Positions 1 to 64,000 of a DNA stretch of 64,000 nucleotides are shown here, piece after piece. The first letter of the stretch is position 1. Each line of letters starts with the position of its first letter. This DNA comes from Schistosoma haematobium (lineage: Eukaryota > Platyhelminthes > Trematoda > Strigeidida > Schistosomatidae): assembly GCF_000699445.3 (NCBI RefSeq), contig NC_067196.1:85364364-85428363 (forward strand). Reading direction: 5' to 3'. A program made the translations under genes and the position numbers. Below the pieces are notes generated by a model that was given only the letters and a program-made list of their open reading frames with translations, searched no databases and was not told where the DNA came from.

Positions 1-53
1 AAAACCACTGTGAGGAGTGATAAACAAACAACAATTTAAGCCAATGTACTTAC

Positions 54-227
54 CGCCATTTTATTTATATTTTCATTAGTTGAATTATTTGCAAGAAAAC
101 TATTTTCATTATTCAATGATGAAGTGATATTTGGTAAAGTTTTTTGAACAGCTTCATTACTTAAACGAGTAAAGTATTTTTGATGTTGATAATGATCAAT
201 TTTTGTAACTTCAATATAAACAGATAC
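54..227 (-). CDS. Receptor exon: end of FN3 domain 2 plus Asn-rich linker
   Basis: 58 codons, open throughout, flanked by a TTTTTAG acceptor and a GGCG|GTAAGT donor. The product starts [11 protein letters not shown], the F-G strand region that completes the FN3 fold begun in the exon at 4366-4674 (junction [15 protein letters not shown], phase 0). The rest is polar and Asn/Ser-rich ([17 protein letters not shown]), typical of an extracellular linker with possible N-glycosylation sites (NIT, NNST). It ends in phase 0. Transcription continues leftward out of the window. Confidence 0.8.
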
Positions 228-3200
228 CTAAAAATGAAACAAACTAGTAAGTTAGAAAAGAAAACAGCATATTTTGAATACCTTACTTATAATCCAAAAT
301 AGGTTCTTTAATTGAACACTGCTAGTCGAGTTAGAGCTTATGATGAACTGTCATCTGCTTTCGCAACTTCAAGTGGTGTCCGTCAAGGTTGTCCACTTCA
401 TTTTTTTGTTTAACTTCATCATAGACCTACTGATGGAAATAATGCTCTCATCGATTGAATCTTCAGGACTTGATCTCCTACCAGGAAGTCCATTTATCAA
501 CTAAGCATACTCAGATGATATAGTACGGTTTGGTGAAGGCGCTGATAAAATGCATGGTCTTTTGGTAGCATTGAGAAACAATGCCAGAATGTTTGAGATG
601 CGCTTTTCTCCCTCTAAATGCAAGTTGTTGCTTCAGGACTGGCCTGAGTCAACACCTGAACTAAGAATAGGGAGTGAAGTAGTCGAACACGTTGACAACT
701 TCACTTATCTTGGAAGTCTCATCAGCACAAATGGGTTGGTGTCCGACGAAATCTCAGCACGGATTTAAAAATATCCTTTGGCTTTTGCCAACTTACGTCA
801 CCTATGGCGAAGGCGAGATATCCGTCTATCAATTAAGGGACGATTATACTGTGCGGCAGTTTGTTACCTTCTAATTTATGGCTGAGAAACGTGGCCATCA
901 AGAGCAAAAGATACTCGTAAGTTACTAGTATTTGACCACAGATGTCTTAGAAATATTACTCGCATCTGCTGGGATCACCAGATAAGTAATAGTGAGGTTA
1001 CATACAGGGTATTAGGAAATGATGATAAATCAGTTGATGAGGTTGTGAATATTCATCGACTGAGATGGTTGGGCCATGTGTTACGTATGCCTGAACACCG
1101 ATTACCACAACGCGCATAGCTGACTAGTGTTGGAGACGAGAGGAAGAAAGTTAGGGGTGGCCAAACCAAAACGTGACATCAGTCCCTAAAGTCACTAACT
1201 CCTAGTCTTAGTCATGTTGGTAGATGCAGACTACTTGTTTGGGGTTCGCGTGACTGTCGTAACCAATGGTTGGAGACTCTTGGTGACATGGCTCAAAATC
1301 GATCACAATGGCGTAGGTGTATACACTCTTTGTCTTCCCTTAAAATAAGAGATTAAAATCGCTTCATATCTTTCTTTCTACGAACTAATTCTTTCTTCCT
1401 ATTCTGTATCTTTATATGCAATCTTTCTTTTATATATTCTACGAATCTGGTGTGCATCTTGTTGCGCTAATGAAGTATGGCAACTTGGACCAATGCATAT
1501 ATGTGCCTGGTCCTACGTTGTAGCTGACTGATTGACTGAATCTAAACAGTAGATTTTTGAGGGAAACATTAAGAATAACTATGATAATCAGCTGGTGTTT
1601 CATAATATTCTGTTATTTCTAAATATAGACTCGAAGTTATGAAGATTCACAAGCATGAGGGTTTTATTTTGATAACTTATAAAATATATTCCCTTAGTTG
1701 AGGAACAATAGGTTGATTCATACGATGATGATGACTTTATAATGAAATTAGTTTTTGGGCATTCTAAGTAGAAGGGAACATCTAGAAACATTGTTTGATT
1801 AAGAACGCATTAATTAGTAGGTGAACATTTTTTAAGGAGAACATCACAACTTAAAATTGTAAAAACTAATTTTATCTCTGTTATATCTCGATGAAAATTA
1901 TGAATGGTAACTTTTAAGAATTATTTACGGACCAATACGATACATATATTTTTACTGTATATTTATTAAGCAGCTAAACTAACCATATTTGTATTCCTCT
2001 TATTATAAGCTTTGTTTTAACCTATTATACGATTTACCATTCTTCAATTATGCCCAGTCTATTAATTACAGTCTCCCACATTCACAGGCACTTTTGGCCA
2101 GATCTTGTACAAATGTTATTTTCTATTTTCTGATACGATATGGTCTGTTTGGTTTGTATATAAACTCAGTATGTTTGAAATACATAATTCATATCGCAGA
2201 GGCTGAGATTGATGTTCCGAACTTAATAGGCAAAACTAGGCCGGAAGCCGGACCGATAAGGACTTTAGACTTCTCGCACAGGTTTTACGCGTCATTGGTC
2301 CGTTCGGTAAGTCACTGTTCTTTAATTAGCAGTACCACTACGTTATATATTAATAGGGCATTAGGCCACAAGTCATAACAGTTTCCACTGAGAACAGATT
2401 AAAAAGGAAGAATGTACAACCTGAAGCCCACTATTCATATTTTACTGTTCATTTAAGCTTAGAATACGGCTACAGTATCTTATTTCTACACAAAAAGTGT
2501 TGATTTATCAATTACAAATCAAACAAATAGATTCCGAATCCATCGATCATATTTTTTACGCTTTTGTCGTGTATTTTTTGTCACATACCTGTTGTTACGA
2601 TATCTTTAAATATAGTACTTTCATGTTATATGCTACTTATGTCGACATAAGTAGTATATAATGCTAGTCGGGAATAGAATGTCCGGTAACAGAAGGTTTG
2701 AGGTATATCGATGAAAGTAGTACAGGAACAGAAAGCAATTGGTATGAAAATGTAGGAACAATCAAGTCTTAGATATTTAATGAATATTCTACAAATGAAG
2801 TATTAGAGTATGATTTTTCTATTTCTTTCAAGTAACTCTGTTTTATTTACTTCATTCACTCAGATCCAAGTATTTTGAGTTTTTTTATATTACATTCCTA
2901 TCCTATTTTAATTTCTCCATCAAAGTTCTCATGCTTAGGTATCGAATGAATGGCTACCATAACATTTATTGTTATTATTATCATGATGGATCATATGCTC
3001 AATCTCTTTATTATTTGTTTGGTTGTGTTGTGTCGGCTTCCGGAGAACTTCAACGGAGCCTCCAGAGGACCAAAAAGGAGCCGAAGGAGCCTAGCCAATC
3101 AGAGTATGATGGAACGTTTGAGAATTCCAGCGTGGCGTGCTACCATTGGTCGGCAGCATAATATGACGTTAACGGATTGGCTGAAATAAGATGTTGATTT

Positions 3201-6200
3201 AACAGACGCCAACATCTATAAATACCCTTGATTTTCTGTACTAAAAGGAACCTTGGGATAAAGTGTTTCCTCTCATACTTGTGTCTTCTCTCTCTGGAGT
3301 TCAAGTCGCTGTGTAGTTCTAGTCTGCGGGTTACGGGAATAGCTTAGGATTCGTATATAGCGTTAAACCTACACGACTTATCAGGTTGTAAACATTTTTA
3401 TCAGTATAAATAACCAGATCCATATTCATGCGTTCATCTTAGTTGATTGAATAACTTTTTTTCTCAGTATTATAATAAAAATTGATTATAGTATTAACAG
3501 TATAGGGATTGTGTGCTTAATTGGGAGAAAAGCAATTTATTGTTTCGAACAAAAAATGAAAGTGTCTTCATTACTTATAAAAACCATACATCCAACCACC
3601 ATCTAGTCTCAATATATAGTGCACGCACTGTCGAGTCACCTAGAGTGGTGGCCACATTTCAACATGGTCGATAGCAATCGATCTGCATTAAATAAGGACT
3701 TGACACACATGACATTGATCACCACCCAGTGATCAATCGATTGTGAATTCATTTGTATATTTTTCATTAATTGTTCTTTATATCCTTCATCATTCTTTTA
3801 ATTCTTAATTTTTTAAGAAAGAAATTTTTTCTACAGTTCGATCTTCTTCCACTTTTGATTAGTGTTACATACTACTTACATCTATCAAATATAAATAGTA
3901 TGCAATATAATAATTATGCAGTGAACAGAACACGAGCGGGGACAATTGAATGTGTTTGTCACAAAATTACAGGACATGTTAATAAAATCTAACAGTCATA
4001 AAGTAAATGCTTAATTTGCAAAATGCTCATCAATTGTCTCAAAATGACTCAGACTTCAATGTTCTTTCATTTTCATACAAATCGCATCGTGTTTTTCCAT
4101 TCTTTACTGTTCGATCCTCTTGTCTCTCTACTATCAGACCTTCTGTTCACGACTAACATCATATACTAGGACGAAACGGTCGTCTAGTGCTTCCATGTTT
4201 TCCATGGTGGTCTAGCTTCAACTGACTCATGATTTCAATCTGTGAAATTTCTAAAATCTCCACAAACCTCTTTCTGATATACTACTTATATCAATATAAG
4301 TAGTACACACCACAATAGTAATAGTAAATATAATAATTTTAATACTAATATTTAATTAAACTTACTGCATATGTTACATTAGATTGTAATCCATCAAGTA
4401 AATAACCTTTCAATGAACTATCACTATTTATTCGACGTATATATAAATCATTTAATTGATTGATTTTAGATAAATCCATTGGAAATTGTTTATCATTATT
4501 CAATATAAATTTAGTCCATAATTCTAATAAAGATTTCCGTTCATTTAGATTCTCAGGTAAATTACGATAGATTATAATGAATGTTATATCTTTATAATTA
4601 GTTATATCAATGGATGTATATGAATGATTTCTTGATTGTATATAAATCCATTCAATATAGAGACATGTATTATTCTAGAAAAAAAAACAACAAAATAATG
4701 AAATTTGGAAGATTAAAAAACTACTCTGAAGAAGTTCAGACAAGTTTGTTGGACGAAAGATTGGAATTATATATATCGTTTACAGATTGTTATATCCCGA
4801 TAAGAATAATGAATGGTAACTTTTGGGATCTATTTATAGACCAATACTATACGTATATTTCTATCGTATAATTGTTATGGAACTAAACTGTTCATATTTC
4901 ATGTCCCTCTTATTATGAGTTTTATTTTGACCTATGAACTATTACTATCCGATTTACCATTCTTGAGTTCTATCCAGTCTATTAATTAATGCCTCCCTCA
5001 TTCACAGACAAATTTGGCTAATTCTTGTACAAATGTTGTTTCATATTTTATGGTACGTTGTGGTTTGTCTGGTTGATATAATAACCGAGTATGGTTGAAG
5101 TAAATGATTCATATTGCAGAGGCTGAGATTGGTGTTCTGGATTCAACTGGCTGAGCTAGACTGGAAGCAAGACCAATCAGGACTCTAGGTTGCTCGCACG
5201 TGTTTTATGAGTCACTGGTTCGATCGATAATCCGCTGCTCTCTGATTGGCGGTATCGTTGCGTTATACAATAAACAGGTTCACAAGTTATAACACAGATC
5301 TCTATTATATTAAAAGAGTGATATATTAAACAAATTTTTTTTTCGATAAATTCTCTTCAGGTTCCTACAATTAATATTATCTAAATTAATAATCTGAAAA
5401 ATGATCAAGTTAAGGGTAATGTACATCATAACTAGTTTGTACTAAATGGGCTAATATCGAGCTGTTTAATGTTTTTCACTAGACCTTTGCTTAGCCAAAC
5501 TGAGAGGGGTTCACGAGCACAAAAATGTAAACTCTTAAGACATTGTTTGACAATCGTAAATTCACATGCTTTGAACGATGTTTTCGACTACTCTAAGATA
5601 TTAATGAAAATTCAATTCATAAATCACAGATCATGTAAACAAATAATGTTCACAAGCCTATACTGATAATTACAATGTGTTCATCAGTGACTAGCTTCGT
5701 CAGGGAATTCTCGTAGTTCTTTTGAGAAGCTGTGACCAGTGGAGCTAATCCGTGTTGGATAGAGACAGGTATCTAACTCAGTACAACGGAAGTTGGTCGC
5801 GGAATTTCGTGGATTGGTTGATGTTAGACACTACCACCACTGCATGCCGGCTCAGTGGTCCAATTGGTTAAGCGTTCACGCGCGAGACCAAAGGCCCTGG
5901 GTTCGAATCCCGCGAGCGGGACCGTGGATGCGCACTACTGAGGAGTCCCACAATAGGACGAAACGGCCACCCAGTGCTTCCAGGTTTTTAATGGTGTTTT
6001 AACATCGATCAGTTCATGACCTCAGTCAAAAACTTAATAATATCCACAATCTTATACTGAAAATAGTATGTCGACTTACTGTAGTCATCTGACTGTAGAA
6101 GTTAAAACATCACCTTTAATGTATTTAAATTGAGATTAAAAGGGCATATTAACTGAAAGTTATGAAAAATTCAGATGTTATCAATTCAATTTGTTCAGTG

Positions 6201-9200
6201 ATAAATTTACAACCATCAGTAGAATGATGGAAGTAATACATTTAGTTTCTAGAAACAGCTCATGTCATATTAAGCACAACTTTGTCAACCACGGAACTGT
6301 GCACATATAATACTCACAAATTGTGTCACTACCTTGACTGACAGAAGTTAAACGACTGGAATAAAACCCAGTGGTTTAAAGGTGACGCAATCACATTAAA
6401 GCCTATGTTTAGTCTTCAAATTGTACGTGTTCACTGTTAATGAATCCCATACCAAGTCAAAACAATTGTTCAGTGTTTGATGATATTGTTTTCGAGAAAT
6501 CATTCCACGTTGTAAATAGTCAAATTATAGATAATATATCCATGTGTGATCTCTTTGTTAAAACATAGACTTTATTTTAAACTAGATTTAACAAAATATT
6601 TTCCTGTCATTTGAAATAATTGACCCCCAATCACTCTTACAACTGGTATACAATACAAAACGTTTTTAGACATCATTTCCAAGGTCTTTAAGGTGAGACT
6701 ATAATTTATGGACGAACTTCGAGAGACGCTAAAGTGACCTTGAAAATATCCACCCATTCACTAGGGCTAAATGAGGGTTATAATGCACTAGGAAGAATTA
6801 GGATTAGTATTTACAGTTATTGGTTAGGGTTTTCATCACGAAATGACATAAATTAATAAAAGTCAAAACGTTATTTAACCATATGGATAAATGGATTTCG
6901 TGCCAAAATCCAAGACCTACTATCTCATCTCTCATTCGTTCGTTCATAAATAATGATCTCGCCGTGCTTAAATATGACGCTGAGTCGGCACTGCACAAGC
7001 ACCTTCATGTTATGTATTTGACCAGCTTTAGTTTATTTCCTTAAAAAAAGAAACTGTTAAATATATATTGAAATGTAAAACAAAAGATGTTGCTTCTATA
7101 AATAACTATCCTTCTGAAATTTATAATCTCGAAGTTGTAACACTGTAAATAAATACAAATATGAGAATGTTATCCCTGAAATCATTAGGTGTTTATGTAC
7201 AATCAATATATAGATGAGTGTATTTTCTACTAGAGTCGTCGTTGTCATAGTATTTTGGGTTAATAAATCATCACTTATACCGGTCTTTGTATTCTTACTT
7301 TCGCATCGTGGGAATTGCAGAGGTCCCTCTTTCCTAATATAGGTGATAAACGTTTCCGACATAACAATCAGCGACGACCAGACACAAAAAGTAGCATTAA
7401 AAGAGCCAAGACAATAAGCATTCAAACGACAAATTATAACAGTCTGTTACTTTATTCATTACATTATTACAAGAGCATTACAATATTACAGGGTAATGAA
7501 TTTGTAACGAAATAAATAAAACGCTCGCGCGCGAGACTAAGAGGTCCTGGGTTCGAATCTTGCGAGGCAGGACAGTAAATGCGCACTGCTGAGAAGTCCC
7601 ATACTAGGATGAAATGTCTGTCCAGTGCTTTCAGGCTTTCCATGGTGTTATAGCTTCAAATGACTCATGAATTCAATTATTGGATTAAAATGTTTTGAAA
7701 ATTCAGAAGATATCAAACTACTTCCATCCAATAGCTATAATTGTTTGTCCATCCTAATATTGGTGTTTCTAATATATCACTTTAAAAACTTACTATTTGA
7801 GGTATATATATATGACAAGATCTAAAACTTATTCAGTGACTATGTATATAAAAGGATACTAATTATTAATTACCAGCGACTCAGTTACAACAAGAAAATG
7901 GTGAATACAACAGAAAAGTACTCAGTGAAGCAGAAAGACACATTATTCTTTTGTCTATTCCGCTCCATTTACTTATTAGTTAAAACTATTATTTGACATT
8001 ATTAACTTGTTATTGATACAAATTGTTTATGATTTATTCAGTTTATGAGAAATGGGTAATTTATCATCTTCTCTGTTTTGTAGTCTCCATTACGCTCACT
8101 GTATAATTCTGAATAGTTTAGGGCTGTATTTTCTGGGGTAGTGACAACTATGTAGATCTATTTAGAGGTTGTAATTTTTTTTATTAATGATATATTTAGA
8201 ACTCATATTGACTAATCTCTGTTGTCTTATGATCATTCGAAGTAAATTATATCATTATAGCGTGATGTAACAAGTTTTACTTTATTTTCGATATGGAACT
8301 AGCAGTGGAATCCAGAATACATGTTTCGTCAATACAATACCAAAATGCAGGTAACATCCAGTTGACGAAAGCCAAATAGTACAAAGTATGTGTTCTGGAT
8401 TCCACTGCCAATCACATACTAAAATAAGTAGGTCATGTTGACTCAATACCTGTTCTTTGATTGGATAGGTAGTTTGATTTGATTATCTGGAGTTAAACGC
8501 ATTTATACACCATCAAATCTACGAAGGGGAAATACATAAATTGGTAATTTACTTTGTTAAAAAGTGTGTATCTTAGAAAGAAATTCGTAATAAGCCATTT
8601 ATTAGGATGAATAATTGATATAAGTTATATGAGTACTTTATATTATTTAGTTGATAGGTAGAAAAACACTTGTACGTGTAAAGTTTACATGAAAACCACT
8701 TTTAGTCTAATAGATCTGTCTATAATTTCATCACAAGAAAAGTTATCATCAGTGGTATTGGATTATGGTCACTACATAAGATTAATCAAACAAAAGCGGA
8801 AATACTGAGAGTTGGATACTAATTAAGCTGTATAATTACATCGATATTGCCGCGAAACGTAAGAGTTTAATCACCTACGACGTGTGCAACTAAAAGTATC
8901 ATGATAGAAAGAAATATTTTTAAGCAGAAGTGGATGTTGGCTAGCAGTGGAATCTAGGACACACATTTCGTCCCATTTTGGACTCGTCACTTGGATGTAC
9001 TTGCAGAGTTTATGTTTACTCCGGGACTCGAACCCAGTATAATTCGCTTCAAGCTGTAGGATGCAGATAAATTTAACTGACGAGTCCTGAATAGCATGAA
9101 ACGATTGTTCTGGATTCCAATGCAAGCCACCATATAACTTACCTTATAATGCGTGTGACTTATGGCTAATATCGAGGCAATCCACACAGAATCCACATTT

Positions 9201-12200
9201 GTCAAAAAAGACTGAATAATTGCAGTTCTAAACACCAATGGGATGATCCGAGCAACCAATATATAGATGAATTAAGAAGTAATTGCTGTTTAGTACCCAT
9301 CTGATCATCTACATGTTTATAGCTAAGGTCATATGAAATGTATTCCTAAATAACCCTCTCAATAAACATTCGAAATGTCATGAGTATCTATTCAGATATG
9401 ATGATTTGTGAGATTAAATGGAAAGAAAACTACATAGTTTGTAAAAATCTATTATATACAAAAAATATAATCACATTTTAAAACGATAAGAGTAGTTGAT
9501 GAAATAGGGAATAAGTTAGATCAAGTAAATGAATATTTTTCTAAATTTTCAAATTTAAATCAGAAACTCGTTTTAAACAACCACTGGATACTACGAATTT
9601 CATGTTAGGTGCTTCATTCTATTGATCTCAAAGTAAGTTTATAATCTTTAGGCTACTGAGGTAGTATCCGATGCTGTGAATCTAAGCTTTTAGATATTTC
9701 CTTCCTAAACTACGAGTCTTTCATATGCAAGTAATTATTAAATTAGTTTAGGGGGTTCGTGGAGATTGTAGCATTTTCAGAGCTGAAATCACGAGTTGAA
9801 CGAAGTGAAATCACCAATGAAAACCTGGAAGCACTGGATAGCTGTTTCGTCCTAATATAGGACTCCTTAACAGTGAGCATCCACGATTCCGCTTAGATTG
9901 ACCTGTGATTTTAACTGCGAAGGTAATTTAATTGTGAAAATTGACAAATATCCGTAAACTTATCAAATAAAAAATTTCACATTAAATATAAACAAGGTGA
10001 TAACAACTACTTTATATTGTGAACTGACGTTACATAAACCAAACATAGATAGTTAACTTTATTAGTCTTTACCAACCTATTGCCTCTTTAATGCTACTGT
10101 AGTGCACAATAACACAAGTGGGGCCAACCGAATGAATTTGACACGGAAATTTCAGAGCATCTCAATAAAATCTGAGAACCATATAGTAAATAGTTATTTT
10201 GCAAATATCAGTCCATTGTCTCCGATTTGATTGTTCGTGCATTTTAATACTAATTGCGTCCCGTTCCCGCTCTTTCCTTATCGATCTTCTACTGAAATAC
10301 ATTCTATGCCTGACCATCGTTATATACTACTTATGTGGATATAAGTAACCCACAACACACTACCATAGGATTAGTCAACGCTTTGATTCTACAATTATAA
10401 ATAAATAACACATAACCAGTAAAATACATTCAATAGTCTGTTTTTAAATGAAGATTATGATATTTTTATAGACTTGTACTTTACTGTTGTTGATCTTACG
10501 AATTGTGTTTGATTAATCTCTTTTGAACTATTTACATCTTGAACAGATGCCTCGATATTACTTTTAGTGACATGTTTTATTATACTCAGTTAATACATTT
10601 TGTGGCTTCTGGAATCTGAATTGATGAATAATGGATTTGAGTCTATGCTCAAACAAAAACTCTGAGAAGAAGATCCATTCAAGTGATAGTTTCCAATAAG
10701 ATAAAATTGATGTAGTGGATAATGAACAAACAGCAGAAAACCTCGATGACTATACATCAATCACTCATGATCAAATGTTATTTAATCTTATATTACACTT
10801 GAAAAACATTCAACACTTAAAGTCTAAGAAAATTCATTTGATGGTTTTAGGAATGAATGCAGAAAAGGATGATGGAAGATGAGAGGTTGAAAATCACTTG
10901 AATTGGATCTATATGTTCTCATGTTAAAGACTAAAGTTATCAACGTTTTCATTGTTCGACAAGACCACTGGATGCTCTTTCCAGTAGTTTAACAGTTCAT
11001 TCAGTGGATCAATGAGGTATATATGTGTATGATTTTAAATAAATATTTTATTTTAATCACCAAGTCCTACTATTGTGTTTTTAACCCAACATAATTGAGG
11101 TTATCTTCACTGATATGTCAATAGCAGATGTCTGTGGGTAATTCCAGACGCCTGAAATGAAGATTTTTGGGAATATTACGCTTTAATGTACATCATTCAC
11201 TCACTTTTTAAAAGAGGAAATGACTGAAGATTCTGGATTGAAAACATTCATTAAATATTAAATCGTTAAGGATAACGTTGACCCAATCTATATTTTGTTA
11301 TGGACAATCAATTTCATAAATTTCTAACTATATTAATATTCTGAATTGTTTAAATTTAGACATATAAACCATTAGATACCAACTCGGTAGTCTAAGAATT
11401 AAGCTCTCTCTGTACGAACTGATAATCTTGAGTTTAACTGCTGTTAGGGTCCTACTGAGGAATACCATACAAGGACGAAATAAATAACCTAGTTTTCAAT
11501 GGTTATCTAGCTGTAATTATTCACGTATTAGCTTGAGTGCATTTTCGAAGAAAAAAACGGAGACAAGCTACGAGGCCATTCAGATCTTCTTTAAGATATT
11601 TTATGATTATTGACATCACAAATGTTTTTAACTCGAACATATCTCCTCGAAAAATGCTCAAATAATCTAATATATTTTCTAATGTACACAGTCGATTCAG
11701 TAATTTCTCGTTGAATGCTGGAATTTGTAGAAAACCTGATCAAGAACTCTATTTTTGTAGTCTTTAAGGTCTATTTAAGATACATAAGGATTAATCGTAT
11801 TAATATATCAAATTTAATCTTCATAATATCTGTTATCGTTTCTTCTGTACATGAAGCCAGGATTTCTTTCATTAAATACATCAAAGTTTATTTTTATGAT
11901 CATATAATAGGACACCAATAATAACTTTGAATGGAGGAACATCTATATAGATTTTAATATGAAAGCAGATACATTGTACTCAAAGACTAAAACAGGACAC
12001 TCACAATTAATAAGATTAACAGAAATATCTTAAAATCAAACCTACATAAATATAAAATGTAACGAGAAGTTTCAAAAACGTCGGCAAGAATATGAACTAT
12101 AATGTAACATATAATTCGTTTCTATGATAAAAGTTGGAATTCTTAGAACAGAAGTTAGAAAGTCCTATACACACGATATACACAACTTGAGAGTTTGAAA

Positions 12201-15200
12201 ATATGTTTTTTGATATCAGATAGCTCAGTGGTAACGTCTCTGGCTATGAAGCACGGTGACACGGGATCGAACCCGTTAGGGAGCACCAGTCCACTCAAAA
12301 TCACAGGTACACTTTGCTAACGAGTGCCAAGTAGCACAAAACCCGGGTCCAGGGTTTCCTGTCTACTACCTCCAACCACCATCTAATCTCAATATATAGT
12401 GCACGCAGTGTCGGGTCACTTAAACTGATCGATAGCAATCGATCTGCACTAAATAAGGACTTGATACACATGAGATTGATCACCACCCAGTGATCGATCA
12501 ATTGTGATCAGAGAATCAATCTCTTACCCATGCATTATGAAGCAATCAGCTATATCTCAATGTATATTTTTATCTTGGTTGTTCAACTCTCTGTTACTTA
12601 AACTTCAATTCAATAATAAATTAATGCACTTCTATAGCAAATTTAGTCATCGTTTTTGATGGATCTTATTAAATATTAAACCGATTTATAGAAAAACCTC
12701 CTGGAGCCCCTCTGGGGCTACTGTTTGTCCCAAGCCCGGATAAAGGAGGAGAATTGGGTATGCGGTTAGTAACCCCATCCCGTAGAAGATTAACTTGCTA
12801 AAAAACGCTAGCCAGGAAAATATTTTAAGTAAGGATTTATAGAAAAGGATATAATTTGAATAAGAAAGTTTGAAAGGTGTTACAATTTAATCAATGCTAA
12901 CGGTTAAACATATAGAATGTGAGACAAAACTATTAAACAAACTACTTAATTATTGTTTCAGTAGACTGAGAAAGAAATCAGAACCTTAATCAACTTTCAG
13001 TTTGATTTCCAGTTAAAAATAATATCAATCCATTTAATTAGTGAGATATATGCAAACCCTTACTACTCTTTTAGACGATGCTTAGGTGGTAGAATTATTT
13101 GGCCAAATTTTTAAAGAAGCATGTACACTTAAAGTGGTTTTACTGCTTCGAAACTTATTAGATGAATGTAAATGTATTTGAGTAATGGTTCATAACATGA
13201 GATATCGATATCACTCTCATATTATTTAGGATAATAAAAATGATTAAGTTTACACTAACGATAAAACTAAACGACAAAGATAAGATGAAGGATAATTTTG
13301 TTGAAATCTAGGCAGTAAAATATGTAAGAATGATCAGAGAAGGGTTTTGTGAATATTATAGTAATTTGATAGTTGAATTCATGAGTCAATCAATGCTAGA
13401 CCACCATGGGAAACTTGGAAAACTGGAAAGCTGTTTTGTCATAGTGTGTAACTCCACAGCAATGCGCACCTCGCGAGATTCAAAAATCTATTCTGAATAG
13501 TGTTTTATTCCAATTTCGGTAACATTATAATTTATCAACGATATTTGAGCGATGCACTGGTGACCTTAAGAATGTTCACCTACTTACTATAGCTAAATGA
13601 GTGTTATAAATCTGTGTGAAGAATGAAGATTATGATTTAAAAGTGATGATTAGAGTTAGGAATTGGATTTGTGGTTTTAATCACGAACCGACATTAGCTT
13701 AAATAACAAAACACTATTTAGACAAATGAATAAATGAACTTCACACCAAAATCCTTAACCTGTGATCTTAAATCTGATTAGTTCGTCCATAAATTATAGT
13801 CTCAGCTAAATGACAGTAAATATGATTGAGTAAATGTTGACAGTATTTGTTTTTCTAAGCAAAGATGGGTAGTAGCTAACGGTGTAATCCAGGACGCACG
13901 TTTCGTTCTATTAGGGACTCGTCAGCTGGACGTACCTACATCTCAGAGTTGATGTTCACTCTGGTACACGAACCCCGTACCATTCGCTTCAAACGCCATC
14001 ACGTTATCTACATAGCTACTGAGTCCTGATAGCCCTTTGCTTATAAAATGGGGTAAAGTTTTATTCACTTTGTGTTATTTACTTGTATCTTCCGATTGTT
14101 ATTTACGACTGTAATTGATCAGTCTCTTGTTGGTATATGTGTATCTTGTGCGGATTGCCTCGATACTGCCTAAAGTCACAAGCATTATAAGCAAAGATTT
14201 ACTTTTATTGAAAAGCATTTCAAAGTTTCTATTAAAAATAACAACAACTATGCTTTCACGTCAATTTATGCGACATCAGTTTAAATGTAGGCAGAAATCT
14301 ATTTTATTTTGATTGTGTATTTAAAAATAAAATCAGGGTCAGTAAACTACTTTGTATAAAGTAAAATTGTGTAGATAAATAAAATTTATTTTTGTTTAAA
14401 TGTTGACATTCACTAAAGATTATCTAGATCATTCTGAACAATTTAGACAAGGAATTGACACAATGTAATGCTTCTAAACGTATCTAGGGATTATCGCAAC
14501 AATCCACTGTGTCTTCTTTTTTTTGTTTTGAATTGGACAATAAATTATCATCAAAATAAAAGAAAGCATGTATATTTAAACATTAAACTATCTAAATTCA
14601 CTTCGCTTTGTTTAACTGTATCTTTCCATTTTTAGTTAGGACTGTAATTGATCAGTCCTTTGTTGGTATATGTTTATCCTGTGCGGACTACCTCGATATA
14701 TCTCAACTCTGAGACGCAGGTACATCTAGCTGAGGAGTCCGAAATAGGATGAAACGCATGTTCAGGATTCTACTGTTAGCCACTATCTATCTTTGATTAA
14801 AAAGCTTGTGACTTAAGGCGATATCGAGACAATATGCACAGGATACACATATGCTAATAAGAGACTGATCAATTACAGTCCTAAACATCAATGGGAAGAT
14901 ACAAGCAAACAATATAAAATGAATTTACAATTAATTATGTTTCAATTACATTCAACTTACATTAGCTACAATGGATATAATTTGTAAATTAGTATCAAGC
15001 ATATTATCAAAATTCACTGGTTCTGTCCAAGGGCTCCATAGTTGATGTTCTAAAACTAGTACACGCAAGCTAGAATCAAGTAAACGAAAGAAAATGCAAA
15101 AGAAAATAAGTTGATTGAATAGCATTTTTCAATATCAAAATTGAACATTGAGCAGTAAAAGTTCTATAAGAAAAGAGAACTTTAGAAGTAACTACAGTTA

Positions 15201-18200
15201 ATGACATTTAAATAAAAATCAATTTATAAATGAAATACCATTTCATGTAAGATGGTTGAAAGTGGTTAATAGGACACATAATCAATGTTTATTTCATATA
15301 TAAAAAGGTGGACTTCCTGAAGTTCTAGTGAGGAGCTGTGATCAGTGGAGTTCAATCCATATCGAGTGGAGTTAGTTATCCACCTCAGATAATGGATGAA
15401 GAAATTCACAAGATCATAGATCTTTTGAAACTCGGCATGAACATCATTGAATGCTGGATCAGTAGTCTGGAGGTTAAGCGTTAGCTCACGAGACCGAAGG
15501 TCGTGGGTTCGAGTCCCACGTGCGAGATTATGGATGCCCATCGCCGAGAAGCCCCAGACTGGGACGAAACGACTGTTTTCCAGGTTTCCAGGTTTTCAAT
15601 GTTGATTTAACACTGATCAACATTCTCCACAACCCTATACTAAACAAATCTATATTTTATGAAATAAACGTCAAGAAAGCATGATTCATTTATTAATTAG
15701 TATAGAACTAAACATCATTCATTTTTCATAGATTTTATTGAGGAATATTCTATGAAAATCTTTTCGGTCATTTTTATAAATGACGAGTGACAAATTAGTT
15801 AGTAATAAAGAAACATTTTTGTTTACTACAGACTGATATTTTGCTTAATTTATTAGGAATTTCTTGTCTAACCTACTTATTAGTAGTCATGTTCACAACA
15901 TTGGAAAGAAGTAACCTTTTAAGTAAGGTAAATACTTTAGTCATATTTCATTCAGTCAATTAATCGGTCGATTAATGAATTAATCAATCAATCCAGTTTT
16001 ACTTCATAAGATACATAAATGAAATGAAAATCTTTCCATTAGCAGCTTCAATCTAATTGTAGTATATAAATCATGCGATATATGTGAAAGCTGTAATACT
16101 TCCCGGGTGCCCAAACAGAAGCAGGTGGTTTTCTTAAGGGGCCACATCCCGAACCTTTTATCTAAAAGTCTAATCCAAAAGGCAGTGGAGCAACGTCAGG
16201 AGATGCAGTCCTATGGTAGCCGGTGGCCAACAGTTGGTTCATACTGCAGGATCCTGGAGCCCATGTGTCAGGGTTTCCCAACTCCACTAGGTGGATCTTT
16301 TTATATCCACCAACCCGGTTAAAGCGCCAGACATTTGCTTTTCGTCCTCTCAATTCTGTAAGCAACACCCCTGTCACGAGAACGCTGTGTTTCATCAATA
16401 AAAGAGTAAAGTTTTATTCATTTATAATTACTAAACAAAAAATGCCCAACAAAATTACTAACTGACCTGTAAGAGTTTTGTGGTTGAAAAAGATCACGTG
16501 AATCAAATATAATACTTGAATTATCATAAATATTTGGTAGAACTGAAAATTCCTCTATATTTGATTTGTTCTTTAAATTTAGGTACTCATTTGAATATGT
16601 CATTATAGATTTAGTTTGTCGAATATTTCCTAAATGTTTTACACCTAATTGATAATGTAATTCTTTAATTGGACTATTATAAACTGTCCATTTTATGTGT
16701 ATAGCCATTGTAAAATTTGCCAATCGTTTCACAATCGGTCGTGATACTATATAACAAGAAGGGATACAAAAAATGTAGTGAATATTCATAGGATACATTT
16801 TAATTACCTATCCTAAGCATAATCAGTTTGTATGTGTTTTTTTAAAAATTTATTTCGCTATTTCCTACGAATAATTTACAGGGACTAGCTATTGTATTGT
16901 ATCCGACTTGTTAAAGATTCACAAAGATAGATTGGTTTTTACTAGCTTGTGTCAATTGTGACATAGGCAAGATATCCATTTACTAAACAAAGAACTAGTT
17001 TACTGAACAGTATTTTGCTTCATGAGCGTGAAGTACGTTCATTCATAATTAAAAAAATAACTGTGAATTACTAGTATTCGATCATAGGCATCTTTAAAGC
17101 ATTGCTTGTATATGTTTGAAGTAATCAGTTATATGTTCGAAACCTGTTTGTGTTTGACTATGAATATTGAAAATTAAAGATTCCCATTGTGATAATTAGA
17201 ACAACACATATAATCGAACAATTGTTTTCAATTAGATCGTCATCAGACTTTGCTCTAATATACATGAATATTTATACGAAAATGTTAAACCAATCAAGGC
17301 AATATGGGTCAATAATCACAGTAAAATAGAATACGTCACCGCACATAATAAGTAAAAATACAAATTGATAATAGGAAGACAAATGTACTGATAGTAGTAA
17401 GAATAATAAAATACAATAACAAAACTCTTATCAATAGTTAAACGTTGGAAATAGAAGGTCAAATGTGGGTAAATAGACTAGGCATAGTCATCACAAAACA
17501 TTAAGATCCTTACGTAATAATAAGTGTGCAAATAGTTAGATAGTAAAGAATACAAACGGGAAGAGGGGGAAAATTACAAACAAATACTACTAGATGTGAA
17601 AATAAGGCTAATGATAACAAAATAAAATAAAAGTCGTTTGTTAAGTTATAACTGGCCATAGGAGGGATAGGTAGGTTACGAATTTCTTCTGTACACATAA
17701 ATTAGGGTTATATGTACGAATTCTTACGGATTCGGGTATATGTACGAGGCGGGAACGAACTCCGTTGGTAAATGATGGAGGTATACGATAGATCACTCGA
17801 AATGATTTCCATTTATCTACAGCATGACCGCTATCAATAAAATGTGTCCCTACATATATCGAATGATTTGTGTGGTGCATGTATATTTGATGCCTTCTTG
17901 TACCAATGTTTACATGTTTAAATAAATAAATAAATTTGATAACATTATTTTTCAATTGTTTTCCCAACGGAGTTGGGATCATGGGTTTTTACCTATTATG
18001 TGTGGTGACTTATTCCATTTCATTGTGATTATTGACCCATATCGCCTTGATTGGTTTAACATTTTCGTATAAATATAAATATTGACTAATACCTGGTTCA
18101 ATCGAGTTGTTTAAATGCCATTTCCGATTTGTTTCCCTGATTGTCTGTTCAGAATAACGATTGTATACATTCCGAAATCCATTCTCGTATTTGACTTATT

Positions 18201-19056
18201 TAATTCCTTTATTCACTATGCGATTCAAGTTGATGAAAATATACAAGAGTTGGAGGCATGTATATTTCAATAACAACCATCATACGATCCAATTAGTGTC
18301 AGACTTATCAGTATGGGGTTGTGGGGATAATTAAGTTTTTGATTGAGATCATGAACCGATTTATGTCAAACCAAAACTGGAAACCTGGAAGTACTAGACG
18401 GCTATTTAGTCCTGTTGTGGGACTCCTCAGCAGTGAACGTCCACGGTCCCACCTCGCGTGATTCGAAACCATGGTCTTCGGTCTTGCACGCAAACACCTA
18501 ACATCTAAACCACTGAGTTGGCATTCAACAGTATAAATGTCTAACTTCAACTAATCCACGAAATTGCCCAACCATCTTCCATTGTACTCAGTTAGATACC
18601 TGTCTCTACCCAACACCGATTAGCTCCACCGACCACGCTGATGTCAGATTTCGTGGTGGACAATCTTATAATCATCACTTGTAGTGATTATACTAGTTTG
18701 AATGAATTTTCAAAGTTAATGTTCATTTATCTCATCCATTATTCAACTGAAATGCAGTTAAATGTTCAGTCGAATTCAAGGAGTACAACTACTCCGAAAC
18801 TTTATATATTACTACAGTGTAATATTATTATTATTATTTTCATCAATGAATATCAACTGAATAAAACATCTCTTAGTATACTCTTCCCACCATTCAGCAT
18901 AGTGATATTTGTTCATTAATTGTTCAAATATGAAGTTAACAGAATGTTATGATTTATTTAAGTTGGTTGGATTTCTGATGGTAACCTTTAGGAGATAAGA
19001 ATCATTAGCACCGTTTTAGTTGATCATTTGAAATGAAGTAAATATTGGGTAGATGT

Positions 19057-19112
<56 letters not shown>

Positions 19113-22100
19113 CTATTTATAGCACCTCAATAAGTAGAAAATTAAAATTTTGTCATTTGTTTGGCTTACTTCTTCAGAGCATAAATAATCGAAACCGGAT
19201 ATTAATAAATTTATCATATATACTATTAATATAAGTGATAAATGAAGGTAACCAAATGAATCTAATAATTTGTAAATAACAACACTTCATTGAAAGTAAT
19301 CGGATATGAATAAGAGGAATAGAGATGAAAAAGTTGTTATAAAGCTTTATTAGAGCTTTATTCTCGTCATATTTATGTGATCATAGAATGTTTTATACTT
19401 TTAATGAAGTTTTGTTCTTTGAGCTGGTTAGTTTGATCGACCATCTACCTGAACTACAAATCTTCTCTACTATATCAAATGTTTGATACTTTAATAACAA
19501 AAAAGATCTACAATTGTGAATGTAATAAATTAAGTTATTTGAACAATGAAAAAGGTATAAATTATCATAGATTCTCTATACTGAGATAAAACGGTTGTCC
19601 AATGCTTCCAGGTTTTCCATGATAGTCTAACTTCAATTGACTTATGAATTCAGTTATTAAAATTCTTTATTTGTCCAATTTACTCCGAAATTAGATTGTC
19701 CCTTAGACGTATTAAATATCAAGTAGCCAATTATCTTCAGGTACATTTTTGTATATAAATATACAGTTTCTTATTATTCATTATTATAGGCATCACATAT
19801 AATGAAATTGTATATATGTTTAGATTTAAATAAAATTACTTATGGTGAATACTACAAGGTGGATTAACTGTCATGCAATCATGATATTCATTGTTCAGTC
19901 AGTTTAGTAAATTTAAAAATGCACTCTTACAAGTTATGATTTAAGTGATATACATTGAGGAAATCATCAAACTTTATCACGAGACAAGCGTTAACTTGGA
20001 ATCCTGAAAGAGAAAGGCTAGAGAACACAGTGCACCGAAAATTGGAAGCAAATATGAAAAAAAAAATCGAGTAGCAACTGGAAACAACTAGAAATGATTG
20101 TTCAAGATAGAGTTGGATGAAAAATGCTGGTTAGCAACCTATGCTGCTCTATGAGGAATAACAGGCATAAGTAAGTAAATAAGAATTGGACTTCCGTTCA
20201 CCTACTTATGTTTGACCAGTTAAGTGATCACATTGAATCCCTTCTTTTAAAAAAAAACCGGTATGTCTCAAAAGTGTATACATGAACTCTACTAAACAAA
20301 AGTATTTCAATGTACTTTTATTGAATGCAAGTTTTAAACATCCTAGTAACTAAATAACAAAAATCTTGTAGGTATATGTATAGATTACCTTTGATTTGTG
20401 GTTTTTCATTATGATGAATAGTTTGTTTTAAAACTAATTCATTTTCACTTCTTTTAATAGGTAATTCATATTTACTATGAATTTCTGATGGAATAGATGA
20501 TAATGATTTAGCCATAAATGATTCATGTTTCATAAGATTTTTATGTGTATCATCATCATTATTTGATTCTGAAAAATGATAACAGTATGACAATGATTGC
20601 GTGCAATATATATACATATCAAATAAGAATATTATCTATTCGGACAAAAGAAAAAGTAAATTTATGGTAAATAAAATGTCCATTAAATAAGAATTTTCTA
20701 AGTATTATTATTATTGGAAGGGGGTTTTATGAAGATTATAGTCATTTAATAGTTGAGTTTATAAATCAATTAAAGTTAGACCAACATGGTGGTCTAGAGA
20801 GAAACTGTGACAAGTGGAGTTTAACTGGATATGTTGTGAGTTAGTAACTCACTGATGACAATGATGGACGTTGGCGCACTTTAGTGGATTGGTTGGAGCT
20901 AGACATTAACACCGTTAGATACTGGCTTAGTGGTCTGGAGGCTAAGCGTTCGCGCGCGAAACTGATAGTTCCTGAGTTCGGATCCTAAGAGGCGGGATCG
21001 TCGGTAAACACTGCTAAGGAGTCCCATACTAGGATGAAACGACCATCCAGTGCTTTCAGATTTTTCATGGTAGTGTATCTTTAATTGACTCATGAATTCA
21101 ACTATTGAATGTTATAGATTGAATTAGATTGAAAAAGGTCAGTTATTACCTATAAATAAGCTATAATGAACAGTCTGATAATAAAGGGACTTCATTATAT
21201 TTAGTCGATATGTATTTGGGAATTATAAATTATAAATTCAATGAATAGATGAAAGCAATTCAATTTGTGATTATATGTAAGATTTTTGACTTATTCTGGT
21301 GATGAAATACTCAATCCCTCACTGGACCTTAGTTTACTATTGATCTTTCTATTGATCATTATAGAGCCATTGAAATATCACTGAGCCGTATCCCAATCAT
21401 CCAGCAGTTGGGTCACTGAATATCGAACAGATAATCGATCCCTGTCAAGATCAAGGACATCCAACACGCATCAGTTAATCGTACACTATGGACTGGCACA
21501 TGCGGTGGTGGTCTTACTACCTTCTATGTACTCATTCTTACTAATATATTTTCGTAATAACTTCCTTTGTGTTATACGGTCTTCAAAGCAACTTTGATAC
21601 ATCGAAGGAGTAATCCACGTTAGATGCTGACCTCGAAGTGTGAGTTCGAAGTTAGCTGCTGGTCACACAATTCCTGCCTAACTCGAGTAAGCCCCCAGTC
21701 ATTCAACATAGATCATCTACGTTAGTGATATACACAACTGTTCAATCTTAACTTATCAATTCGATGTTCAGTGTTGAAGAATTCACTTACCAATTATTAG
21801 TTGAAATCGTTGTTCACCTAAAAGTTTTCCTGTTGTTGTATTATAAACTCTAAAACAAAGTAGAAAAATTACACTCTTACAATCAATGACAATTCATTTA
21901 TATAGATTACATTACATTTGAAAATGAATGTCTTGAATGCAAGTTTATTTTTTTTTAAACGGAATCAGTGAGAGATAAATAAAATTCATGTGTACAATGA
22001 TGAAACTTCAAAAGTGAAATCTGTAACTTATCACTGGGGTTTCCCCATGTGGGTCTGAATCCCGTCCCTGTCGCTAGTTGTCATATCTACAGCTTTAGAT

Positions 22101-25100
22101 TCTTAATATACCGCGTACAAATTGAGCACTCAAACGCTAGAACCTTCCCAAGTCGCAAATGAAGAGACAGAAGACAAGTGAAGGGATTGTTATTCCAAAT
22201 ATTGTCAACTATGGTACAAAACTGTCAGATATTTATAATTTTTAGTAAAAAAAACGAAATCATCATTATAGTCCTCCTATTCGCATACAGGGGGTTATTA
22301 ACATTTGTAAACGTTTATGTCGTCAGGTTATTGATGTCAAGGACAGTAATTAATCAGTCTATCTTTTCGAATGTACATACTGTAAAAATTGTCTCGAAAT
22401 TATCAGGTAATAGGTGAAATACATAAAGTATATTTCATTCTCTTGCTAATTGAGTGTAACTAAATCCTAGTGTTTGTGTTCACATTGGGAATCAAACCAT
22501 ATATTTATGATCTTACTGTAAACTATGATAAGAAACAAATACTTACAAATTCAATTCACACTTGTTGCACAAGTCAGTATCTATCTTGACTTAGTAGATC
22601 AATAGACAGCGCGTTAAGCGTTTAAAGTGAATAGTAGTGGTAATATCATCTTTCCTTTGCGACACTAATAGATCTTTACAATAATTTCTATAAATTCACT
22701 ACATTTTATTGAATTATTAACACTAAAGCGAGTTTACATTATGTTACCATTTAGATGCAACTCAAATAATCTCATGTTGAAACGGAGAATTAAATTAGCC
22801 ATCAACAGGACATTTCATTAGCATTTGTAGTATTGTAAAAAAAACCTTCAAGGGAACATACTAAGGTTTATTGAGGCCTTGACTGTACGGAAACTGAAAA
22901 CCTTTCTATGTATTCAAAAACAATTTGTTCTAAATATCAGACGGGGTTTTGTGCATATTATAGTGATTTTAATAGTAGAGATCATGAGCCAATTGAAACT
23001 AGACCACTATGGAAAACCTAGAAGTATTGGGCAGTCGTTTCGTCCTACTGTGGGATTCCCCAGCAATGCTCATCCACGATCCCACCTTGCCAGGACATAT
23101 CGGTTCTGCTCACGAACACCTAACCTCTAGACCAGTGAGTCGGCATTGAACGGTGTCAATGTCTAACTTCAACCAATCCATGAAATTGCGACACCGTCCA
23201 CCATTGTCATCAGTGAGTTATTATCTCACAACAGACCCAGTTGAATCCCACTTGTCACAGCTTCTCACTAGAACTCCAAGGTATACCTCTTGATTAAGCG
23301 CTCGCGCGCGAGACTGATAGGTCTTGGGTTCGAATCCCACGAGGTGAATTCGTGGATGCACACCTCCGAAGAGTCTCATACTAGGACGAAACGGCCGTCC
23401 AGTACTTCCAGGTTTTCCATAGGGATGTAGCTTTAATTGACTCATGAATTCAACTAGTAAATTATTAATAAAATTGTTTAGTATTCAACTGAATATCCAC
23501 ATTAGCCTATGAACATTTGACAGTTAATATATTTTGATTCTCAATAGGATGATTGAATAATGCTCTATTATTAAATGTTTCAGTTTAGAAGTTTAACAGT
23601 GTTTTATGTTAACTCTGTCTTATTTGATTGCTATACATTCATGAATTATTACTATGATTTTCAATGATTACAAACTTAGTTTATTTGAAAATCTGTCAAC
23701 CGGTAATTTTTTTTGTTTAAACTCGATTAACTTAGTCAAAATTATTAGACCATTTCATTATTGTTAAGTATACATATGATATATGTATATATGGATGACT
23801 CAATTAGTAAGTGTATTCCATATATAGATAGAATCTCAACTATTGACATTACTACAATCTCCACAATACCCCTTCTGATATAAATATGAATTTGTATTTG
23901 TATATTTATTATTTCTGATATAGAATATCATATTGATTCATCAATAATCATATAGTAATCAATCATTTAAGAACAAAGGATGTGTTTTAATGAAGTTGCT
24001 ATATTATAACAGATCTATAGACCTTGAGTTGGGTTACATATATCTACAAAGAATTGTTTGTTGTTTAACATGAAATTACTTCACTTCATGTGATGATTTT
24101 AGTTAGACGAACTTCATAGACCAGAAAACAGTGAATAATTGTTTCTTGTCAAACAGTGTGTAGCGTGGGTTATTATTTTAAGCCCATGTACCTTATTCTA
24201 GGTTTCAGCAGGCCATTTGATTCATTTTACTTGAGTCACATTCTGACCTTGTTGATTACTCGCTTATCAATTCTTGACTGTTTTTATATGAGCGCGTAGG
24301 TGTGTGTACATTTCTTATCCCATTACTCATCACATATCTGTAACTTACTTTTGTGTAACTATAATTATTGATTAACGCTTGATTAAATGGGAGTTGGCTT
24401 ACCAGCCATCTCCACTCTGCGTCGTTTTGCTTCGTTCTATTCCATTTGCTTTACATACAAAAATACGTGTCCATTCTCGTTATTCGACTTATTCAATTCC
24501 GTTATTGACTAACGTGATTTAATTTGATAATTATATACGATGATAGGCGATGACATGACATTCATACGATCTAATTGGAGTCAGATCTCGACCCACTAAA
24601 GTGAAGATTCCTTTCGACAACATCGTCCGATCTAAATAAGGACAAAATTATGGGCCCCACTAAAAGTGGACTCGTAGACCCATGATTAGTAGAAATTTAG
24701 GATACTCAGAACTCAAAGCATGTCTAAAGTTTCCATTGATTAGCTGTAACTATCAATAGTTTGATATGCTATTAATTATATCTATAATCAATAGACAAAC
24801 CCACTTATTAAATGGATATCTATTCGTTTTATCGCCTATATATTAATATGAAATGCATTTCTTTCATGATATAGCACATTCAAATCGATCTCAACCCATA
24901 AAATAACGGTAAAAATATTAAATTATTCGATCACTTACCTACAAATATATTGACCATCATCAGAAATTTTTCTAGGATTAACAATACTAAGTATTTGTGT
25001 ATATTCATTCACATTACTAATAATATATTTAATTCCACCAGATGCTTTATTAACTGATTCAATATTAAGTGGTTCATTTGATGTGACACTACGATACCAT

Positions 25101-27864
25101 AAAATTGACCATTGATATTGATTATTTAATTGATTAATATTTTGAGAACTTTCAATTAAAAGTAATGATGATAGATTACAATTCAAATGACCAGTTAAAC
25201 CTTCAGCGGTATGCTCATAAATTGTTTGGATTTGTTCATCAGTTTCTAAAATAAATATGAATGGATAATAATACGTTAAATATTGTATATTGAAACATCT
25301 ATATGAGATTAGATGGTGGTTGGAAGTAGTCGACAGGAAACCCTGGGTTTCCTATAGAGATCGAATCCGCCAGGGAGCACCAGTTCCTTCAAGATTACAG
25401 GTACATCTTGTCGACGAGTGCCAAGTAGCTCGAAACCCGGGTCCAGGGTTTCCTGTCGACTACCTCCAACCACGATCTAATCTCAATATATAGTGCACGC
25501 AGCGTCGAGTCACCTAGACTGGCAGCCACATTGCAACATGATCAATAGCATTCGATCTGCACTAATAAGGACTAGACACGCATGACACTGATCGCCACCC
25601 AGTGATCAATCAACTGTGAAACATCTATATCGTACATAATTTATACGAATCCTTATCATTCATATCAGAAGTGCTTTTGTGGGTATTAAAGTTATTTCAA
25701 TTGCTGAGATCATGAGTCAATTGAAGATAGACCATCATGGAAAACCTGGAAGCATTGGACGACCGTTTCGTCCCCAGCAGTGCGCATCAACCATCCCGCC
25801 TCGTGTGATTCGAACACAGATCTATTAGTCTAGTGCGCGAGCACTTAATCACTTGTTATGATGGATGTGATGTACAATTTCACGATATATTTACAGTTTC
25901 GGTAAAATAGGATTGATAATATTCCTAGAATATAGTGAATTCATTACATTTCACTGCTATTTCTTCAACTACTTACTATTTCCTTTTTATAAGTAGTAAT
26001 GAGAGTCAAATGAGACTACTGATAAATTATTCAACAAAAGATCTGTAATCAGTTAAATCAGTATGTGTTTTTGTTTATAACGTGTTCCTTATTTTCAGAC
26101 CAAATTAATTTCCTGACAAATAGAAAAGTAGAGAATTTTTAGACTGTATTTTACCGCCAGAATAGTACTAAATCGATTAAATTAGTATTCATATTTCAGT
26201 TTTTAATAAATTGTAAGGTAAATACTTTTATTGATCCCTTAAGAATGTTTACTATTGAAAGAATGTTTTAGAAATCTTGCTACCGATACGCTTAAACTGT
26301 CTTTGTAGCCGATTCTGATATCCACAACTACTTCTACATGTCAAATGGAACACTAAAGAGAAAGAGTGATATGCAAATAAAAGCTTTACTCTAGGTTTAG
26401 TTCATGTACAGAAAAAAAAGTAGGTGTTTATAGTACTACACCTAACCTTGGAAATCTAGATATTTCTGCAACCATACTAATATGGTAGCCCTATACATAA
26501 ATATCCAGTTAAAACTGTGACACGTTATTCTGTATATTTTAGATGTTTCTGTAACTATTCTATTCAATGTTGATTGAATAAAATGTTTTCAAGCATTTCT
26601 GGGCCTCTAAGGACTTGATAAAGAATATTTATAGGACTCATTCAAAAATTTGGTTAGGATTCGTTTATATATAATGTTAGTAAGCATCGTTTATAAATAG
26701 GTTTACAGAATAATTCACAACTATTCGTTAGTCGAATAATCATTATCATATCATTTCTAATGGATGAATAGTTAAGTCGATTTACTTAAGTTCACTAGTG
26801 TATTTTTGAAGAGTAGCCTACAATTTTCAAACTATAAACTGACGTAATTAGTTTGATGTTTAAACATTTATAGAATGCTCACTTGGATAATTAGGGAGCT
26901 ACGAGAGTTCCTAATGGATCTTATTTCTATACTAAAACGTATCAATGTTTTTTATGTACGATTGACATTTAAGATGAATTAGAATCAGATAGGGGTTTTG
27001 TGGAGATGGTAGCTATTCAATAGTTGAATTTATGAGCCAATTGAAGCTAAACCACCATGGTAAACCTGGAAGCACTGGACTGTCGTCTCGTCCTAGTATC
27101 GTACTCCTCAGCGGTGCTCATCCACGATCCCGCCTCGCGAGGTCCAAACCCAGAACCTATTAGTCTCGCGCGCAAACGCTTAAGCTTTAAGCCACTGAAC
27201 TGGCATCTAACGATATTAACGTCCACCATGGTTTTCCATACTGGTCTAGCTTCAATTGATCCAAGCTCATAGCTTCTATTTGGCTTGATCTTGTAAATAT
27301 GTTATTTCCTATTTTGTGGTGTGATGAGGTCTGTTTGGCTGATATATTAGCCAGGTATGTTTGAAATAAATGATTCGAATTGTGGGAGCTATTATTGGCA
27401 TTCTGAACTGAACTGAATGGGCTAGGCGAACATAGGACCAATAAGGAGGCTAGGCTGCTCAAACCGGTCGGACATCATTGGTTTGGCACAGTACTAAGAT
27501 TGAATAAGTCGTATTTGGATTGGCAAATAAATCGCCGGGCTTAAAACACGCAACAGTTATTCAATTGAGATGAGATGGCAATCGTTCACAAATCGTTAAC
27601 AATTTAGGAATATCATTCATTTTTTCATCTTAAATAAATTAATCTTGATTTCGTAATCTATCACAGTTGAAGATATTTTTGGAATAAAAAGTAACGCATT
27701 GGCAACAATGAAACTTTAAATGCTACACTTAGCCTATTTTTGCTAATTACTTAACGCAGATTGATTTCATTGACTATGATCTTGTCATTAGTAGATAATG
27801 AAGGCATCTTCATTAATTGATAAACTGTAATATGGGGAAAGGATACAATATGTGAACATTGAAA

Positions 27865-27924
<60 letters not shown>

Positions 27925-30900
27925 GGAGAAAGATATAAAACAACTGTTATAATATTGTTTCGTACAATATATGCTACTTAACATGATATAACATGTTGAG
28001 TAGTATATGTATATACATATAAAAGTGTATAAGTAGTATAAATATATCCGCAAAAGAAAAACGAATGAACATTAAAATTGGCTAATCATTACCGTTATGA
28101 ACAAACTTTTCATCGTTTAGTTGAATATAGAATTTACAGTTGACGGATTCTCTATCATATTCATTTTCATTAGAATTAGCATCAATACTATTGGTATACT
28201 GAGTACTTTTCATATACTGATAGATACCAGTATCTGATTTTGCAATTTTTAATATTTTCAATAATCCATCTAATCACAAAAAGAATTATAATAATAAGAA
28301 TATAAATAACCCGCCAAAAACTGTAAAGATTATCAATAAATTGAGAAAAATAGGTCTATTGTTATGACAATATGTATACTAATCTATTGCTTACTTACTT
28401 ACGCCTGTTACTCCTTGTGGAGAAGCATAGGCCGCTCAACAGTACTCTCCATTAAACCCTATACTGGGAAATCCTTTACAGTCCTTTCCACTTCTTATTC
28501 ATCTTTTTCATATCTGCTTCTTTTGACCGATGTAATGTGTTCCTTGGCATTCCGATTTTTCGCTACCCTTCATAATTCCAAGTTAGCATTGCCTCGTGAT
28601 GCAGTTTGATAATTTGTGTAATGTATGTCCTATCCATTTCAATCGTCGTTTTCTAATTTCCTATTCATCTGGAAGCTGGTTTGTTCTCTCCCACATTAGG
28701 CTGTTACTGATGATATCCGGCTAACGGATAGTGAGTATCATGTGTAGACAACTATTTATAAATAATTGTACATTCTTGATGGTGGTTGTAGTAGTTCTGC
28801 ACATTTCAGCTCCGTACACTAGAACTGACTATCTTGACGTTTGTATTGAGGATTCTGACTTTGATACTGGTTGACAATTGTTTTGAGTTGCATATGTTCT
28901 TCAATTGTAGGAATACGGTCATTGCTTTGCAGATCCTCGCCTTTACGTCTGCATCTGAACCTCTTTGTCCATCGATGATACTTCCCGGGTATGCGAAGGA
29001 TTCTACATCTTTTCAATAATCGATAAGCACCTTTTAATTAGATGAATTCACAAACAGAAATTTTTTAACATCATAGAGGGTCTGTAGAGATCCCTGATAT
29101 TTATTGATTGAACGATGGGTTGATTTTGCTAGGCAACTACTGTAAATTAGGAATCGATTAGTAGCTGTTTCGTCTTAGTATGAAACTCCTTAGTATTAAC
29201 CATTAATGGTCCAATCAGAAGTCGAAATTAGAACCTTCTAAATTCAAAGCGAGATCCTAAGCTTTAGACCACTAATCTGGCATTAATCGGTATCGGGTTT
29301 TTACCTTTAGTCAATTCACATTATAGTGCACCTTTCTCCTAATGTCACTGTAAAGTAAGTGCCTTACACCTTACATGGCTATACTCAATTGGTCAGACCT
29401 TTTTTATTAGAGGTTCAGGAACCACTTTTTGAAGTAAGTCATAAATGAGCACATGATTATGGTCACTTTACGGCATTATTTATTTTATTTAAACACATAA
29501 ACATGCGGATACATTTATTTCTTAAACATTAACTGGATATATATATAGTTGACTAAAGATTAATTGAAATTTGTTCTTTTTGATAGAGTTTTGTTCTCTG
29601 AGCTGGATGATTTGGTCATGGAGCTTTCATCGTTCTTCTGAAGGACATCATCAGCATAACCATCAGGTAGAAGTGAAGTGTTCGGATTTCTCCATATGTG
29701 GTTAACAGCTTGTCTTGTAGACCTCGATGTTGATTGATTGTTGTTGACCTTAAACCCGTCATTGTTTACTTCTTCGTTTTGACTGTATCTTCTGTTTGTT
29801 TCTTCCTATGTTTGTTCATAATTTTCCAATATTCACCTCAGAGAACAAAACTCCATCAAAATCATCCACTTGAGCTACAAATCTTCTCCATCATCTCAGT
29901 TTTTTCTTTCGTCTACATCACTGGAAAAGTTAATAAACTATATCACTTTAGATTAATATATCAAATAGAACTATATTTCACTTCTTAAAATGGCCTAAAT
30001 TTTAATCTATGACAGAACATCTATTGCTAGTTCTTCGGAATGAAAATATATATCACTTTCGTTGACTAATATCTGTTAAATTTTATTATGAATATAACTT
30101 ACAATGTTATGTAATAGTTTATCATCAAGTCGTAAATAATCTCATATCTCATTTACAATAATAATTGAATTCTAATTGGATTAGATAATTGATTTGTAAC
30201 TTCAGTGTTATAAACTTCAGTGTTAGTTGATTCTCTTAAGACCTTAATCAATAAACCATTTGTATAACAACTAAATTTCTTATTTTAGTTAATCGTCAAC
30301 AGAAATGAATATCAATGGTTAAGATCATGAGTCAGTTGAAGCTAGACCACCATGGAAAACCTCGAAGCACTGGACGGCCGTTTCGTCCCATTGTGTGACT
30401 CCTCAGCAGTGCGCATCCACGACCTCCCCCCCTGCGAGATTCGAACCCAGGGCCTACTGGTTTCGCGCGCGAACACTCAACTACTAGACCATTGAGCCTG
30501 CATCCAACAGTGTTAATGTCTAACTTCAACGGTCGTCCAGTGCATACGGGTTTTCCATGGTGGTTTAGCTTCAACTGACTCATGATCTTAACCATTGAAA
30601 TTATTATAATATCCACAAAACCCATCTGATAGAAATGAATATGTGAGAAATATCATTCACCTTATTGAAATTGAAGCTGTTATGTGATTATAGTTAATTC
30701 AAGAATATATATCAGGATTATATATAACGAGAATCTTTAGTCATTATGCTTGAAAATTCGTCAAAGAATAACTTACCTTCAAAATGATAATTATTATTTT
30801 TAATCTCATTCATTGTAATAAACTGACCATTATGAATCCATTGATTAATATATGGTGAATAGTTTAATTTCTTGTTGTTATATCGTTTTTCCATATGATA

Positions 30901-31009
30901 TTTTGAATTATTAACACGTTTATTAAAATCCCATTTATTCCATTCATCAAGTGTTGGTAACATTGGAAATGGTATTTTATACTTATTCATTATATTACTG
31001 TTTTGTAAT

Positions 31010-31049
<40 letters not shown>

Positions 31050-34000
31050 AATTTAAAGTAACTTGTTTTCCACTTTCAGTAATAATCACTTTTGGATTTA
31101 ATGAAATGGTTATTGGTGACCCTTAAAATAAAGCAATAATAATAATAGCAATTATAGTAATGATACATTGAAATAATTCTAATGGAGTTTTGTTCTCTGA
31201 CAGTTCTATTGTACGGAGCTGAAATGTGCAGAACTACTACAACCACCATCAAGAATGTACAACTATTTATAAATAGTTGTCTACGCAAGATACTCAACAT
31301 CCATTGGCCGGATATCATCAGTAACAGCCTAATGTGGGAGAGAACAAACCAGCTTCCAGATGAACAGGAAATTAGAAAACGACGATTGAAATGGATAGGA
31401 CATACACAAATTATCAAACTGCATCACGAGGCAATGCTAACTTGGAATCTTGAAGGGAAGTCGAAAATAGGAATGTCAAAAACACATTACGTCGGGAAAT
31501 AGAAGCAGATATGAAAAGGATGAATAACAAGTGGAAAGAGCTGGAAAGGATTGTTCAGGACAGGGTTGGATGGAGAGTACTGATGGGCGGCCTATGCTCC
31601 TTCACGAGGAGTAACAGGCGTAAGTAAGTAAGTTTGTTCCCTGAGGTAGAAGTTTGTGCTGGTTATGTCGTTCAGAAGTACGATGAAAGCTCTACGATCA
31701 AGTGATCGAGCTCACAGAACAGAACTCCATCAAAATCATCCACCTGAGCTATAAATCTTCTCCAACATTAAAATAATACTTACATTTTAATAAAAATGAA
31801 TAATAAAACAGACGTATTCATCCCTGGAGTAATATTTTTTTTGAGATTCTTGTTCATTTACGGAGAGAGAAAACATTAAAAATGACCTTTCAATCAGTGA
31901 ACAGATAAATTTTATTATTGCTAGTAAATTACATGGTAAACTATTGAACAGTGTTACTGATTAAATTCACCTAATGTTGTTTTGCTTGTATCTTCCCATT
32001 GTTGTTTACGACTGTAATTGATCAGTATCCTAGTGGCATATGTGCATACTGTGCATATTATCTTAATTCCTAAGCATTCTAAGTAAACATGAATAGTGGC
32101 TTACAGTGGAATTCAAGACGCGTGTTTCGTACAGCACTGCGTTCGAGTCTTGTAGTAGACATCAATTCTGAGATGCAGGTACATCCAGCTGACGAGTCTC
32201 AAATAGGACGAAACGCGCCTTCCTGATTCCACTGTTAGCCAGTATTCATCTTTGTTTATAATTTTAGCTTTTAACTGAATAACACCTTTGAATCTCTGAT
32301 GAAAATGTTCAACCAGTTAAACATTTGTTAAAAACCTAGAATATTTATTGTAACTAGTGTATGGGAACCAAAACTGTGATGACATTTTAAAATGTTATAG
32401 TATAAATGAACAAACATAATTTGAAAATACACCATTTAATTTATGTGAAACTAATTTATATAAACGGCCTATGCTTCTTCACGAGGAGTAACAGGCGTTT
32501 GTTTCAAATACCATCTCATTATCCACTTAGCTACTGAGTCTGCACGGGATGCATGTATGCCATTAAGGGACTTATCAATTGCAGTCCTAAGCATTAATGG
32601 GAAGATTCAAACCAATAATACAATATATGTATGTATAGTTCATGAAGTCATCTAATGCCGAACAAAAAATTACATAACGCATGAAATGATATTTATAAAC
32701 ACAGAATAATGTATATTGCGTAAGCATAAAATAAACCGATAACTACACTTGAATCGTATCAAAAAATAATGACATGTGTACATTAACCGAATTTTGTAAT
32801 CTGACGTTTAAGGAAATTGTAACCTATGTGATCTCAAAGTCATCCTAGATTAGAAAAGAAGTGGGATTTGTCATTTTGGAACAGAAGACTTCGGTCAGTT
32901 CTAATCCACATAGTAACTGCTTCTACTATTTGAAATACTGTAGGTCACGTCGCTTTTTACAACCTGATTTTATGGCTAGTTTGGACCTAATTACTTGCAC
33001 CTGTTACTCCCAATGGAGCATAGGCCGCCGAACAGCATTCTCCAATACACACCGCCCTTGGACTTCCTTTCCACTTCTATCCAATTGTTGTTCATTTTTC
33101 TCATGTCTGTCTCCGTTTCTCGGCGTAATATGTTTATTCGTCTTTTTCTTCTCCTTTGGCCTTGGGGATTCCGCGTGAGAGCTTACCTTGTGACGCAGTT
33201 GAGTGTTTTCCTCAATTTGTGACCTATCGACTTCCAGCGCTTCTTCCTGATTTCTTCTTCCACTGGGATCTGGTTTGCTCTCTCCCACAGTAGGTTGTTG
33301 CTAATAGTGTCCAGCTATCGGATCCGAAGTAGGTTGCGTAGACAGCTGTTAATAAACACTTGTATCTTCTGGGTGATAGCTTTTATAGTTCTCCACGTTT
33401 CTGCCCCATGTAGCAGAACTGTCTTGACATTTGTATTGAAAATTTTGACTTTTGCTGTTGGTTGACAGATATTCTTTGATTGTAGATATACTGCTCTTGC
33501 TTTACCGATTCGCGCCTTCACATCTGCATCAGATCCACCGTGCTAATCAATGTTGCCCTCCAGATATGTTAAGGTTTTCGCATCCTCCAAACTTCTTCGT
33601 GAAGTGTGATTTGATTGGTGTATGCTGTGTTGTATCGGAGAATCTTGCTTTACCGTTTGTGTATGTTTAGACCTACTACTGCTGAGGCTTTTGCTACACC
33701 AGTCCTCTTCTTCTGCATTTATTACTGTGTGTGAGATAGAAGAGCCAAATCATCTGCGAAGACTAGATCATCTAGTTCAAACTAGCTAAGCTAAATTAAA
33801 ACCATTCAGATTTTAATTGCACACTATTATTTTAAATGATGGGAAATGATTTCAAATAGATCTTCATATTCAGTGTATATTTGTTTGTATGTGTGTAGGT
33901 ATTATAGTGAACAAAACACCAGTGGGGACAATCTAATGTATTTGACATTCAATTACAGAGCATCTTAATAAAATCTGAGAACCATATAGTAAATCGTTAA

Positions 34001-37000
34001 TTTGCGAAATGTCAGTTCATCATATCAAACTTGACTGTTCCTGTTGCAAACATCAATCTATTGTCTCAGATTTCATTGTTCATGCAGTTTCATACCAATT
34101 TCGTTCCGTTCCAGTTCTTTCCTCATTTATCTTCTACTGAAATACATTCTATGCCTGACCACCGTTATGTACTACTTATGTGGATATAAGTAAGCCACAC
34201 TACAGTATGTGTCAAACAAAACTAGATTCAAAAGATTTATTTATAAATAATCTAATTTTTTTAAATGTATTATTTAATTACATTTTTGTTATCACTTTAG
34301 ATAGTATAATGTTCATTAAATGTGGGAACTACAATTTTCGATACATTTCCTCTATTTATATTGTTGGTGGTCTAAATGAATCAAAACATTATACATAGTG
34401 TCATACGTTATCCTATAAGTTATTATTTGAAATCAGTAATAGCAATGAGATTTATCAACAAATGTCTTTAGTAACCATGTATTTTGTAGTGTAATCATGA
34501 CAAATGATTATCTTTACTATTCATTAGATCTTTCAGTTCAATTAACTTTATTCACTTAAAATAGTTACAAATTGAATAATTAGATTACATTTTAATTTTA
34601 GTTACCATGAATGATAATTATCACTAATTCAGGTCATAAATCGATTGATGTCAGACCACTATTGGAAACCTAGAAGCACTAGACGGCTACTTTGTCCTGT
34701 TGTGGGACTCCTCAGCAGTAAGCATCCACGGTCTTGTTCGCGGGATTCGAAACCATGGTTTTCGGTCAGGCACACAAACCCTTAACATCTAAACCACTGA
34801 GTTGGCATTCAACGGCATAAATGTCTAACTTCAAATAATTCATGAAATCGCGCAATCATCTCCTATTGTATTCAGTTAGATACCTGTCTCTACCCAACAC
34901 GGATAAGCTCCATCAATCACGGTGATGTCAGATTTCGTGGTGGACAATCTTATAATCATCACTTGTAGTGATTATACAAGTTTGAATGAATTTTCAAAAA
35001 TGATGTTCATTTGCCCCATCCATTATTCAACTGAAATGTAATTAAATGTCCAATAGAAATCAATGAATACAACTACTCCTAAACTTTGTATATCACTACA
35101 GATTAATATTATTATTACTTTCGTCAATGAATATCAACTGAATAAAGCATCTCTTAGTATACTCTCCTCATCATTCAGCATAGTGATATTTGTTTATTAA
35201 TTGTTCAAATATGAAGTTAACAGAATGTTATGATTTATTTAAGTTGGTTGGATTTATGATGGTAACCTTTAAGAGATAAGTATCATTAGCACCGTTTTAG
35301 TTGATCATTTGAAATAAAGTAAATATTGCGTAAGTTTTTAATAATATTATTATTATTATTATTAATAATCTATTTATAGCATCTCAATAGGTATAAAATT
35401 AAACTTTTGTTACTTTTCGTGATGCAGTTTCATGATTCCCATGATGTATATCCCACCCGTTTACATCGTCTTTGTGTGACTTCCTCTACAAATCGAAACT
35501 GGTTAGTTCTCGCCCACAGTACGCTGTTGTTGATAGTATTCGTCCAACTGACACTGAGTACCTTAAACAGACAATTGTTTATAAATACTTGTACGATTTT
35601 AACGATGGTTGTAGTAGCTCTCGAAGTTTCAGCTCCGTACAGTAGAACTGTTTTGACGTTCGTACTAAAGATTTATACTTTATATACATATAACTTATAA
35701 CAAGAGGGGAACTAAAACGTTGCTAAAGTTATGCGATAACAGCATTTCCTACGGAAACATTTGTCAGTTTTATAATATCTACGCAGTTTTCAAAGAAAGA
35801 ATTGACCGATACAATCATTCGTTGTTTAATAATTATCGTATATATTATTACACCATACTGTGTTTTTCAAGATATGATGATCATATGATAATTATTCTCT
35901 ACTACATATAGATATTCGGTGAAATTGTGTTGCGTGCTACTTATATTGATGTAAGTAGTATATGACGCGAGTCACAAAACGTTATGTCTGGCAGCAGAAT
36001 ATGGGAGAAGATCAAGAAAGAAAGAGCGAGAACACAATGCAGTTTGTAAGAAAACGCATGAACAATGAAATGTGAGACAATGGATTGTTGATTGCAACCG
36101 GAACAGTCCAACTTGATATAATACATTGTTATTTTGCAAATTAACGATTTACTATATGGTTTTTCTATTTTACCAAGTAACGCTGTAATTTTTGGTTGAG
36201 TTCAGTTTAGTCGTCCTCACTTTTTTGCTATTTCAATACAAAATCATTTGGACATTTTCCGTATTCAAATGTAAATAAATTTACTGGAAGATTAAATTTT
36301 ATTACAGCATCAGTTATCAAATCATATAAGCTTAAAGTAAGTAAATAGTAGAGATTACGTGGAAAGATTGAATGTTGACTTACTTTTTACTATAATACGA
36401 AAAGATTTTCCAATAAGCTTCGAATGAGAATTATCCACTGAACAAGTGTAAATACCTTGATTTTCCAGTCTAGCGTATTTAATGATTAATACACCTAAAA
36501 TAAGATTAAAAAAGACGGAAATGGTTTGTATAGTTTTCTGAAAATGTAACGGACAGTAATTATATTGTACTCAATCAGGCGTTATATCCTATTTAGAACG
36601 CTGCAAAAGTTATACACAACTGAAGTTATATAAGTTTGCATCAGCAAAGTAAGAAAGGGAAGTAAAGAACTACAAAGTTTACTAGTTACATTGGTAGTTA
36701 AAAATTAACTATGGTGAATAGAGTTTGACAAAATAGAGAAATCAACGTACAAATTACATACAATACAAGGCTGAAAGTGCTGAAAAAGGATTAAAAAAAC
36801 TTGAATGAGATAGTTGTTAGGCTATTTCATTTAATATTATCAAACAGAGGTAAAGAAAAAAAACGAGCTGATACATCCGGAACTTAAAATTCTCATCTCT
36901 CCATATGGCTCAGTATAAAAATCATTCACTTCGTAAACTGATGCTGAATCTTGACTACGCTAAGATGAATCTTCATTCAGACAACCCATGTATTTTTCCA

Positions 37001-40000
37001 TCTACCATAAGTTGAGGAACGGGTAGTTATTTTTACATTTCTCACCTGCTTCAGCAGTAAAATGTGATGACCATATCATCAAATTCATTGGGCTATGCAA
37101 TACCTTACGTTTTTGCATATTGTAAATCAAAAATTCCTATCAATTATGACTCATATGAAATTAAATGATAAATAAGTTGATTTCAGTAGATTCACGGTGT
37201 TCCACGGCTATCATCCATTTGCATTTTCTTGTCGATTGTCTACTGCAAACTATTAATTTTAAGTGTTCGCTTTATACCGATCACATTTTCGTAGTCACAT
37301 ATGAACGCGTATATGCAATGAACTTTGTTAATGAGGACGTAATCAGATTTTGGAAGGATCAGAAGAATAAAACTTTGAATTGATCATGGTTGTTTATCTG
37401 ACAATTATGAGAATATAAAAAAACTTTTTCAAGTTATAACTATTCTGACTTAAACGTTCAACAGGTGTTTACGAGTAGATTTCTTCATGAACAGACATTA
37501 ACTACATTCCGTTGACCAAGATATATCTTCATTAAGAAACCTGATGGCTCTAGATCAAGTAAAATGAAGTCACCGCTATACACTACTGATGAGTTCATAA
37601 TTACCCAATTTACCCATTTCAACTTTTGTTGTTTTCTAGTTTCGCACCTAACCCAAACGACAATCCACAAGTATCTTACTGCCAGAATCATTCCTTAGGT
37701 TCTTATTTGTAGTAGTGACTGGTGGAGTTTAAATATATCGGTAGTGAGACAACTATCATAAATAGGTTTGAATTATAGTCTTTTAATATTAATATTCGTA
37801 CGAAGCAAAACAATTGGATAGCTTGATTCTAAATCAGTAATATGCAGATTTCAGGTTCCCTACCCTCCATCCCTTAGCCCGAAGGTGTTGTGATCGATCC
37901 ATAAGAGTGCTGTAGATTTACACCACTGAAGAATATCATGGTAAGAGTAAACACATATTTTATGCTCTTTGATTCTGAATAGTAATACAACCGATTTCAA
38001 CCTATAAATGATATAATCTATCGACATTTTATTCATAATACAAAAAAAACTGCCTATACAAATCAATAATTTAACTACTTTTCAGTATATTGCTCGGAAT
38101 CTAATATCCTATTTTTTTGTTTGGAAATAATTCTGAAGTTAGACATTAACATTGTTGGATGCTGGCTCAGTGGTCTAGTTGGTTAAGCGCCTGGCGTGAG
38201 ACTGATAGGTCCCGTGTTCGAACCTCACAGGGGACGAGGTCGTGGATGCGCACTGCTGAGGAGTCCCATACTAAGACGAAACGGCTGTCCAGTGCTTCCA
38301 GGTTTTCCATGGTGGTCTAGCTTCAATTGACTCATGATCTCAACTGTTGAAAATAATTTTCTCTTTTTTTCATTAATGACATCAATAACACTATAATGGA
38401 ATGTAATTAAATTATGGTAGATATACAACTCTAAGTCTATTTAGTTTTTTTTTCGTGTAAATATTTCAATCATGCCAATGTCTATTTACAATGACGTAAC
38501 TCTTGCATATATACTGTAATGTTTATTTTCATTTGTCTAAATAACTTGATATAATTTATTGGCTGTTGTTATGTATATTTTACTGGATATTTAAGTGAAC
38601 AATTTATGAATACTATCTTATCAAGAATATCGTCGAGTTCATTGACAAGTGTACATAGAGAAATGAAGCGATTTGTTGAAAAATGAGAATCTAGCATCTT
38701 TCATATACATAGTTCTCTTTAATCATTTTGTAAAGAGAAAGAACAAATATTCTAGTACAGTAATATGAATTCATTTTATTTCGTTTGGTTCTTATCAGCT
38801 GATTACAACCTGTGTGATATGTTTGAATGCTATTACGAGTTCACCTTACTTGATAAACGGAACAAAGGTCATAGATACAGTGACATGATAGGCTATTCTA
38901 ATCAGTTGTCCCCAGCCCTGTTAGCTAGGTCAAGAAGTCTTGATGAGGCTTAGAGAATGTATTCTACAAGCACCCATAAAATACGAGGTCACTAAGCACA
39001 GAAATCAAGCTTATTTATACAATGATAAAAACGTCCATGGGAGAGCCACAAAATAGTATACGAAAAAAATCCGTCAACCAATGACAGTCAAAGATTTCTG
39101 AGTGGAAAATGTAAGCTATAGGTCAACTAAGCGTCTATTGGCTTAAAAACATAAAATTCAAGATTTCAGAATAAAATTACAAAATTACGACCTTTTCCAA
39201 GTGAGTTCTGAGGATCTAACGTCCTCAACACTGTGATATTTGAAATCATAATTACATAATGGGTTTAAATTATTTCCATGAAAGTGTTTAGTCGGAAGTT
39301 ATATTGAAGACATATTCGTATAGTATGACAAGGATGTAAATAAATTGAATAGATTGAATATTGTAAATATATACCTTATGTGAAAGAACATTCTATAATA
39401 TTGATTTTGACAACAGTTCGAAGGGCTAGAAACAAGTGATTACATAATGAGTAAACATTGATAGGAATAAAATGAATAGAGCTTGTTTGATAAAATAAGA
39501 CATCTAATATGGAAGATAGTTGAATTAAAACTCATTAATGTAATAAATGCAAGAAAGAGTTTAGTGAAAAAAAAGTTTATTTTGCTAGAGACTGATATCT
39601 AATCGGCTTTCATTTATGTTTCGTTTAAGTTTTAAATGACCTAACGTCTCATTGTCAGTTTGATTATACTTCTAGAACATCATGCTCATTTTATTGCACT
39701 TTTTAACAGAAATTTAGGTCATATTCATCATATATTGATCTCATGTAAAGTATCATTGAAGATTAGAAAACTTGAGGTAGATATTTCTTCTTAGTACATG
39801 ACTCTATAGTGATGTAAATGAGCTATTAAATCAGTAATTGAATTCAGGACCTTGAGGTCTCATGAAGAAAATTCAATCATTTTAACTACTGGGTTAGTTT
39901 TCAGTCATGAAATTTCATTCAATTTACGATATATCACGGTAATTATCTATTTGAGTGCTGACAACCGTTTTGTTCCATAGAAGTGCTAGAACTTGTAGTG

Positions 40001-43000
40001 TCGGTTATTATGTTAAGCCCATATACCTTATTCTAGATTTCGGACAGCCCATTCTCTTCATTTTACTTGAGTCACATTCTGACCTTGTTGATTACTCGCT
40101 TATCAATTCTTGACTGTTTTTATATGAGCGCGTAGGTGTGTGTACATTTCTTATCCCATTACTCATCACATATCTGTAACTTACTTTTGTGTAACTATAA
40201 TTATTGATTAACGCTTGATTAAATGGGAGTTGGCTTACCAGCCATCTCCACTCTGCGTCGTTTTGCTTCGTTCTATTCCATTCGCTTTATATACAAAATA
40301 TATGTATTCACAAGTCCATTCTCGTTATTCGACTTATTCAATTCCGTTATTGACTGACGCGATTTAAGTCGATAAATATATACGAGGATAGGCGATATAT
40401 ATTTCAACAACAATCATTATTACATTCGCCTTGGAGTCAGATCTCGGGCCACTAAAGTGGAGAACCCTTTCGACGACATCGTTCGATCTAAATGAGGACA
40501 AAACTAAATAATGGGGGCCTCCACGAACTATACAATTCATAAATATATTTTTTTTCTATTGTCGATAACTATTTCATAATAAAAAAGTAATGTTTTGAGA
40601 TTTATAATTTCTCTAAATATCATTCTGAAGTATTAACACTGAGAATATGAGTTGACTAAACTTTCTATACTCAAATGTTTGTACTTTTAAGTGAAGGGGA
40701 CTAAAAACTGAGTAGTAATTTTCGTTCTGCTACTTTTAGATATCTTACAATTCAGCTTTTAATCCCACTTTTGTAACATAAATCCATTTTTAATGTGATA
40801 TACAATCCAGTTCAGTAATCTCATAAAGCAATCATTATAACATCGGTTTGGTCGCATTGGATTAATTGAGGTGTAAATATTAAAATAATAGTGATCATGG
40901 AGTATAAAGTTCATTATAAGATGATTGATAAAATGTGTTTATCATTGGAAATCGTTTAGCTACTGACATGTATTATAAGAGTAAGGAAAGAAGATAGAAC
41001 TTCTCATGTAAGCTTATATGAATAGAGAAAAAATAATTATATGAGTAAACATTACAGTATTTACTATGATTTACAATGTGATTAGTGGAAATACATGTAA
41101 ATTACAAGGTCCACGATAATACTGTGGTGTAGAAGGTCACAATAAAAATGATTATCGTGACAAATTTAGTATATCATCGCTGAATAGTGAATTCTTCTCC
41201 TGTGGCACTAACTGACTCAAAAATTATTTAGATTATCAGTTTCTATGTTGTATCAAATATACAAGCGTAATTGGTTCCAACTAACTAGAAATTAAGACAG
41301 TCAATTATAGTGAGCTCTTCGAATAAATTAAATTTAATTATGGATGATACATTCTGGAGCCCATGTGCACAATTGGATTGGAATCAGGGATTTCCAACTC
41401 ATTTAAGTTAATACTCTATATCCACCAACCCGGTTGAAGCGCCGGATATTGGCTTTCTGTCCTCTCAATTTCGCAACCAACACCCCTGCCACAAGAAAGG
41501 CAGTGGGTATGACTTCCTTGACAGTGGTTATATGCACGTGCCCATGTGATAGCATTTCGAGATGGAGAGTTGATTCTCCCCACTCTCAGCCGTACCAAGG
41601 TATTTGGTGGCTGATTTGTGTAATAAATTACAACCAATGGAATTCATTGTTCTTAAAATGATCCCATCATATGGAACTCAAAACAACTTTCAGTCCATAT
41701 CAAAGTCAGAATCCTCAATACGAACCTCAAGTCAGTTCTACTGTACGGAGCTAAAACTTAGAAAACTACTACAGTCATCATCAAGAATGTACAAGTATTT
41801 ATAAATAGTTGCCTACGAATGATACTCAGTATCCGTTGACCAGATACCATCAGCAACAGCCTTCTCTGGGAAAGAACAAAACAGTTTCCAGATGAATAGG
41901 AAATTAGAAAACGACGATGGAAATGGATAGGACATACATTACACAGATTATCGAACTGCATCACGAGGCAAGCCCTAACTTGCGATTCTGAAGGGAAGGG
42001 GGAAAGAGGTATGTCATATAACACATTACATCGGGATATAGAATCAGATATGAAAAGGATGAATAACAACTGTAAGGAGCTGGAAAGGATTGTCCAGGAC
42101 AGGGTTGGATGGAGAATGCTGGTGAGAGGTCTATTCTCCTTCACGAGGAGTAACAGGCATCAGTAACTACACCATACATAAAAAAAAAACAAAAAAACGT
42201 AATTACAATCAATAGATTTACCAAATTTTTGATTAATTTCAATATTTTCCATAAATCCATCATAATACCAACGTGTTGAAACAACTGGGGCACTTTCAAA
42301 TATACAAAATAATGTTAAATTTGTATTTTCATTAATGTTGATTTCTTTAATTGTATTCAATGTATTATTATTATTATTATTATTGTGAATAGTTAAAGTA
42401 TTTGAATTGATTTCATTATTTGTATTATATAAATAAGATAAATCAGGATCATCTGATGAAAATTTTAAATGGGTCCAAATTTTTTCATTTGGTTCTATGA
42501 AAATTTGAAAGGAAAAAGAAAAAAGAAAAAAAAGAAAATTAAATGACAAAAATATCGATTGCTGGCTCAGTGGTCTAGTGGTTAAGTGCTCACTCGCGAA
42601 ACCTGTAGGTCCTGAGTTCGAAATTCGCAGGGGGTGAGGTCATGGATGCGCACTGCTGAGGAGTCCCACAATAGGACGAAACGGTCGTCCAGCGCTTCCA
42701 GGTTTTCCATGGTGGTCTAGCTTCAACTGACTCATGATCTTAACCATTGAAAAAATTTTTGTTTGTTTTTTTGGAAATTTTATGATGATAAATAGATATC
42801 GCAGATTGAAATCATGAGTCAGTTGAAGCTAGACCACCATTGAAAACCTGGAAGCACTGGACAGCCGTTTCGTCCTAGTATGGGACTCCTCAGCAGTGTG
42901 CATCCACGATCCCGCACCACGCGGGGCTCGAACCTAGGACCTACTGGCTTCGCGTGCGAGCACTTAACCATCAGACCACTGAGCCGGCATCCGACGGTGT

Positions 43001-46000
43001 TAATGTCTAACTTCAACCAATCCACGAAGTTGCGCCACCATATACCATTGTCTTCAGTGAGCTGATATCTCACAACAGACCTGGTTGTACTCCACTGGTA
43101 ATGGCTGTCCAGTGCTTCCAGGTTTTCAATGGTGGTCTAGCTTCAACTGACTCATGATTTCAATCTGTGAAAATTTCTAAAAAATCTCCACAAACCCCTT
43201 CTGAAAATAGATATCAATTGAAGTTGTTCATTTAATGTATAGTATGCTAATAAGAGACTGATCAATTGTAGTCGTAAAGAACAATGGGAAGTTTCAAGTA
43301 AATAATACTAAGTGAATTTAAACTTAACTTCTCATTACTTAAAGAAGTTGATATCAGGGTACAGTAGCTAAATGGACAACGCAATGGCATTTGAAGTGAA
43401 CGGTACTAGGTTGGAGTGTCAGAGTGAACATTAACTCTGAGATGCAGGTACATTCAGATAACAAGTCTCAAATTGGACGAAACGCGCGTCCTGGATTTCA
43501 CAGCTAGACACTATTCATCTTTGTTTAGAATGCTTGTGAAGTAAGGTAATATCAAGGCAATCCGTACAGTATGCACATATGCCAATTAGAGACTGATCAA
43601 TTGTAGTCACGAACATCAATGGGAATATTCAAGTAAACAAAACCAAGTGAATTTAAACTTCACCTCATTGTACAAGCAAGTGGCTATCAGGACTCAGTAG
43701 GTAAGTGGAAAATGCGATGGCGTTTGAAGTGAATGAACATTAACTCTGAGATGCAGTTACATTCAACTGATGAGTCTTAAATAGGACGAAACGCGCATCT
43801 TAGATTTCACTGCTACCCATTATCTATCATTTCTGATTTTTTGTTCCGAAATAGTAATAAAAAAGAGAAAAGTATATCGATTTAATCAACCAAAATATTT
43901 GAAATGAGTTAACCGAAAAATATAAATGTTATTTTAATATTAAATTGTACTTTAAAAACAAATAAAACTAGACAAGCATGACATTGATCACCACCCAGTG
44001 ATCAATCAATTGTGAAAACTAGTTTGCATTTATCATCCCATGGATGTTTACAATTGAGATTGATCAGTCTCTTGTTGACATATGTGCATTCTATGCGGAC
44101 TGCTTCGATATTGCCTAAAGTCATAAGCTTTATAAGCAATACAACTAGTTATCTGAAGATTGGTTCCCTTGTTTTCGGTTAGTGATGTTGATAGAGCTAT
44201 TTTTTTTTGTTTTGATTTGAACGTGAAATAACAGTATGGTATCAGTATTATTCAAGGCAGTTGGTAGTTATTATCACAAAAACTATAGGAGTTATTCATT
44301 TAGACAGCTATTTACTAAACAATGAATTGTCTTTGTTTTTATTCAACCCAAAGGTTTAGTTAACAACATTTTTGGTCATTATTATGTCTTCAGTTAAATT
44401 GCTTAAATCGGCTTCGATGAATGTACTTGGGTTTAAAAAACAATAAAAGATACGTATTAACGTAATCAGATAATTAACATCAAACTGATTGAAGTAACGA
44501 AGTAAATTATCAATTATTAATCTCTTTCTGTGAATATAACAATTTAGAAATTATGAATTGGTGTTTTTTAGATTATTAAATTGTTGGAAGTAGGAAGATC
44601 AAGATGTTTAATCGAAGTCCTCGACTGCTCTTTTGAGTTCTAACGAAAGACCAAGTTCTCACGATCAGACTTAGTCAAATCGTCGTAATCTATGCTTACA
44701 AACATTGAGTAACTTGGTTTAATGCAAGTGTCAGTAGTGCGGTTACATGTTCTAAGTTATCTTGGGCTTCGTGTGATTTAAAACCTCTCAATCTATGATC
44801 ACATTCATTTTCTTCTATATTGTATTTTTCATCCTTAAATTTCAATTTCAGCTGGTGTTATTTCTTACGTTTCTTCTCATTTCGCCAACATTTCAGTTGT
44901 TCCGTTTGTCAGACAAGGTTTCTTACTCTCCTCTTTTCTATTTGCTTTGGTGGATTATGAAGACCTCCATATTTGATGGGAAGCATGGAACATGAATGAC
45001 AGCTTTCATGCAACTAGACGACTTGAACTTCACAGATGACCTGGCCCTTTTATCTCATATACATTAGTACGGCAGAAACCTCTGCATCAGTGGACCTCAA
45101 CATGCACAAGGGAAAAAGCAAGGTCCTCAAATACAACACACAGAACACCAACCCAATCACACTTGATGGATAAGCTCTGGAATAGGTGGAACTTTCCACG
45201 TGCCTGGGAAGCATCATCGATGAACTGAGAGGATCTGATGCAGACATGGAGGCAGGGATCGGAAAAGTAAAAGTAGCATTTCTACAATTGAAAAAAATCT
45301 TCAACTCAAAACATCTGTATGCAAGACAGCATCAAATTCAAAATCTTCAATACAAACGTCAAAACAGTTCTACTGTACGGAGCTGAAACTTCGAGAACTA
45401 CTACAACCATCGTTAAAATCGTAGAAGTATTTATAAATAATTGTCTACTTAAGGTACTTAGTGTCCGTTGATCGAATAACAACAGCATCAGCCTACTGTG
45501 GGAGAGAACTATCCAGCTTCCAATTGAAGAGGAAGTCACAAAAAGACGATGTAAACGGATGGGATGTACATTAAGGAAATCATGATACTGCATCACAAGG
45601 CAAGCGCTAACATGGAATCCTGAAAGTAAACAGAAAAGTGGAATGCCGAAAGGCACACTGAGTCGAAAAATGGAAGCAAACATGAAAAGGATGAATAGCA
45701 TCTGGAAACAACTGGAGAGTCGATGAGACAGTTGAATGGAGAATATTGGTGGTTGGCATTCGTTCTTTCATGGGGGAAGGGGTTACAGGTGTAGGTAAGT
45801 ATATAAAGTGTTAACATGTTCATTATAGAATAACAGCGTTTAAAGTATAATAGTAAGTAATTAATTGTTCAGATATTACAGCGTGAGTAAGTAAATATAA
45901 CATTCACGAAACTGTTTTGTTTCTTGATGTAATTAGTAAATGATTAGGTGGGATCATTACAATTAATAAAATAATGTATAGAATGGGTCTACTGCTTCAG

Positions 46001-49000
46001 ATGGTATACCGATACTACAGGAGAAATCCATATGGTCTTTAAACATTCTTATAATCACTCTTTCACTACTCAAATGAATAAAACTAAGTAAAAATTAAAT
46101 ACCTCACATTACTAAAATGGAACAATTTAGTTAAAGTTAGAAATGTAAACCTTTGGATGCCGGCTCACTGGTTCAAAGCTTAAGTGTTGGTCATCTTACT
46201 AGATCTTAAATCCTATCCTTAGTGAATTCGTATACAGAGTGAAACAGGTTTTTGGTCCTTCCTGACTTTCTGTGGCTATTTCTTTATATGAAATGTAAAT
46301 TTCAACAATTTTTACAAACTCCTTATATTAAGAACTAAATTAAATGTGATTATGCAATGCTAAGTCTATTTTAAACAACATGACCAAACAGGACGACTGT
46401 GAATATGAAAAAAACAATAAGGGTTAGAAAAAACTACTATTCACATCATAGATGATAAAAATAAATCATAATCACTATTACCATATTAGGTTTGATTAAA
46501 AAATGTGAAATGATTTCTAATACTCAAGGGAGATTCGGATTTCCATATGACCAAATATTTAACCTTGACCACTTTTATGTACCATTATAAAAATTATTCT
46601 TCGACTATTCTTATGATAAATTCTGAGTATATCTTTAGAGATAAAGAGGAGTGGATATTTATCTCACCATTGAAATCTATATCCTTTTGTAGCTATGATT
46701 CAGATGCATATTTAGTTAGCCATAGTTGAATATTAAAATAACTCTTATCGTGTATATGTGAGTAAAATGATAAGCACAGTGGGATTGTACGAAACGTATT
46801 GTGGTAATATGTCACACTGTTTAATATTTTAAAAAAAAACTATCTTCTCATTACACTTCGTAAATAAACCGCATATGGTTTGACAATATTTTAATGTCGA
46901 TGTTTTGCTATATGAAGGATACTTTGATGTACTCGAAATTAATGCGTTTATTTTAAATCCTGACTAAACTAATTGGTTGTAAGTGTACATGTACAACAGA
47001 TGAGGTTTGATGACTGTCTTGAAAGCTCACTAATTGAATGAATTCAGAGATATGAAATATTGAGAATGAACAAAGTGGTCAAACGATAATTTACTTTTAA
47101 AGAAAATTGATTTGGATGTTTGTGAGTGTGAACTATTGAGGAAACGAAAATGAAATTCAATTGTTCTTGATCATTAAATACAATGGATGATCGGATTGGG
47201 ACGTAAAGGTGAGGATTGGCAAAGCAAGAGCCACATTCCTACAGTTGAAGAACATATGCAACTCAAAACAACTTCCAACCAATATCAAAGTCACAATCTT
47301 CAATACAAACTTTTAGGCAGTTCTACTGTATGGAGCTGAAACTTGGAGAACTACAACTACCACCATCAAGAAGGTACAATTATTTATAAATAGTTGTCTA
47401 CGCAAGATAGTCAATATCGGTTAGACGAATACCATAAGCAACAGTCTTCTCTGGGAGAAGAGAAACCAGATTCCAGCTGAAGTGGAAATTTGGAAAAGAT
47501 GTTGGAAGTGGATAGGACTTACATTACGCAAATCATCAAACTGCATCACGAGGCAAGCCCTAACTTGCAATTCTGAAAGGAAGCAGAAAAATGAAAGGCC
47601 AAAAAATACATTACATCGGAAAATAGATGCAGATATGAAAAGGATGAATAACAAGTGGAAAGAGTTGGAAAGGATTGTTCAGGACAGGGTTGGATTAAGA
47701 GTACTGATGGGCGGCCTATGCTCCTCCTCTAGGAATAACAGGTGTAAGTAAGTAAGTCAATAAGTTTAAATACAGTCAGTCAGGGAGAACATCTTTAAGT
47801 TTGTATGAAAGACCTTTAACTTCGAAAAATTACTTTGTTTATTGTCATTGTCAGTTTTTAATTAAATCTTTTCAGTTCAATATGATTAGTACAATTTCGA
47901 TTATTTTGAAATTTGATTCCATCACATTGTTTAAATTAACTACGCAACATCAGTATCCGATTGAATTGTCGCTTATAGAATGCGATTTTAAAAGATACTA
48001 TCAAACAGTGCATTATTAAATGTAAAAAGCAAATTATATTTTGGTTCTTTCTAACCTGTATCTACATCAGTGTTAAAACATCACTTGTACACGTTACAAT
48101 ACCAAGTGTCTGGAATAACCGATTTGCAATTTTAGTTTAATACCAAGTAATAACAGATGGATAATAATGTTATAAAACTTCAGAAAATTTATATTATACA
48201 ATATTTTATTACTCGAGTCATTTTCATGTTCGTAACTAAGGTAGAAAACTTGTCTACTTTTGGTTGTGTTATGTTCTTTGATCCAGATGGTCTAGTCATG
48301 GATGTTTCATTTTCATTCTGGTCAACATCATCAGAACTTATTTCACATAATAGTGAGCTTTTTAAAATTATGAAACAAGTATTGTATCAGTTTATTCTAA
48401 TATCCCGATTGTGATTGGTGTTCTATGTAAGTGTTATGGTTTCTCAATCACATGATAGATTACTGGCATTTGGTGCAATCACATCCAGATTAGTCTAAAA
48501 CAAAACTTAAACAAGACACTTTTACCTAAAATCAATAACCATATTACCTTAAGCAACAACGTTAAGTACAACAACATGGATTATAATTAATTATATATAG
48601 TTTAATGTATAAAACATTTGCATATATAAACATTTTTGATGCAGAAATTAAATAATTCTAGACAATCTGCTTTAAGCTTCTTGTTCATTCAAATCCAAAG
48701 TGTTTTGGTGAAACTGTTGTAACAGGTAAATGCTAATTATGGAGCAGCGACTTATCGATCGGATACTTACTTACTTACTTACTTACGCCTGTTACTCCCA
48801 ACAATCTCCACAATCCTATGCTGAAAAAGACTCAATAAAGTATTGTCTTGTCTAAACAAATATCATCTTATATTTCTAATGATTTCTATTTGTTCAACCC
48901 TTATTTAATATCAAATCTTAATGAAAAGTCAAATAGACACGTATATATGTATGATCTATATCATTCTAATCAAAGCATACTCATTTTGCATACTACATTA

Positions 49001-52000
49001 AATACAAACTCACTAAACATTGATATAATTGATGGAAGTTTATGACAGGAGATTTATCATATAAAGATTAAATGGAAGAATATTGATGGGTCTTAGTTTT
49101 TTTATTTTGTTTTCAATCATTCACTAGTAAATTATTAACCATCTGTTTATCAAAACTACTTCATTATCTTTCTTCAGACATTATATGTCATTTAGATTAA
49201 TTTAACGTGAAATTGTAAAAACAAACACACATACAGTAGAAAAAAAAATACTCACTTGATGTTGTTTAACTTGTATCTTCCCATTGTTATTTAGGGTTGT
49301 AATTGATCAGTCTCTTATTGGTGTATGTGCATAGTGTGTGGATTGCCTGGACAATACCTTAATTCACAAACATTATAAACAAAGATAGATAATGGAATCC
49401 AGGACGCGCGTTTCGTGAGTTGGATGTACCTGAATCTCAAAATTGATGCTCACTCTGGGCTCCGAACCTGGTATCTTGTGAAACGCGTGTTCTCGATTCC
49501 ACAGCTAGACACTATTCATTTTTCTTTAGAATGCTTGTGATTTGAGACAATATCGAGGCAATCCGTACAGTATGCACATATGCCAATAAGAGACTGATCA
49601 ATTGTAGTCCCGAACATTAATGGGAATATTCAAGTAAACAAAATCAAGTGAATTTATACTTCACCACATTGTACAAGCAAGTGGCTATCAGAACTCAGTA
49701 GGTAAGTGGAAAACGCGATGGCGTTTGAAGCGAATAGTACTGGGTTTGAGTCCTAGAGTGAAAATTAACTCTGAGATCCAGTCACATTCAACTGACGAGT
49801 CTTAAATAGAATGAAACGCGCATTCTGGATTCCACTATTAGGCACTACCTATCTTTGCCTATAACACATACAGTATTCTAATTATTCTAATGTCTTCAAA
49901 TATGATTTTTTTCTAAAAATTATTTCGAATTCATCCCTATCACATGATGTACACATAAACTATAAGGACTTATTGTCTGTTTATATTTGTATGGATCTAT
50001 GTTTACACCACATCATGAAATGTTCCTTTACGACAAACTTCAAAAAAGAAATTTAATTGAAAAACTAAACAAGCAATACAAATCTAATCGATAAAAGTTA
50101 GTTCAATTGTAAGGAACATGGATAACTTCTCATTATTATTAGTAAATATGAACGATCACTAATGATTAAATATCTAGGGGGGGGGGTTGTTTTTTTCTTA
50201 GATGATTCATATGTTTATTAGTTGTTTATATTATTACAAGTGGATATTTCTTTTGTTTATACAAAATTATTACTATTCGTATAAGTTTGAAGAAAACTAA
50301 CATGGTTACTGTGTACAATTCATGAAAGATGATGATGGATGAATAATTAAAATTTTGTAACTATGATCGATATAAATTACAATGATAGCTTATTATCATT
50401 GTGCAGAACTATTGTTATATATGTAACCCCTTCTGATATTAATCTTCATGTGCTCACTAGTGACGGTCTCCAAGAGGTATTTTCCTAGAGTTCCAGTAAT
50501 AAGCAGTGGCCAGTGGTGTTAAACCGGGTCTGTTGTCAGATAGTAACAGACTGAAGACAATGGTGGATATGTCAATCAATTTCATGGATTAGTTGAAGTG
50601 AAACATTAACACTGTTGGATGCCAACTCAGTAGTCTAAAGGTTAAGCGTTCGCGCGCGAGACTGATAGGTCCTGAGTTCAAATCTCTTGGGGCGGGATCA
50701 TGGATGCACACCGCTGAGAAATCCCACACAGGGACGAAGAGGCCGTCCAGTGCTTCTAGGTTTTCCATGGTGGACTAGCTTTAATTGACTCATGAGCTCA
50801 ATTATTGGAATCAATATAATATTATACATGAATAAATTACGTAATGATAACTAAAAGAATGATTATAAAGATTGAATAGTAGCCCAGACTTGTTTTATTG
50901 ATTTATCCATATATTATAATGAGTAGATTAAATTGAACAAATCAATGAGAGATTCATAATTTCTTAATTAAACCATTGTATAGGCTTTTATTGATTTAGT
51001 CATTGAATTCATGAGTCAAATGAGGCTAGACCAGCATGGAAAACCTGGAATTACTGGATGGCTGTTTCATCCTATTATAGGACTCCTCAGCAGTGCACAT
51101 CCACGACCCCACCTCGCGAGATTCTAACCCAGATCCTATCAGTCTCGCGCGCGAACGTCTAAACTCCGGACCACTGAGCCAGCATCTAATGGTGTCAAAA
51201 TCTAATTTCAACCAATCCATGAAGTTGATTTATTGTTACAAAATCTATTTTGAAAAATTAATTTTCATAAAAAGATTTTATATGAATGCATTAGGGAACT
51301 TTAAATCTTTGGTGTATTCAACAGTAATCATGTATACAAAAGAAAAGAATTTTATACGATCAATGAATGTCTCTATGTTATATTTCTTTGTTGAGTAAAT
51401 GAAAATCTTAAATCGATTAGTCCCTTTGATAAATTTCTATAGTGTAATAAGACGAAGATTATCAGAACTATGTGGTATATATTAGCGCATTACATTTCGA
51501 GCAATCTGATCATATTATATACTTCTTAAGAACATTTTTATATGTATATATAAATAAAAGGTCAACTAGACTAGAAATGGAGAGTATGAGGAGACAAGTA
51601 GAATAAAGGAAATAATGTGGAAACAATTTGAAATAACATCCCTCTGGAAGTGAGAACAAACTGTTCTTGAATACACAGAGGGGTTTTGAATTTTCTTATG
51701 ACTAAGGCTTCAATAAACCTTAGTATACCCCTTTTTGAATTTTCGTACAACACCACAACAGCTGAGTTAAGATCAGTCTTGTGACCTCTTTCTATTATGT
51801 GTTTGGTAATAGAGAATAATGGATGTTTATCCTCTACTCTTATTGGGTTATTTGATTCTCACTGGTTGAAATCATGAGTCAATTGAAGCTAGACCACCAT
51901 GGAAAACCTGTAAGCACTGGATGGCCGTTTCGTCCTAGTATGAGAGTCCTCGGCAGTGCGCATCCACGATCCCTCCCTCCGCGAGATTCGAACCCAGGAC

Positions 52001-55000
52001 CTATCAGTCTCGCGCCAGGCGCTCAACCAACTAGACCACTGATCTGGCATTCTATTTATCTCTGCAGATAAACATTCACTACCTTAATGTATCACTTAAA
52101 AGTTTAAAAACTCAATGTTCTTCACTAATTGATTGAATTTTGAATTAATTTCTAGCTTCAATGGATTCATGAATTCAACTCTTATATTTTCTTGAAACCG
52201 AGGAATCATCAAAGATAAAATTGTTATTTGTGATACTTTGCTTTTTAATACCAGACAATATGTTACTTTGAAACAGCATGACTTTAAAAATGTATCACAC
52301 TTAACTATTAAGCTTTACGCCATTACAATAAGAATAAAAGAAGAGTAGACAGAATAATAAGGTGTAAAGAAATCTTGGGATAAGTATATCAAATGTAGTT
52401 TGGAAGAAAATAATTAGACCAAATATTGAAATAAGTGGAATGATATTATGCCTAATTTTTGAAAGACATTCAAAAAAAGCGGATAACGTTTGTTCATTTT
52501 TGAGCTCTATGATCTAAATCAGTGATAGTGGGACACATGTATTTACTTTTCCTCTTTCCTTGAATCATCATCAAATTTCAGTTTAGTGCTTTTCAGCATG
52601 CACCAATCCAGTCACAATTGACGGAGAAGATTTGGAAGACATAAAAACTTTTACATATTTGGGCAATATCATTGATGAACATGGTGAATCTGATACAGAT
52701 GTGAAGACGCGAATCGGCAAAGCAAGAGCAGTATATTTACAACTAAGGAACATCTGGAACTCAAAACAACTGTCAACCAACACCAAGGTCAGGAATTTCA
52801 ATACAAATGTCAAGACAGTTCTACTGTATGGGGCAGAAACCTGGAGAACTACGAAAGCCATCATCCAGAAAATACAGGTGTTTATTAACAGTTGTCTACG
52901 CAAAATACTTCGGATCCGTTGGCCGGACACTATTAGCAACAACGTACTGTGGAAAAGAACAAACCAGATCCCAGCAGAGGAAGAAGTCAGGAAGATGTGC
53001 TGGAAATGGATAGGACACATATTGAGGAAAACACTCAACTGCGTCACAAGACAAGCCCTCACATGGAATCCTCAGGGCCAAAGGAGGAGGAGGAGAGGAA
53101 GACCAAAGAACATATTACGCCGAGAAATGGAGATAGACATGTGAAAAATGAACAACAATTGGATGTAATTCGTAAACAAGGCTCACGACAGTGTGGGTTG
53201 GTGAATGCTGGTCTGCGGCCTATGCTCCATTGGAAGTAACAGGCGTAAATAAGTAAGTATCTTTTCATCCATCCTTTTCAATTTCTACCTTTAGTTATGA
53301 CCAACTGTTCAAATATTCTTGATGCTTAGTTGCCTGTCCTAATACAATGCAATAGTGGTTAGCAAAAATTAGGGTTCTACTATTAAAGGATACCTTGAAC
53401 TTTGAAATATTCAACATTCTTTAAGCCAAGTGATTAATTTCTGTATTTTACGGTTTATATTATGAAATGGGTTGACTTAGACAAATACTGAATACCTATT
53501 TGTCGTAGTATAGGATTCTTCAGCAATATCCATGGATAACCATACTAGAGAATTATGGACTATACAAGTTTCGCAACGATATCCACGAATCCCCTTTACT
53601 ATTGAAGATATTTCAACCCTTTGCTTATATTTTAAAGGTTTAGCATAAACCTAATTTATACAATAGAAATTTCAAATATCAGGTTTTTTAAATAAACATT
53701 TCTTTTTGAAAATTTCACAACTATTATAACTATTACGACTACCACTCAGAGTTCTCGATTATAATATGATTACTGTTAATAATGTGGTGTGTGCTACTGA
53801 TGTCAACGGACATAAGTAGTATGTATCATCAATCAAAAGTGATATACCTTGCTGTAGAAGGTTGACAAGATCGAAGAAAAGAGAACGAGAACAGAGAATG
53901 ATTGGTGTGGAAATAAAGGAACATTGAAATCTGAAACGATTGATTGACATTTCACAAATGAAGTATTTAGTGTATGGTTCTCACAAGCTGAATTATCATA
54001 GTTGAAGATAGTACGAGTGCACTTCTGAGAAGCTTCAAAACACTATGATAGGGCTGTTTGGCACTTTTTGATTTCAAGTGCTTTCCCGATTAATATCAAC
54101 CTATGGTAACGTCTATTTTCAAACTCTATGTATTGATTAACTATGGTAGCTCGTTTTTCTCACAAAGAGATACTTAATATCAGAAGGGATATTTATACAT
54201 ATTATAGTAATTTTAAGTTACGATTATGAATCAATTGAAGCTAAACCACCATTGAAAACCTTGAAGTGTTAGACGGCCGTTTCATACTGCTGTGTAACTT
54301 TTCAGCAGTGTGCATGCACTCTCTCCCCCCCCTTTGCGAGATTCAAATCCAGGATCCGACGGTCACGTGCGATGTATCTACTAACTATATGAACAACTCT
54401 CCTATTTACGTTTTCTAAATAAATAAGCTTTTTTAACTTTTTAAATCATAGGAATTTATGAATATAACTATAAATTAGATCATAATGGAAACATCGAATG
54501 AAACTATCATAGAACAGTTGTTACCTATTCAATTATCTCTTGTATACAAATTAACTAATTACTCTATTGACATGTAAATACATAAGTAGGCTGACTAGTG
54601 TTAGATGAAACAATTAAGGAAACAAATTTATATTTCTAATAATAAGGGAAAAACGAACAAAAAATACCGTGTTAACATTGGTGATTTAAAAAAAAGAAAA
54701 AAAAATTCTAGGAACGAGGTAACAAAAAATAAGGGAAAAAAGGGTTAACACAAGTGTAATTTACATCCTGTTAGGTCATTTTAACTTTAGAAGAAAAAAA
54801 CAGAAAAAAGAAATATGAATAAAACGTTTGTCTCCTTCTTTTTTTGTTCTCCTTGTTTTTTTTACACTATTTTGTCAATCATACAAGAATACATGTTAAC
54901 TTAAATGTTTTATCCTTTTAATGCATTACTTATTCCTTATATTGTTGATATTTAAAAGAAACGAACCAGGAATTAAACATTTATCATTTAAAATCCATTT

Positions 55001-57220
55001 CATTTGTTATCTAAAGTTGACCTGAATTCATCTAATGGATTTAGTTTTAAACGATCAACTTGGTTTAGTTTACTAGATACATGTATCTCTAAAGTGATGT
55101 TACATTTAAGAAATCACGTGAATGGAATCTTTTTTCTATATGGAATTAGATATAATAAATAAACAATGTAATAAATGAATTCATGAGTCAAATGAAGTTA
55201 GATCATCGTGGAAAAACCTGGAAGTACTGGATGGCTGTTTCGACCCAGCATGGGACTCCTCAGCAATACACATGCATGATCCCGCCTCGTGAGATTCTAA
55301 CCCAGGAACTATCATTCTCGCGCATGAGTAAGTTACGCAGTTGTCAGGAAACGGGTACTAGATAAGTATGGCAAATAAATCGATGAAGTAGTGAAAATCC
55401 ATCAGTTGAGATGGCTGGGACACGCGTTACGTATGCCCAACCACCGACTGCCTCGACGTGTGATGCTCAATGGTATAGGAGTAGGCTGGAAGAAAGCTAC
55501 GGGTGGTCAGACCAAAACATGGCACAAGTCCATGAAGTCACTGACAAGTGGACTGAGTAATGTTGGTAGGTGTATTATACTTCTTAAATAACATCTTCAA
55601 GCCCTGATTTTTCCGATTACTGCTTATACTCTTACCGCCTCTACCACTACGGGATTTGAATGGACAACTGCATCTCTGTGCTAATGTGGTGTGGCAACTC
55701 GAACTGATGTACGTACATACGAAGTTCTACGTTGTTGCTAACTGACTGACTGATGAATGCTTAACCTCTAGACTATTGAGCCGGCATCCATCGGTGTTAA
55801 TGTTTAACTTCAACCAATCCATAAACAATGGATTTTTTGATGTAAGTGTAAAATAATTACCATAAATAATTGCCTGTTCCATTTATTATAGTGTAAACGA
55901 ACTTCTATTTTGACTATAAAAAGCATTTAACTTGAACAAGTAAAATCCAAAAAAAAAATTATTTAAGATTATATATTGGAAAATAGTATCTACAAACGCT
56001 GAGGTAATTACAACAATTCACAGTTCTTCCGAAGTTTGTATTTCAAAGAAACATCTACTATTTCACAGTCTATGTAAAGATCTAGTTTATTTCGATGCAA
56101 TATTCGTCAACTAGTGAGGTATTAAAAATTAAGATTGGTAAAATTGATATTTCCTTAAAGTGTTATTTTTCTTAGTTTGGAACCAAGTATCTTCAAATAT
56201 CATAGTCAGAATGATTGTAGGTAAACACAATGAATTTTTAGGCAATGGTCTGCATCTTCTTTGATAATTCAATCAATTTGTAGCACTATTTTTAATCTTT
56301 ATCGACGATGGTTAATTCCATTATTCCAAATTTCAATATCTTAACAGTTTATGGATTTGAAAATACGACTAACTGGATTCTTGTACAGTAGACCAGTATT
56401 GATATATTTATCTTAAACACACTATAATGGCATAAGAAGGAGTTTATTCGTTTTTCAGAAGTTTGTATACCTAAATCATTTCATATTTACTTCCTTATGC
56501 CTGTTAATCCTCGTGTAGGAGCATAGGTTACCCACAAGCACTCTTTATCCAACTCAGTCATGAACAAATCTTTCCGGTTCTTTCCAGTTGTTATTCATCT
56601 TTTTCATATCTGGTTCCAATTATCAACGTAGTGTGTTCGTCGAACTTCCTCTTTTCCGCTTCCTTTCAGGATTCAAAGTTAGGGCTTACTTCCAGATGCA
56701 GTTTGGTGATTTCCGTAATGTAAGTCCTATCCACTTCCAAATTCTTTTATCAAAACAGAAATTAATGAGTTACATATTTTTATTACAAAAATTATTTAAT
56801 AAGATAATAACTTACTTGTCACAACCAGATGAGTTCTTTGATTTGATGAAATTGTTTTATCGAATAAGCTTACTGAACAATAATATTGTCCAGTGTCAGA
56901 AAGTTGAAGTGAATGAATGAGCAAGATAACAGCACTTGGTTTGTATTTCTTTAAATGTTCTTGTCTAAAATGAGGTTTCTGTGAATGTACTTCCCATGGT
57001 AAACCAGAATCATCACCACCAATATAAATTAAACGATATCTGTCAGCTGAATAGAGGTAAATTTTCGAAAAACAATAAAAAGTTTTTTCGATAAAGTCAA
57101 CGAAATGTTGTTTTGAAAGTGTTTAAATGTGTTAACCCAACTGATAGTATCAGTGTTACATTAAAACATACCTTGAACGTTCCCAGTCCTTATAATTTGG
57201 TGACCATACCCTATATGTAG

Positions 57221-57269
<49 letters not shown>

Positions 57270-59408: not shown

Positions 59409-59564
59409 CTATAATTAAAGAAAAAAGTGCAGAACAAAAATATGACAGATTATAAGACAAACAAACCATGCTTAGTAAAATAGAAATTAAAACATGATAT
59501 TTTATTGGTTATTTCATGGACTATTCTTTCTTACCCCTTGATTAGTACGTAATCTCATTTGTTA

Positions 59565-59745
59565 TCTAGTTTCGAATCCATTTTGCACCGCCTTCCACTA
59601 TTGTCTTCAGTGAGTAACTGTCTCACAACAGACACGGTTAGACTTCACTGGTCACAGCTTTTTGATAGAACTCCAGGAAATCCATCTGGACGCCAATCGT
59701 TAGTGAACACATGTTAATTATCAGTATAGAGTTGTGAAGATTGTT
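59565..59745 (-). mobile_element. Beta SINE 5' region, minus sense
   Basis: CCTTCCACTATTGTCTTCAG, TGAGTAACTGTCTCACAACA, GACTTCACTGGTCACAGCTT, ACTCCAGGAAATCCATCTGG: the 5' part of beta only, without tRNA boxes or ribozyme. Confidence 0.68.
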
Positions 59746-59984
59746 GAGTTTAGACTGATATCATGAATATCATTGAATAGTTAAATAATTATCTCATGAA
59801 ATACATTATACCTCAAGAACGTTTTTATGTACAACTCACTGAATTTCTTAATAAAATTTTTAGACAGAATGAAACAATGATTAATAAGAAGAAGGTATAC
59901 TAGTTGCTCAATTGTCAAGTAGTTTACTGATCATTCATTTTAATATAAATCAGCTCTTTGTACGTCTTAAACAATCACTTATTA

Positions 59985-60370
59985 GAATCAGAAGGGTTTT
60001 GTGGATATTATTGTAATTTTAATACTATGGATCTTGAGTTAATTGAAGCGAAACCACCATGGGTAACGTGGAAGCACTTGGTGGCCGTTACATCCTGGTG
60101 TGGGGCTCCTCAGCAGTGCGCACTCACGATCCCATCTCACGGGATCCGAACCCAGGACCAACCGTTCTCGTGCGCGAACGCTTAACCATTAGACCACTGA
60201 GCCAGCATCTAACGGTGTTAACGTTTAACTTCAACTAATCCACAAAATTGACCCATCACTATCATCATTGAGTTACTATCTCACACCAGTCCAGGTTGAA
60301 ACTCCACTGTTCACTACTTTTCAATAGAACTCCAAGAAATACCACTTGAAGCCAGTCACTAGTGAGCATA
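59985..60370 (-). mobile_element. Beta SINE, full length, minus sense
   Basis: From GGGTTTTGTGGATATTATTG to CTTGAAGCCAGTCACTAGTG. Minus-strand box B GGTTCGGATCC, core CTGAGGAGCCCC..AGGATGTAACGG: first block intact, GAAA changed to GTAA. Stem I GCACTG and GTGC present. Confidence 0.82.
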
Positions 60371-60374
60371 TGTT

Positions 60375-60460
60375 GATATGGATTTTGTGGAGATTGTAGT
60401 AATTTCAATAGTTGAGATCATGAGTCGATTGAAGCTAGACCCCCATGAGAAATCTGGAAA
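60375..60460 (-). mobile_element. Beta SINE 3' end fragment, minus sense
   Basis: GATTTTGTGGAGATTGTAGT, GAGATCATGAGTCGATTGAA, GCTAGACCCCCATGAGAAAT; starts a new 3' end right after the full copy, so the two are arranged head to tail. Confidence 0.7.
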
Positions 60461-60534
60461 TAACTATTAAAATTATTTATTATATGAGTGGATCAACTGA
60501 AAGTAGTATAGTAAACAAATAATTTTTATCAGTA

Positions 60535-60785
60535 TGGGGATTTGTGGAGTTTGTAATATTTTCACAGTTGAATTCACTAGTCAATCTAGAGGTTAAACAT
60601 TCGTGCACGAAACCGAAGACCCTCGATTCGAGTACCGTGTGTGGGATTATGAATGCACACTGCTGAGAAATCCCATACTATGACCAAAATGGCTCTCAAG
60701 TGTTTCCAGATTTTCAATATTGGTCTAGCCTAGATCGATTCGTGAATTCAACTATGAAAATCATTTTTCATTTTAATTTAGTGAG
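60535..60785 (+). mobile_element. Beta SINE, plus sense, snapback start
   Basis: Inverted 3' end (GGGGATTTGTGGAGTTTGTA) joined at about 60590 to a plus-sense head (CTAGAGGTTAAACATTCGTG), box B GATTCGAGTACC, core CTGAGAAATCCC..ATGACCAAAATGG (mutated), and 3' tail. Confidence 0.72.
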
Positions 60786-63700
60786 AATAGTTTCTTTTTT
60801 TTTCAACAGATAATATAAATCATCAGAAATACTAAGCCACAATCTGTTTCTGGAAGTCGTTCAGTAACAAAAAAAGTTACTTTCTCAGCTGTCAGTAAAC
60901 TTTTGTGTGAAATTTTTTATTATCCTAAACACTTTTAGACATTCACTTCTATTTGTTTTTGTATAGAAACAAAAAAAAAAATTAAAGTTACAGTGTATTG
61001 TCACAACTAAAAACAAACACATCAACTTTGTTCACAGCCCTTTAATACAAAATTTACTTATTGAATAAAAGTGTACAAATTTCGTAAGGTGGGGGGAGGG
61101 TTCTTTTTTGTTTCTGTGTATAGATGTAAACATCCATATTGTTTAGCTGTTCTCTCCGGGTTTTTTTTTTGGTTCTTTTTCTCTAGAGCCATAATACCAA
61201 CTTCATACCGCATTAAAAATATAAAAAAATGGAATATAATTTTTATTGTTTTTTTCTCATTTTATATTATTTATTTATCACACGATAACTAGTAACGTTA
61301 TAAGACAAGAAAAAAAGAAAGTTGAGACGTTTGATTTCTTTTTTTACCGTTTTTCTCTCTGCTCAGTTTTGTTTCTGTTTTATTCGTTGAGAAATAAAAT
61401 TAAGCAGAAAAAGAAGAAGAACAAAAAGAAGAAGAAGAAAGATGATACAGTTTCTTATTTAACTTTGATAAGATACAATTCCTTTTGTCTGGGTTTTTTT
61501 TATTTCGAAGAAGAATAATGCTTAAAATAACTTATCGATAACTTTGACTGATACTAGATTTTGCTGAATGATGTAATAAACGAATCAGTAGTTTACTATT
61601 GACTGACCATTGAAGAATGACCAATACCATATTTATCTAGTTCTGTATTGCTGATCGAATGTGGATACTAAGTGAATTGAATTCATGTGCGGTATATTAC
61701 TTCAATGTTTTCTGTTACCTACCTCCGAATACGTAATATCTCAAAGAATAGCAGAGTATTTTTGGTAACTTAAACTGTTGGCTATATCGCAGCCTACTAA
61801 ATAAAATTTAATCAGCATTGAGGGACTTGGTAAGTATGATACTAGTCAGTAATTGACCGACTATAACATATTTCAGTTGCACAGTAGATCAATCACTGCT
61901 TAGTGGTAGCACCTAAGACTGTGAACCTGTGTGATACAGATCTGAACATGAATATTGAACAAATATTGACTATCCTTTCATAAGAATTTATTGAATTTAT
62001 GAGAACAATTTTAAAGTGTGTTTATAATTTGTCCAATCCATAATGTTTGCACCATCACACAGCATCAAAGACCATCAGTAAAGACGTTTTAAAATCTTCA
62101 TACTTAAATTGGCTATAAACAAAGATCTGATCTCCAGCTAATAGGCTGTTGTAATTATACAAAGTGTAAAGAAGGTAGTATAAAGATAAGTCAATAGGAA
62201 TTCTAGAAAGTTACTTGATATCTTTTTATCAGAAATTGACCAAAAATGTTAAGAAGAACAAATTTTGTTACCATAGTATAAAATGAAGTTACCAAACTTG
62301 TTCATTACTCCATTTTTTCTTACATAGATGTTACATAACACATGAAGCAATCAGTTCTTATTTCAGTTCACCATGTCTGTTATAAACTCATAAATAAATA
62401 AATTTATTAATGGTTCACTGAATTATAGTGGTGCTAGGATAGTAGAAATGTTAAAATAGGTAGTGAATTCTACTCATGACATCTTCATATTCATATGGTG
62501 ACAACGATGATTCTCTTGTTATTTGATCACCATAACTCTTTAAAGAATTTGTAAATAAAAAAAATTTTGTGAACGATGATTAACTTTCTATAAAACTATA
62601 TCCAAGAGAAAGATACGGGAGGAAACTGTTTAACTTGAGTATATTAGCACTTTCATTAGAGAGATTATGTAAAGGTAGTTCTACAAAATTATTATCCGGA
62701 AATTAATGATGAACATCTAGAAACAATAAGCTTCTTGAAACCATCACACTTTTCCCTGAATGTTTAGCCATTTTTATTAGTGTATTCCCTAAGTAAAATC
62801 ACCTACTTGTTGTCACTTGACGTTAACACCGTCCCCAGCAAGTTTAACTAATTTGAATAATATCTAACATCGAGAGCATATCACTGTGTCACATGACACA
62901 CGCATTTAGGTAGACCGGATTGATATATTTTGGTAATTACTCTTTTGTTGTTCCGTGCTCTCTGTTTTCATTTTAATTTCTCTAGTTGTAGATAATTATC
63001 ATTATTTCGATCTGGCACAGGAAGTGACCTTAATTACACCGTTCATAAATCAACAGGCTGTCCATTTAAGAAATATTAAAAATTCCCGGCTGATGCATTG
63101 GATCGCTGTAATAAATGTACTACTTAAGCAACTACTGAACTAGTATACTTAAAACTTTCTTTTATCACATGTTTGTTCTGCACGTCTAATGTTATTATTT
63201 ATATCAAATTGATCATGCCTGTAAACTGGCGTGAATTCTGTAATTATTATTTTCAGAATATAAATAAATTATTATTATTATATCCAAAGGAGTAATACAT
63301 TGAATAATCCAATCTAATACCGTCATTTTGGTAGGTATCAATTATAATCAAGACAATACATTTAAAAAGAGAAACAATGATAAATCATAGATAACAAAAT
63401 GGAACCTGTCCAACAAATACTATTCTCTATTTATTGAATTTTACAATGATATAAATATTGTACATATTCACATTATAAAAAATAAAAAGAAACATAATAC
63501 TCATGGAAACTGACAGATGTTGTCAAGACTTCTATGAATTAAGAGAATTATCTTCTTTTTTTTCGTTGTTGATGTTGTAAATCTGTTGTTATTCTATCAA
63601 AGTATTTTTTTCGTTTGTATATTTTTTTTGCCTTTCCATTTTATGATGAATGAATTAGGCAGGTTACTCTCGTCTGGATTCTTAATTTCTTGATAAGTAA

Positions 63701-63839
63701 ATCAGATAATTTCAGCTAATAATCTTTAGAATATTCTTCTTTTAATAATAATCATTATTATAATTCTATTAGGTATAATAATTTCAACAGAATCGAATGA
63801 ATCAGCAGCTAGTGAATAAATGTGACTATGTAATTTATT
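60786..63839. other. AT-rich stretch, upstream intron, nothing recognised
   Basis: About 3 kb with long A and T runs (60960-61450), low-complexity open frames (61071-61292, 61246-61518 rich in Lys or Phe) and a 62-codon frame at 62955-63143 without known domain. No exon that continues the receptor on the minus strand could be identified, so its 5' part probably lies to the right of the window. Confidence 0.5.
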
Positions 63840-64000
63840 ATCACTATGGGGATTTGTGAAGATTGTAGTAATTTTAACAATTGAATTCATGTGACGATCT
63901 AAGCTAGACTACCATTGAAATCCTGAAAACACTGGACATCACTTTTGTCCCACTATGGGACTCCTTATTAGTGCATATCCATGATCTAGCGCTCGGGACT
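63840..64000 (-). mobile_element. Beta SINE 3' half, minus sense, cut by window edge
   Basis: GGGGATTTGTGAAGATTGTA, AGCTAGACTACCATTGAAAT, TGTCCCACTATGGGACTCCT. The ribozyme region reads CTAATAAGGAGTCCC..GGGACAAAAG on the minus strand, mutated. Confidence 0.72.

What the first reader, a model, noticed from the sequence alone, without database searches (positions are those of the whole stretch)
12218..43210. Three different tRNA-headed SINE families all carry a hammerhead ribozyme of the same design
Seen directly: alpha, beta and gamma repeats each have box A/box B-like heads, then CTGANGA, a 4-bp stem II, GAAAC, and a stem III that is a loopless palindrome (ACGCGCGT, ACGGCCGT, ACCCGGGT) ending in a GTC cleavage triplet, with a stem I whose 3' strand follows (CTGGAT, CAGTGC, CAGGG). 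The heads, tails and stem I sequences are otherwise different, yet alpha and gamma share the GGTACA internal loop of stem I. Known: Sm-alpha of schistosomes encodes active hammerheads. I do not know whether the beta and gamma ribozymes have been described. Inference: a hammerhead module is maintained or swapped between SINEs, and may process multimeric transcripts or make circular RNA.
Basis: partly seen in the sequence, partly recalled or inferred. Interest (0 to 1): 0.88.

Follow-up and report, generated by a model that had tools for sequence, protein, structure and literature searches.

The report
Hammerhead SINEs with Penelope-like insertions
In this blood-fluke-like stretch of DNA, three families of short repeats carry a hammerhead (self-cutting RNA) motif, the third only in two damaged copies, and their head-to-head double insertions suggest they were likely copied by Penelope-type retrotransposons rather than by the usual LINE machinery.

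Summary
Partly confirmed. Alpha and beta repeats carry clear type I hammerheads. Gamma shows the same design, but both window copies have a broken core, so its CTGANGA/GAAAC was inferred, not seen. Alpha fits published SM-alpha; beta probably corresponds to the W25.2-W27.2 hammerhead repeats of S. mansoni (unit length only compared). Structure is supported between families (covariation 0.391 against 0.231+-0.018 in shuffles), not within them. In beta, ribozyme stems and core diverge about half as much as head and tail outside CpG sites. The new point is insertion anatomy: same-family neighbours within 40 bp are 11 head-to-head, 0 tail-to-tail, 4 tandem. Four of the 11 head-to-head units, spread over all three families, lie whole inside one perfect 11-14 bp direct repeat, so each is one insertion event. 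An inverted partial copy inside one target-site duplication, tandem units and an optional ~30 bp tail are published Penelope hallmarks. I favour tRNA-headed hammerhead SINEs mobilised by a Penelope-like enzyme (inferred). The whole genome could not be searched; cleavage, transcription and partner are untested.

The parts
49252..49864 (.). alpha head-to-head unit: inverted arm 49252-49468, tandem main arm 49480-49864, flanked by ACACATACAGTA direct repeats; hammerhead match at 49786-49830 (+)
   Evidence: hammerhead
30308..30631 (.). beta head-to-head unit: arms 30308-30530 (-) and 30528-30631 (+), flanked by AGAAATGAATAT; intact-core hammerhead 30360-30422 (-)
42806..43204 (.). beta head-to-head unit: arms 42806-43099 (-) and 43100-43204 (+), flanked by AAATAGATATC; intact-core hammerhead 42847-42909 (-)
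25300..25619 (.). gamma head-to-head unit: inverted arm 25300-25346, main arm 25359-25619, flanked by TGAAACATCTATAT; inverted arm ends at the predicted cleavage site within 1-2 nt (C17 at 25443)
25396..25458 (+). gamma hammerhead copy 1, core TCGACGA (broken), stem III ACCCGGGT
12228..12515 (+). gamma repeat with box A/B-like head; hammerhead copy 2 at 12303-12365, core CTAACGA and AAAA (broken)
13853..14198 (-). alpha tandem copy; hammerhead 13887-13931 (58.5 bits, the best Rfam hammerhead match in the window)
43243..43837 (+). alpha tandem array; hammerheads 43452-43496 and 43761-43805, 309 nt apart
8918..9261 (.). alpha head-to-head unit (no target-site duplication found)
14593..14927 (.). 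alpha head-to-head unit (no clear target-site duplication)
31961..32262 (.). alpha head-to-head unit (no target-site duplication found); hammerhead 32183-32227 (+)
32503..32621 (.). alpha head-to-head unit, short arms (no target-site duplication found)
20722..21109 (.). beta head-to-head unit (no target-site duplication found)
22935..23467 (.). beta head-to-head unit (no target-site duplication found)
26984..27259 (.). beta head-to-head unit, second arm only 30 nt (no target-site duplication found)
42640..42702 (+). beta hammerhead with intact core
38240..38302 (+). beta hammerhead with intact core
5666..6049 (+). beta copy preceded by what looks like the tail of another unit, so a partial tandem
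3587..3746 (+). gamma 3' part only, ends at the common TTGTGA end

Best explanation
Three repeat families in this window carry a hammerhead ribozyme motif behind a tRNA-like head (gamma only in damaged copies), and they are likely non-autonomous elements that a Penelope-like reverse transcriptase copied into the genome, with the ribozyme predicted to cut their tandem transcripts into units. Shown by sequence: the motif, stem compensation between the families, slower divergence of ribozyme stems and core in beta, tandem alpha units, and head-to-head units of all three families lying inside single direct repeats that look like target-site duplications. Inferred: RNA polymerase III transcribes multimers from the internal boxes; two palindromic stem III arms pair so that neighbouring motifs act as a double hammerhead; the RNA is bound by a Penelope-like RT/endonuclease that cuts and extends both target strands from internal start sites. 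That would give two oppositely oriented cDNAs whose heads meet in the middle and whose tails face outward. The short arm often stops in the stem III-to-stem II part of the ribozyme, which I read as a block by the folded or cut ribozyme.
For: Hammerheads. Structure across families: 82.6% of cells paired against 72.8%, covariation 0.391 against 0.231+-0.018, reached by 0 of 500 shuffles, best slid control 0.127. Constraint in beta: non-CpG divergence of stems plus core 0.084-0.102, tail 0.159-0.169, head 0.172-0.244, loop 2 0.220-0.229; nominal permutation P 0.0059 (20 copies) and 0.0023 (13 copies with a head) against tail. Double-hammerhead dimer fold for one of two beta consensuses. Insertion: within 40 bp 11 head-to-head, 0 tail-to-tail, 4 tandem. 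Perfect 11-14 bp direct repeats at the ends of 4 of 11 head-to-head units; 300 random pairs reach 9 at the 99th percentile, and against 1000 random pairs with a wider flank the four score P 0.002, 0.005, 0.005 and 0.010. Beta ends fall mostly in two classes, q301-322 and q328-342. Published Penelope hallmarks: inverted pLTR adjoining direct pLTRs, 31-bp optional tail on one inverted pLTR, 9-bp duplication, head-to-head most frequent (PMC3846280, passages); Poseidon protein cuts and extends both strands and starts reverse transcription at two adjacent internal sites (PMC11167929, passages and part of the main text).
Against: No Penelope protein among the 45 ORFs scanned, so the partner is assumed to lie elsewhere. 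Target-site duplications in 4 of 11 units only; 3 of 24 other units also score 10 or more in the wide-flank test, two of them inside repeat sequence and one 39 nt off the boundary. The 40-bp limit was set: at 60 bp there is one tail-to-tail pair (P 0.006), at 250 bp three against 12 head-to-head (P 0.035). The control for other repeats is weak: self-BLAST for close inverted repeats found 3, all in these families, but it missed most of the 11 units as well. One arm with and one without the extra tail holds in 4 of 5 beta pairs tested by rule, of which one (60378/60585) has a 125-bp gap and is not among the 11, and 26984/27230 was not tested; P about 0.04-0.07 if all fitted. The rule and the BLAST ends disagree for 4 of 30 copies. 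Short-arm inner ends lie 1-14 nt 5' of the cut in 5 of 11 units and in none at the run-off base (post hoc). Within families, pair changes show no compensation, and across families the counts of doubly changed pairs and of pair types do not exceed shuffles. Counting CpG sites, the inner stem III of beta is as diverged as loop 2 (0.23-0.26). Gamma has no intact core. In the Anolis element, ribozyme mutants still insert (PMC11167929), and the rotifer paper prefers self-priming on an antisense template for head-to-head copies (PMC3846280).
Confidence: 0.58

Rival explanations
1. Ordinary tRNA-derived SINEs likely mobilised by a LINE (RTE or CR1 type); the head-to-head structures are twin-priming or template-jump by-products, and the hammerhead processes the transcripts.
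For: Heads match pol III boxes. Reverse-transcriptase fragments that I take to be LINE-type are in the window (RVT_1 in 1 and DUF6451 in 2 of 45 ORFs). Of 16 hammerhead-like small-RNA clusters in S. haematobium, 7 overlap SINE/tRNA and 2 LINE/RTE-BovB annotations (PMC5993326, passages). Twin priming can also give inverted arms inside one duplication, and gamma 25300-25619 fits it because its inverted arm starts internally.
Against: Plain twin priming splits one RNA between two arms, whereas in most units here both arms overlap in the element and, in beta, both run out to 3' ends. No LINE tail comparison was made, so this rival is not excluded.
Confidence: 0.24
2. The hammerhead is a passive relic: families spread regardless of it, and conservation reflects common ancestry of copies.
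For: Only 12 of 30 aligned copies have an intact core; no compensation within families.
Against: Stems and core diverge less than flanking parts of the same copies while loop 2 does not, and stem changes between families are compensated.
Confidence: 0.12
3. Head-to-head units are satellite or hairpin-mediated rearrangements after insertion, not insertion products.
For: Related repeats form long tandem satellites on the S. mansoni W chromosome (PMC8490949, sections 11 and 12 and passages).
Against: Four units carry one direct repeat around the whole structure.
Confidence: 0.06

Closest known systems
SM-alpha / Sj-alpha SINE-like elements with hammerhead (Ferbeyre 1998 and Laha 2000, neither held; known to me through PMC2770079, PMC8490949, PMC4918200)
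   Same: Alpha: hammerhead near the Rfam consensus (58.5 bits), tRNA-Gln(TTG)-like head, unit about 310-330 nt, tandem copies
   Different: Head-to-head units inside one duplication were not mentioned in the passages I read; no published SM-alpha sequence was available to align
W25.2, W26.2, W27.2 hammerhead repeats of S. mansoni (PMC8490949)
   Same: Hammerhead with very short stem III; unit of 399-428 bp against beta's 342-nt consensus plus about 60 nt that I read upstream in several copies; many copies
   Different: Sequence identity not tested; tRNA heads are not mentioned for these families (the word tRNA was counted 0 times in that text)
Metazoan non-LTR retrozymes (PMC7229834, PMC4918200, PMC7761336)
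   Same: Small tandem repeats with type I hammerheads, duplications longer than 4 bp
   Different: tRNA-like heads in all three families (in PMC4918200 a tRNA-Gln is the exception, in schistosome repeats); head-to-head units; circular RNA untested here
Penelope-like elements (PMC3846280, PMC11167929)
   Same: Inverted partial copy adjoining the main copy inside one short duplication, tandem units, optional ~30 bp tail (beta), hammerhead
   Different: No reverse transcriptase or GIY-YIG endonuclease encoded; tRNA-like head; hammerhead with loop 2 and stem I internal loop

Membership tests
Type I hammerhead ribozyme (RF00163) | Conserved core, three stems, NUH cleavage triplet (alpha, beta) | tested here: met
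Type I hammerhead ribozyme (RF00163) | Same, gamma copies | tested here: inconclusive
   27.6 bits for 25405-25449 (gathering 34), the other copy not listed; found by the alpha+beta model; core broken in 2 of 2
Type I hammerhead ribozyme (RF00163) | Self-cleavage | not testable with these tools
   bench test needed
tRNA-derived SINE | Internal pol III box A and box B | tested here: met
   relaxed ARAGORN also calls tRNAs but fires on 80 of 400 random pieces, so it is not used; ARAGORN at default finds none
tRNA-derived SINE | 3' end shared with a partner LINE | not tested
   no partner sequence held
SM-alpha | tRNA-Gln-like head, hammerhead, ~330 bp unit | tested here: met
   against descriptions read; not against the sequence itself
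W25.2-W27.2 | Sequence identity with beta | not testable with these tools
   no sequence held; only unit length compared
Metazoan retrozyme | Tandem units of 150-450 bp with type I hammerhead | tested here: met
   alpha; one partial beta tandem; gamma none
Metazoan retrozyme | Circular RNA intermediate | not testable with these tools
   no RNA data
Penelope-type insertion | Head-to-head inverted partial copy inside one target-site duplication | tested here: met
   4 of 11 head-to-head units
Penelope-type insertion | Optional ~30 bp tail on one of two arms | tested here: inconclusive
   4 of 5 beta pairs by rule; two end classes; alpha and gamma arms differ by about 110-125 nt instead
Penelope-type insertion | Encodes RT and GIY-YIG endonuclease | tested here: not met
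   no GIY-YIG hit among 45 ORFs scanned, and the repeats are too short to code for one: not Penelope elements themselves, at most users of one

The most novel reading that the evidence does not exclude
All hammerhead SINEs of this lineage are satellites of Penelope-like elements: a tRNA promoter plus a dimer-forming hammerhead is the minimal passenger that a Penelope enzyme recognises, and two RNAs held together through their palindromic stem III serve as the paired templates that give head-to-head insertions. This would name the missing partner of animal retrozymes and give the hammerhead a second, structural job in integration.
Probability: 0.3. Interest if true: 0.85.

Novelty: new variant of a known kind. 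Interest (0 to 1): 0.62.

Why it matters
A review states that animal hammerhead repeats show no motif revealing which autonomous element moves them and names Penelope-like elements as likely candidates because they co-occur (PMC7761336, passages). Head-to-head units inside single direct repeats, in three families with different heads, are structural evidence on that question and can be counted at once in any schistosome assembly. If right, these are tRNA-headed SINEs that do not depend on a LINE. I did not find this in searches, which cover open-licence papers only.

Tried and rejected
Within-family covariation as proof of structure: tested, none. tRNA identity by relaxed ARAGORN: rejected, 80 of 400 random pieces also score. 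Short arms as run-off ends of cleaved RNA: not supported, the nearest ends are 1-14 nt 5' of the cut rather than at it. Monomer minimum-energy folds: beta and gamma do not show the hammerhead as optimum, alpha shows stems I and II only; this neither supports nor refutes a tertiary-stabilised fold. A first divergence table had its regions off by one base and was redone. A Penelope or other ORF in the window: 45 of the 62 ORFs of at least 80 aa (low-complexity ones removed first; 17 left out, mostly overlapping ones) gave reverse-transcriptase fragments, an immunoglobulin V-set domain and weak single hits. Copies in IMG/VR: three exact-pattern scans, 0 matches. Extra model hits at 6421, 29147, 37910, 53478 and 11438 were examined as a possible fourth family; they look like single decayed copies, at least 29147 and 11438 beta-like by eye. 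A random-pair null also yields a few long matches because some pairs fall inside repeats (maximum 30), so duplications are judged on length and position together.
Full report
What was asked. The source is not named; I take it to be a schistosome because alpha fits the published description of SM-alpha (inference, partly recalled).

Observation. Rfam Hammerhead_1 reaches its gathering score at 12 places and is listed at 26 with E up to 5. CTGANGA-N5-30-GAAAC occurs 16 times against 0.89 expected in shuffles, 13 of them with hammerhead spacing. BLAST with family sequences gives 59 segments: 35 beta, 19 alpha, 5 gamma, from 3587 to 63986. Of 24 beta copies collected, 20 were aligned; 25848-, 15425+, 60600+ and 13468- were dropped for truncation or indels. 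Of 10 alpha matches, 8 were aligned; 8356 and 49397 were left out. Intact cores: 6 of 8 alpha, 6 of 20 beta, 0 of 2 gamma. Gamma was therefore not 'seen directly' as written: one copy reads TCGACGA, the other CTAACGA with AAAA. A covariance model trained on the 28 alpha and beta copies alone still recovers both gamma copies at E 2.1e-13 and 2.6e-10 (E-values rough), and at every damaged core position the other copy is canonical, so an intact founder is the simplest reading (inference). Heads: pol III box A/B at 1-2 mismatches of 18 in all three, against a median of 9 in random pieces (alpha and beta as consensus, gamma from its single head). ARAGORN at default settings finds no tRNA.

Is the ribozyme real as a selected structure? 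Within beta and within alpha, changes in stems are not compensated (81.9% of cells paired against 83.1% in shuffles; 85.4 against 84.8): individual copies decay freely. Across all 30 copies the picture reverses: 82.6% paired against 72.8%, 50 doubly changed cells against 24.2, covariation 0.391 against 0.231 with 0 of 500 shuffles reaching it, and at most 0.127 when partners are slid; the number of doubly changed pairs (9 against 9.0) and of pair types (23 against 21.8) is not raised. These are few independent events, fixed between family founders, so the shuffle count is not a probability. In 20 beta copies the non-CpG divergence is 0.102 in stems plus core, 0.169 in the tail, 0.244 in the head and 0.229 in loop 2; in the 13 copies with a head it is 0.084, 0.159, 0.172 and 0.220. 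With CpG sites counted, the CpG-rich inner stem III is as diverged as loop 2 (0.258 and 0.231). Columns and copies are not independent, so the permutation values (0.0059 and 0.0023 against tail) are nominal. Together this suggests that founders and active lineages kept the ribozyme while their dead copies did not.

Stem III. At consensus level it is a palindrome in each family. A hairpin without loop cannot form, so either two pairs with a four-base loop form, or two molecules (or two neighbouring units) pair through it. Cofolding the CAUACUA beta consensus gives the double hammerhead; the other beta consensus, alpha and the two gamma copies do so partly or not at all. Published dimer-active hammerheads in newt, axolotl and Penelope elements are the precedent (PMC6155905, PMC7229834, PMC7761336, passages).

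Insertion structure, the main new point. Neighbouring same-family segments within 40 bp are 11 head-to-head (5 alpha, 5 beta, 1 gamma), 0 tail-to-tail and 4 tandem (all alpha). The limit was set; at 60 bp one tail-to-tail pair joins (42560-42752 with 42806, sign-test P 0.006), at 150 bp the count is 12 to 1 (P 0.003), at 250 bp 12 to 3 (P 0.035). Four of the 11 units lie as a whole between perfect direct repeats: gamma 25300-25619 (TGAAACATCTATAT, of which the outer bases may belong to the element), beta 30308-30631 (AGAAATGAATAT), beta 42806-43204 (AAATAGATATC), alpha 49252-49864 (ACACATACAGTA). In 300 random pairs the 99th percentile is 9; in 1000 pairs with wider flanks the four have P 0.002, 0.005, 0.010 and 0.005, and the repeats begin within 3 nt of the right boundary and end within 13 nt of the left one. 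None of the other seven units, and 3 of 24 single or tandem copies, scored 10 or more there; those three lie in repeat sequence or off the boundary. A whole head-to-head unit inside one duplication is most simply one insertion event. Self-BLAST for inverted repeats with an inner gap of 150 bp or less found three, all in these families, although 37% of the window is repeated; since it missed most of the 11 units, this is a weak control.

Ends. Of 35 beta segments, 14 end at q301-322 and 16 at q328-342, the longer adding a block like TCCACAAAACCC; in the two units with duplications the extra stretch is about 33 and 37 nt (my reading). Under a mechanical rule, written after the BLAST ends were known, 15 of 30 copies are long (it differs from the BLAST ends for 5726, 42806, 51003 and 54178), and 4 of 5 pairs tested have one long and one short arm; one of the five, 60378/60585, has a 125-bp gap and is not among the 11, and 26984/27230 was not tested because one arm is 30 nt. 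The exception, 42806/43100, is called long by a match beyond that arm's own duplication, so by the duplication it would be short. In alpha 3 of 5 units pair an arm ending at q187-188 with one ending at q299-313. The inner end of the shorter arm lies 1-14 nt 5' of the predicted cut in 5 of 11 units, including the four with duplications (for gamma the match starts at C17 by my reading, one base earlier by BLAST); the other six lie at -109, -50, +11, +17, +58 and +74. Chance for 5 of 11 in a 14-nt stretch of 240 is about 0.0002, but the stretch was chosen afterwards. Since no end is at the run-off base, I read this as a reverse-transcriptase block near stem II or III.

Comparison. A rotifer Penelope element is described as an ORF between two pLTRs with an adjacent inverted pLTR completing the insert inside a 9-bp duplication, a 31-bp tail optionally on one inverted pLTR, and head-to-head as the most frequent inverted arrangement, which those authors explain by self-priming on an antisense template (PMC3846280, passages). 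Purified Poseidon protein cuts and extends both strands, starting at two adjacent internal sites whose interval is the 30-40 bp tail (PMC11167929, passages and second part of the main text). Two-strand priming would place tails outward and heads together, which is what is seen in beta and alpha; that step is my inference. A review and a curation guide already suggest Penelope-like elements as movers of animal retrozymes, the review noting that no motif shows the partner (PMC7761336; PMC8969392; passages). Perere-10 is the named Penelope-like element of S. mansoni (PMC8293314, passages).

What is known and what is not. Alpha is SM-alpha-like; its hammerhead and tRNA-Gln head are published (PMC2770079 passages, PMC4918200 passages and section 10). 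Hammerheads of W25.2 and W36.2 variants were shown to cleave in vitro, with orthologues of W25.2, W27.2 and W36.2 in the four schistosomes examined (PMC8490949, sections 11 and 12). Beta probably belongs there, since its unit length of about 400 bp fits, but no sequence could be compared. I found no description of gamma, nor of head-to-head units in hammerhead SINEs, in searches, of which I saw listings and the passages cited; five primary papers that I looked up are not held, so this is weak negative evidence.

Verdict. The hammerheads of alpha and beta are real motifs of a known kind; gamma is probable. The insertion anatomy makes a Penelope-like partner the best explanation (0.58), ahead of LINE mobilisation with unusual priming (0.24). 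Transcription, cleavage, circularisation and the partner enzyme remain untested, and all counts come from one 64-kb window.

Noticed in passing
697-774 (-): Rfam calls mir-3492 (52.7 bits), but the opposite strand, by my reading, encodes a reverse-transcriptase-like tail (...FTYLGSLISTNGLVSDEISARI...); the miRNA family may be a LINE fragment.
   Followed up: partly
42687-42862 (+): Weak MIR2646 match (54 bits, gathering 245) is probably explained by two beta tails facing each other (42560-42752 + and 42806-43099 -).
   Followed up: partly
29147-29209 (-), 11438-11501 (+), 6421-6482 (+), 37910-37972 (+), 53478-53539 (-): Very decayed hammerhead-like matches with the alpha+beta model (E 2e-7 to 5e-4); at least the first two keep a tRNA-like head by eye, so the beta lineage looks old.
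   Followed up: partly
beta heads, for example 30308-30530: The anticodon arm of the beta head is reduced to the near-palindrome CTCGCGCGCGAG without a normal loop; the surrounding sequence resembles tRNA-Pro (recalled), and about 650 of 951 tRNA pseudogenes of S. japonicum are reported as tRNA-Pro-CGG derived (PMC2770079, passages).
   Followed up: no
one of the 45 ORFs scanned, perhaps 24938-25351 (-), 30721-31122 (-) or 42163-42639 (-): An immunoglobulin V-set domain (Pfam E 6.8e-6) on what may be an exon of a minus-strand gene, which would place many of these repeats in its introns.
   Followed up: no
52587-53141 (+) and similar fragments: Fragments with DUF6451 (2 of 45 ORFs) or RVT_1 (1 of 45), probably LINE remains.
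   Followed up: no
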